Shown one piece after another: positions 1-64,000 of a stretch of DNA of 64,000 nt (the first letter of the stretch is position 1; each line of letters starts with the position of its first letter). The position numbers and the translations under genes were made by a program. The DNA comes from Allomyces macrogynus ATCC 38327. Taxonomy: Eukaryota; Blastocladiomycota; Blastocladiomycetes; Blastocladiales; Blastocladiaceae. The notes below the pieces were generated by a model that was not told the origin of the DNA, searched no databases, and saw only the letters and a list, made by a program, of their open reading frames with translations. The stretch is from assembly GCA_000151295.1 (NCBI GenBank), contig GG745342.1:687109-751108 (forward strand), in the 5' to 3' direction.

Positions 1-810
1 CGCAGATATGCTCGATGACGCGGAACTCAAGTGCCAGGTGCTCGCTGCCGCGGCGCTCACGGGGATCGGGACGGCTGCATTTGATTTGGACTTGGATGCG
101 ATTCATGAACGGTGGGTCGCGCAGTGTGCTCAGGCGCGGTCACCAGGACCGCACGAGGAACGGGTCGCATGCGTGTGCGCGTGGCATACGGTGACGGAGG
201 TGCCGGTGAGCGTGTGGGTGCGTGAAGTGGTGTGGGTGCAGAGCGTGCCGGTGTCGTGGGTTGTCGCGTTCCGCGCGCAGTTGGGGGAGTTGTCGCTTGA
301 GGTACGCGACTTTGTTTTTGGCTCACCTGGCAGTTTCGATCTTGTCGCCGACTGAACCGTTTCTTTGACTAGACTGAGGAAGCACTGCTCGCGCAACTCG
401 TCTCGACGCCGCACCGCGTCGCGTTCTGCCTCGCGTCAACCCACCCGGAGATCCTGCATTACGGAATCAGCCTGCTCACGCCGCTACCGCGCGACGAGGA
501 CGACAGCGACAATGGCAACGACACGAACGAAATCAACCTGACCCCGTTCGCGGCAGTTCTCCCGCTCATTCGCGCGCGCCGGGACCTGGCCCCGCTCGCA
601 GAGCGTTGGCCGACGTGGAATCTACATGTACCGTCGGCGCCGCTCGTCACGGAGCACCTGCAGCTGCACCCGCTCCTGCTCGCGCAGGCGCTAGTCGGGC
701 AGATCCGGCTCGACCGCCGCTCAAGGCCGCCACGGCCGGCGTGGTCCGGCTTGCGGCTACAAATGAGCGACGGTGATTTGTGGGCGCTTGTGGAGAGCAG
801 GTATGCGTGA
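1..810 (+). CDS. Unknown protein, 3' part of a gene cut by the window edge
   Basis: Two exons are supported: one running to 301 (in frame from an ATG at 8, which may be internal) and one from 373 to the TGA at 808-810. The 71 bp intron 302-372 starts GTACGC, ends TAG and is phase 0; splicing avoids the stop at 353-355. The predicted piece has about 243 residues. It is rich in Leu, Val and Ala with few charged runs, apart from an acidic stretch near the middle of exon 2, and has no signal peptide or membrane span. I do not recognise the family; the helical, Leu-rich character would fit part of a solenoid or scaffold protein, but that is a guess. It points in the same direction as MDM10, 505 bp upstream of it. 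Confidence 0.5.
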
Positions 811-1315
811 AGAGGGTCATATTGTACCTAGAATGCATTAGCTTTGGCTTGGCCTTGCGTTGAGGACTGCATTCCTCTCAGGATTTGATTTGTTCGGAAA
901 GCTGTTTGGGCGCAAAGCAACCCCACGACAAGCGAGTTTCGTCGCGACCCGCCCGTTTGAGCTGTTAACCCAAGTCGTTGATGCCGGACGTGGTGGCCAT
1001 GCGCAACGGCCGACGTCGCGCCGGTCCTGATGGCAATCACAGGCGCGTACAGGAGCGGGTGAAGCGGCATGTGCTCCGCGACAAACCGGTCAACAGCAAG
1101 TGCAAACGATGACGTTGGCGCGCTCGTCGGTGGTGACGGCCAGTCGCACTGACAGCGTGCGACGGCCAGCGAGCCATCCACGTGCGCCACGCGCGGTGAT
1201 CTGCGGGACAAGCGCGGGACAAGCGCGGGACAACCGCTTCCGCCGCTCGCTTGCTTGCTCACGAACCGCGCACGCCCGCCCGCACACCTGCGCCTGCACG
1301 CTGCACACAGCTGCC
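811..1315. other. Intergenic spacer upstream of MDM10
   Basis: About 505 bp between the unknown gene and MDM10. Open frames cross it on both strands, but none has a start, splice pattern or recognisable motif. It presumably holds the 3' end of the first gene and the MDM10 promoter. I see no clear TATA box. Confidence 0.4.
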
Positions 1316-2429
1316 ATGGACTACCTGCAATCCTGCCTGCACGCCTACTTTGCGCACACGCGCTGGCGCCCGCGCCGGCAATATGCCGCACTGCTGCACG
1401 AGTCGCGCGCCCTGCTCGACTTTGCCACCCCCGCCGGATTCGCGTTTGCGCTCGCCAAGCCCGTCACCACTTCGCTGCATGCCGCCTACACGCTCGGTCT
1501 GCCCGCGACGGGCGCCGTCGGGTTCCTGTTCACGTCCGCCCCACTGCCCGATACGGCGCCCGTGCTCGCCGACCAGGCGATGCGCGTCGTGCACGACGTA
1601 GATGATGACCGGGTCGTGGGCAGTTATTTGTTGTATGGCCGCCTGTTTCGCGACGCAAGGCTCGAGTACCTCGCGGCGCGACGGTTGTCGCTGAGGACAC
1701 TGCTCACCGTGTCAGGCGCGAGTTCGTGGCGCCCCGGAGCGTCCTTTGTATGTGCTGCTACCGTCAAGGAATGTGATTCATTGCCCGACCACGCCCGCTC
1801 ACGTTCACGATCTGTACGTAGGTCAACTACGTCATTTCCACGAATCGCGACTCTGGCGGCCACGAATTCTGCTTTGCCTCGCACGATGCCGTCTTTGGCT
1901 TCCGCTGGCTGCAGCAGCTTTCGTCGCGCATCGACGTCGGTGGCGAACTCTACTACCTCGCCAACGAAGTCTCTGGCGGGCGTACGTCTTCTCTCCCCAC
2001 CTTCTCCACCCCGACCGACTCTCGATCCCTGCGCTGACACCAAAATCCGTAGTCTCCTTCGGCGCAAAGTACCGCGGCACCGCCGACACCGCGACCCTGA
2101 CGCTGAACCCGATCATGGGCCATGTTGCCGCCACTTACTCTTCCCATATCACGCGCGGGCTCTCTGCCGGGTGCCGGTACGACTACAACATTCACTCGTT
2201 CGAGTCAGATTTGGCTGTGGGCGTCGCGTTTCGCCGCGACGCGTCCAACGACGAGGACGAGGTGGGCGTTGACGGTGCGGGGACGTGGCTGCGCGTGCGG
2301 TACGGGATTGCGCGCGGGCTTGCGTTGGTGTACCAGCAGCAGTGGCACTCATTGCATGTCAGGTTGGGGTTGCTTGCGAGCGGCGCGCAGAACGCGATTG
2401 GGATCGAGGCAAGCTATTGCATCGAGTGA
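1316..2429 (+). CDS. MDM10: Mdm10, mitochondrial outer-membrane beta-barrel of ERMES
   Basis: Mdm10 is a fungal outer-membrane beta-barrel of the ER-mitochondria encounter structure (ERMES) and also works with the SAM complex in barrel assembly. Exons are 1316-1747, 1822-1981 and 2053-2429; introns of 74 and 71 bp have donors GTATGT and GTACGT. The product is 322 residues, shorter than the yeast protein (about 490) because long loop insertions are absent. Family signatures seen: an MDYLQ start, the LLDFATPAG motif near residue 35, YGRLF, the RRLSL segment, LTLNPIMGHVAATYS, and YDYNIHSFESDL, which match the yeast blocks in order. The second splice site restores GGLSFGAKY, as expected for a strand of the barrel. 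The ATG was chosen because the family motif begins there. It is convergent with IFT88, with 89 bp between the stops. Identification is confident. Confidence 0.9.
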
Positions 2430-2518
2430 TGGTGACGGGGGGATGTGTGTATATTTTCAGAATAGAAAACAGTGCCATCGTCCGTCCTTTGCTCCTCAGG
2501 CAGTCGCCGTCGCTCGGA

Positions 2519-5055
2519 TCACGGCAGCATGTCGACGATGTTGTGGTCGTCGTGGTCGTGGTCGTTCGCGGCAGCGGCGCGCGCCGAGGGTGCGGCCGAT
2601 GCGCGTGGCGACACGGGTTCGGTAGGGCCAACTTCGAACATCCGTCAGTCCTGCACTTCGCACCCGCACCGAACACCAAAGAAACGTACACAGGCCCGCC
2701 GTCATCTTCCTCCCCGCTACGAACGGCACAGCCACGGCCTCGTCGCTCTTGGCCGCGACCATACTCGCCGACCGCCGCATCGCCGCATGCGCCCCACCCA
2801 TCCCTCCCGCGTCCCCCGCCCTCGCCGACCCCACTCCACTTCCACCCTGCGCGCGCGCCTCGAGCCTTGCCAACTTCTCCTGCCAGTCCGGCAGCTCCTT
2901 GGCGCCGATATCCGCCGCGATCCGTACCAAAAACCGCACGCACTCGACGTTCCCGGGCCACTTCGCATGAATCCGCTGGTACGCCTCCATCGCCGCCGCG
3001 TAATTCCCACACCGCCGCAAGCAGGACGCGGCCAATAGCGGCCACTTGACTTCACTCGGATCCACTTTCGCCGCGCGGTCAAAGTACTCGAGCGCCTGCT
3101 CGTAGACGTCGCAGTCGACATAGTACGCCCCGAGCCACGCAATCACATCAATGTCGCACGGATGGAACCGGAACGACTCAGCGTAGTAGTGGAACGCCTG
3201 CGCCGTGTCGCCATCGCGCACGTGCAAGTCGCCCAGTTTCGCGAGGACCTTCGGGTCGGTCGGGACCAGTGACACCAGCACCGAGTACCACTCTTTCGCG
3301 CGCGCCACGTCGCCCGCGCGCTCGGCCACATCGCCCAGGTGCCAGACGACGTCCGGAGCCGTGCGCAGCACCGCGTGTAGCCGCTCGTACACCTTGGCCG
3401 CCTCCACCCACTGCGCGGACTTTTTGTGCGCGAGACCGAGATTGTAAGCGGCCTCGGTACACACCGCGTCCGCGTCCATTGCGGTTCGGTACATATCCCG
3501 CGCGCGCGGCACGTCGCCCCGCGCGAGCGCGACATTGCCCGCATTCGTCAGCGCGCGCGCATTGTACCGGTCGAGCAACAGCGCCGCATCGGCGTGCGCT
3601 TCCGCCGCGTCCAGGTCGCCCTCGAGGTACGCGAGCGCTGCCAGGTTGGTCTGTGCGGCACACGCCGCGTGCGGCGCTTCCTTGCGCTCAAACGCCTTGA
3701 GCGCAGCCACGGCCAAGGGGTACTCGCGCGCGTGCAGGTAGGACGAGGCTTTGGCGAGCTCGAGCTCACCGACGGCGTCGACCATCGCCGAGGACTTGGT
3801 CGTCTCGATCAACCAGTCCCACCCGCTCAGGCCGTTGTTGTTGGCGGGCGCGATCGAGCCGGCGATCAGTTTGGCCGCGAGAAGGACTTGTCGCAGGGCG
3901 GTGCGCCGCGCGTTGCGCGCGAGCAGTTTCAGCGGGTCGTCGCCCGTGAAGAGGGTCGGGTCAACGGGAATGTCGTCGTCGGCGAGTTCCAGTTGCGGTG
4001 GCGGGATGGCGACGAGCCGCTGGAAGGCGCGCCGCTGCTTGTCCTTATCGCCGAGCGCGTAGTAGCAGAGGACCAGGTTGAACGCCGCTTGGTGGTCGGG
4101 CACGGTTTCCATGATAGTTTCGAATGAGGTGACGGCGTCTTGGAATTGCGATTGCAGGATGAATGCCGAGCCCATGTTGCGCAGGATTTTCATGCTAAGT
4201 CGATTTGGAGAGAGTGAGATCGGGTCGCCGATGCGCGCCGGAATGTTGGAGGAAACGGTGGAGAGAAACATGCATACCGCAGCTCCTTGTTGGTCGCCTG
4301 CGACACCTGGTCGAGCGCCATCCGGTACATCTTGACCGCTTGCGGCAGCATGCGCAGCTCGAGGTAGATATTGCCCATGTTCACGCGCAATCGCCCCGCC
4401 TGGTTGAACGTCTTGTTTTTCACGACCAGCAGGTAGGTGTTGATGGCCTCGTGCGGCATCTTGTTCTTGTGGTACATGTGCGCAAGGTTCACCTGCACGC
4501 AGTAGGTCAAGTCGAGGTTGGCCTGGTCCATGAGCGAAAACGCCTCGCGCTGCTTGAGCAGGTGCCGCTCGCGCTTGCTCGCCTCTTTGGCTTTGGCCAG
4601 CGCTAGCGCGTCGCGGCCGTCGGCGGCAGCGGCGGCCGATTCATGCAAGAGCGTGGAAATAGCACGCTCCAGGTCGCGCACTTGGTCTTCCTTGGTCGGC
4701 TCGGACTTGGCGTCGGCCGGGGCGCCGGCGCGCGCTGTTTGAAGGGTAGGCATGAGCGTTCTGCACTGCGCATTATTGGGCAGGCAATAGTACCCGTTGC
4801 ACGGAACGGATCAAACGCCGCCATCGTGCCCGTCGTCGGACGTCCGCGGCTCGAAAACCCGGCGGCGCGGTTACGCGTGATGGGTCGCTGGGCACCGCCA
4901 GCTCCGCCGGATGCGGTTGCGGTTGCGCCGGCACGAGTCGCGGACCCGCCCGCAGCGGCGCCGGGCACTGGACCCCATTGTGACCGTGGTGGTGCGGCAG
5001 AACGGCCGGCGGCGGTCGTCGGGTAGGCGCCCGGGATGTAGGGCGCGCCGGGCAT
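2519..5055 (-). CDS. IFT88: IFT88, TPR subunit of intraflagellar transport complex B
   Basis: IFT88 is a core IFT-B subunit needed to build and maintain the flagellum. Exons on the minus strand are 5055-4794, 4734-4278, 4194-2690 and 2631-2519, with introns of 59, 83 and 58 bp; all phases agree and give 778 residues, normal for the family. Seen: an N-terminal low-complexity part with RPITRNRAAGFSS followed by AAFDPFR, a conserved IFT88 block; then NLDLTYCVQVNLAHMY and GRLRVNMGNIYL, and TPR repeats from about residue 120 to 640. The last exon changes frame and ends in an acidic tail, DDHNIVDMLP, like the acidic end of other IFT88 proteins. The start is uncertain: the frame is open upstream to an ATG at 5286, and the usual acidic N-terminus is not visible, so a further exon is possible. 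It is divergent from the ciliary TPR gene at 5423. Confidence 0.9.
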
Positions 5056-5422
5056 GTCGGTGTTGGCTGGTGTTGGTGTGAGGTCGAAACGGGGTTGCAG
5101 CGGGCGCAGGCCGGGTGGGCTTGGGCGGGCGAAACGTGAGATGCGCGTGCGGCAAGTCGCGCGGCGGCGCGGCAGGTGGGACGGGCCGGAGAGCGTCGCG
5201 CGGCACGACGGCGGCTGGCCGCTGCGTTCGCGGCGGTCAAGGCGCGACGCGATCTGCAGCAGTGTCTCGCGGTATAGCACGCGCATCTCACGCGGCGCAC
5301 GCGACCGCGTTGATCACGGCCGTCGCTGCCGCCGTCACCGTCGCCGTCAAGTCCGAGGACGACGGCGACAACGTTGCTGTTCCCAACTTGCTGCAGCCAT
5401 TCCTCGAGCCTTTCCACCCACC
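5056..5422. promoter_or_regulatory. Putative shared promoter region of two divergent flagellar genes
   Basis: The spacer between the chosen IFT88 start (5055, minus) and the TPR gene start (5423, plus) is 367 bp, or 136 bp if IFT88 starts at 5286. Both genes are expected to act in the flagellum, so a shared bidirectional promoter is plausible. I looked for a full RFX X-box and found only a half-site-like GTTGCT near 5373. The functional claim is inference from gene order. Confidence 0.4.
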
Positions 5423-8400
5423 ATGGCCGCTCAAGCACCTGGACCAGGACCGGCCGTCCGGTCGGCCGCCGACGTGGACCGGCTGGTCCGCCATTACCGC
5501 GCCCTGATCCACCGCGAGGCCGAGATCCTCGCGCTCGACAAGGACCTTTCGCAAGCTGCCAAGAGCCGAAACCATGCTGCCGCACCCGTTGCAGCTAGCC
5601 CTCCGCTACCTGCGACTGCTGCCGTGCGGCTCCCACCGCTTGATCCACCCGTCACAGCGGCAGCACATTCCGACGCTGCTCCTGAAGCCGGGATGGGCCC
5701 GGAGCTGGTGGACAAGCCTGGGGACAACGCACCGGTAGCGCCCAACGGAGACAGGATCACGCCAAGCGACTCAGCGGCCGCCAGCAACCCCGGACCCGAA
5801 CCGTTGCCACGGCATGCCGCCGGCGCGCCGGTCCGCGTCAAGCTCACCAAGCGGCTCGGTATTGGTGCCGCACCTGCTCCGCACGATACAACGCCGGGAC
5901 CGGACCCGCCGCCGCCCATCCCATACCTCCGCGCCAAGAAGCCGCCACGGCCCGAAAAGCGGTTCGAAGTGAAGCGGCTCGGCATGAGCATCTCGCGCTT
6001 TATCGAGCAGCAGGTGCCTGGCGGGTACTGGGACGAGGGGCTCGATGGCGACGGTGGTAAGTGCGCTTTTGGCTGGACACGAACCTGTGCGGAGTCTGAA
6101 CCGTGCTCATCCTCCTCCTCACAGAGACCAATGGCGGCGGAGGCATGGTCGTCTCGCCCATGAGGCCCGTCGAGAAACCCGCGACCGACGCGCCGAAACC
6201 CACCAAGGCCGCTCTTGCTGTAATCAACCCCCACTTTGAACCGCTCGAGCTCGAGTTGCCCACGTCGCTCTCGCCCGCCGACTTTGTCGAGTTTCTCAAG
6301 CGGCAAGCGCACAAGCGTGCCGTACGGCTCGATCATTCTACCCTGGCCAATAAGCTCGACGACGACGACGCCTTACCCAACGCTGCAGACCCCTGGCCAT
6401 CGGCACCCTCCCGGACCGACCCACCCGACGCCGCGTCGCTCCGCGTGACCTCGGCCGCGCTCTCGCCCGACCGCCCAACGTCGCCATTCCACTGGACCAT
6501 TTCACCCGCGCGGTTCGTCCTGCGCGAACCGACGTACGAAGTACCCACGCTCGACGCCGTACGGTCGCGCGAATTTGCCGCGGGCCTCCTCGACGACGCC
6601 GCGGCTGCCGTCGCCGACGATCCTGCGTCGCCCGTCGCCGACGACCCGTTTGAACTGAGTCTCCTCGATGGCGCCTTCTCGCACCCGCTCGTTTCCGTCA
6701 ATATCGGCCATGCGACGCCGCTGCACAGCAGATGCAGCTCGTTTGTCGCCGACCCACCAGCTGCAACCGAACCGGACGCGCCGCGACTCGCACCGAGCCC
6801 GATCATTCAGCGGTTCGAGCGCGCGCATGGAATTGGCAAAGGCGTCTCGCCCGTACCGTCGTCGGCCAGGTACGGTTCGGAACCGACGACGACGGCAGCG
6901 AGCGAGGTCAATGTCGTTTCGCTTGCGCTCAAGCTACCAGCGTCCTCGTCGCCGCCTGCATCACCCACACCTGCACCGAGCACGGTTCCCGCGTCGACGC
7001 CCACGTTCCCAGCGGCGCCTAGTCGGACCGATAGTTCCGGTACGAGTTTGCCGGCGAGGGCGCGTGTGTCGCGCACAGGCACCGACCCGCCGGGCACGCG
7101 GCTCGGGACGCCCGGGACCAAACGTGGTGCTGCTGCGGGTACCACGCCGCTCACGCGCCGACTCGTGTCCAAGTCGGCCGTCGCCGGGCTCGACGTGTCT
7201 TCGTCGTCGCTGTCCATGGACGACGCCGCAAGCGAGCGCGACTACAATATGATCGAGGACACATCCGAGGCCGAGACCGACCTGGCGCACTACGCGCACG
7301 CGTTCCCGATCGAGGAGGTGCACGAAGTGGTTCTGGCCTGGCCCGGGCACTTTGATCTCGTTAGTGTCGCCGGATTTCCAAGCGAAACGGACTTGTACGA
7401 CCCGGACACGGGGCATGTCCGGGACCATCCGGCGTTCCACGATGTCGAGTGGGTCATGCTCACGGACCCGGCATTACCGAGCGACGAGGATATCGCGCTC
7501 GATATTTGGAGTTTGCTCGAATCGAAACGCGCGCCGAGACCCGTGACGCTCTTCTGGCTCGCGAAAGCCGGGCGTGCCGACGAAGTGCTGTCCAAGATCG
7601 GGCAGGAGTTGCTGTCGTCGACCCCCGCGTCACTGCTGTTCCTACAGGCACAGCTGCGTGTGCAGCAGGGCCACCTCGACGACGCCGTGCGCGACCTCGA
7701 GGACGTGCTTGCGCGCGACCGCAGCTGCGCGATGGCATGGTCGCTCAAGGCGCGGCTGCACCACCTGATGGGCCCGGCGAAACTGTGCATCAACGCCTAT
7801 ACGCACGTCCTGAAACATTTCCCGAAACTGTGGCGGTTCTACTACGAGCGCGGGCGGCAGTACGAGGTCGTCAAGGAAGTCATGTATGCATTTGAGGATT
7901 TCAAACAGGTGCGCGCGCTGCAGCCCGAGTGCGTCGACGCCGTTTGGCGCCACGTGCACTATTACCTCGACAAGGAGCTCTACGAGGACGCGGCTCGGAC
8001 CGTGCAGGTCATCCTCGACCGGCACCCGGACGATGCGGCCGCCGTGTTCCTGCGCGGGAAAGCCATGGCGCAACTGCAGAGTTTCGCAAGGGCGCTCGAG
8101 GACATGGACGCGGCGATCCGGCTCGACCCGTTCTGCGCCGATTACTACGTGCACCGCGCGTGCCTGCTGCGCGACTGCCATCCGGCCAAGGCGCTCGAAG
8201 ATTTCTCGGTCGCGCTCCTGCTCGACGACTCGCAGGCGACCGTCGATGCGCTCCTGTTTCGCGGACACGTCTACTATCAGCTGGAAAAATACGAGCTCGC
8301 GCAATTAGATTGGATCCGCGTGTCGGAACTCAACTCGAACGCGCACCTGAACCTGAATCTCGGGATTCTCGCCATGCTGCACCTCGACGATTACGTGCAG

Positions 8401-10768
8401 GCGATGCAGTTCTTGGATACGGCCGTCGATCAGGACCCGCTGTTGCTGAAAGCGTACCTGGCGCGCGCCGAGCTCTACCAGTTGCTGCACCAAGAGTCGT
8501 TTCTCGTGTCGGGGACGATTATCAGGAAACTGCGGCGGCGGAACGCGGGCGAGGTATCGTTTCTCGAGCGGGCGACGCGCGAGTATAGTCGCGCGATTCG
8601 CATGTTTCCGCGCGACTACATCATGTACTTGTACCGCGGCCGGCTGCTGCTGCGGCAAAAGTGCGTTGCTGACTCTATCCGTTCGGCGGTACGCTCACTT
8701 GAACTCATCGGACTGACCAAGAGACTCGAACGTGCAGAAAAACTGGCCTGGCCATGCACGACTTCCACACGGCGTTTGAGCTCAACTCGGGCATCGCGCA
8801 AACATTCCTGCAACGCTCGCTGATCCTGTCGTTCCAGGGCAAATACCACCAAATCATCCAGGAATTCCGCGACCAGCAGCAGCTCGGCGCGCGGTTCGAC
8901 GCGAACCTGATCGTGCTCGTCGCGAAAGCCAAGATGCGCACGGGCGACCCGGAGGGCGCGCTCACCGTCCTGTCCGAACCGGGGCTCGCGGCTGAACCGC
9001 AAATTCACCTGCACAAGGGGCTCTGCTACCAGACGCTCCACCGGTACGCCCACGCCGGCGCCGAATTCACCAAGTGTCTCGATTTGGCGCCCAAGTTCGC
9101 GAAAGCCTACTACCACCGCGGCCTGTGCCGGCTCGCCGCCAACGACGCGGCCGGCGGACTCGAGGATATCAACGAGGCTGTACGGCAGGACCCGAAGATG
9201 TTCGAAGCTTACTTGACGCGCGCCGCGCACTTCGCGAGACTCGAGCAGTTCGCCGACGGGATCGAGGATTGCGCGACGGCGATCCGGCTCGAGCCGGCGT
9301 CGGTCCGCGGGTACCTGCAGCGCGGACTCCTCCGGTGCCGATTGGGACAGCACGCGGCAGCGGTCGCGGATTTCACGAGGGTCACCGAAATTGATCGGGA
9401 TTGTGTCACGGCCTACTTTAATCGCGCGGCGACAGCGCATGTGGCCGGACACGCGGAACTGGCACTGCGAGATTACTCGACGGTGTTGTTGATGGCGGGC
9501 GCGGATGCAAGAGCAAGGCGCGGGCGTGGGTTCCTGTATTGGCAGCTCGGCCAGTGGGACGCGGCGGTCGCCGATCTGATGGTCGCGGCACGGTATTCGG
9601 CCGATGTCGAGCCGGATTTGTTTGAGTTGCTCGGGAACGCGTTAGCGAAAGTCGGGAGGGTGGACGATGCTGTCGGCGTGTTTTCCAAGATTGTCGCCGC
9701 GCACCCGGAACTGGTAACGGGGTACCTCGCGCGCGCCAACGTGTTTGCGCAGACGGGGCGCGTGCAGGAGGCCATGTACGTTCACGTTCTCCCCTCCCCT
9801 TCGAGGCAGTCGGCCATGGCGTTGACTTTGAGCGCTTGCCTCTCCATCGTAGCCGAGACTACGCGCGGTGCCTGCACATCGCTCCGCGCACCGTCGACGT
9901 GCACGTGAACCTCGGATACGTCGCGCACCGGCAGCGGCACCACCGGTGCGCGTGGGCGCGGTTTTCCGCGGCCATCGCGCTCGACCCGGAATGCACGGCG
10001 GCCCTCGAAGCGCGCGCGTCGATTCACTTGGCCAAGGGGAACCCGGTCGCGGCGATGGCCGATATCGAGCAGGCCGCGCGCGTGCGGCCGAACGATGCGA
10101 ACGTGCTCATCAACCGCGGCGTGATTGCGCAGTGTTTAGGCGATGTGGCCGCGGCCATGCAGGACTACAAGCGCGCACTCGTGCTCGATCCGGGCAACTC
10201 GCTGGCGGCGTTCAATGCGGCCAATTTGTACTATGCGCAGCAAAGCTGGGAAACGGCGAGGGAGTTTTATGATTTGGCGTTGCGCTCCGAGCCGGACGAT
10301 TGGCATGCGCGGATTAATCGCACACTGACGTGCTTTGAGCTCGGCGGTACACACTCGATGGGATTGTTCCGGGTAGGGTGTGCCGGGAAACTGACCGCCG
10401 TGAACGTGTAGATTACGACCAGGCACGCAAGGACATTGACGCGGCGCGCGCGCTCGTGCGCACCAAAAAGGACCGCGCCAAAGTTGAGTACCACGCGGCG
10501 TGTCTCGCGCAACGGCAGGGCATGTTTGGCGATGCCGAGCGGCTCTTCACGCAGGCATTGATTTTGCTGCCGCAGTTCACGGACGCATGGATCAAGCGCG
10601 CGGAAATGTACGTTGCATGTATTTCGGGTGCTCGTCGCGTGCGGGCGGGACAGACTGACCAACGTTTGTGCGATGTTCAGTCGCGGCCGGCTCGGGAATA
10701 TGACGGGCGCATTGCAGGACTATGCGCACGCGATTACTCTGGACTCGGATCTCGAACGACCGACTTGA
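5423..10768 (+). CDS. Large TPR protein resembling ciliary TTC6
   Basis: Six exons give a 1,661-residue protein: 5423-6056, 6125-8660, 8738-9775, 9853-10346, 10412-10607 and 10681-10768. Introns are 65-77 bp and every phase matches. The start has a strong context (CCACCATGG). Residues 1 to about 680 are mostly disordered, Pro/Ala/Ser-rich, with RVKLTKRLGIG and FEVKRLGMSISRFIEQ as the only conserved-looking pieces. From about residue 680 to the end, TPR units follow one another, for example AVFLRGKAMAQLQSFARALE and AKAYYHRGLCRLAANDAAGG. The combination of a long N-terminus, more than a dozen TPRs and similar size resembles TTC6-type proteins of ciliated organisms. It should act as a protein-binding scaffold, perhaps in the flagellum; divergence from IFT88 supports that. 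The family name is less sure than the TPR assignment. Confidence 0.8.
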
Positions 10769-12066
10769 ATGAAATGGCGGTGGTGATTATGTTTTATGTT
10801 GTTGACCGTTGTGCGACCACAAATATTGGCCGGCCTGTGTGGGCTCTTTTCCTTGAACGGCAATTTACCGGTTGCCCCTTCGTTTGAACTAGATGGAGAG
10901 AGATTGGCTTGGGACAGGGCCCGCGCCTAACTCTTCCAGCTTGGGCAGGGAGTATTGATTGGATCACAGTGCCGGGGACGGGGGAGTCGCCGCAGGTCAG
11001 ATCGTTTGTGGATGGGACTTGTTCGATCGAACTGTGATTTCGAAGGCATAATCGACCTCACAAGAGTACCTGGGGGGGGGGGGGGGGGGGGCTGCCGAGC
11101 AGGCGGTATGGCACGAATACTGCAGGCGTGGCGCCCTGCTTCGCAGGTCTTGAGCTGCTTCAGCTCAAAATGCAAGCGTTGATAAAATTCTACCCGCGAT
11201 TGTTGCCCAAAGAGTGCCCACCCAAGAACCTCAGGATGTGTGCTGCGGTGGGCCACAACCTTAGGTCGTGTTGGACACAACATCATGCAGCACGATCGTG
11301 GATTGACGCGTTGAGACGGCCATTAAATATCATCCTTACAGCATCAGTACCACTCCTCTACGCCCGCTTTGCATCGAGTTCTCTCAATTTGCGAGCCAGG
11401 CGCCGACCCAGCACCATCTGCACCCACACAGCGTCCTTGGCAGGATCGCTTCTGGAGTTGACATGTTGTTGCACCCATCCGCACTCCCGTTTCAATCGCT
11501 TGTCCTCCGTGCTTGCCGTTTTCTCCATCATTGCACTTTCACAACTCTGGACGTGCCGCGTGATGCTTGCCTTGCCTGTGCAGAATTCTCTTCCGGCACT
11601 CCAATATTGTTGTGCAGTCGCGCGCTGCTCGACTCCTCTCAACCACAATCCCTGGCTGGATATCGATCACCATCCGGGCTGGCACTCGTCATGAACCCGT
11701 ATTTGGGTGATTGCGATGTAACCACTTTGGGAAGCTGCTCTCATTGATCGCTGCCACGCTGGAACGAATATATTGTGCCCTCGGCCCAATGGATCACGAA
11801 GCGCTTGGTTTGCGGCACCGCGTGAAGGCTCTACGCGCGCGCCAGGGCCGCCGCTGTTAGGTGGAGAGATGTGAGCAAGGAACCGTGATGGATGGCGTCG
11901 GTCAGACGAGAAGAGCGCGCACTTGCGGAACGTGATGAACGAGTCGATTCTGGTGTGGGGAAATACTCGATAATGAGAACGCGACCAAAATGCCGATTCA
12001 TTTCAACGGCAGCGAGTCATCAAGGTCCGAAAAGCGCGTCATTTGGATATCTACCAAACTTTCCGC
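10769..12066. other. Gene-poor spacer
   Basis: About 1.3 kb with more A and T than its surroundings. Open frames up to 188 codons exist but show no motif, splice pattern or typical codon use. It contains a G20 run. I see no gene here. Confidence 0.5.
11072..11091. repeat. G20 homopolymer
   Basis: Twenty consecutive G on the plus strand in a gene-poor spacer. Runs like this can form quadruplex structures and are prone to sequencing and assembly length errors. Confidence 0.9.
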
Positions 12067-13104
12067 TCATTTGAGGGTGCGGGAGTGACGAAGGCGGCCT
12101 TGCGTCACGAGGCACGCCGACAAGGATGTGCGCTTGGGCCACAGGCGCGTCGGCGACGTCGTTAGTATGAGAGGGCGCAGGCAGTGGAACATGGTGTCGA
12201 TTGCTGGCAGTCGCGGTGACGCGTTGAATGCGCATGAGTCTGCTTGCGCTGGGGACTGGTGATGAAGTAGGGAAAGGAGCAGCAGGAGCCCGGAAGGCTT
12301 GTCAAGTTCAAGAAGCGCCGTGGATGTGAAGGATGCCGTGCGGTGGGCCGCAATCTGTCGCGTTCGTCCCGACAAGACAGCATGATCGTGAAATGACGCT
12401 TCCAGCCTGATGAGTGGCCGTCGCCACATTCTCACCACAAACTGCGTCAACACCAGCGCAGCATCCTCTCGGTACCACGATTTGCTCTTCGAGATGGCCG
12501 CCGCATTTGTGGTGCCCACTCCTTTCCGAAAGTAAATCATACCAGCTTCGGACTCGGAAATCGACGACAGTCGCCCGGTCCCGCCAATGGCATCAACCCA
12601 CTGCCCCGCCGCTGTCTTCCACCTCCATACGCGTCCCCACATTTCATCCCGCATGCGAGATCATCCCGCCACGATTACCGCTGTGCCGAGACTGACCCGC
12701 GCGGCGGGAACCTGATCTGGTCGACGACGCTGGGTGTCCGTGCGCCCTTGTACTACGATGGTGCGCGTGACCGCGCGCGGTCAGGTCCATGCCGCCGCCC
12801 GTGTCCCGGTGGACGTGCATGACCTCACCGACGACGACAACGTCCCCGCGCTGTTGCGCGTCTTGCGTCCGGATCCTACCGTGTGCCTTGCCATGAGCCG
12901 CCGATGCCCCGACCGCAGCTGGCTTTCGCCGCCAGCCTGCACAGTTTCGCCTTCGTCTCGTCTCAGAGGGATCCTCTGCGGCTTCTCCCGCTCCTTCTCG
13001 CGCATGTTGGCTGGTTTGACCATCAACACGCGCGCGAGGCCACCGCGACCGGCGTAAGCGACGAGGATGGACGTGTCCAGGTGGAGAACCAGTATTTGGG
13101 CCAT
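12067..13104 (-). pseudogene. Possible broken or spliced gene of unknown function
   Basis: One minus-strand frame stays open from 13692 down to 12067 except for stops at 12781 and near 12656. An ATG at 13104 begins MAQILVLHLDTSILVAYAGR, with GC-rich third positions like real genes here, and further down the frame reads WKTAAGQWVDAIGGTGR and AGMIYFRKGVGTTNAA. The stops could lie in introns: a GTGAGG donor precedes the first and a GTAATC donor precedes the second. They could also be disabling mutations. I recognise no family. An ordinary chance frame in GC-rich DNA is a real alternative. Confidence 0.3.
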
Positions 13105-13482
13105 CGTTCTGGGTTTTCTTTGTGAATTCACTTGTCGCGACGACGACGGAATGAATATTGATGGGTATCTCCAGTCCCCCGCATGGCCGGCAGCGCGATG
13201 GCTGGCCGGCACGGTTGTGGGATCGACGAGCGTGAGGCACGTGCAGAGCACGGGCACGTCGGAGGTGACTGAGAGACGCGTTGTTCCCAAAGTGTCTCCG
13301 CTTGCGTTTGTCTCGCGCTCGCGGCTCCTCCACGTCCGGCCGTGGCCCCGCTGCACGGCCGACCACCACCACCACCGCTGCCGTGCTCGCTCACCGTGCA
13401 TCGGCGCAACCGGCCGCACTCGACGCTGCTCAGCACGCCTCTCAGAACCTGCTGCACTGCCTGCAATCGCGTGCCCGCGATC

Positions 13483-16100
13483 ATGGACGCTGACCCCGCC
13501 GCGCATCCGCCGGCAACTAACGGCCGCGCCGCGGCTGCATGCACGCCAGACCCGCCACCGCCAGTGCTGCGGCCATTGACCAACCCCGTAAATGCCGACC
13601 AAGAATGGCCCGCAAGCGGCCACTATGCCGCCCCGGCGCTGCTGCCGAACGTGGCTGCGCCAGAGGGTATGTGGATGCATGCTGTGCGCCAATGCCGGGT
13701 GAGGCAGGGTGACTGACGGCAGGGATGATCATCGCGGCCACGACCGGTCACTAGCACACGCCGAGAACCACGTCGACGCTAATCTACTCGCGGCGTCATC
13801 GTCTTCGATTGGCGCCGCGGTGTTACCGACCGGCCACGACAACGCCATGGCCGAGGCCGCGATGCATGCCGATCACCAGCAGGCCAGCGGCCACGCCGCT
13901 GACGTCGATATGCACCTCTTCCACGACGACCAAAACGACGACCACGCGTCGCCGCTCGCCGCGCTCGACTTTGCCGCCGCATTTTCCGCGCTCGACCATG
14001 AGGCCGCGGCCGCGACCGTCGCCGCGCCCGATCTCGACACGACACGCTCCGCCGACCACGCCGGCATGATCGAGGGGTCGCATGAGCCCATGCCCACCGA
14101 TCCGCACTCGGACCAGCAACCGCCAAGCAGCATCTGCCCGGCCCAGCTGTCAATGGTGCCCGCAGCCCCCATCACGACGACCACGACGGCACCGTTCGCG
14201 CTCACATCGGTCGACGACGCCAACCTGCGCATTCTCGCGTTGGTCGCTGTCTTCTGCGACCAACTCGCGCACCCAACCTGCGCCATCTATCCCCGCGCGC
14301 AATCGCTCCCCTTGTCGCCAACCACCGCGACCACTCTCGCGTCGCACCTGGCCGCGCTGATCACGCACCCGACCGCGCTCGCCCGCCGGCTGCGCGTCTT
14401 TGCGGCGCCCACGCACCACCGCGCACTGCACACCGCACCTACCACCAAGGCCGACGCGCGGTCCATTCTCGGCGCGACCACCACGACAGCGACCCTGACC
14501 GCGCGCCTCCGCCCGCTCCTTGAGAGCACATTCACGGCCGCGTTTCCGATCACCGCGGGCGGGCGCGTCGCGTGCCCGGTCGACGCGATCCCGCCGCTGT
14601 TCGAGCGCACGGCCGATGGGACACGGCTTCAATGGGTGGATTTGCCGACCCGACACGCATCCGCCGTTTGGTGGCTATACCCAGACTTGGACGACGAAAT
14701 TCCGCCTCCGGGACCGTCGACGACGGCACTTGGGCCGCGGGCCACGGTCATGCCAGCGGTCGCGGCGCGGCGCGCCGAGGGAACGACGAGCCCTCTGTCG
14801 AGCGTGCATCCCGAGGATGACGAGGATGACGAGCATGCCGACAACGATTCTGAGCCCGACACAGAATCTGAAGCTGATGACGGCGACGGCGACGACGACC
14901 GCCCGTCCAAGCGCCGCAAGCTCGTCCCGACCACCTCCTCCACCCCTGCACCAGCGACCGCGACCACGTCCACCGCCAAGTACCCCACCTGCCCACAATG
15001 TGGCACCTCGCCGCGGTCCCCGCTCCGCCGCGACCGCGACGGCAAGCTCGTCTGCAACGGATGCCGGCTGCGCGCCGTGCGCCGGCGCGAGCGCGAAGCC
15101 GCCGCTTCTGCCGCCTCGGACGCACGCGCGACCCCACCCCCGCCGGCCGCCCCACCAGCCGCGACGAGTCCGCGCCGGTGCACGACGTGCGGCACGACGA
15201 CGACTTCGTCGTGGCGCCGCAGCGATTCGGGACGAAGGATCTGTAATGCGTGCCGGTTGTGCGAGAATCGCCGACGGCGAGCCGCGGAGAAGGCCGCGGA
15301 GAAGGCGGCTGGTGGAGGGGCAAAGACGGTGGGGATGGACACGCCGCGCCGCGCGGCGGCGGCACGGGCCGCGGCGCGCGTGCATGCGGCGGTGGCGACG
15401 GCGTCGCCGTTGGAGATCGGTGCGATTGACCATGACGAGCACGGGGACATGACCGACGCCGGCGCTGCCGCCAGCGCGGTTTCCGACACCTCGTCCCTCT
15501 CCGCACCGCCCGATGATGAGGACGACGATCTCGACTCGGGGTCCGACCGCGAGCACGAGCGCGCACACGCGGCGCTTCCCGACCCCGCTCCCGCTCCACC
15601 ACTCCCCGTGCCGGTTCCCGTCCCCGCACCAGCATCGTCCGCGGCGACGCCCATTTCGTGCGCCGACTGCGGCGCGACGTCATCGTCGACCAAGTGGCGC
15701 AAGCATCCGGTGATGGGACTCACGCAGTGCAACAAGTGCTACCACCGGTCTCGCCGCCGCCGGCTCAAGGCACTCGCGTCGTCGCCGATCCCGCCCGTCC
15801 CCGGCCCGTCTGCTCCTGCGCGCGCGAGTGGGGCAGCTGCGGGAGGACGCCGTGCGGCGGCGGATCGGGCTGCCGCGCGACTCGCGCCGCCCGTGACGAC
15901 GAGCGACGCTGACGCGGCTCCGTCGTCGGACGACGACGACGATGATGATGAGGTTGGGATAGGGAGGCGGCGCAATTCCGGCCGCCGGTCGGCGCGGCTC
16001 CAGAGCCAGTGCGTCGTGTGCCGCACGTTCTCGGCGACCGAAGTATGCACGCCCTGTGCGCTCGGAATTCCGAAGGGGAAGGCGCGCGATGCGTGGCGGC

Positions 16101-16154
<54 letters not shown>

Positions 16155-17842
16155 TGGCGCAGGCGAACCAGCCGCCGATCACGGTGCCGGCCAGCGATGT
16201 GGAGATGAACATGGGCGAGGTCGCGCCGGAAGCTGGGACCGCCGGCGAACGCGCGTCGTCATCTTTGTCAAGCGCGGCAGCGGCGCCGACGTCGTCGGGT
16301 TGGGCGGGACCGGCGAGACGGTGCGCGCAGTGCGGTGTTGCGCGCACGTCGTCGTGGCGCAAGGGCAACGGTGGCAACTCGATTATTTGTAATAAGTGCT
16401 ACTGCGAGGCGAGGCGGCATGCGGCACGGGCAAACACGACCTCGTCCGATTCCGAAGACCAGTTCCACGCGCCGGCGTCGGGGGATCACAACGGCGATCG
16501 CGGCGCGCTGCCGCAGGTGCCGGCCGCGGGCATGGGCGTGCCGGACGTGGTCGTCACGAGCCCCGATCAACAGCAACCGCCGCCGCCAGATTCGCACCTT
16601 ACCCACGAACCGACAACGCCCGCGCCCGGCGGCCCAACACATCAACTCTCAGCCGCGTCCTCATCGACCTCGCTCCCTGGCATTGTCGACTCTGGGCTCG
16701 GCACCCCCGCGCGGAACCGGTCCCTTGCCGATCTGCCCGCGTCGTCGTCGTCGTCGTTGACCCCGACCCCATCGTCGACGAAAGGCCGGTCGTGCTGCGA
16801 GTGCGGTGCGACGCGGTCGTCGAGCCGGTGGCGGAAACACCCATCCGGGCTTGGACTCATGTGCAACAAGTGCCACCACCAGTCGCGCCGCGCGGCAAAA
16901 GCGGCGTCGGTCGCGCCGTCGGTCGCGAGCGATGCACTGGCCACGGCCGTGGCTGCCGAGGACATGCCTGTACCGTCGTCCGGACCCGGGGGTGCGGAAG
17001 GGATTGATCAGCTCGTCGCGGCCCTGCACCACGCGATGGACGAACCCGCAGCCCCGTCGAGCGCGGCACTCATACACGCTTACCCGCACCTCCACCTCCC
17101 GCACGAGACGCGCACGCCGTCGCCGCTGCGAGGCCCGCCCGTGGCGGCCGACGTCTCTGGCCCCCTGCGGCGCACGCATCTCAACTTCGCGATGATCTTG
17201 TGGTCGGCGATCGCCGCCGACCACGCGCAGCATCCGCGGCGCGTGATTTACAGCAAAAAGTTTGCGCTCGACGAGTCGCTCCACCTGACCCCCGCCGACC
17301 AGGCGGCCCTCGTGCACCACGGCGTGCAGTGCATTGCCGCGTGTCTGCACCGGCCTATCTGGCAGCAGCCGGCGAACGCGCCGAATTTGGTCGCCGCCGC
17401 AAATGTCGAGCAGGCGTTGTTAGAGATTCGCAATCCGGTCGCGACCCATGGGCGGCCTAAGGACGTGCATGTGCCCGCGATGATGCAACGGTACCTCGCA
17501 AATTTGATGGCGACGTGGCAGGAGGAGGGGGAGGGGTGGGTCACGCGGTGCGGCCGCGTCGTTTTGCCGATTTTGACGAGGCCGGTCGTTCGTGGGCGCG
17601 TGGCACGCGCGGCGTGGACGCCGATGGCGGGTGCAGAGGTGTTTTGGGTGCCCGAGGAGGCCGGCGTGGCGCATTTGACGGCGATGGAGACGCGCTCTGG
17701 CAGCAGAGAGGACGCAATGTGGATGGATCACGGCGATGGGGAGCGTGATGCCGACCTGCCGCAACAGCTACAACAACAACAACAACAACAGGTACGCGCG
17801 TCGCGACCTGATTTGCCGAGCCCATTCGAAAGTGGAGACTGA
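13483..17842 (+). CDS. Copy 1: GATA-type multi-zinc-finger protein with NLCIALF-type end domains
   Basis: Exon 1 is 13483-13666 and exon 2 starts at 13755 after an 88 bp intron (GTATGT...CACTAG, phase 1). Read to the TGA at 17842 the protein has 1,423 residues. Order: one divergent NLCIALF repeat at about residues 215-370 (NLRILALVAVFCDQ, then AIYPRAQSLPL); an acidic stretch and a basic SKRRK; GATA-like fingers near residues 472, 536, 695, 916 and 1075, each CxxCG, a central W/R patch, then CNxC; a shortened Cx2C-x7-Cx2C element near 813; a Gln run; and a terminal repeat variant at about 1203 (NFAMILWSAIAADH). GATA fingers bind (A/T)GATA(A/G) DNA, so a nuclear DNA-binding role is likely. A GTACGC donor at 17792 and an acceptor at 17832 would join it in frame to the next finger frame, giving 1,780 residues, but that intron is only 41 bp. 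Confidence 0.75.
16106..16153 (+). repeat. (CAG)16 tract coding polyglutamine
   Basis: Sixteen CAG units in frame in the GATA-finger gene encode a Gln run between the short Cx2C-x7-Cx2C element and the next finger. Gln runs are common in transcription factors. The pure codon repeat suggests length polymorphism. Confidence 0.9.
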
Positions 17843-17929
17843 CAACACGCCGTGGCCGACGCTATTTTCCCGCCCACTTGCCTCCCGCCGTCGCGGCCGA
17901 TACCCTGACCAACGTCGCACCGGCGTGGA

Positions 17930-18954
17930 TGCACGCCCTCGATTTCAAGCAACCCGTTTTCGACCAAAACCATTCTTTGAACTTGATTTCCAACAACAAC
18001 ATCAACCATTCCGACTACCCGATTCCCGGCCTCGCGCCACCACCCCCACCCCCACCCCCATCAGCTCCGCCGGCGGTCGATCCGCCGCTCATGGTCACGC
18101 TCCGCCGCGCGGGCCCTGTTGTCCCAGGTGCCGCGCCTGCCGCGCTCACCGAACCCGTTCTCGATACCCCCAACGCGCTGGCCGCGTCGGCCGCGCATCA
18201 TCATCAACCCGTCTACTTCCCGTCGCATTCCCGGCAAGGCACGTTCCCGGCGGCCTCGGTCTCGGCGTCGCCGCTCATTTCCACGGACCCACGTATCGCC
18301 GCCGCTGCCGCTGTCGGCCACACGAGTTACTACTCCCCGCACGCCCAGCACGGTAACTACGCCGCCGCGCCCAGAGGCCACGACGACGACGACGACGACG
18401 ACGACGAGCCCATGGACCTGGTCGACGATGACCACTACTATTACGACTACGGGTCCCCGCAACCGACCCCTGGAATCCTGTCCCCGCTCGGCCTGCAGTC
18501 GCCGCTCATGTCGCCGCATCCCGGCGGCCGCCAGCGCGCGTACACGACTTACCCGCAAGTCGTCTACCCCGCGTACCCCTTTCTCTCTTCTCCTGCCCCC
18601 GCACCGCGCGCCGCGCCGTCCGTGTCGGCGTCGGCAAACGCGACCGCGGCGCGGTGCACAACGTGCGGCACGACCTCGGCGAGTTCGTGGCGGACGGATC
18701 CGTTCTCGAATACCGCGCACTGCCGGAGGTGCTACCGGTCGGTCATGGCTGCGCGGGTGTGTGTCACGTGCGCGTCGTCGACAGCGTCGTCGTGGCGGCG
18801 AGACGCCGAGGGGCGCACGCAGTGTAACCGGTGTAATTTGCGTGCGCGGAGGGCCGCGGCCGCGGCCGCGGCGCAGGGGGGTAGTACGCCGGACGCGCCG
18901 CCGGCGGTGCCGGCAAGGAGGGGGAGTAGTGGGACGCCACGCGGGTCGCGGTGA
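17930..18954 (+). CDS. Two-finger GATA-like protein or 3' exon of copy 1
   Basis: An open frame runs from about 17833 to a TGA at 18952-18954; the first ATG is at 17930. The protein has a Pro run, an Asp run with DDEPMDLVDDD, and a Tyr-rich patch. Near the end are two adjacent GATA-like fingers: RCTTCGTTSASSW with CRRC, and VCVTCASSTASSWRR with CNRC. Only 87 bp separate the stop at 17842 from this ATG, so a separate promoter seems unlikely, and the frame is phase-compatible with the 17792 donor of copy 1. I therefore favour a 3' exon of copy 1 over a separate gene. The terminal stop overlaps a strong GTGAGT donor at 18951, so the transcript may continue into the next unit. Confidence 0.55.
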
Positions 18955-19091
18955 GTTGGAGAAGAAGAAGACATGAGATGTGGGGGGAGCGACGGACGTG
19001 AGGAGAACAACGCAGCTTGACATAACACGAGTACGACACGAGTACGACACGACACGACACACGATACGCGACGCGGCACGACGCGCGCCGT

Positions 19092-20804
19092 GTGGAACTG
19101 GGAGGGAGAGTCGGGGGGACACCAAATACATTCACCGTTCATGATAACCCATCACCAATCATCAACCTGATCACTTGCCGCTGCGGCACGGTCTGCCGCC
19201 CAAGCCAGGTCGTGACCGACTCGCGCGCGCTCGCCGTCATCGCCACGCACAAAGGACCAGCACGGGGGATTCCACGCGGCCGCCGCCAACGTGGAGCACA
19301 GCGGCCCGCCGAACTGGGCAGAGCTCGAAGGAGCGCTCGGATCGCACAGGCTGCTGGCAAGTCGCGGCCAACCAGCGCTGTGCCACCGCGCGGCTCCACG
19401 TCACTTGATATCTCCCCCTCGCCAACGCTCTTGCTCCTGCTCGACCGCTCTCCTCTTGTCGGACACATCGTCGATCCCGCCAATTTGAACTTGGCGCACT
19501 CCTGTTTAGCGACACTTTACCTGCCGGCGAACCGCACCAACCTGGGCGAGATCCTGGCCGCTTGGGAGTCGCACGTGAAGCGCGCCGCGCACGTCGAGGG
19601 TCATACCGCCGACGCTGCGTTGCTGTCCGATTGCGGCGAGTCGGAGGCGTACAAATGGCGTCAAGATCCGACCAGTGGGCGCTGGACGTGTAACACCTGT
19701 CGGCTCCGGCGTCAGCGCCCGGCCAATTTTGTGCCGCCCGCTCCACGGTCTCGAACTGCGACAAGCCCGCTCCCAAACCAGCTGTGCGTGCCAAATGGGT
19801 TGAACCCAAGACGCGAGAGTGCCTTTGGCGGTGATTCTGGCCGAGGTGGGCCCGAGTATAGTTGTCGTCTGGGTGAGAACGGTTTGGACGAACGCAGTAA
19901 CCGGCGTCGCACCAGCTCGCCGGCGCCGTCGCGCTCGCAGAGCCAGAATGGCCGTCAACCTCGGCCGTCGCCCACGGGAAGGCCATGTGTCGGCTGCCAA
20001 GTGACGACAAGCAAGCAGTGGTACGATGTGGGTCGGTATTGCGCCAGCTGCGGTCTCAAGCGGATTCACGCACGCAGGCACTCGCCACCACTCGACGGCC
20101 GCGGCCGAACGGATGGCTCGCCGTCGAGACTGAGCGCACCGCAGCGCCGCAACCGCGTCCGAGACGAGGCCCAGCCCTTGGACAGCGACGGCATCGGCGC
20201 TGCCCATGATCGCCGCCGCGTGTCCGAGCACGAGTCAGCCGATGCGCGCTATCCCAAGCGGCGGCGCACGTCGACGCTGCGCTGCGCGTGCGGTGCCACC
20301 GGTGCTGCCGGCGACGCGACTTGGTCCCGCAACACGGCGGCCAACCTCGTGTGTCGTGCGTGCCAGGACCCGACCCGGACCCGCGCGTTGCCGGTGCCGA
20401 CAGTGCTGTTCACTGTGCCCATCACGCCGCAACCGAGTCCAGCCTCGGTACCGGTCACAGCAACCAGCATCATGCTGCCTGGCACCGTCGCAAACGCACC
20501 CGGGCGCCGTGACGTGGTCGGTTCCCGCGACACCTGCCGATTCGAATGCGGGCGCGAGCACCGGTGCGGGTGCGAGTGCGGGGTCCACGCCGTCGCCGCT
20601 CAACGGGTCAACCTTCGAGCGTATTTTGGCCATGGGAATGAGAGCATTTGTGGTGATGCGCACGCTGCGCGGGCCGCATGTGGTGGGGAGCCCGGCGCCG
20701 CCGAATCCCGAGACTTGATTCGACCGGCAAGGGGCAAGGGCGGGATGCGGTGTGTGATTGTCCTTGGTGCCGGCGTTACCGGCGTCGATCGACGCCGATC
20801 TTGA
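19092..20804 (+). CDS. Damaged domain-B zinc-finger unit of copy 1
   Basis: This frame is paralogous to the domain-B parts of copies 2 and 3. It has the start of domain B (CLATLYLPANRTNLGEILAA, about 19500-19590) and then jumps straight into the first finger (DCGESEAYKWRQDP, CNTC). About 200 residues of the helical domain found in copy 2 are missing, and so is the first Cys of that finger. A later finger is intact (PCVGCQ...CASCG), followed by a CACG...CRAC element. The third finger of copy 2 is absent. After about 20500 the homologous-looking Ser/Ala-rich tail continues in another frame, to a stop at 20716-20718. No ATG precedes the conserved part, so it either uses an upstream exon or is decaying. 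I see no sequence expected to keep this finger functional. Confidence 0.5.
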   Translation: MELGGRVGGTPNTFTVHDNPSPIINLITCRCGTVCRPSQVVTDSRALAVIATHKGPARGIPRGRRQRGAQRPAELGRARRSARIAQAAGKSRPTSAVPPRGSTSLDISPSPTLLLLLDRSPLVGHIVDPANLNLAHSCLATLYLPANRTNLGEILAAWESHVKRAAHVEGHTADAALLSDCGESEAYKWRQDPTSGRWTCNTCRLRRQRPANFVPPAPRSRTATSPLPNQLCVPNGLNPRRESAFGGDSGRGGPEYSCRLGENGLDERSNRRRTSSPAPSRSQSQNGRQPRPSPTGRPCVGCQVTTSKQWYDVGRYCASCGLKRIHARRHSPPLDGRGRTDGSPSRLSAPQRRNRVRDEAQPLDSDGIGAAHDRRRVSEHESADARYPKRRRTSTLRCACGATGAAGDATWSRNTAANLVCRACQDPTRTRALPVPTVLFTVPITPQPSPASVPVTATSIMLPGTVANAPGRRDVVGSRDTCRFECGREHRCGCECGVHAVAAQRVNLRAYFGHGNESICGDAHAARAACGGEPGAAESRDLIRPARGKGGMRCVIVLGAGVTGVDRRRS

Positions 20805-21151
20805 CCGTGGCCCGCACGAAAGCAGGCAGCACATAAGGAGTGTTGTGTGTACATTGTTTTTTGGAACAGAAGTATTTAACGAGTGTTCGGCCTTTCATTT
20901 GATTTCTCTTTCCGCAAAAGACGGGCCAGCCAGCCTGGACAACGAGCAGGAGACACATCACAAACAGAAAGTCAACAAATCACACAAAAGTGACACGAGT
21001 GATGCGAGGCGCAAACTCGGTGGGCAACAACAGAAAACGCAAATAAGCCAGGTCCATTTCTTTGGAAGCGACGCCGTGAAGCCAAACTGTACCTGGCCCC
21101 TCCTCCCCGCAACGACCAAGAAAAGACGCTGGCGACCACCACCAATTCAAC
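20805..21151. other. Spacer before copy 2
   Basis: About 350 bp between the domain-B unit of copy 1 and the leader ATG of copy 2. It is relatively A-rich (for example near 20955-21000) and probably holds the 3' end of copy 1 and the promoter of copy 2. No gene seen. Confidence 0.45.
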
Positions 21152-24100
21152 ATGAACCCTTCAGCGCGCACGGCACTCGCCGCCGTGCGTGAAGGCCATC
21201 GTGCCAACGACGATTGCGAGCATGGCGACGACACTGTCGCCCACCGACCCGACCTCGACGACGGTCCTGCCAGCAGCGCCCGACCGTCTGCTCCGTACCC
21301 GCTGCCGCCGGAATCGATGGCATCAGTGACCGAGGAGACGATGTCGAGCACTTCTGGCTCGCAATACAGCGGTTACCACGGACCGGCACCACAAGCTCAA
21401 CGGTGGACTGCGCCGCACAGCCATGACATTATTGATGCAACAACTACCGTGCCCGTTTTGCACACTCAAGGAAACGCCGATAATGGAGGCGATGGTATTG
21501 TTGTACTGCCTTGAGATAAACGGATTGTCACTCGTGCTCATGAAGATCATTTGATGAGATAGCCGCGACAACACGCAGCACTTTGGCAGATGCGGCGGGA
21601 TGGGGGGAGGAGAGCAGGAATGCGCGCACGTTTGGTAACTTGACCTCTCCCTCTCTTCTGTGGTGCAAAGGATCCACGATTCTAACCGTGCCCCAGCCAC
21701 CTCAGTCACGTCCACCGCTGCCGGCCATGGTCGCGGTCGCACGTTGAGTTCCCTTGCAATGGCCGCGCAACTGGTCTCCGAAGGTAACGACGGCGCCGGC
21801 GAGAGCGGTCGCGCCGAGCTCGCCGAGGGCGTGCCCGCTTCGCGCGCACAGGACCCGATGGCTGAGCGTTCTTCGTCGGCGCAAGGTTCGCCTTCACAAG
21901 GACCCGGCGTGCCGAGATCGCTTGCCGACTTGACCCAGACGGACGGCAACTTGTGCATTGCTCTGTTTGTCGCCGCGTACTTTGATTTTTCGCGACATTC
22001 AGACCGACCCATTTATCAGCAGTCCTACCCACTGCCGCTACCGGAACCGGTCGTGTCGGACTTGGTCGCGACCTTGGTCGAGATGCTGTCGGTCAAGCAC
22101 AGCCATCCCGACTGCGTGTTGCGCGTGCTCGAGGCCGTGCCGCGCGCCATGCACGGCACGATCCGCTCGGCCAAAACCATGCGTAATATTGTCCTCGACG
22201 TTGCGATTCCGCCCACGACCAACAAATGGGCTCGAAACCGACGCGCGCTACAGAACCCGGAGCGCTCGATTGCCGTCGTCAATGCGATTCGGCGGTACTT
22301 GACGGAGTGGCTGCCCGCTCTGGTCACGGCCGGTGGCATCCCGTGTGCCATGGCCGCAAGCGCTGCCAACGGTTTGGCGATTGCCGCGATTCCGTGTATA
22401 TTCGGCGCCGTTGAGGTCGGAGAGCACGGGTCACGGCGCGTCCAGTGGACATTGACGCGACCCGAGGCGGCTGTCGCGGCGCGCTACTTGTGTCCGAGTT
22501 TAAACGGCGAAAATGTGGCGGCCATGGACTCGGAAATGGACGTGATCTTGGATGAGAGCGACGACGACGACGACGACGCGGGTCTGGACGCGGTTCCGCA
22601 AACGTTGCTTTCTTATCCGCCCGCGGCCAACATCCTGGTCCCGCCGCCGCCGCAGGCTGCTGTTGCTACCGCCGCTCTCGCCGCGCTGGCACTGCGGCCG
22701 CCGCCAGCGACATCGAGACCCGACCCTCTCGCCAACTTGACGCCCGCCGACGGCAACTTGTGCGTTGCGCTCTTTGTCGCCGTGCACGCCGACCGGCAGC
22801 GCAATCCGGCGCGGCCCATTTACCAGCGTTCGTTCTCGCTCCCGATTCCGGCTGACGGCGTGACAGATTTGGTTGAGGCGCTTTGCGACATTCTGAGCAC
22901 AGGCACGGGTCTCGACCGGCGCTTGCGTTCATTCCCAGTCTCCGACACCGCGCCCGGGCAGGGCACACGCGCGATCCACGCGCAGCTGCGCGTGCGCAAG
23001 ACCGTGCGCATCGCCCTGATCGAACACGTGTCAGGCTCGTCGACGCTCAACATTTCGGCGCGCAGGAAATTGGCCGAAAGGGACCCGCACCGCACGCCGG
23101 TCGTGGTCGCCAAGATTCGCGAGTACGTGACGACGTGGGCCCCGGCCATGCTCGCGGCGCCAGCGCAGGGCCTGCCGTTCCTGATTTCCGACACGGTCGG
23201 CGTCATCAAGTACCCGATTACCGCGATCCCGTGTGTGTTTGCGCTCGGCGAGGAGGATCGTGACGGGCAGCGCGTCGTGCAATGGAACCGGGAGGGCGCA
23301 GACGCGGTCCTGTTCTTGTACCCGGGGCTCGTGGACGAGTTGGGCGCCGCGGCTGGTGGCGAGAACGGCAGCGAGGCGAGCGGGGAGCCGGACGTGGGCA
23401 TAGGCCATCAGCAGGCCATGGATGTGAATTGGCACCCGGGTACAGCTGTCCTCCACCAGTACCAGCCAATCCCGACGCGCGTGCTGAGCCGGCACAACTT
23501 GCTAGCGTCCATGACGCCCGTCGACGGCAACCTGTGCATTCTGCTCTTCATCGCCGCCTGCATGGACCGGCTCGCGATGTCCGACCGGCCCTTCTACGAC
23601 AAGCTGTTCTCGCTGCCCTTGTCGGACGTCGACGTGTCTGTGTTGACCATGGCCCTGACGCGCGCCTTGACCTCGGGTGTTGGCCTCGACCGCGAAGTGC
23701 GCGCATTCCCCGACGGGACAGCGACGCCGCTGAGCATCCAGGCACCAAGTGCGCGCAAGCACGTTCGCACTCTTCTCGCTGGCGCCACGGCACCAGCTGA
23801 AGGCACACTCCAAGCCGTGGACGTACACCGATCGGTTACGCTTGCCGCGCGCATTCGCCAGTACTTGACCGAGTGGTTGCCCGTCTTGATCGACCTCGGC
23901 GGGATCCCGCTCACCGGCTCAGAATCGACAGCCTCAGTGGCTACCGTTCCGCTCGCGTTCGAGTTGGTTGTGGGCGCCGATGGGCGCCGCGCGATGCGGT
24001 GGGTCGCGGCCACACCGGAGACGGCGAAAGCCGCGGAGGTCCTCTACGTGGGCATGTACGACGAAGTGGCTGCGTTGCGCCGTGCCGGCGTGCTCGTCCC

Positions 24101-27100
24101 TTCGACTAGCGTTGCCCCGCGGGTCCCGGGCCCGACTGATACAGCGCAGCCGGTCCAGCCGGCCGCACTCGGACCGATGGCCAGCGACGCACTTGACTGG
24201 GACGACGGCGATCGGTCGGCCCTCGACGACACTAATCGTGACGCTACAGACCGTAACGTGCGCGCGACCGCGGCGGCGCCCGCAGCATGGACGCCGCGTG
24301 ACTACAACTTGTGTATTGCACTCTTCGCCGTCGCCTACGACGACCAGCGCGCGCATCCGACGCGCGCCATTTACCAGGCCGAGTACTCGTTGCCGCTCAC
24401 CGCCCCCGAAACGGCGGTGCTCATCGACCATTTCGTCGCGCTGCTCGGCGACCGGCTGAACCTGCAGCTCGCCTTCTTCAACCCTCCCAAGCCCGACGCG
24501 CCCGGCGACGGCACCATGAACAAGCGGCGCACGATCCGGACCGCCTTGACGGAACTGCATGCAGACGCGAACGCGATTGGCCGCGCCGCTTTCAAGGCGC
24601 TCGGCCGGTCGGCACATGCGCACCCGGCCGTACGGCTCGCGATCGCGCGGTACCTGACGTCCTGGATTCCCGCGGTCGTGGGCACCGCGGGGTTCCGGAT
24701 CGTGGCGCATGGCGTCGTGGGTGTCCATGTCGTGCCGGCCGTGCTGGAACGGCACGTGCGCGACGACGGGCAGTCGATTCTGCAGTGGGCCAAGTTGCCG
24801 GAACACGCCGAGGACGCGGCAAATGCGTTGTTTTCCGAGATGGTCAAGCGGTCGAGGTACTCGGCGGGCCAGATGGCGGGCTGGGAGCCGGCCGTGATGT
24901 ACGACAGCGCCCATACCGGCGCGGCGAGTGACCAAGGTGGCGCGGCTCGTTACCAGGACGGCGCGGCTCTTGGCCAAGGCGACGCGGCGCACGACCCTGC
25001 TGTCAACGAAGTGCGCGATCAGGCCGACTTGGCCCGTGGCGAGGTCAACACGGCCGGCGACCAAGTAGTGCCGCATGACCAAGTTGCCAAGGGCCAGATG
25101 GGCCAGGCCGGCGCGCTGCGTGACCACGACGTCACGATGCACGACCAGATTGACATGATGCGCGACTATCCGATGCACGAGGTCGATTCTGCGCGCGCTC
25201 AGTATGACGCGCCGCGTGACCAAGCCGACGCGGCCCACGCCCTGGCCAGCGCCAGTACCGACCAGGGCAATGTGGCCAACACCGAGGCTGTCGTCGACCC
25301 GGCGACAGAGTACCCGGCGATCCGAAATCGCAACCTGTGCATTGCCCTCTTTGCCGTCGCCTTCGACGACCAGCGCGCCAACCCGACGCGCGCCATCTAC
25401 CAAAGCGCCTACCCGCTGCCGCTCACCGACCAGCACTGCACGCAGCTCGTCAACCACTTGGTGTCGATTCTCGGCGAAAAATTGAACCACCAGCTGGCCT
25501 TTTTGGTTGAGTCCAATACGACTGTCACGATCGACCGCCGGCGCACGATTCGATTGATCTTGTCGGAACTCATTGTCGGGACACGCATCCCCGCGGGCGC
25601 GCGTCCGTCGCTCAGCAGGACCCCGCACCTCAACCCGGCCGTGCGGCAGTGCATTGAGCGGTACCTGACGGCGTGGGTTCCGGCTATTGCGCGGTCGCCC
25701 GGGTTCCCGATCCCGGCGGGTGTGCTTCCCGTCAACGCCATTCCCGCCGCGCTCGAACTGCATGACAGCGAGGACGGCCATCAAATGCTGCGCTGGCGCA
25801 ACCTTCCGGATCGAGATACCGCCGCGGTCGACGCGTTCTTGTCCGAGACGGTCAAAAAGTCCAGGGACTCGAGTCAGGCGTCCCAGCAGACCAACTTGGC
25901 GACGAGCTCGCCGCGTGTGGGGCTGGAACCGTGCGTCATTCGAATGCCACCTTGCCGTGCATTCCGGTTTGCTGACCATCCTCGCCTGTTCGTTTTCTAG
26001 CCCGCAGCCAGCGGGTCCGCCGGGTACGGGCACGGAACCCGGCCTGTGTGCTGCCCGCGAATCACCTGTGATCGAGGCCAACCGCCTGGCGGCAAGCATC
26101 ACCCACGGCCGAGACGACATGGTGCGTTACCAAGCCAACCCCACGACCCATGATAAAGTCGATACCGCTCACAAGCACGTTCACGTCGCGCATGTGCATG
26201 TTGATCTCGCGCACGAGCACGTCCACGCTGCAAACGATTGGAACGGCGCGGCTGGCGATCAGGACATGGTCGGTCACGACGATTCCGACGGCGCGATCCA
26301 CAACCAGATCGACCCCGCCCGCAACCAAGTCGCCGCGGTCGCCCGCGAGCACGCCGACGCGGTGCCCGGCCAAGACCTCCCAGTCCGCGACCAGCCAGAC
26401 GCGGAACGCGCGCAGGACGACGCCGCGCGCGACCAGCTCGACGCAGTCCTTGCTCAGGCCAGCTTGATTGCCAGCCGGGACAATGTCGTCGACCAAGAAG
26501 GCCACGTGGACCCGGCCAGCGAGTTCACCACGATCAGCAACTGCAACTTGTGCATCGCCCTGTTTGCTGCCGCGTACGACGACCAGTGCACGAATCCGAC
26601 GCGCGCGATTTACCAGTCCGAGTACCCGCTGCCGCTCACCTATCAGGATACGGCGCTGCTCGTCGACCATTTTACGGCTATTCTCGGCCCCCGGCTGAAC
26701 CTGCGACTGTCGGCATTCACGAGCCCCAGCGAGATCAACTGGCGCCGCACGGTCCGTGTCGTCTTGACTGACCTGATTGCTGGCGGAGCGGATGCCGCCC
26801 GCGCTGTTCATTTATTTGGCAAGACCGCGCATTTGCACCCAGTCGTGCGGCACGCGATCACGCAGTACGTGACGTCTTGGATCCTGGCGATTGCGGGCAA
26901 GCCGGGGTTCCCGATCCAGCCAGGCGTTGCAGCTATCAACGACATTCCCGGCGTGCTCAAGCAGGTCGAACACATCGACGGGCGGCGCGTTTTGCGCTGG
27001 ACGAACCTGCCGGAGCGATGCAGTGTCGCTGCCACTGCGCTTTTTGCCGGCACGGTCAAGCGCACGTCGCAGCGACCCAACGTGCGTCCAAGTACGCCGC

Positions 27101-30100
27101 ATCGACCGGAAGGCCCCGGAGCCACTCGCGCATTGCCTACGGTCGAATTCCACGTTGATGCCGCGCGCGAGCACATCGACGCTACGCACAGTCGGGTCGG
27201 CGCATACGTCGACCAGGATGCGGCCAGCAGCAACGAGCCCCATGTCACGGTCCACGACCACAATGGCCCTGCTCCTGACCTGCAGGCCGCTGAAGCCGCT
27301 CACGCGCAAGCCGACGATGAGGTTCGTGATCTGGATACGGTGGCTCACGATGACGCAGTTCGTGACCAGCGTATCGCCGCTGGAGCCCTCCAGCCTGGCA
27401 TCGGTGGCGACGTTGTTGCCGCGGACCCAACGGCCGGCGAGGCCCTGACAATCGGCAACTACAACATGTGCATTGCCCTCTTTGCCGCCGCGTACGAGGA
27501 CCAGTGCAACAACTCGACGCGCGCGATCTACCAAACCGAGTTCCCGCACCCGCTCACCGACGAGCACCGCACGCTGCTCATCCACCACTTGACGTCGATC
27601 CTCGGCGACCGGCTGAATCTGCGCATGACGGCGTTTGCCAGCACCGGCTCCATCTGCAAGAAGCGCACAATTCGCGCTGTCTTGACGGAGCTGTATGCCG
27701 ACGCGAACTTGGGCCGCGGCGCGCTCCAAGCACTCGGCAAGTCAGCGCATTTGCACCCGGCCGTGCAGCAGCAGTTGGAGCACTACCTGACGACGTGGAT
27801 TCCGGCTGTCGCAGGGTCGCCGGGGTTCCTGATTCGCACCAGCGAGCTTGCCGTCCGGGCCGTTCCTGGTGTGCTCGAGCAGTTTCACCGCGACGACGGG
27901 CAGCACGTTCTGCGCTGGGTCAATCTTCCGGAGCACTGCGGGGTCGCTGCCAATGCGTTTTTCGCGGGCACGGTCAAGCGGTCCAGGCCCTCGAGCCAGG
28001 CACCCCAGCAAGTCGACGTGGAGCCGTATGTTGTCCGACTGAGACTTTGCCTTCAATTCGCTGAGAGCAGAATCTGACCTCTTTTTGGCACCATTTATTT
28101 CAATTTAGGCCGCACCAAGCTCTACGGTCGGATGTGCCTGCAGATGTTAGCTCGTCTGGCAACCTGAACACGGTTCGCGATGAGGAGGATGTGGCCGACC
28201 GTGTAGGGGACGCACTAGGCGATCACGTCGACGTGGTTGGCGACTCGAACACGACCAGCAGCATCAATGTTTGTATTGCTCTTTTCGGAGCTGTGTTCGA
28301 CGATCAGCGCAACCACCCGACGCGGTCGATTTACCAAGCCGAGTACCCGCTGCCGCTCGTCGGCCACGATATGGCGCAGCTCGTCGACCATTTCGTTTCG
28401 ATCTTGGGTGAAAGGGCAGATTTGCGACTGGCGGCGTTTTCCACCGACGGCAAGATCAACAGGCGACGCACGATCCGTGTGATCTTGACCGAACTGATTG
28501 CTGGCGGCACCTCCATGAGCCGCGGCGCGTTCCAGTATCTCGGCAAGACTGCGCATTCGCATCGAATCGTTCGGCAAGCCATTGAGCGGTACCTGACGGA
28601 ATGGATTCCCGCCATCACGGGCTCGCCTGGGTTCCCGATCCAAGCTGGGGCCGCGCCCATCAACTTCATGCCGGGCGTACTTGAGCAGGGCGTTCGTGAC
28701 GACGGGCAGCCGGTGCTGCGCTGGGTGAAACTCCCGGATCGGTGCGGCGCTACGGCGAGTGCCGTCATTTTCGAACTGGCCAGGCAGACGCCGGACCCGC
28801 ACGTGGCCGCGCTGGTGCAGACTGGTTTTGCCGTGGGCGCGCCGCACCCGCCATCTTCGTGCGTGGCCGCCCATGAATACTGTTCTTGTTGGAAGCAATT
28901 CTCACACGCAAGTGATTCCTCCTTCTCTTGCATTTAGACGGCCGTCAACTGCGTCGAGTTCGCTCTCGTCTCACTCCGACCTGCACGGCACGGCCAGGCC
29001 GGCTGCAGTCGACGCCCACGCTGCGGCCGAACCGGGTCTGGCCCAGGTCGACGTGAATCCGGCCCCCGATTCCATCGCAGCAAGCAACGGCTTTGCCATT
29101 GACGCGCAGCCAGTTCACGACCTTGACTCGGATAGCGATCTCTCTTCGCTTGATGAAGGCGGTGACCGCTCTTTCTTTGACGAGGACGACGAGATTGACG
29201 GTGCAATGGACGAGCTGCCAGCACCCGAATTGATGCCCATTGACAAGCACAACGTATGCATTGCCCTATTCGCCGCTGTGCACGACGATCAGCGCACGAA
29301 CCCGACGCGCGCCGTCTACCAGAACGAGTACTCGCTGCCGCTCTCCAATGAGCATCGCGGCCATCTCGTTGACCATTTGGCGTCGGCGCTCGGTGAGCGG
29401 CTGAACCTCCGACTTGCCTTCTTCATCAAGTCCAGGACCGACGGGTCGATTGACCGGCGGCACACGATTCGCATGATCTTGATCGAGCTTTTTGCCGGGT
29501 CGCGCGCGCGCCTCATTCGCCAGACACCACTCGGCGTGGCGCCCCATCTCAACCCGACAGTGCGGCAACATCTTGAGCAGTACCTGACGACGTGGATCCC
29601 GTCCCTTGCGGGCTCGCCGGGGTTCCCAATCCAATCTGGCGCCTTGGCCACGGATTTCATTCCTGGCGTGCTCGAGCAGTACGAGCGCGACGACGGACAG
29701 CGCGCTCTGCGCTGGGTCAAGCTTCCGGACCGGTATAGCGCTGTGGCGCAGTACTTCTCCGATGTGCTGACCCGATTCCGTGATTTGCGCCCACGCGATT
29801 CAGACCCGAGCGCGCAGCACCCAGTCGAGGAGAGTGTTGCGGCACGTGTTGGCGACGCGCCCCTTGAATCTGACATTGCTCTCCCGCCGACCGGTGACCG
29901 TTCATTGACGTCGCAGTGGGCGTTGGGCAACCTTGGCATGATCGTGTGGTCGGCTGTCGCCAACGACAAGCGGCGCGACCCGACGCGCGCGATTTACGGC
30001 AAGGCGTTCGCCCTGACGGCGAATAAGGGGCTGGATCGGCCGCAGCGGAATGAGCTCGTTGCGCACCTTGTGCAGTGCTGCGAGGCCGCTAACGCCAAGG

Positions 30101-32793
30101 TCGTTTGGCAAGCACCGCCTCGCGGTACAGAGCCGCAGCAAGAGCTCGTGCCCATGACCGTGCCCCACGCGCTGCGGCTGATCGCGAACCCGGTCCGCAA
30201 GCGAGGCTCCCCGCGGTCGGCCCGGCTCTCCACGTTTGTGGCCGAGTACATTGACGCGCTTTGCGCCCAGTGTGATCCTGCGTCTACCTGGACGACGCCC
30301 TCTGGTCAAACGATTCCGCGCGTTCTCGACCACGACCCAGCCGCCCTCGATGGGGCCTGGACCTTGACGTGGAGTGCTCAACTCGCGTCGTCGGCGGTCT
30401 CATTTTGGGCCCCAGACGGAACCGCGTCGGTCGACTACAAGCAGGTCCGGCTGCGGCGGCCCCAGCCGGCAAGCTCGAAAACGACCACGCGACCACCAAT
30501 GGCGACGTCGAGTCCAAGTCTTACTCGTCCTCTGCCAACGGTTCGATTCGATAGCAACTTTTTCGCGTTTACTTCTTCCATCGTCCTCATTTGCCTCTTC
30601 CCTGCCCTCTAGAACCGTCCTGTCGGCCTTGAACGCACTGCATCCGAACTCCGGGCATTGACCAATCGGTGCCAAGTGCGACTATGCCGTCTGGTCGGGC
30701 GACTCGAGCAGCACATGCTCGCGACACTCCACCTGCCAGCCAACCGCGGCAACATGGGCGAGGTGCTGGCCACATGGTCATCGCACGTCAAGAGCACGGC
30801 GTCGGCTGCGTCCTTAGACCCGACCACGGACGAGGACGATCTGGCACCGTACCTAGCCTCTTTCCTCGCGTCGCAACTCGTCACCGAGTTCTCAACCCGG
30901 GTCGCCTCGCTCATGGACGCGGACGCAGAGGTCATGTGCCGCGCCGTGCGAGACGTGATCGAGCGCATCCATGATCTCGCCGATGATCCGGCCACTCAAA
31001 CCGTCTACCTCTCAGGGCTCTACGATAGCGCGGCGCCGTGGGTGCAGGCCATGCGCGCCGCACTCGACGCGACGTGGGACCTGTTCCGCATGCTCAACCT
31101 GCACCGCGCGCCGACGCTCGCGGTCGACGTGGTGCGCGATGCTGTCCTCGAAATGGTCACGGTCCTCGCGACGCTCGCGCGTGCCGGCGTCCGTGCCGAG
31201 TTCCCTGCACTCGGTTGCGGGTACGACGCGCCCCGGATGGTGGCCATGGGCCGGCCGGCATTCACGCCGACTGCTCGTCAAGAGCGGTTCCCGGACCCGG
31301 CGACAGACCCGTTAACACCGCAGCTGCAAAGTCCATCCGACGCGTGGTCGCCGCTGTTGTTGACGAGCCACCCGGCGATTCCGCCGCCCGTGACGCCCTC
31401 GCCGCGACCACCACCACCCTCTTTCGGTTCCCCCTCCCACGACGCGAACCATGGCCAAACCAAGAAGCGGCCGCGTCCCGCTGAGTCGGAGCACGCTGCG
31501 GCGGAACCTCGGTCCTGCGTCGATTGCGGCGACACCGAAGCGTTTGAGTGGCGCCAGGATCCGATCACTGGCCGCTGGATGTGCAACACTTGTCGCCGCC
31601 GGCGCCAGCTCTCGGCCAACGTGGTGCCGCTGCCGTTGGTGCCAACGTTGGTGCCAAGCACTCACCCGACACAATCTCGTACGCCAGGTGCAGCCGACTC
31701 GGGACGCGATACCATTGCGCCCGGCTCTGGGCGGGCCGAGTCCGCGCAAGGCGTGGCCCATGTCGCCGTGGAAGAGTCGCCCGTGCCCAGCAAGCGGCCC
31801 CGCACCGAGCCGCCGGCGCCGCCACTTCCCTCGCCAGGCCAGTATGGTCGATTGCCTCGGCCGTCGCCCACGGGATCGCCGTGTGTTGGCTGCCAGGCGA
31901 CGACTAGCAAGCTCTGGCATGAAGCCGGTCGGTATTGCGCCAGCTGTGGCCTCCGGCGGATCCACGCCGCGCGCAAACAAGGTGCCGTTTACCATGCCAA
32001 TTCCTCTTCGGCGCCGAGCGCACCGCCTCGCCCCGACCCGGCCCGGAGCGACGCCGAGCCTGGCAGCAGCGTTGGTGCAGGCGATGGTCGTGGCCGCGCC
32101 ATCGATGAGGAGCCGGCCGATGCACGCTCGCTCAAGCGGCGCCGCGACTCAATCGAGACGATGTACACGCTAGGCCAGAGTTCACGTGTTCCTCGGCCAT
32201 CATCCACGGGACTCCCTTGCGCTGAATGCCAGACGAGCACGAGCCTGGTTTGGTACGAAGCGGGCCGCTATTGCGGCAGTTGTGGTTGCCGACGAATCAG
32301 CGCTGCGACCGCGGCGTCCAATCAAGCGACGATGCCGTCGGGACCGAGCGTGTCGGGTCGGCCTGACTTGGCGAGCGATGAAGCTCAGCCCGCGGGCAGC
32401 GACGCCATTGGCACCGTCCATGATCGCCGCCGTGCGTCCGAGCAGGAACCGACCGACGTGCCCTCGCCCAAGCGGCGGCACGTCGAGACGTTGCACTGCG
32501 CGTGCGGTTCCACCGCTCTGCCCGATGACACGACATGGTCCCGCGATATGCACCGCAACCCCGTCTGCCGTGCGTGCCAGGAGCGGACACGGGCTCACGA
32601 GGTGCCGATTACGGCGGTGCCCATATCGCCGCAACCACGGCCGCCCGCGTCGCCTGCGGGTGCAAGCAACTCGCTGACGGGTACGCCACAGCAGGCACAG
32701 CCTGGCGCAGCGGCTTCGTCGGTCGAGGCGCCTGTGAGCACTCATGCAAGCGCAAGTGCCGAGCAGCCCGAGCGCGCTGCCGACTCGAAATGA
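21152..32793 (+). CDS. Copy 2: giant protein with nine NLCIALF repeats, terminal variant, domain B and four fingers
   Basis: The model joins 21152-21494, 21697-25930, 26001-28025, 28109-28858, 28938-30540 and 30613-32793, with all phases matched (3,711 residues). A simpler start is the ATG at 21759 (3,576 residues). Nine repeats of about 230-260 residues each open with a motif like NLCIALFAVAYDDQ, then TRAIYQ and a YPLPL-type end, and later carry RRTIR, a YLTxWIPA motif, and GQxxLRW. A terminal variant follows (NLGMIVWSAVANDK). After the 30541-30612 intron comes helical domain B (HMLATLHLPANRGNMGEVLA), then four Cys fingers: CVDC...CNTC, CVGC...CASC, CAEC...CGSC, and CAC...CRAC. Several ORF stops fall exactly on acceptor TAGs, as expected for spliced exons. 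I do not recognise the repeat. The fingers suggest nucleic-acid binding; the rest of the function is unknown. Confidence 0.65.
21942..30430 (+). repeat. Nine tandem NLCIALF protein repeats plus terminal variant (copy 2)
   Basis: Repeat starts lie near 21942, 22748, 23521, 24299, 25327, 26539, 27459, 28261 and 29250, with the terminal variant near 29925. Repeats 1-3 are adjacent with short linkers. Repeats 4-9 resemble one another more closely (DDQxxxPTRAIYQ), suggesting more recent duplication, and several are separated by long Asp/Gln/His/Ala-rich linkers. Confidence 0.8.
24905..25290 (+). repeat. Asp/Gln/Ala/His-rich low-complexity linker
   Basis: Between repeats 4 and 5 of copy 2 the protein is an irregular series of short units built on DQ and DQxD with Ala and His. 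Similar linkers lie at about 26110-26520 (His/Asp-rich, HVHVAHVHVDLAHEHVHA) and 27140-27440. The linkers are related to each other, while the folded repeats beside them keep a strict motif order. Confidence 0.7.
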
Positions 32794-33214
32794 GACATTA
32801 TGAAATGCGGTGGAGTTTGTTTGGCGTAGCACGCGCCGGCCGGTGCTGGCCTAACGCACTTGATGGCTGGCTGTGCGTGCGGAGATTTTTTTGCATCGTT
32901 TGGAATAATTGTCGATTACCGGTTTCGTTGAGCTGCATGGAGAACGTCACGAGGCCGATGGACAGGGAATGTGTCCTGGTGCGTCGGCCACATCCCAGCA
33001 AGCCCGTGGAGGCGCAAGCCGACGAGCATGTAGGCCGGATACGACATGTGCAGACCGTCTGGCGCCTCCTCACCGTGCAGCGCCTAGCCAGTGGCCCGCC
33101 GCTCGTCAAGTCCACATCAGATCCAAGTCACTCTCTGGTGACTGTGACTTGGTGCCGCGCACGAGAGAGCGACCCAGTTCGCGACACCGCGATGCGAACC
33201 GCACCTAACCCTCA
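32794..33214. other. Spacer before copy 3
   Basis: About 420 bp between the end of copy 2 and the leader ATG of copy 3. It is more T-rich than the genes, with a T-run near 32887. It presumably holds the 3' end of copy 2 and the promoter of copy 3. No gene seen. Confidence 0.45.
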
Positions 33215-36200
33215 ATGAATTCATCAGAAAGCACGGCACCCGCCGCCGTAAGTGGAAGACCTCACGCAAACGAGCACCGCGATACCGGCACTTCACGCGG
33301 CGACGACGGTCCTGCCAGCGACCACCTGTTGGCACGGCAGCTGTTACCGTATGCACAAATAATACCGCTGCCGCTGGTCCCGTCAATGATGCCACCAACG
33401 ACCGAAAGAACGGCGCCGTCAACCTTTGGCGCATCATGCAGCGGTTACAGCATTCCGGCACCTCATCCTCAACAGTTGGCGTCGGCGGGCAGCTTCAACG
33501 CGGCTGTCAACACGAGCCCTGTACCATTTCCGCTCGTTCAGCGAAATAACGTCGTTGGGAACGATGGTATTATTGCGCCGCCTTTCTGGACGGATTGTCG
33601 CTCATGCTCCTGACGTTCGCCCATGCTCCTGACGCTCGTTGGCGGGATAGTCGAACCCACAGCCGCATTTGACAGTGCAGCAGGACCAAGGACTAGCAGC
33701 CCACATGCGCGCGCTGATGGTACCTTCTCTCCCGGAGGACCTCTCGTACTTTTTCTCGTGCGAGGAACCATGCTGATCAGAGATCAACGACCATATTTAG
33801 CCACTACCAGTGCCGTGACCAAGGGTCGCGGTGAGCTGGCCAAGCTGCTGCTGCCCGCACTGACCCCAGCGCCGCCACCGCGCATGCCCGAACCGAGCGA
33901 CGTGACGCTCAACACGGTCCCGTACGACGACCGCAGCTTGTCCATCGTCCTGTTTCTCGCCGTCTACCTGGACCAGTCGCGAAACCCGAACCGCGCCATC
34001 TACCAGCAGTCCTACCCGCTGCCACTCAGCGATGACGATGCAACCGCGATTACGACGTTTTTGATTTACGTCTTGGCCACCGACAACGAGGTCGACCGCA
34101 CGATTCGTGCCTACAGCTCACGACGTGAGGAAGGGTTCCGAAGTGCGCCGCTTGCAACGGGATTTGGCGACAGCCCGCCGAGATCGCTCGAAGTGGTTCG
34201 CACCATTCTCACCGACATGATTGCCGGCGACGTGAACCCGGAAACGAAGGGGGTTGCGTGCACCGAATCATTGGCGGCAGTCGACTTGCATGGCGATCCT
34301 CGCGTTGCTCGTCGCGTTCGTGGGTACCTGAACCTGACCAGTCGGCTTGTCTTGTGCGACAGCGCGCTTCGTTTTGGCGTTTCCACGACTGTGGCTCCCG
34401 TCGACTGCCCTGTGCGCGCAATTCCTGTCGTGCTCGCCGAGGCTAGTAGTGGGGATACGCGGACCGTGTGCCGGTGGGCCAATTTCGTGGGCGACGCAGA
34501 TGCAGTCGCGGCCGCGCGCTGGTTCTACCCGGATCTGGACCACGAACTGAACCACGGAGCTGACGGCAACGCACCTCTCGCCGATGGGACACCGGCCGAC
34601 TCGCGCAACGAGGAGGAGCAGGACCTGGCTGCCGTGCGCCCCCCATCCGTCCCGCCCGAACCTGATTTGCCAGCGCCGCTCGCCGAGCTGACCTCGATTG
34701 ACGGCAATCTCTGCATTGTGCTCTTTGTCGCCGTGTACTGTGACATGCGCTCGAACCCGACGCGACCAATCTACCAGCAAGCGCTCTCGCTCCCGCTCTC
34801 CGACTCGGCTGTGACGCAATTGACCGACGCACTGCTCGACATCCTGGCGACTGGATCCAATCTCGACCGGAGATTGCGCTCGCTCGCGCCGTCGTCGGCC
34901 CTCGCGGCACACGTCCGACCGTGGACGAAAAAGCAAGTGCGCAATACTCTGGTCGAATGCGCTACGCACCCACGAAAGTTGAACTTTCGGGAGGTGGCGA
35001 CGCTGGCCCAGAACAGCCCCCATCGCGCACCAAAAATCATTGAGCGGATTCGAGATTACCTGACGATTTGGGTGCCCGCCATGGTGGCTGCTGAAGGGAG
35101 TGGTGGGGTGCCGTTTGCGACGCCAGCGAAGCCGAAAATTGACTACACGATCAACGCCATCCCGTGTATTTTCGAGGTCGCTGCAGGCGTGGACCGTGCA
35201 TCGTCACTCCCTCTCCCGCTCCGATGGGCAGTGGCCAAACCCGACGCGACTGCTGCCGCGCAGTTTCTGTTCCCCGACTTGGAGAGCGAGCTTCGGCCGC
35301 ACGCTACATCTCGCTCGGTTTCCCGCTCGTCAACCCGATTAGCGTCCTGCTCGCCAACCTGCTCGGCGTCATCCCGTCCACCCTCCTCGCTATCAACGTT
35401 GTCGACTCCCAGCTCTCGCACCATTGGCGTCGACGGGGGCACGGAAATGAACGACGCCATGTCTTCCGGCGACAGTTCTGGGCCACATCGCTCACGGTTT
35501 TCTCTTGACGACTTGACGGTGCTCGACGGCAATTTCTGCATTGCCCTCTTTGTCGCCGTATGCGTGGACCGGCTCTACCACCCGCAGCGCGCAATCTACG
35601 AGCAGTCGTTTTCGCTGCCGATTTCCGACGACCACTTTACCGAGCTCGTCGGGGTGCTGTGCAACGCGTTGACGACGGGCCACGGCACCGACCGCCGGCT
35701 GGTCGGGTTCGAGTTTGTGCGGGCTCAAGCACGTCATCCCCCAACCGCGAGTGTCGCCAACCAGAGACTCGGGCACGAACGCACGGCGAAATCCATGCTC
35801 CTTGACTGCTTGGCCCTTGACCCCCAAAGCAGCAAGCACGAGCGCCAGTGTATGCAAAAACGGAGGAAGGTGCCTGCTCTGCACTGCTCGCCGGTCGTGC
35901 TCGCCAAGATTCAGCAGTACGTGGCGGTGTGGGCCCCGGCCCTGCTCGACGCCGGCGGGCTCCCGTTCTGCAGTGCGTCCTCGTCGAGTGCCGCTGACGA
36001 ACCACCATTTACTGCGATCCCGTGCATTTTTGCCGACGCTGGCGGCACGAGCGTGGATGCAGCTGAGCACCGGTCAGTGCGGTGGGCCACGATGACGGAG
36101 GAAATGTTGAGCGCTGCTCACTTTCTCTGTCCTGGTCTTGATATCGAGATTGTGGCCATGCCCGATGCCGACTTGGAGGCGAACGTCGACCGAGACGTGA

Positions 36201-39200
36201 GCATGGGCGATTTGGCGCAAAGTCCGCTGGTCCTGCTGCCGCCCCCGCCGCCGCCGCCGGTTCTCGCCGACTTGACCACGGTTGACGGCAACCTGTGCAT
36301 TGCACTGTTTGTCGCCACGCACATGAACCGGCTCCTGTGCCCGGACCAGCCGATTTTGCGCGAGTCCTATACGTTGCCCTTGACCGACGATGTCGTGGCC
36401 AATTTGACCAAGGTCCTGACCCACGCTCTGACTGCCGGCAATGGCCTCGACCGTATCTTGCGTGCGTTCCAGGGTCTGAAGCCGAACACGACCGATCCGC
36501 ATAGCAGCGTCTTGATCCGGACCCTCTCGAAGCGCGTTTCGGCGCGATTCGCCCTGGTCGATTGCATTGTCGTGCACGAGACCGTTTTTAAGGACAAGAA
36601 CGCTCGCCGGCGATTTTCATGCGACGACGTGCATGCCTCGCCCGTGATCGCTGGGCAGATTCGACGCTACTTGACGGAATGGCTGCCGGCCTTGCTCGAG
36701 CACGGTGGCATGCCGTTCCGTGTGCCCGGCGACGACAATGCAGGTGGAACCATTTTCCCTGTGTTCGACCGAGTCTCCGACGATGCTGGCCAAGTATCGA
36801 TCCGGTGGGCCGAGTCGACAGCCGAGCGATCGGACGCAGTGCAGCTGTTGAACCTAAAATTCCACGACGAGACGAATAGTGCGTCGTCGCTCGCACCGCT
36901 GATGTTGACGTTGCCGGCTCCCAAGTTGCCCCCCGTCCTCCGAGAATTGCGCCCGATTGACGGCAATCTCTGCATTGCGCTCTTTGTGGCCGTCGCCTGC
37001 GACGCGCACGTGCATCCGAAACGCGCCATTTACCAGCAAACGTTCTCCGTGCCCATGCCCGTGGATGTGGTCGCGACCATGACGGCGGCGCTGGTCGACA
37101 TTCTGACGGCGGGCGTCGGCATGAAGCGCACGATCCGCGCGTTCCCGATGCGGCACGCCGGGCAGGACCCGGACGCGCTGCGCGCAACGGCCGAGCTCCC
37201 AAATTACTTCAAGGTCGTGCGCCTGCTGCTCGCGCAGCTCGCGCGGCCCGCTCTCCGCACCGACGACCTCGCGGGGGTCTCAGCCCCGCACCGCGCTCCC
37301 GCCGTCGCCGACCGCATTCGCCGGTATCTCGTCGATTGGACGCCGGCACTCGTTGCCGCGGGCGGCCTGCCGTTCCGCACCAAAACGGGCAAGACCTCCA
37401 GCGAGTACTCGACGCGCGCCATCCCGTGCATCTTTGATCAGGGCATCGACGAGGTGTCCGGCGAACACGTGCTCCGATGGGCCGTGACCGCGCCGCACAA
37501 GCAGCACGCCGCGCGGGATTTGTACCCAAAGTTTGACCAAGAGGTGGGCAAGCGCGCCGCGGCCAACCTCGGCGACGACAAGCCGGTGGACGGCGACACG
37601 GAACAAGGACTATCCACCAACGACGGCAACTTGTGCATTGCCCTGTTTGCCGCCGCCGCGCTCGAAGATCAGCACCAGAACCTGGGTGCTCGGCCAATCG
37701 ACCACGACGAGTATCCAGTCCCGCTCGATGCCGCGCACGTCGCGTCGCTCGCCGACCGCTTGGTGGCACTGCTCGGCACGGCCTTGAATTCCCGGATCAC
37801 GGCGTTTGCTATACCCGAGTACGCCGCGCGCATTCTGGCTATCAACGGCACGCTCCAGAAACGGCGCACGGTGCGCACAATCCTAAACGAGCTCGTCGAG
37901 CGAGAGTCGGGACCCGCCGCGATGAGCAAGACGCCGCAAACGCACGAGGCCGTGCGCGACCGGATCGAGCAGTACCTGACGGTCTGGGTCCCGGGTTTGA
38001 CCGAGAATGACGGCACTATGGGGTTCCCGATCCCGGCTGGTGTCGTGGACATCGACGCGATCCCGAGCGTGCTCGAGGTGGTGGTCAACGCCGACGGGCA
38101 GCGCGTGATGCGCTGGACCGATTTGGCCGCGCTCGGCCGTGCCGCGGCCGCGGCGTTTTGTCATGATTTGGCCTTGGGTGACTCCGACAACGACGACCAC
38201 GACGTCGACGACCGCGCCGGGCCGGCATCGCGCACCGCGGCCAGGACTCAGGTCCGGCATGCGCCAGCGACGTCGGTCCCGGCCGACGACCGGCTCCTCG
38301 CGTCGCCATGGACGCTCGCCAATTTCGCGATGCTAGTGTGGTCGGCCGTCGCCGACGATGTGCGCCACGACCCGAACCGCGCGATTTACAGCACGTCGTT
38401 CCACATGACGACCGACGATGGCAACGCCAACCGTCACGACCTCGTCGCGCACCTCGCTCATTGCTGCATGGCCTCGGCCGCGCACGTCGTCCTGCAGGCG
38501 CCGCCGCCCGGCGCCTCGCACACTGACCTCGTGCCCATGACCTTGCCCGAGGCGCAAGACCTGGCCGTCAATCCGACCCTGAAGCAAGGGAGACGCAAGC
38601 AAGTCGCGCTCGAGAAATTGGTCGGCGCGTACCTGACCGCGGCGCTCGGCGCGGTGCGGAGTAGCGAGACGTGGATGACGCCCGCGGGCGTGGCCGTGCC
38701 GTGTGTGTTGGCGCGGGACCCAGGTGGGGAAGATAGGGTGGTGTGGAATGTGCAGCTCGCGGTGGCGGCAGAGCCGGTGACGTTTTGGGCGCCCGACGGT
38801 GCCGAGCCCGTGGGGCACAAGCAGATGCGGCAGATGGGCAAGGCTGAGCGGAGCGCGCGCACGCCGACGCCGGCGGTGGTGGGCCAGACGACGGCTCGTG
38901 GACGCGATTCGACTCCTCGGCGTGATGCTACCCCTCGCCGCGACCTGGTTGGGCTCTTTCCGAACCAAGTGCCTGCGCGGGTTCAACTGGTATGACTCCT
39001 TTCCTTTCAGATCCCTGACCATCATTAACCTTCCATTCACATTAACGGCGACATGTAGGACGTGGCCGTGGATACCCCGGACGCCACGCGAGCCCTGGCC
39101 GACCAGTGCCACGCGCAGCTGTGCGCGCTCGTCGACCGGCTCGCCGCGCACATGCTCGCCACGCTCAACCTGCCGGCCAACTACTACAACACGGCCGCAA

Positions 39201-40690
39201 TCCTGGCCGCATGGGAGACGCACGTCAAGAACGCCACCGCCGACGCCGCGTCGCTGGCTCTGGCCCGCGACACGAACCTTGAGCACTTGGCGCAATTCCT
39301 CGCCGCGTCCCTCGCATCGCAGCTCGCGACCGAGTTCTCCGCCCGCGTCGGCGCGGTTTCCGATCCCGATGCCGCCTCCATCTGCCACGCGGCGCACGCC
39401 GTGCGGCAATGTATCCAGGACCTCGCAGCGAGTCGGGCCGCCGAACCCATCTACCTGTCGGACCTCTACGATAACGCGGCCCCCTGGGCACAGGCGATGC
39501 ACGCGGCGCTTGACGCGACCTGGGAACTGCTGCGCACGGTGAACGTGCATCGCGCGCCGGGCCTCGCCGTGGATATCGTGCGCGACGCAGTGCTCGAATT
39601 GGTCGTAGTCTGCGCGACCCTGGCGCGGGTGCACGTGCGCGTCGAGTTCCCGCCGCTCGGGGGCGCGTTTGATGCCGAGCGGATGGCCAAGGTCGGGCCG
39701 CCCATGTTCACGGGCGCGACCCGCGGCGATGGGAACGATACCGCGGCGGAAGCCCAGCACCAGCAGAAGCTGCTTGTTGTCGCGGCAATTACGCCGTGGC
39801 TCACGCGCACCGACGACGGCACGCGCGTCGTGCCGCTCCGCGCCGAAGTCATGTGCGGGCGCCTGGTCTTGTGCGCCAGCGACCACAACCGTGCTCAGCG
39901 CGATGCGAGTGCCGCGGCCATGGGCGACTCGGCCGTGTGGACGATTCCCGACACCCCCGCGGCCGCGACCGCGACGCCCGTGAAATGGACCGCGGCCATC
40001 GGCTCGCGCTCAGCGAGGACCGACTCGCCCAGTCTCGCGGCGCCGGCGCGGCTCTGGTTGACGCCCGTGGACCGGACGCCACGGCCGCCCGTGAAACGCG
40101 TGGCCAAGTTGCACGTGTGCGCGGATTGTGGGTTGACCACGGAACGGCAGTTCAAGATGGATCCAGAGACGGGCCGCGCGCAGTGTCGCCGGTGCCGGCA
40201 GCGCGACCTGCGGCGCGCGCGGAAGAAGGGCGGAGCCACGGCCACGGCGTCTGTGGTGGAGCTCGATGACGTTGTGATGGCCGAGGCCAAGCCGGATGCG
40301 CGGCCGGCGCTGCCACTGCCGGCGTGCGTCAGGTGTGGGACGACGGGATCGCAGTGGTGGAGGACGGCGCCGCGCGGCGGGCTCTTGTGTACTGCGTGTG
40401 CGGCGGCCGGACCCGCGGCGGCGGCAGGTGCTGGGAAAGGGGTGCGTCAGCGTGCGCGACCATTGCTCGAGGTAGAAGAAGAGGAGGAGAGTGTGGGCGA
40501 GGACATGGTGCTGGACGGTGGGGAAGACGAGGAGGACGGCGGCGCGGTGGGGGAGGGCCAAGACGGCCCGCTCGGCGGGCTCCTTGACGATGACGAGAGC
40601 AGCGACGACAATAGCGACGGCGAGTACACGGAGTCGACCGCGCCGGCGGCGAAGCGGCGTCGCGTGTCCGGCGCGCCGCGGTCGCGGTAG
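33215..40690 (+). CDS. Copy 3: giant protein with six NLCIALF repeats, terminal variant, domain B and two fingers
   Basis: The model joins 33215-33566, 33801-38989 and 39059-40690 (2,390 residues); an ATG at 33623 in the long exon is the alternative start (2,332 residues). Six repeats begin near 33925, 34699, 35525, 36284, 36959 and 37622, with DGNLCIALFVAV as the typical opening. The terminal variant near 38311 reads NFAMLVWSAVADD. The 69 bp intron 38990-39058 (GTATGA...GTAG, phase 0) sits where copy 2 has its phase-0 intron, and links the repeats to domain B (HMLATLNLPANYYNTAAILA). Two fingers follow: CADCG...CRRC near 40118-40200 and CVRCG...CTAC near 40324-40400. The C-terminus is very acidic and ends with a basic KRRR. 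Function unknown; nuclear nucleic-acid binding is likely from the fingers. Confidence 0.65.
33925..38830 (+). repeat. Six tandem NLCIALF protein repeats plus terminal variant (copy 3)
   Basis: Repeats follow one another with short linkers and no intron in the whole array, unlike copy 2. Most resemble the DGN-type repeats 1-3 of copy 2 rather than the DDQ-type repeats 4-9. The sixth has an extra residue or two in the first block (ALEDQHQNLGARPID). The terminal variant lacks the RRTIR block but keeps the order of the other conserved blocks. Confidence 0.8.
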
Positions 40691-41057
40691 GGGATGGGCG
40701 CGTTTGACGCGGTGTGAAGAGGCAAACGGGGCGATTGATTGTTGGAGAGCAGAGTATAATTTCATACACGGTGATGTGAGCAATGATCATTCGTTCGCGC
40801 GCATGGACAAGGCGGAAATGGCACAAGAACGGCTGTGTGACGCGCACGCACGAGCTTGTGACTCGATCGAGCCAAGATCGCCCTTTGACCAGGCGGTCGC
40901 CCACGACCAACTGGGCGACCACCACCACGACGACGACGCCGACCACAGCACGACGCGGCCACCATGGCGTGGGACCCGCCATTTGGCGCAATGCCGCCAC
41001 CGCGACCCGTCACGCAGCTCGCGCACCTCGCGCCGCCCCTCGCCGCCCCCGCCACCG

Positions 41058-42833
41058 ATGTCATCTTCGTCACGCCGCCGCGACTCCCGGTCGCGCTCGC
41101 GTTCTCGCTCCCTGTCTCGGTCGCTGTCTCGCTCTCTTTCGCGGTCGAGTCCGCGGACGCCGCTCCGCGGCTGGCGTGAGGACCGCAGTCACCATGACCG
41201 GGGCCGCTCAACGGCCGACACCCACAGCCGGGCGCCGTCGCGCGACCGCTATGCCGTCGACCGTCTGCCGCGCATCCCGCGTCATGGCGATGACCGCGAC
41301 GACCGGTCGGAGCGCAGCCGGACGGACCGGGATAGGCACCGCTCTGACCGCGACTGGTCCGACCGCAGCCGCACGGACCGGAGCCGGGCAGATCGTGACC
41401 GCGACCGCGATCGCAAGGACCGAACCGACCGCAAGGGCCGAACCGACAGCAAGACGGCGACCGCTCGGAGCGGAAGAGTGGGCGGGACCGCGACCGCGAC
41501 TACCGCACGGATCGCGAACACACCGACCGCTCGGACCCCACGGACTGCGCGGACCGCGGTCGCTCTGACCGCGAGGCGTAAGCGTGAACGCCATCGCGGC
41601 GACTATCGCATTAAGCGTGAGCAGGAACGTGACCGCGACTACCGCATCAAGCGTGAGGACGAACGCGACCACGACGACTGGAGCACGCGTGAGCGTGATC
41701 GTGACCGTAGTGACCGCGCTGATCGAGACCGCTCCGACTGGGAGCGCTCCGAACGGGACCGCGCCGGCCGTTCTGACCGTGGCCGCACGGAAAGCCGCCG
41801 CCGGCCCGCCGACGAAAGCGATAGGCGCCACGGCGACCGCCGCCAGGGACCAACCAAATTCGACGAATCTGACGAGGGCGCCGGTAGCAGCGCGACCTCG
41901 GCTCCGCACTGGTCGGCGCGCTCCAATGCGCGTCGCCGCCGGTATCATGATGGCGAGGACCATAGTACGATCATGTGCTGCAGGTGTAATGGAGTGTCCT
42001 ATTCACATTGAACTAACCTCACGAAAGATGTGCTCACAGAGGACGACCCGCGCGCACCGGCGTCTCGGCATACGGACCACGGCCGTCGGCGCCTGCCGCC
42101 ATCGCTCGGCCCGCCCACGCGTCACGCATCACCACCGCCGTCACCTCGACCTCCCGCTCCGCCAATGCCCATGCGGGTCGCCCCGCCGCCAACACCAGTC
42201 GCTCCGCCATCGCGCGCTCGCCCTCAACCACCGGCACGTCCCGCCCTGCCAGCCGCCGACCGCCGCCCGTGGTCGCCATCGCCGCCATCATCTCCGGCGG
42301 CACCTCCACCGCCGCGGCGCGACATGCGGCTCAGCGACGTGTCCTTCCACAACTGCAACCTGCTGATTGCCCTGGTCGTGTCTGTGTTTTACGACCAAGT
42401 CAGCCACTCCCACCGCCCATTCTACCGGCACACGTTCACGCTCCCGCTACGGCCACACGATGTGGCCGCGATTCAAAAGCACTTGATGCGCGTCTTGGGC
42501 GCTTGGGTCGACCACAACGTACGTGGATGCAACGTGATCAAGGTGTCAGAATCCGACTCGAGGCCGCCCCCCCCCCCCCCCCTGCCGGCATTTGCGCCGA
42601 CGCCGTGGTTCAACCCGCCACGCGACGGCGTGCGCGTCGCCACCACCACCGGCGGGCCAGTCACGCCAAGGACACCTGCAGCCGAGACGGACTCGCCGCG
42701 GTCGTCAGGTCCGCGGACGCGCGTGCTGCGTGCAGTGCCCGGCGGTGGCGGCGCGGGACAGGCACGTGGTGGCCGGCAGGGGGCCCCGGCGGCGCCGTCG
42801 CCGTGTGCTGGGGAAATGGAGGGGCCGCGGTGA
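41058..42833 (+). CDS. Arg/Ser/Asp-rich protein fused to a truncated NLCIALF repeat
   Basis: The first exon encodes an RS run (SRSRSRSRSLSRSLSRS), then long Arg/Asp-rich stretches (DRDRDRDRKDRTDRK), like SR-type splicing or RNA-binding factors but with no RNA-recognition domain visible. A 75 bp phase-1 intron, 41965-42039 (GTACGA, ACTAAC branch-like site, CTCACAG), removes the in-frame TGA at 42009-42011 and joins a Pro-rich segment and the first block of an NLCIALF repeat: NCNLLIALVVSVFYDQ, then RPFYRHTFTLPL. The repeat ends after about 60 residues, near a GTACGT donor at 42509 and a C16 run, so a further exon is possible. The start is uncertain: the ATG at 41058 is in frame, but a better-placed ATG at 40964 (ACCATGG, MAWDPPFGAM) is in another frame. 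Confidence 0.5.
42567..42582. repeat. C16 homopolymer
   Basis: Sixteen C inside the predicted 3' exon of the RS/NLCIALF gene. If the GTACGT at 42509 is a donor, this would lie in an intron. An error in its length would shift the frame downstream. Confidence 0.85.
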
Positions 42834-43855
42834 TGTGCGAGTTGTTTGTGAGGAGGAGGGGAGGAGGTCGATCGTTCTTTGAGAGCGACGACGTGTCGCT
42901 GGACGTGGACAAATGGATTGGATTGGATTGTGATTGCTACGTGCTCATGTCATGTCATCCACTCCAGCGGTGCTCGTGAGTCGTGTCCAAATTGCACCAG
43001 CGATCAAGAGCGATCAAAACGGAATCAAACGCTGCGAGTTGGATTTGATGTCCCGCCGACACACGAGAGCAAAGCAAGTCAAGTCGTCATGAACCGTATT
43101 GATCATTACTCAATATCAAGCAATCGACAAGCACAGCGTCCACGAACCGAAAAAAAAAAAAATTTATGACGCCGAGCCGGTGCCAACACAGGCGCCTGCT
43201 CCGCCATGCTCGCAGTTCGATCAACAATCCACGAGCACAAGCAAGAGCACGAGCGACCCGGAGCCCACGAACCGGGTTTCTGCGCATGACCGCCGCGACC
43301 ACGGACGCGACGCACCACCACAAGGACCAGCGCTAGTGGGAGCGCGCACACGTCAGGCAACAAACGGCGACATGTGCGGGAAAGGGGGGCGCAGCGATGC
43401 GCACGCTGCACAGGCAGCACAGACCACAAAGAGGGCGGGGGGGAGAGGGGGAGGGGGATTAGCGGCGCGTCGGCTCTGCACCGCGCACGTCAGTCGCGCG
43501 CGCACACGAGGTCGCCGCCGAACCAGCAGTCAACGACCAGGAATGCGTGCAGACAGAGGAGAACCGACGCACGAGCGGAGCGGGGTGGGAGCGCGCCAGG
43601 AATCACAACACAACGTCAGACGACCAAGCAAAACGGGATCAAAAATGGTTGGGCGAGGGAAAGAAGCGCAAAGGAAACGTCAAAGGGAACGGAACGGAGG
43701 AAGGGCAAATCGTCTCAGTAGTGTGTATGAAGGGGAGGAAGCACGGCCAACGAAGGAACAGCAAAGCGAAGAACAGGAAATGCAAAAACGCCCCATGCGA
43801 GAGAGGAGAACCGAGCCAAAGTCGAACCGTGCCAGGTACCAACCAACCAACGAGC
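42834..43855. other. Spacer between convergent genes
   Basis: About 1 kb between the convergent RS/NLCIALF gene and the homeobox gene. It includes an A12 run near 43150 and a G-rich stretch near 43436-43457. The plus-strand frames here are Arg/Ala/Gln-rich and show no conserved motif. No gene supported. Confidence 0.45.
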
Positions 43856-45485
43856 TCACTGCATCCACGAGTACGCGCGCTGCCGCGGAACCGCTGCTGC
43901 CGGGTGCTGATGCTGCATCTGCGCCGTCGTCGGCATCCAGAGCGCGTTCTCGTGCGCCGCCGCGTTCGCCGACGCGGGGTAAGTGTTGAGCAGGGCCTCG
44001 AACGCGACATAGTCGAGCTGGAACTCGGGCGCGGGCGCGGCGGGCGGAGGGGCCGGCGCGACCAGCGGTGCCGGCGCGTGCCACGCGCGGTCGAGCGGCG
44101 ACGTGGGCGTCATGGGCAGGACCGTCGGGAGCCCAAGCGGCGCGGCCGGCGGGACCGGCAGCGGGATCCGGCTCGCGGCAACGGGTGCCGACGCACGGCG
44201 CGATAGCAACGGCGCGAGCGCCGGGAGCGTTGGCGTCGGCACGGGCGTGGGCGGCGCGGCGGTCGCAGCCGGACGCAGCTCGACGACGGTCGGGGTCGCA
44301 GCATTGGGCGACGCCGACGCGGTCGACTTGACACGCGGCAGTGCAACCTTGGTGATGGCCGCCGACTCGAGGTCGGCCGACGCGCCCGAGGCCTTGGCCT
44401 TGGCCGCCTTCTTCTTGAGCTTGATGCGGTGGTACTGCCGCTGGTTCTGCGAGCACGAAGAGCGAGTACGCGACAGTTAGTAAATGCACCGTGCAAGCGA
44501 CAACGGCCCGTGTCGCGTCAAAAAGCACGTATTTTACCTGGAACCAAATCTGCACCGTGCGCACCGGGATGCCGAGCTCGCCCGCGAGCTGCTCCTTGGT
44601 CGCGCGGTCCGGGAAGTACGTGACGGCGTAGACGCGCTTCAAAATCGCCGTCTGCTCGCGCGTGAGCCGCGACCGCGGCTTCTCGCTCGCCGCTGCTGCC
44701 GGAGACGTGGCCGTCGACGTCGCGTCGTCGTCGGACGTGGCCAACGTGCGCGTCGCGTTCGACGACGCGGGCGAGGGCCGCGGCGAGGGCAACGGCGACG
44801 GCGGCGCGGCAGGCACGTGCTCCTTCTTGACGACGACGGGCGCCACCTTGTTGGCGGCGTGCGTAACCGCGGCAGAGGGCTCGGGCTTGACGTACTGGTC
44901 GGCAAACGGCATGAAGGGGTGGTGCAGGACCAACGGCGGGTTGCTCGGCGGCGCCATGAACGGCAGTCGCGCGGCGGCATCGAGCGCGTCGGTCGTCGCG
45001 GTACGGGTCGTCGGTGCCGTCTCGGCAAGGGGCGTGGGCAAGAAAGAGGTCATCCACGACGCGGCGGCCACGTCGGCCAACGTCGGCGCCGCCAGCAGCG
45101 TCGACGGGGTCGTGGTCGTCGTGGTTGTCGTGGCGACGTACGGGCGAGGTGCCGGCGTCATCACGGGACCGTGCGCGTGAGGGGCGGCGGCGGTAGCAGC
45201 TTGGCCATTTGGGACCGACCAGCAGTCCATCATGGCCGACGTTGCCGCTGCTGCTGCTCCTGCTGCGGTCGCGGATGCCGGCACCATCGACGCAAGGGGA
45301 CCCGCCGGACCCGCCGGGTGTGGCAGGGAAGAACAGGAAGAAGGAAACAGGGATGGCAGGGTAAGATCAAATGAGGATGATGGGGAGAGCGGCATGGCGT
45401 TGAGGTTGGCGTCGGTGAGCGACGCGTCAAAGAGGTCGAGTGGGCAGAGCGGCAGGGCCATGGCGGGCGGCAGCAGGGCGTCCAT
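43856..45485 (-). CDS. Homeodomain transcription factor
   Basis: Exons 45485-44538 and 44446-43856 give 512 residues. The homeodomain lies at about residues 267-326: LTREQTAILKRVYAVTYFPD as helix 1 and loop, then KEQLAGELGIPVRTVQIWFQ and NQRQYHRIK for helices 2-3. The usual WF-N-R residues are present (W48, F49, Q50, N51, R53 in homeodomain numbering), so DNA binding should be intact. The 90 bp intron (44537-44447) falls exactly between Q50 and N51 and contains a perfect TACTAAC branch site. The regions before and after are Ala/Pro/Thr-rich and probably disordered; a Thr run lies near residue 125. Homeodomain proteins bind DNA in the nucleus and regulate development. The start has good context (GCCATGG). 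No close paralogue lies nearby. Confidence 0.85.
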
Positions 45486-47326
45486 GGCGATGCGAGCGCG
45501 GTGAAGACGTGCAGCACGAGGAAATGAAGATGAAGAAATGAGCGCAAACTGGGTCCCCGACTGGCAGTGGCGGAGCGCGAACAGAAGCACTTCGAGCAGG
45601 CGAACCAGCACCTGTGAAGCGTCGTACGGCTGGCGCGCACGACAAGGCAAGGCCCGAGTGGCACAAGGAGGAGCGGAAAGGGCAGCGCAAAGTCGACCGC
45701 GGGGGGGGGGGGGGGGACCAGAGCAAGAGGGAGCGAGAGGAACACAAACGAGGAGACAGGGGCGGCGATGGGCGTAAATAATTGAGAGAATGCCACACGA
45801 TCCGACGAGTCCGGTCCGGGTTCACGACGACGACACCAACGATGGGCCCAATCAAGCTGCGGGGCCCGCGCAAGAGCAAGGATGCAATGAAATCGGTTGA
45901 GGGGAGAGAGAGCAAGACCACGGCCGCGGGGGAGCGGCGGGTATAAGTATGTATCGTCGTGGACGCGGTCGCACGCCAGCAAAGTCTTTGGCCGGGCCGT
46001 GCGTGCCAACGAAGTCGAAGCGGTGTTTTGGTGGCGGCGCAAGGCGGGCCCATGCGCCCGCCGCGAGTGGAAGACCGAGCTGGCGACAACCGTGCAGGCA
46101 CGGTGGCGTCGATGGCGACGTCGGCTGTCCGTGCGCGCGTGTTTCTGCGCAAACGTACGAGACGGTACGAGACGTATGCGCGTTTGGCGCCGTTTCAAAA
46201 AGTAGCAAAAATTTACGACGCAATGCCTCGCTTTTCTCTCTCTCTTGCTTTTCGCAAGGAAGGCCGCGGCACGCCTTTTCCTGCTTTTCCCAGCGAGAAA
46301 ATATGTTTTCGGCCGGAAATGTGCTGCGTGGCGGGGCGAGCGGACCAACAAACGCCATCTGTTCATCGCAGGCTTGTCCAGGCTGGTGGCGCACCGACGC
46401 GGCCATCGCGCCGAGCATCGAGTCAAGAATGCCTCCAACGTGGTGCGACTGCAATCGTCCCCCACCCGGTTGCAACCAAATCACGAATGGGGACGACCAA
46501 GGGCGACGAAGAATGACGGAGGGCCGCTCACCTTGGATCAATGCTGTTGCGTTGTGACCAGCCGCGACCGGTGAGCGAGGGTGCCCCACATGTCGAGGCA
46601 TATTTTTGGGCGGCCACCGTCCACAGCGAGAAGCAGCATGCGGACGCGCTGGATTGCAGCAAGTTGCAGCTTGGTGGGCCGCGTCAGCACGGCGTGGTGA
46701 CATGCAGCCGAGGTCGCGATCGCGATAAACAAAAGTTCGCAGAAAGGGGGCGTGTCAGGTGCAACCGTGCAGAAATTCAACGGGATGGGCAATAATAAAA
46801 AATGAATTCATTGGGCCGCATTCAGCCGGAGCCGTTTCTGCAGCCGCCGAACCACACGCGATCCGCGATCCGTCGCCAATGTCGCAGGCAACTGGGGGGG
46901 ACCGATCGATTCGGCCGGGGCGACAGTGGATGCTGGGCCCAGTCTTTGGCTCCCGTGTGAAGTCGGTAGTGTTGGAGAGCGGGCTGCGGACGCGCTGTGA
47001 TCAGAAAAGTGATCGCTGGCACCTAGACCGCGCTCTACTGACGATCTGCGTGGCCCACTTCGCGACCGCTGACGCTGCTGCCTGACACGACCCGCGAAAA
47101 AAAATTGCATAGGACAATGTATCAAAACGTCAAAGCAAGCAAGCCAGAGACCGCTGCAACTTTCGTGCCAAGCGGCGCAGAGGGTGTCGATCAGCTGGCC
47201 ATCCCACCGACCCCGCCCCGACAGCGCCCTTCGCACCGACCCAAAACCAACAAAAACGCGATATGTACATGATTCTCCTCCTTGTCCACCCCACCCCCAC
47301 TCGTCCGCACGCCCCACGCCACCCGT
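45486..47326. other. Long spacer upstream of the homeobox gene
   Basis: About 1.8 kb between the homeobox start and the cyclin stop, both genes being on the minus strand. It probably holds the homeobox 5' leader and promoter. It has a G16 run at 45701-45716 and A/T-rich patches (TAAATAATT near 45775; AATAATAAAAAATGAATT near 46791). Long minus-strand frames enter from the homeobox side but carry no motif. No gene supported. Confidence 0.45.
45701..45716. repeat. G16 homopolymer
   Basis: Sixteen G about 220 bp upstream of the homeobox start codon, so within its likely 5' leader or promoter. Confidence 0.9.
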
Positions 47327-49855
47327 TCACCCCACAAACACGCTCGACGCCGCGACCGCCGCCGCGACTGCGACCGTGGCCCTCTCAGTCATCCCGACCT
47401 CACCCACCGCATCCACATTGACCCCATCCGCGCTCAGTGCCGACCGCGCGGGCGTCGGCAAGACGCCACCCTTCTCAATCCCTGCGGGCGTCGCGGGCGC
47501 GGCCTGCTGCGCGGGCGGCTGCGGAACAAGACCCTGCATCGGCGGGATTGCTGGGTCCGTGAGCGGCACGCCGAGGACACCCAAATGCCGGCGCAGCGCA
47601 TTCCCCAAATTCACCCTTGGCCGGCGCGCAGCCACATCCAGCGCGGCCACGACCGGCTCAATCGCACGCCGGTTATGTCCCATCACCGCGTCGAGCGCAG
47701 CCCAAGGCACGGGCCACCCGGCGCGCTGCATGGCGAGGACGACCGCGGCGGTCGCGAGTTTCGACGGGCGGAAGGTGTGCAGCGAGTAGTCGGTGACGGC
47801 GACGGCGGCCAAGTGGCGCACGACGACGGCGGTGCGCAGTTGCGGAAGGTCCGCTGGCGGGATCGGGTGCGTGGGCGGGTTGGTTTCAAGGTCAATGTCG
47901 ACATCGAGCCCTGCAGCGCGGGCCAGGTTGGGCAGGAACGAGGCGATAGTCACGCCGCGCAGACGGAAGGCGAACGCGTTGAGCAGGTAGGCTTCCATGT
48001 CGCGCAGCTGCGGCTCCTTGTAGGCGCCGTTGAGCAGGTGCGCAAAGTCGGCCATCGATGGTGGGGCAATGTCCTCGTATTTCCTGGAAATCGGTGAGCG
48101 GGACAGTGAGTTTTCTGTTCGCGATCAAGAGACGAAAAAGAGCAACGGCGATCACGTACGAGGCCACGAGCAGCGACACGATGCACACCATCTCCAAGTC
48201 CGGCACCGACGCGTCGCGGCGCACCGACAGGTACCGGTCGAGGTAATACACGGCAAGGAACACGGCGTCCATGGAAATCGCCAAGTCGTGCCCAACGGCG
48301 TGCATGTAGTCGACCAAGTTGTCGCGCATCACCGGCACGAGCTGCGGGTGCCGCGCCATGAAGTCCGGGCACACCGGGTACTGCTCCTCGAGACTCGTGA
48401 GCAGACCACTGATTCCGCACACGTACGGCACGAGTTGCTGGTCGCCCTCGGGCAGGAGGCTGTGGTGAATCGACCCGGACAGCGGCGCCATGGTCGTGAG
48501 CCACCCGGACAGCGCCATGGCTGTCGTGTTGGTCGTGACCGAGGTATTGCCGGGGACCATGCTGGTGATGGGCGCGGCCGACGCGTGGCTGCGCAGTAGT
48601 GGCGCCGCGACCGCCGCGGTCGCCGCCGACCACGTCTGTGGGACGTGCTGCTGGTGGTGCTGCTGGAGTTGGAGCTGCAGTTGGAGCTGCAGTTGCTGGT
48701 AATGCGTCCCACGCGCGGGCCCCAAACTCGACGGGATCCGCGATCCGACCAGCGCCTTACCCTGCGTGGCCGTCGCACCGCGCAACGCCGCGGCCGCGCC
48801 CGCTTCCTTGCCGTTCTTGGAGACCGAACTGTATGCGGAATCCGGGTACTGGAAACTGTTGCGCGTGCTGTGCGCAACCCCGTGGTGCATCTGGTGGTGG
48901 TGGTGCGCGGCCCAATCCTGCACGCGCTGCACGTCCTTCCAGTAGGCCTCGCCCGGCGACGCCGACTCCACCGCGGTGGCCGCCGTATTGACCGACTCGA
49001 ACTCGGACACCGACCCGAGCGTCGTGCAGCTCGGCGCATCGAGCCCCATAATCTCGGCGGCCTTGCGCGCAGCATGTTCCGCATGCACGTCGAGATCCGT
49101 GCCGAGCGAGCACGCCGACGGCGACAGCGAGACTGACGCGGCCGTCGACGACGTACTATCATCAGCGAGCGCCGAGTCGGCGGCAAACAAGAGCGACCCT
49201 TCGTGCGCGAGCATGTTGGTTTTCGACACGCGATGCGACCGGCGCATGGTCGTGGCCGCGCCGTGCCTGACGGCCGACAGCGCCGACGCGAGCGCGGACA
49301 TGTTGATTCCAGAATCCTTGCGCAGCGATTCGGGACGCTTCTCGGCCTTGGTCGGAGGCACATCAAACAGGTGCCGGAACGGCGCGGCCAAGGGCGGCGA
49401 CGCGTACGCGCGCGGCGCGCCCAGGGCGACGACGCGGACGCGCGCGGCGAGGCGGGGACGTCGCGCGCGTGGATCTTTTTGCGCGTGGTCGCACGGGCGC
49501 CTTTACCGCCGCGCGCGGTCGGGTACGGCGCGGTCGTGGTGCTGGCCGACGCCGACGACGAGGATTCGGACGAGGTCGCGGCCGACCGGACGGACACGCT
49601 GCGCGCGGTCTTGCCCCAGGTGCGTGCGGAGCGCGCCGTCTTGGAGGATGCGGCGGGCGGCGGCGCCGTCAGCGGCGCGGTCGCGGGCGCGGCGGTACTG
49701 GCCGGCGCGTGGTCCGGGGTCGCGACGGCAGAGCGCATGCCGGAGGCCGCAGGCAGAGCCGGGCTCGCGGTGCCGCCATGGCCCGAGTGGGTGGTGTGGT
49801 TGCTGTTGCTCGACCCGGGCCGGAAGAGCTTGGAGAAGGTGTTCTTGATGAACAT
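47327..49855 (-). CDS. Cyclin with A/B-like cyclin box
   Basis: The cyclin box is clear: MDAVFLAVYYLDRYLSV, LVASKYEDIAPPSM, then ADFAHLLNGAY and LRDMEAYLLNAFAFRL. The first half ends at 48160 and the second starts at 48083; the 76 bp intron 48159-48084 (GTACGT...TTCCAG) splits the SK of LLVASKYED and restores it exactly. Cyclins bind and activate cyclin-dependent kinases; the spacing is closest to A/B-type cyclins, though the exact class is not certain. The N-terminal part has a poly-Gln/Leu stretch and His runs. The first ATG is taken at 49855 (MFIKNTFSKLFRPG). Between about 49500 and 49390 the reading frame must change by one base, and I could not find a convincing intron for it. This may be a sequence error, a weak intron or a frameshift. 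A start inside the main frame at 49301 is the fallback. Confidence 0.75.
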
Positions 49856-52320
49856 GGTTGCCGGGGTGGATGGTGGGTTGGTCGTTGGTTGGTGATCGGT
49901 GCGGTGAAGCGACGCGGTCACGCGAGCCGTGCAGCAGCAGCTCCACTGGCACTTGCACCAGCGCGATCGAATTTCGCGACTTCGCGGCGACCGCGAGCAA
50001 CGGCGGTAGGGCGCGGTCCGTCAACCCGACCAGGTGCAATGCGTGCGGTAATGATGCGAGCCTGCACGAGTCAGGTCCTGCGCGGGCGAGGGGAGGAGAA
50101 AACGATCGTGAGTGTCAAATCCGCGTTGCAACTTCCCACCCACCGGCCCGGGTACTGCGCGTCGTCCCGCCCGCCGCGACGGGCATCGCCGTCAAAGAGA
50201 CGCGTGTGCGTGTGCGAGCGTACCTGCAGCTATGCGCAGCGCGAGACTCGTGGGGTCGTGCGCGTCGCAGGTCGCACAACGGCGCGCAAAGGAGGCCCCA
50301 GGCTGCTGAGAGTGCGTCAGCGGAGAGCGTGGTCGGGCTGGTGATCAGCGGCGTCGGCGTGCAGTTGCAAAACGACGACGGCGACAACAATGACGACGAC
50401 GAGGAGGAGGAGGATAGCGCGCGGTAGGCACGGCGAGTCGCGCGGGCGGTAGAGAGAAGAGACGCAGTCGACGTGTTTTTGCACCTATGCGATGCAACAC
50501 GTCGCGGTCGTGGTCGGAATGTGCGCAAGGGAGGTCGCCGAGTCCACAACACGATCGGCGGGGAGCGCGCGTGCAGCGCGTCACGGCCAGAGCGGCAAAC
50601 CCCGCGCGACTGCGGTGAAGGAGCGCGGCAGCTACTGCACGCGCCCGTCGCGACGCGGCGAGGAGCGGGTAAGAGGAGCAACGACAGCGCCGTGGGCGCC
50701 GGGAAATGTACCTACATGCCGCCATGGAAAACTGGAGTCAGATCATTGCCATTCGCCATTCATTCACGACGCGCCCGCCGCCCACGCAAACGCACAGGGC
50801 AAGTGAGCACGAGCGTGGACGTGGCAGTCAGCTCATGGCATCGGTATCGCATCGCGCTGCGGTCGCGCCGCCCTCGTCGGTCGTGCAGACCATGAGAGCG
50901 GCCGCTTGTCCACGCCGTGATCGTGGCCAGTCGACCTCGAATTTCATTCACGCGCACGGCCACCAACCATGCCTTGATCAGCAACGACTGAGAGGAGCAT
51001 AAGAGAACACACGTACAACTGAGCGAGATACGCGTAGACGAGACGACTGGCGGGCAGATCCAATCAAAACTGGAGCAAAAGGTGGCGCTGGGTGCAGCTA
51101 GACAAACGAGCAGGTCCGGACTTCAGAGATCGAGGCGACCCAATTCACGGAGCAGCGGGCGGCGTCGCGCGGAACGGAGAGGTATTTAGGTCGCGGCGGC
51201 GGTCGGCGCGCGCGTGGGTGCGGGGGTGAAGCGTGCGTGCGGTGATGCGGGCTCGCCGTGCGCTAAGGATGCGCGTCGAGTCCTTGCCCGGCCGAGATCC
51301 GACCGACTGACCGTGGGACGCGGGGTATTCGGCGCAATCGAACCGCTTCAAAGGGGCACCACGCGCGCTGCCACCGCGTCGTCGTGACAGACCGACAGGC
51401 CAGGCCCGCGCGCCGTGTTTGCACCCGCAGAGACGTGCGGACGCTCGCGCGCACGAAGCGGCAGTGTGGCTTGTTGATCCGCGGTGCGGGACCACCGTGG
51501 TACGCCGCGTGGCACGATGCGCGCGGGCGAGCACCGTGCGACCTCGACGTGGTTGGCGAGAACGAGAAACGGATGGACGGGAAAGTGCTGCGCCGTTGGT
51601 GCTGGCGGACGGCGCACTGTTGGAACGGCAGGGCCTGAGCATTGGCGCGCTGCGTCGTGGGAACTTGCGGTCAAACGACTCGACATTGCGCTTGTTCACC
51701 CCTTGTTCTGGTCGGTCGGCACTCGTCGTTTCCTGTCGCGCGCGTCGTCGACGAGCGCGTCTTGGACACGGGCTAAGAGCGCTGGAGCAGCAGCTCGGAG
51801 GACGCGAGACAGCAGCAAGCGCGCCCACGCGCACCACGCCCGCTGCAGAACATCGCGCGGAGTGCTGGTGCATCTTCCTTCTCCCGCGCCGAGTTCTTGC
51901 GGATCCAAGCAAGAACCTCTGTCGCACAGCGCGTTCCAGACTCGGACCATGGTTCGAATCGGAGTTGCGGCGATAGTCGACCCAGATCGCAGTGGTGCAC
52001 GCTTGTTTGCAGCAGGGGATGAGGGATGGCCGAGCATAACCTAACCACTCTAAGGTGTGACTCAATGATTGGCAGTGGCCATGTCACTTGCCGCAAGCGC
52101 AGGGCTCATCGCGGCGTGTGCTTCAACGCCCACCTCGCTGACGGTGCGCCGCCGCACGAGTAGTCGTTCTAGCAACACGGCGACGCTCCATCGCCTCGAC
52201 GATATCGCCTCCGACTCTCCGCACTTGATCGTTCAAGCATTTTCCGGGCCGTGTTCCTCGACTGGCCGACCTCGCGAGCGAAAACAACCAACTCCACCAT
52301 TGCCCCTGCAATCCATCAAC
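49856..52320. other. Long spacer between divergent genes
   Basis: About 2.5 kb between the cyclin start (minus) and the Med19-like gene (plus). Frames up to about 300 codons occur on both strands, but they are Arg/Ala/Ser-rich shadows with no conserved motif, no splice logic and frequent competing frames. No RNA gene was convincing. It probably holds the promoters of both genes. Confidence 0.45.
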
Positions 52321-53418
52321 ATGGCCCCAACGAGCCCATCCGGGACGACCACGCCGTCCGCCCCCGCCGCCACCGAATCCAGGCCACCCGGCACCGCCGC
52401 AGCACCCTCTATCCTGCAACCGGACCCGTCTGTCCCGCCATTACCGCCACTCGCGGCGCCGCTCTACCATGCCGCGACCGTGCCTGGTGCGCGCGTACTC
52501 CGCTCTTTCGGATCTCGAGAGCCCTTCGACTGATCAGCCCGCCATCTCGTGGCCTCCAGACCGTGCGACCTTCCACGGCAGCGACGACATGCTCTCGGCC
52601 TACCACCTCGCGCCCATGTACGACCTGTACTTCCGCCCTTACATGGTGCCCGAGGGCGCCCCGCTCGCCGCCAAGAGCGTGCGCAAAATCGACCCGACGT
52701 GCGATACCGTGCTCGACGCATTGTTCAAAAGTTCGTCCCCCCCACCACCTCATTTCCTCCAACCTTCGGCGTTTCTGACCCGCTCTGACAGCCACCGTCC
52801 CACCGCCCTCGACGGCGCTCGGCGCGCACCGCGTCCTCGGCCCGTTGCTCGCGCCCGACTACGCGCGCGCGCGCGGCGCGACCTACGCGCCACCGCCCAC
52901 GGAAGTGCCCGCGGGCGCGCCGGAACCGTGGGAGCGGTTGCCGCCGGTGCAGGCGCCCGACAGGGAGTGGTTTATGGCGGCGATCAGGGACTTGCGGCCG
53001 GGCGAGTTGCAAAATGTGCGTTGTGTGCGGCGATGCCAAAACACGGGGGCCGTTCGACTGACGATGGCGCGGGAATGAACGTAGGTGGACTTGAAGTCGG
53101 TCGGAATCGATCCGGAGAAACCGCACGGAGCGGCGCGCGATGCGGTGGTGGGGAGGAACGGGCCGCAGCCGGTGCCGCAGCGGCCTGGAGCGGTCGTGCC
53201 GAGCAAACGCGCGAGCCCGGCGCCGGTAAGTTGCGGTTCAAGTTGGCCTGGGTTGATGATCGAGCATGGACTGACGTGCTGATCACCCCTAGGGCGCACC
53301 GGGCCCCAGTGCAGCGTACCCGAACGCTGGTCCAGCACTGTCGTCGTACCCTGCAGGGTCGGCCGGCGGGCCACCGCGGCCAGGAAAGAAGGCGCGAACG
53401 TCGGGGTATTACGGGTAG
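52321..53418 (+). CDS. Possible Mediator subunit Med19-like protein
   Basis: Five exons: 52321-52494 (or to 52479), 52538-52730, 52792-53015, 53085-53225 and 53293-53418, giving 285 (or 280) residues. Introns 2 to 4 are 61-69 bp, and one starts GTAAGT; the first is 43 or 58 bp depending on the donor. The core reads SWPPDRATFHGSDDMLSAYH, then LAPMYDLYFRPYMVPEG, followed by a conserved-looking WFMAAIRDLRPGELQN and a basic C-terminus (GKKARTSGYYG). The pattern of a short tract with an AYxL motif, an acidic/aromatic YDxxxRPY motif and a basic tail recalls fungal Med19/Rox3 of the Mediator head, which links transcription factors to RNA polymerase II. The match is from memory of motif style and is only moderate. 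It could be another short nuclear protein. Confidence 0.55.
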
Positions 53419-53768
53419 CGCTTGCGAACGACGCGGCGATAATGGCGAGCATGCTGCACAATACATGCGTGCGTTCCGTGCGGGCTCAAATGACCGGTCA
53501 GCTGTGATCGCCATACATCGCAATGATGTCGGCGATGGTGGAAGTGGAGCAGAGGCGAGAAAGGCAAACGGTTTGACTCGGTCCCACATGACCACCTCAA
53601 ACTGATCTTTCTGTGCAACAACGTCCGCACGAACCTCATTTCAAAAAAATTCGATTCCGACCCGCACCTAGACCCGCGACGGCACAGCGACTTGGTGCAG
53701 ACCGCACCTCGCCCGAATTTGGACCAGGCCACAAGTGATCAACCCTGCACGACCCGTCGAAGACTAAA
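53419..53768. other. Spacer upstream of CCDC12
   Basis: About 350 bp between two same-strand genes. Antisense frames cover it but have no motif. It presumably contains the 3' end of the Med19-like gene and the CCDC12 promoter. Confidence 0.4.
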
Positions 53769-54583
53769 ATGGCCCCGGCAACAACCCCACAGGAATCCAC
53801 GTCGCTCCTGCTACAAGCCGCGCTGGCACGGCGCAAGAAACTGGCCGAGCTCAAGACGCAAATTCTCGGCGACCCCATCAAGTACCCGGTCCCGAAAACC
53901 GAGGACGGCAACGAAGATAATGGCGACGACTCGATGGACGTGGACGAGAACGAGGACCAGTCGAACGAGGGCGATATCGCGCGCGAGGAACGTGTGCGCG
54001 TCGAGGCCTACCAGCAGCTCGCGACCGTCACAACCGTCGAGGAATTGGCGGCGGCGCTGTTGCATCGCGCGGCAGCCGAGGCCGAGGCGGCGCGCGGGAG
54101 GGCGGGGAAGGTGGCGGTACGTGCAAACCGTGGGTCTGGACTGGGTGGATGGTGGAGAGTCTCACGCGGCGGGCCGTTTGTGTGTAGGATGCGTCGGAGC
54201 TCGCGCCGAAAAAGGCGAATGCCGACTTGAAGCGCGACTTGGAGCGGCGCACGGCGCGGCTCGAGCGTAAGACCATGGCCGCGATCGACGAGCTGATTCG
54301 TACGTCTTCAATGTTTCGTTTCTGTCTCAGACCTGACCGTTTGACTCGTGAACCATTTGTAGGCCGCCGCGTTCTCGGTTCCGCAGGAGCAGGAGCGCCC
54401 ACCCCGAACCAGTCCGGCACGTTGGTCGTGGACTTGGCCGACGCTGTTGACTCGCTGTACGCGCGCGTGCGGCAAGGGTACGCGTCGGTGGTGCGCGGCG
54501 ACGATAGCGGCGACGACGAGGACCACGACGGGCCGGCACGACCGCCACGAGGAGCCGGCACATCGGCGTGGGAGGACGAATAG
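53769..54583 (+). CDS. CCDC12: CCDC12/cwf18, spliceosomal coiled-coil protein
   Basis: Exons 53769-54116, 54188-54299 and 54363-54583 give 226 residues; introns of 71 and 63 bp both begin GTACGT and end GTAG. The conserved signature is the central block LAPKKANADLKRDLERRT followed by RLERKTMAAIDELIR, which matches the family pattern LAPRKPDWDLKRD...IAELIRE. The N-terminus has LQAALARRKKLAELK, the expected short basic coiled coil, then an acidic stretch. In other fungi and animals this protein (cwf18 in fission yeast) is part of the activated spliceosome. The C-terminal DLADAVDSLYARV helix and the acidic end are an extension beyond the conserved block. The multi-intron gene content of the window fits an active spliceosome. 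Confidence 0.8.
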
Positions 54584-55446
54584 CAACATTTGTTTACGAT
54601 CCGGAATTGCGACGCGTACACGTGGCTGTGCAGTCAGCAGGCACGGTCGTCTCCCGGCAGAGCCAAACACGAGCACGGACACGCACAGAGCGCGCTCGCG
54701 TGTGGTTGCGCGGTTAGTTGATGGTGCTGCGCGCCGGATGGAATCTGGGGCCCACAACATCGGGCACTGTGCGCGAGGAACGTGCCCGTGCCGTCTGCCC
54801 CGTCCAGGTTGAGCCCGTGGATGCAAACTGCTAGACAACGGCAACGTCGAAACCTGCCGACAGAGTTCAATCTTAACCTGAGGACAATCTCAACCTTCCA
54901 CATGTTCGTGTTCGTGGAATATTTGTTGGTTTGAGAGAACGACGACGGGGCCAAGCAGGGGCCCATCACGAGGTGCTGGCCGGGGGGACAAAGTGGTGCG
55001 CAAGCCGCGACACGGTCGCGTGGTCGGAGGTCATAAGCGAGTCGCGCCGCGATCGCACCGGCCCGCTCGCCCACCTGCCCGCGCCTGCCTGTGGCCCTGC
55101 CTGCTCGACACGCTCGAGTCCCTGTCTTCGGCAACAAGCAGGGGTCAGATGGCGTGACGAAAGCAATGCAGTCATCAATCGTCTCATTCCAGTTTGATTT
55201 CGCCATCCCCATCGGTCGTATGGTCGTGCCGGGCGCGGCCGTCGCTGCCTGTTCGCGCGCGCTCCTTCGCACCCGCCCGCGTGCTCGTCCGGTCCCAGCT
55301 GCGAAGATCGCATGCGACCGCATTGCGACCAGTGCGACCCGCAACCCGCGGCACTTGCGGCATTTGCAACCGATTACCGAACCGAGTCACACATAAAATC
55401 GCCGCGGCTCTCGCCTATAAAGTCAGCGCACCCCCACGGCCCCACC
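54584..55446. other. Spacer with a TATA-like box
   Basis: About 860 bp without a supported gene. Near its end lies a TATAAAG at 55416-55422, with an ATG at 55447 in CCACCATGC context just downstream. That ATG opens a 52-codon frame ending at 55605. Confidence 0.4.
55416..55422 (+). promoter_or_regulatory. TATA-like box (TATAAAG)
   Basis: A TATAAAG lies about 30 bp before the ATG at 55447 and 400 bp before the main ATG at 55816. It may drive the acidic low-complexity gene, with the 52-codon frame at 55447 as a leader ORF or first exon in the same frame. The assignment is tentative. Confidence 0.35.
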
Positions 55447-55815
55447 ATGCTCGGCCTCCCCCAGCAGCAGCAACAGCAGCCATCGTCGCGCCCGACCTGC
55501 CCTCTTCATCGACGCCGCGGCCCGCCCATGCCCATCGCCGCCAACCCGCCTGCCTCGACTGCGAGTGCCGATTCCTCTCTGTCGCCAACGACGACGCCAA
55601 CGTGACCGCGTCCTGCTGTGCACGCGCCGATTGATTCCAGCATCCAAATCGACGACCCCAACTGCACCCAAGTCTGCTCTTCATTCTGGCTGCCGCCCTG
55701 CGCGCTCCGAGCCCGACGATCCCTTGACGTGCCAGCGACCGCGCCACGTCACGACCAGTTCCACCGCATTTCCTCCCAACAACCAAGACCAACGACACCA
55801 AGTACCAACGCCCCA

Positions 55816-56778
<963 letters not shown>

Positions 56779-57022
56779 GCCGCGTGCGCGATCGCGGTCG
56801 CGGTCGCGGCGCGGGTCGCTGATTGACGCGGCTGCGCAAGTGGATGCGGCACGTGCGGCGCGCCGAGCTGCTGCCAAGGTGTCGGTCCCACGACGCACGC
56901 CGCCGCCCCCACCGCCAAGTCGACCGCGCGCCAAGTCGGCGACGGCGGCTGCCGGCCGAGGGGTTGTGGGCCGGTTTGATCGGTCGCCGCGAGTCGCACA
57001 TGCGGCGCGAACACGGCGGTGA

Positions 57023-58918
57023 GTTGATGGCTCCAGTTCTGCGTGCGGGTCTCAGTTTCAGTCACAAAGCGTCTGTGGGGACCCGGAATGGAGCTTGGTT
57101 TTGTTGGTTGTTCCCTCTCGCGCGCGCATCCGGCAGGTGTCGGACCGCCGCGAGCGCTTCATTCCCCCGTTCTCTCGTTCTCGTTCTCGTTTGGCGCGAA
57201 TGGAAATGGACATCGAATAGACATGCATCGTATTTACTTCAGTGCCCGTTGCTCACCCAAACTCGTCAGCAGGCACTGCCCAACACCCTCTGCGCAGTCG
57301 CACCGGCGTCTGCGATCGCGCGCAAGTGCTGTGCATCTGAAGGCCCATGGAGGACCGGGTGAGACCTGCGGGTGGCGCGGGACAGGGCTGCAGAATGGTC
57401 ACGCGACCGCGATTCGCCGCGCGGGTTCCAAACATCTTTCGTCACTTTTCTCGCTGTCCATCGTCTCCATCTCCTCGTCAGAATACCCGCCCACCAACGC
57501 AACGCATTTGCCGTCTCGGGGCAGTTGCATCTGCCCGCCGGCGCATCACCACCAGCACCCGCACGCTCGCGCGCGCTCGCCCAAGTGGCGCGCGTGTATA
57601 TCCAAACCGACATTCGCCGCGTCGACCCGCCGGACTACAAGAGAACCATAGACCGGGCCAACTCGCGCGCCGACACAGGCCGGGGACGGACGTGATGCCA
57701 GTGTGCCAACCGAGCCGGGCTGTTGCTTTTCAGGGACTTGCGGCGCGTCGCTGTTCCCGGTCCGGTCCCCACGCGATGCAGGATGGCGCGTCCGACACCC
57801 TTGACTCGCCGGCGAGTCGCCGGCACGAACCCTGTAACACACATACCGACATCCGTGTTGGGGGAAACGAAACGGTGCTGGCGCACAGTGGCGCGACGCG
57901 TGTCGTATCGCGCCGTATGGAGCGTTGCTCTGTGCCGGTTGTTGACGCCGATGGTCGCTGATGCGACATGTGTTCAGGCACCTGCATCTAGCGCCGGGTC
58001 AGTTGGGGATCAGGGCTGCCTCACAGAACGCTGCCAACGCGATGAGCGCGGTTGATCAGGCAACGATCAACGACGCCGTCCATGGTGACCGCGTTCTCGA
58101 GTTTCAATGACCTTTGTCCACGCCGCGTCGAAGCGTGCGCATCTCGGCCTGCCGCTCCGCTCGGCTGAATCCGGTTCGGGATCGTGGCGAGCGTGGCGTG
58201 CGTTGCGATAGAGAAGGATTCAACCTTTTGTCGTGCTCTCCTTTTTGCAGGACATTCTGGCAGCCGTGGTGGGATCAGGGCGGATGGGTTGAGAGAAAGG
58301 TGCGGTTCTCCTGACACAAAGCGTTGCTGCCCGACTCGAGTTTGACGTTACGTAACAGAAGCTCGGATTGTTGCACCACTCCTGCGGTCGCTGGCGTCGC
58401 TGGCATCGGAGCGGCCGGCCCGCACGCGCCTTGGCGGCAATCGCAGCTGCTGTGCGACCTGGTCTTGTCGCACTTGCACCACCGTCCCGTCCTCATGATC
58501 CATGCTGCCCGCCCATGGTGCCGGCGCCTCGCGCGCGCGTGCCCTCCCTTGCGAAACTTGCCGTCGCTCCTCAAATATGCCTGGCGGCCCTCGTGCTGCA
58601 TGCACCATGACCAAGTCCCCGCCCGCGTGGGCGATTTCTTCCCTCTCTCTCTCCGAGCTCTTGCTCTCACTCCTCGACGCACTCTCGTTCGACAAGCAAC
58701 CAGTCTGACGCCGACGCACCGACGTGTCAACGCTGCAACGCTCGCTCTCGCAAGTTGTGATCCGCTCTCCGACCGACGACGTTCGCGGCTTGATCAGATC
58801 GTGTTCGAGTCTTCGGCCCGCTGCAACCCGCTGCACCTGGGCCAACACTGTGGCGGCTCCACAAGCAACCCCACGAACCACCACGCCAAACGACAACGAA
58901 CCACCACGACCATCAACC
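57023..58918. other. Long spacer upstream of the Rho GEF gene
   Basis: About 1.9 kb with many overlapping short frames in all directions and no conserved motif. Composition is less GC-rich than the flanking genes. It may include 3' sequence of the preceding gene and the 5' leader of the Rho GEF. No gene supported. Confidence 0.45.
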
Positions 58919-61751
58919 ATGTTCGGCGGGTTCGGCCCGACGACGGGCAGCTACGCCTTACCTGGCGGCCAGGATTTTCTGTCGGTGCACTTGAATGAGC
59001 GCAAGCGCCGGGCCGCCCTCGCAGCCGTCGTGGCCGCTGCGCACATGGGCAACACCACTTCCAGCTCGAACGCGCCGCTCTCATCAACCTCATCGGTCGC
59101 CGAAACCACGACCGACGCGCCTTTACTCTCGCCGCAAGCCAGCATGACGCGGTCTAGTACAGCTGCCGACTCGAGCCGCACGCTCTCTTCGATGACGGCG
59201 CGGCAATCGTCAATGACGTCGCCCACAACGCCCACGACCCCAACGGCTCCACCACCGCCCCCACCCGTCCCGCCTGTCCAGTCGGCCGACGAGTTTTTGG
59301 CGGCGATGCTCGGCGATTTGCACGTGGCCGACGACTCGACGGGGTCGTCGGTGAAGTCGCGCAACGACCTCGAAACGATTCCAGAGCAGGAGGACATGGA
59401 CGATATTTACGGCTTCTATGCCGAGCAGCCAGAGACGCCCGTCGCGGCGACGCATGACCGGTCGACGAAAATGTCGCGCAATCGACAAAAGGCCGTACTC
59501 GAGATTGTCTCGACCGAGGCGACCTACGGTACGCTCCGGGCTTCGAGCGGAGGGGTGGCACAGTTCTCAACTGGTCGCTGACGGCTCGTACGACCTGTGC
59601 CCACCCAGTGGAAATGCTCCAGGTTTTGCTCAACAAGGTCGTCTACCCGCTGCGCGATGCCGTGCGGCTCACGAAACGGCCGCCCGTCTCGGCCGAGGAC
59701 GTGCACGCGCTGTTTGGCAACCTCGACGAGATTTGCACGTTCCACCAGACCCTGCTCACGGGCTTGCAGGAGCGCGTCGCGTTTTGGGATGATGAGCAAA
59801 AGATTTCCGACATTTTCTTGACAATCTCGCCGTTTTTGAAAATGTACAAGGTGCGCCCGTTTCCTGTCTGTTTTGACCAATTGTGGGTCGTCGATGCTGC
59901 AACTGACCTTGAATGAATGTGCTTGCTGCAACAGCTCTACCTGCAAGGGTACCCGCACGCGCTCGAGACGCTCAACCGGCTACGAACGGGGCCCGTCCGG
60001 CAGTACGGCGAGTTTCAGCGGCTCATTCAGGCCGCGCACGCGAGTCCCGAGTTCAAGGGGCTCGACATCACGTCCTTTGTATGTTTGCGACCGTTTATTT
60101 CGCTGTTTATCGCGGTGGCCCAGAGATCCTGATCATTCCCTCCCTTATCCAGATGATCCTGCCGATCCAGCGCATTCCACGGTATATTCTGCTACTTGAG
60201 CAGCTCGTGCACTACACGGACGAGCACCACCCCGACTACGAGGGCCTGTCGCAGTGCGTCAAGGAGCTGCGCCGCACCGCCGATCACATCAACGAGGAGC
60301 TCAAGCGATTCGAGGCGCAAAAGCGCGTCGTCGACATTCAGAGCCGGCTCGTTGGACGGCCATCCAACTTGCCGCCGCTCGTGACCGCCGCGCGCCGGTT
60401 CATTGCCGAGGGCGACGTGCTAACGCCCATGCTCATGGTGAACGACGAGCGCACGATCATTATTTTCTCCGATCTCGTCGTAATTGCGCGCCGCAACCGC
60501 GACGGGTCGCTCGAGTACAAGGACGAGTACGATCTGTGGGCGAGCACGCTCGACGTGCAGGACCCGGCACCGAATTCGCCAGCACCGCTCTTCACGTTCC
60601 AGCTCGCCATGGGCCGCAGGCACTACTCGCTCGGGTCGTCCAACGTCGACGAGCGCAACAAGTGGGTGCGGTTGATTGGCGGGACCATGGTCACGCTGCG
60701 CAACGGCGGCGTGCGCCGCATGACCGACGCGTCGGCCTCGGCCGCGGCAATTCACGGCGGTGGGTCGGCCATTTCCATCGACCGGTCCGGCAGCGTCTCG
60801 GGCGACCGGCGGCCGTCGCTCACGTCGAATGGCGGCGGCACCGGCATGTACCGCGCATCGACCGCATCCGGGTCGTCGGGCAGCGCGCCACCCGCATCGC
60901 CCATGCTCCGACGCGTCTCGCTCACACAGTACCCGCCGCCGCTCCCGGGCGCGCCGCCGCTCGGCACCCCGACGGCGTTCCATTCACCGACCGCCTACGC
61001 GCCGCCGTCGCCGCGGTTCACGCCCGCGCCAGGCACCGCAAGCTACTACACGTACCCGCCATCGCCGGGGGTCACGCCGTCGGCGACCCCGCCCGTCGCG
61101 ATTCCGTCAGCGCCGCCGCGGCGGCCGTCGCTCGCGACCGTCCTGTCGGCGGGCGTCGTCTCGCCGACGTCCACGAGCCACCTGACCGGCGGATCGCCGA
61201 ACATTCTCCCAACCACCATGTCGCTCCCGACTTCCCCGACTCCGGGGACTCCACCACCACCCCCGCCACGGCGCGGATCGGCCGGCTCGGCGCTCCGCTC
61301 GCCGCGACACTCGATGTACGTGCCGCGCGACTACCTGTCGTCGTACCCGATGCCACCCGCCGTCCCCGCCGTGCCCGCCGCGTATGGCGGCGGCGGCGCG
61401 CACGTGCCGCGGCGCAGCACGTCGGCGGCGAACCTGCAGCGGTCGCGGTCAGCCGACCATATGGCGCCACCGCCAACGCCGTCGTGGTACGACGTGTCGG
61501 CCGCTGCCGCGGGGTACCCGATGCCGCCGCCGTCCCCGACCATGGCGAGTTCGGCCGCCACGTACGATACGGGGTACGACGCGCCGTTCCCGCCGACACT
61601 GGATCCGTCGCATCCGGCGTTTGTCGGGCCCGCGCCGAAAGGGAGGAAGGGGAGTTCCCGGGGGCGCGGTGGCGGTGGCGGGTCCGAGCACGGGTCAACG
61701 TCGCGGTCGCAGGGGTCCGCGCTGGATGCGCTCAAGTCGCATGGGTTCTGA
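58919..61751 (+). CDS. Rho guanine-nucleotide exchange factor (DH-PH)
   Basis: Exons 58919-59528, 59609-59850, 59935-60078 and 60153-61751 give 864 residues; introns are 80, 84 and 74 bp and each splice restores a conserved DH motif. The DH domain (about residues 190-395) opens with VLEIVSTEATYV and contains LLTGLQERVAFWDDEQKI, FLKMYKLYLQGY and the hallmark ILPIQRIPRYILLLEQLV. It is followed by a PH-like region (about 400-520: VNDERTIIIFSDLVVIARR and FQLAMGRRHYSLG). The N-terminal 190 residues and the long C-terminus are Ser/Thr/Pro-rich and probably disordered; the C-terminus has many short Pro runs that could bind SH3 domains. DH domains activate Rho-family GTPases by catalysing GDP release, controlling actin and polarity. 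The first ATG has CAACCATG context. Identification is confident; which GTPase it acts on cannot be told. Confidence 0.9.
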
Positions 61752-62509
61752 GGAGGCGCTATGGTTTGTTTTTTATTGGTTGCTGGTTGCTGGTTGTGGG
61801 TTTTGGGTTGGTCGCCGCGACATACTTCGGATCAGTTTTTTGGTGTTCGTTTTTTGCTGTTTGTGCTGTTTGATGCGTGCCGCGCCGTTGCTGTTGCCGG
61901 CCGTCTCCTCTCTTGTACATAATCGACCGTCTCAGACCTGACGACCGCAGGCGGTACCAAAATGGGGAATAGAGGGAAGCAATTTTGTTGTAACTTGTCT
62001 TGAGAAAGGGGCGATGATGCTTGATTTGTTGAGCTGTCTCATGGTTGGCCGTGCTCGGGAGGACAATCAATACTTCAGCCAGCACCAGGAATGCAAAGTT
62101 CTACGATGCGAAATATAGCCCACATTGGTTCCCTTTGCTTTTGGAACGTCACCAACATGTACGCCGTTGTCGGGGGGAGGGGACCTGGGCGATACTTTTG
62201 CAAACTGGCGGCCGAGTTCCGTTTGCATTCTCGGCCACCACTGCGTCGATGTCGGCCGAATTTTTTACTGAACGTAGGTTACATCAATCTGGTATCAATG
62301 TGGGTGGCAAATTTATCAGCGCCCGACAGGGTGGAGAGTGGTGTACATCAACTACTGCTCGTAAAGTTCATTGAAAATACTGAAGCAAATCCTTGAACCA
62401 CCCTCAGTCTTCCATTCTTCATCGAAGGAGCCACTCTGCTCCTTCAAAGAAACAACAAAAAAAAATCACATCTTGTGCTTACTCGGCCCAAACCACAGCC
62501 ACATCCTGC
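61752..62509. other. Spacer between convergent genes
   Basis: About 760 bp, T- and A-richer than the genes, between the Rho GEF stop and the stop of the minus-strand membrane protein. It would contain the 3' ends of both. An A8 run lies near 62458. No gene supported. Confidence 0.5.
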
Positions 62510-63705
62510 TCAACCGAGCATACGCGACGCTGCGACAGCCTCCCCCTCCTCAGTCGAAACGGCCTGACCGCGCGCTGCCGCGCGACGACGGCGCTGAACA
62601 ACGACGGCCACGCCAACCGCCGCCGCAACCAGCACCACGGCACCGGCGGCCAGCATGGCCGGGCCGACCGCGACCGTCGACGCGGCCTGCGGCGTCACCG
62701 CCGCCGCGGTGGTTTCATCAGCGGCCGTCGCGCCATCCGCGTCGTTCAGCTTCAGGTGAGGCTTGGCCGGGGTCACCGGCTTCGTGACAGGCGGCCGCGC
62801 CTCGGCGACAGGCGAGGCGGGACGCGCGGGGTGGGCGGGATGAGCTTTGGTGTTGGATGTCGTCGTCGAATCGGTGGTCGGGAGAGTCGAGTTGGTCGTG
62901 TTTGTGTCGGGCAGCGTCGTCGAGTTGGTCGTGGTCGTGTCGGGGAGCGTCGTGTTCGTCGTGTTCGTGGTCGTGTCGGGCAGCGTCGAGTTGACAACGG
63001 GAGCGGGGGGCGCCGGGTTCAGTAGCGTGTTGCACTATCGACGCGTCGAGGTCAATGTAAGTGAGCTGGTGCAGCAGCAGCCAGTTCAAGCATCCGTATG
63101 CGGGATCAGTACGGACATCAATGCTGGTCACCTTGAACCACGCCCGGTCGTCGTCGTCCACACTGCCCGCCGAGAACGTGAAAGTCGAATAGCCGGTGCC
63201 AATGGTAAAGTAGCCGCGCGAAAACGCGGGATTGGCTAGGGCCTGGTCGGCCTCGTTCGAGTCGCCAGTAGAGATGTCGGGCGAGCATCCCGCAACAGGC
63301 TGCGAAGTGAGCCCTAGACGTGAAATAAACAGGGTCAGTTTGCGGCAGCAAGCATGCGCAAACACGTGAGGACACGGCCAGCTCTTCATGCCCGTCTTCG
63401 GAGGCGATGCTTGGCCACGGAAATTGCAGGTTGGGCAATCAACGAAAAGTATTTGTACCCGCGCTCTGACCATTGATCGTAACGGAAAACCGCTCGTTCG
63501 AGCAGTGTACGTCGACGACGACAAGACATCCTTCGGCGGCCAGTGTCGCCGAGTAGAGGTCCGTTGAACCGGAAGGGTAGACGAAAATGAACTTGGTCCA
63601 TTGATCGAGGGCCGTCGTGATCGGCGTTAACGCCAACGTCGGAGCCGCGTGGGCGAGCAGGGCGAGGACGAGCAGAAGCCCGAATGCAGATAACGACAGG
63701 GCCAT
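62510..63705 (-). CDS. Secreted single-pass membrane protein with a Thr/Asn-rich stalk
   Basis: Exons 63705-63459, 63313-63132 and 63034-62510 give 317 residues with matching phases; introns are 145 and 97 bp. Residues 1-26 form a signal peptide (LLLVLALLAHAAPTLAL). The extracellular part has several Cys (CLVVVDVHC, then VAGCSPD) and aromatic/Gly patterns (GYFTIGTGYSTFTFSAG) that suggest a small beta-rich domain I do not recognise. A Thr/Asn/Pro stalk with repeated TLPDTTT and NST-type N-glycosylation sites follows. A transmembrane segment lies near residues 258-280 (MLAAGAVVLVAAAVGVAVVV), then a basic cytoplasmic stop-transfer (QRRRR) and a short tail. This is a type I cell-surface topology, plausibly a wall or adhesion protein. 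A TATA-like ATAAATA lies 63 nt upstream of the ATG. Confidence 0.7.
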
Positions 63706-63767
63706 GGTCGGTGGGGTGGTCGTGAGAGCTTGACGAAAACAGGAAGAGGGGCGTGGGACCTCCTTCT

Positions 63768-63776
63768 CTATTTATG
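63768..63776 (-). promoter_or_regulatory. TATA-like box of the secreted membrane protein gene
   Basis: On the minus strand CATAAATAG lies 63 nt before the ATG at 63705, at a distance consistent with a short 5' leader. The sequence beyond it (63777-64000) shows no further gene. Confidence 0.45.
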
Positions 63777-64000
63777 AAGAAAGGTTGAGCCCAATCGAGG
63801 GCAATGAAGAGGGCACTTCATTGGCGAAAGCGCGCGTGCGGCGGAGCCCCGAGACGGCAAGTGACGATGGCGCGCACTCCATGTTGACGCACGGTCCAAC
63901 TCTGGATTTGCGGCGGGTTTGCGGTGTGCATGGAACGGTTCACCGGCAAACCGCAAGTCCCCGGTTGAGGGGCTGGGGCCTAGTTGTTTGCTGTCTTGGG

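Follow-up and report, generated by a model that had tools for sequence, protein, structure and literature searches.

The locus raises two questions: what kind of protein is encoded by a run of neighbouring giant open reading frames (ORFs) in which one large domain is repeated ahead of zinc fingers, and how old is that repetition? The window, that is the whole stretch of 64,000 nucleotides analysed here, is C61:687109-751108 of an Allomyces macrogynus assembly of 54.0 Mb in 75 contigs; its GC content is about 65%, and no tRNA was found in it by ARAGORN. An earlier note had proposed that four plus-strand units in the window form a single gene family, and this is supported; a fifth, decayed unit (19026-20801) can now be added. 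Here, R designates the repeat, T the terminal domain, B the helical domain, and C58 the contig that carries a second cluster.

Gene and domain content of the cluster

A first R hidden Markov model, built from 11 seed repeats, recovered 39 full-length or nearly full-length copies from two clusters of one genome, 15 in the window and 24 on C58. The final profile of 196 positions was made from 38 of the 39 (one copy crossing a fetch boundary was omitted) and was run on all six frames, where it returned one R-like copy in gene 1, nine in gene 2b, six in gene 3 and one truncated copy in the gene 4 remnant, confirming the counts of 1, 9, 6 and 1 given earlier. The 15 full window copies score 184-232 bits (E 3e-55 to 6e-70). 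The control set of 12,804 sequences, comprising ten residue-shuffled versions and one reversed version of all 1164 window frames, gave zero matches at E<=10 with the HMMER filters on; with the filters off, the best control matches for R, T and B reached 7.4, 10.6 and 8.6 bits respectively. T, noticed earlier as a terminal variant, occurs three times in the window. B is present in full in two units (genes 2b and 3), the number reported earlier, and a further fragment covers 46 of its 227 positions. Fingers of the form C-x2-C...C-x2-C number 13 in plus-strand window ORFs, namely seven in gene 1, three in gene 2b, two in gene 3 and one in the gene 2a remnant. Three types of R are distinguished (alpha, beta and gamma, our own naming), and gene 2 has three beta and six gamma units. 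The features are as follows.

13703..18951, plus strand: gene 1, whose first ORF carries an R-like domain, five GATA-type fingers and T and whose second (17812-18951) carries a further two fingers (profile, Pfam and finger scan; the join between the ORFs is not fixed)
14216..14701, plus strand: R-like domain of gene 1 (two adjoining profile pieces in one frame, positions 1-98 and 121-188, 56.5 and 28.5 bits)
14990..16873, plus strand: five fingers of gene 1, C-x2-C-x17-19-C-x2-C, with basic residues after each (finger scan and Pfam GATA, 59.3 bits against a cut-off of 26.8)
17174..17674, plus strand: T domain of gene 1 (profile, 222.7 bits)
19026..20801, plus strand: gene 2a remnant, with a B fragment (19491-19628), one finger at 19986 and a tail (profile, finger scan, C58 match)
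21152..21511, plus strand: probable 5' exon of gene 2b (a homologous stretch also precedes window gene 3 and both C58 counterparts)
21639..32793, plus strand: gene 2b body, with nine R, T, B and three fingers (from the open-frame start, the acceptor not being fixed; introns predicted)
21942..29760, plus strand: nine R of gene 2b, three beta and six gamma (R profile, tree)
29908..30459, plus strand: T domain of gene 2b, a diverged R (profile)
30652..31302, plus strand: helical domain B of gene 2b (profile)
31516..32283, plus strand: three GATA-like fingers of gene 2b, loops x18, x14 and x14 (finger scan; Pfam GATA below cut-off)
33215..33610, plus strand: probable 5' exon of gene 3 (homology with gene 2b and C58 5' exons)
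33623..40690, plus strand: gene 3 body, with six R, T, B and two fingers (predicted intron 38990-39058; joined frame of 2332 aa with its sole stop at the end)
33929..38194, plus strand: six R of gene 3, one alpha, four beta and one gamma (R profile, tree)
38300..38842, plus strand: T domain of gene 3 (profile)
39089..39748, plus strand: helical domain B of gene 3 (profile)
40118..40399, plus strand: two GATA-like fingers of gene 3, with an NLS-like motif at 40652 (finger scan; Pfam below cut-off)
42012..42830, plus strand: gene 4 remnant, with a truncated R at 42351-42539 covering the first 65 profile positions (R profile)

Genes 2 and 3 share one plan, in which a short 5' exon is followed by the R array, T, B and a tail that carries zinc fingers and basic NLS-like motifs. 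The earlier description of four units with the same blocks in the same order therefore holds for the family of blocks and not throughout for their order, since gene 1 places five of its fingers between the R-like domain and T and the remaining two downstream of T, and the fourth unit is a remnant here. No R was found with the R profile in the gene 2a remnant (19026-20801). The basic motifs, which we take to be NLS-like from their pattern, lie in the tails of genes 2b (31465, 31792 and 32134) and 3 and just upstream of the fingers in gene 1.

The ORFs of one unit appear to be joined by introns. Three introns are predicted in gene 2b at 25931-26000, 28026-28108 and 28859-28937 (lengths 70, 83 and 79 bases; donor GTGCGT or GTATGT) and a fourth at 30541-30612 with a weak donor, and the joined predicted frame encodes 3616 aa with its sole stop at the end. 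All splice sites are predictions; comparable splice-like junctions are seen at the matching places in C58 genes 2b and 2a, the matching candidate at the third junction of C58 2b being only second by a simple score. The linkers at 24917-24990 and 26316-26444, which separate gamma repeats, carry short tandem repeats of 21-24 bases that are degenerate and abound in codons for Asp, His, Gln and Ala. In window gene 2b, three of the six gamma R close with VK[RK]SRxS (24846, 25854 and 27976), a basic and possibly phosphorylatable motif that also ends several C58 gamma units. The ORF at 40476-42008, which lies immediately ahead of the gene 4 truncated R, has many SR, DR and ER dipeptides and so resembles an RS domain, and RE-rich sequence lies ahead of gene 4 on C58, near 533.8 kb.

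Other genes were noted in passing. Within the window, ORF 1100-2272 matches MDM10, which is associated with fungi, two ORFs encode TPR proteins (2496-4271, minus strand, and 6103-9908, plus strand, the latter 90-96% conserved at the amino acid level and inverted in the C58 homeologous region), and a homeodomain is encoded beside the cluster (ORF 43680-45650, minus strand; Pfam E 4.7e-11). Fusions of rhodopsin with guanylyl cyclase are, to our knowledge, restricted to blastoclads. Two microbial-type rhodopsin matches occur in the genome (L032 and L033), and the one on contig C63 shares a single ORF with a guanylyl cyclase; the closest solved relatives of this fusion are 6sir and 5oyh ('nucleotide cyclase') and 6ao9 and 6aoa ('bacterio-rhodopsin/guanylyl cyclase 1 fusion protein'). 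One paper describes such a fusion for a fungus (PMC4046227). The presence of the fusion in this genome is consistent with a host in the Blastocladiomycota.

Identity of the fingers and of the repeat

The label GATA-like, applied earlier to all the fingers, is firm for gene 1, whose match to PF00320 extends over five stretches. Genes 2b and 3 remain below the cut-off at 20.7 and 22.9 bits, as does the second ORF of gene 1 at 22.0 bits, and the first ORF of gene 1 is the only one in the window to pass; on C58, two fingers of gene 4 pass, as does one of gene 3, narrowly (28.0 bits). Gene 1 resembles GATA-type factors in finger spacing, in trailing basic residues and in the W present in four of the five fingers of its first ORF, and differs from them in combining seven fingers with R and T domains. 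Genes 2b and 3 depart further in their scores, and two of the three gene 2b fingers have a 14-residue loop. All four cysteines are kept in each of the three gene 2b fingers in the C58 homeolog.

R had been reported as an unrecognised repeat, for which profile searches and fold prediction were suggested as checks, and both were run. No known family emerged, in that searches of Pfam, PHROGs, NCBIfam and PDB sequences turned up nothing convincing for R. Among 38 R and 6 B members compared with Pfam, in tallies that list no cut-offs, none is judged to pass, the best E values (0.0094 and 0.042) came from one member each, and no family was reached by more than two members. The R profile returned one row at E<=10 from PDB sequences, a ribosomal protein at E 0.34. 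B likewise gave no convincing family or PDB match, and its description as helical, the extent to which it is supported, comes from a model of low confidence. The family may be lineage-specific, as was further claimed; the searches bearing on this covered IMG/VR and 84,980 prokaryote genomes and, at their sensitivity, found no relative. By all these searches R would count as novel. T, judged by profile-profile comparison with R (probability 96.8%, E 2.9e-10), is a diverged last R.

The R model (pLDDT 88.5, pTM 0.84) predicts a compact, helix-rich domain of about 190 residues. The charge of R is roughly neutral; net charge ranges from -13 to +9 and is within 5 of zero in 30 of the 39 copies. Twenty-one columns are invariant among the 18 gamma R, including C5, H44 and H98, and over 38 R the near-invariant polar residues are N3, D15, R22, R73 and Y110. 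Such polar residues would suit an unrecognised enzyme or ligand-binding domain, a reading that is nevertheless highly unlikely, given that no convincing family or PDB match was obtained and that C5, H44 and H98 are absent from the near-invariant columns of all 38.

The second cluster and the age of the array

The region C58:480001-560000 matches the window flanks (one side inverted) and the cluster, with identical gene order. Because dS between the window and C58 amounts to 0.37-0.61 within the cluster and, in three flanking blocks, to 0.44-0.51, the two clusters are not alleles but homeologs or old duplicates; a duplication of the whole genome may be inferred from this single block. Gene 2a on C58 has nine R, T, B and one finger; the window keeps a tail, 68% identical in amino acids over 287 columns. 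C58 gene 4 has three R (one each of alpha, beta and gamma), B and five fingers, and the window keeps one truncated R. Gene 3 of C58 has three R only, and its R2, T and B are each divided between two frames, so that the gene seems to be broken, barring an assembly error. Gene 1 is 80% identical in amino acids to its homeolog over 380 columns (dN/dS 0.23), a partial comparison as the remainder of the C58 copy, which is largely masked, reads N. Gene 2b is whole on both clusters; for genes 2a, 3 and 4, breakage or reduction affects just one of the two homeologs. Reciprocal loss is thus visible, with 2a and 4 surviving on C58, 3 in the window and 2b on both, and single copies of genes 2a, 3 and 4 are therefore dispensable.

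In nine homeologous family blocks dN/dS is 0.21-0.57, compared with 0.06-0.10 in three flanking blocks, and by this estimate the cluster genes are evolving faster than their neighbours. Two blocks of gene 1 give 0.21-0.23, three of gene 2b give 0.26-0.38, the 2a tail gives 0.40 and three blocks of gene 3 give 0.48-0.57; for single repeats the ratio is 0.18-0.54 in the 12 of 15 window R with a homeologous partner, R3-R5 of gene 3 being without one on C58. The reading frames have changed mainly at silent sites. Together with shared intron positions, these ratios indicate that the units are real genes as judged from sequence comparison; since the 2a remnant and the broken-on-C58 gene 3 also fall below 1, they record past constraint and are no proof that every copy works today. 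Tandem duplication, copy loss and protein change faster than that of neighbours are what might be expected of a conflict gene, in which the cluster would bind or silence invading or repeated DNA in an arms race. This is quite unlikely, as dN/dS is below 0.6 in every block tested, the repeats show no general homogenisation and no target was seen.

The earlier note had called the family recently expanded, and for the array this claim is not supported. Each of the nine R of window gene 2b is nearest to the same-numbered R of C58 gene 2b (72-88% identity), the closest other window R being 37-55% identical, and in a maximum-likelihood tree of 39 R seven of nine positions form clades uniting window 2b, C58 2b and C58 2a. 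The exceptions are position 4 of 2a, which groups with position-5 repeats on a long branch, and position 5, inside which the order is not settled. Because repeats match by position between gene copies, the nine-unit array predates the 2a/2b duplication, which in turn predates the divergence of the homeologous clusters. Deeper joins, above all those of alpha, are tentative, the tree being midpoint-rooted and subject to a long-branch warning. An alpha-beta-gamma core of R units, still visible in C58 gene 4, may have been the starting state, to which beta and gamma units would have been added by intragenic duplication before gene duplication and cluster divergence.

The same conservation bears on the reading of genes 1 to 4 as ordinary transcription factors with R arrays as passive spacers. 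One-sided breakage of genes 2a, 3 and 4 and an R copy number of 1 to 9 would suit it, and the invariant gamma columns, the confident fold, the constraint on dN/dS and the conservation by position speak against it, leaving it improbable.

A possible role for the R array

The reading preferred here, held tentatively and at somewhat less than an even chance, is that genes 1, 2a, 2b, 3 and 4 form a resident family in tandem, whose five giant nuclear-type proteins would act as DNA-tethered recruiters, each R having its own contact. The protein would be located in the nucleus and held on DNA by its fingers, and the R array would form a beads-on-a-string scaffold in which every unit keeps its own partner contact, so that the whole could serve as a recruiter in transcription or chromatin. 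Separate contacts would account for conservation of the repeats by position in place of homogenisation. Against this reading stand the GATA scores of the gene 2b and 3 fingers, which fall short of the Pfam cut-off, and the one-sided breakage of genes 2a, 3 and 4. The suggestion that R binds partners draws on its charge, a weak fold resemblance and the conservation by position.

That resemblance is to winged-helix and tandem winged-helix proteins (MukE/KITE, YceH, TFIIE and ESCRT-II), and it invites the alternative that R is a winged-helix-like unit touching DNA itself, array and fingers together reading a long stretch of DNA, as other arrays of DNA-binding modules do. R gave no sequence match to these proteins in Pfam or PDB sequences, and its Z against winged-helix structures lies at a level where the common arrangement is indistinguishable from chance, and this alternative is unlikely. 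We know of no arrays of six to nine winged-helix units joined to zinc fingers.

Repeat-array readers of DNA or RNA include C2H2 arrays, TALE and PPR proteins. The present proteins are like these in having many tandem units per protein, here with a DNA-binding-type tail, and differ in that the R units are about 190 aa long, conserved by position and without a recognisable hypervariable code. In a bolder and very improbable extension, R would be a new winged-helix-derived module, and up to nine units with GATA-like fingers would make a modular reader in which each has its own DNA or chromatin partner; if this is true, early-diverging fungi would possess a novel class of very long proteins that read addresses.

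With two diverged copies of the cluster, the age of the array and the losses of genes are directly readable, and the homeologous pairs allow array growth to be ordered and the question to be put of which repeats may be lost. The cluster thereby lets one ask what keeps the repeats of giant repeat proteins distinct from one another, and it contributes a candidate family to the regulators of zoosporic fungi, of which little is known.
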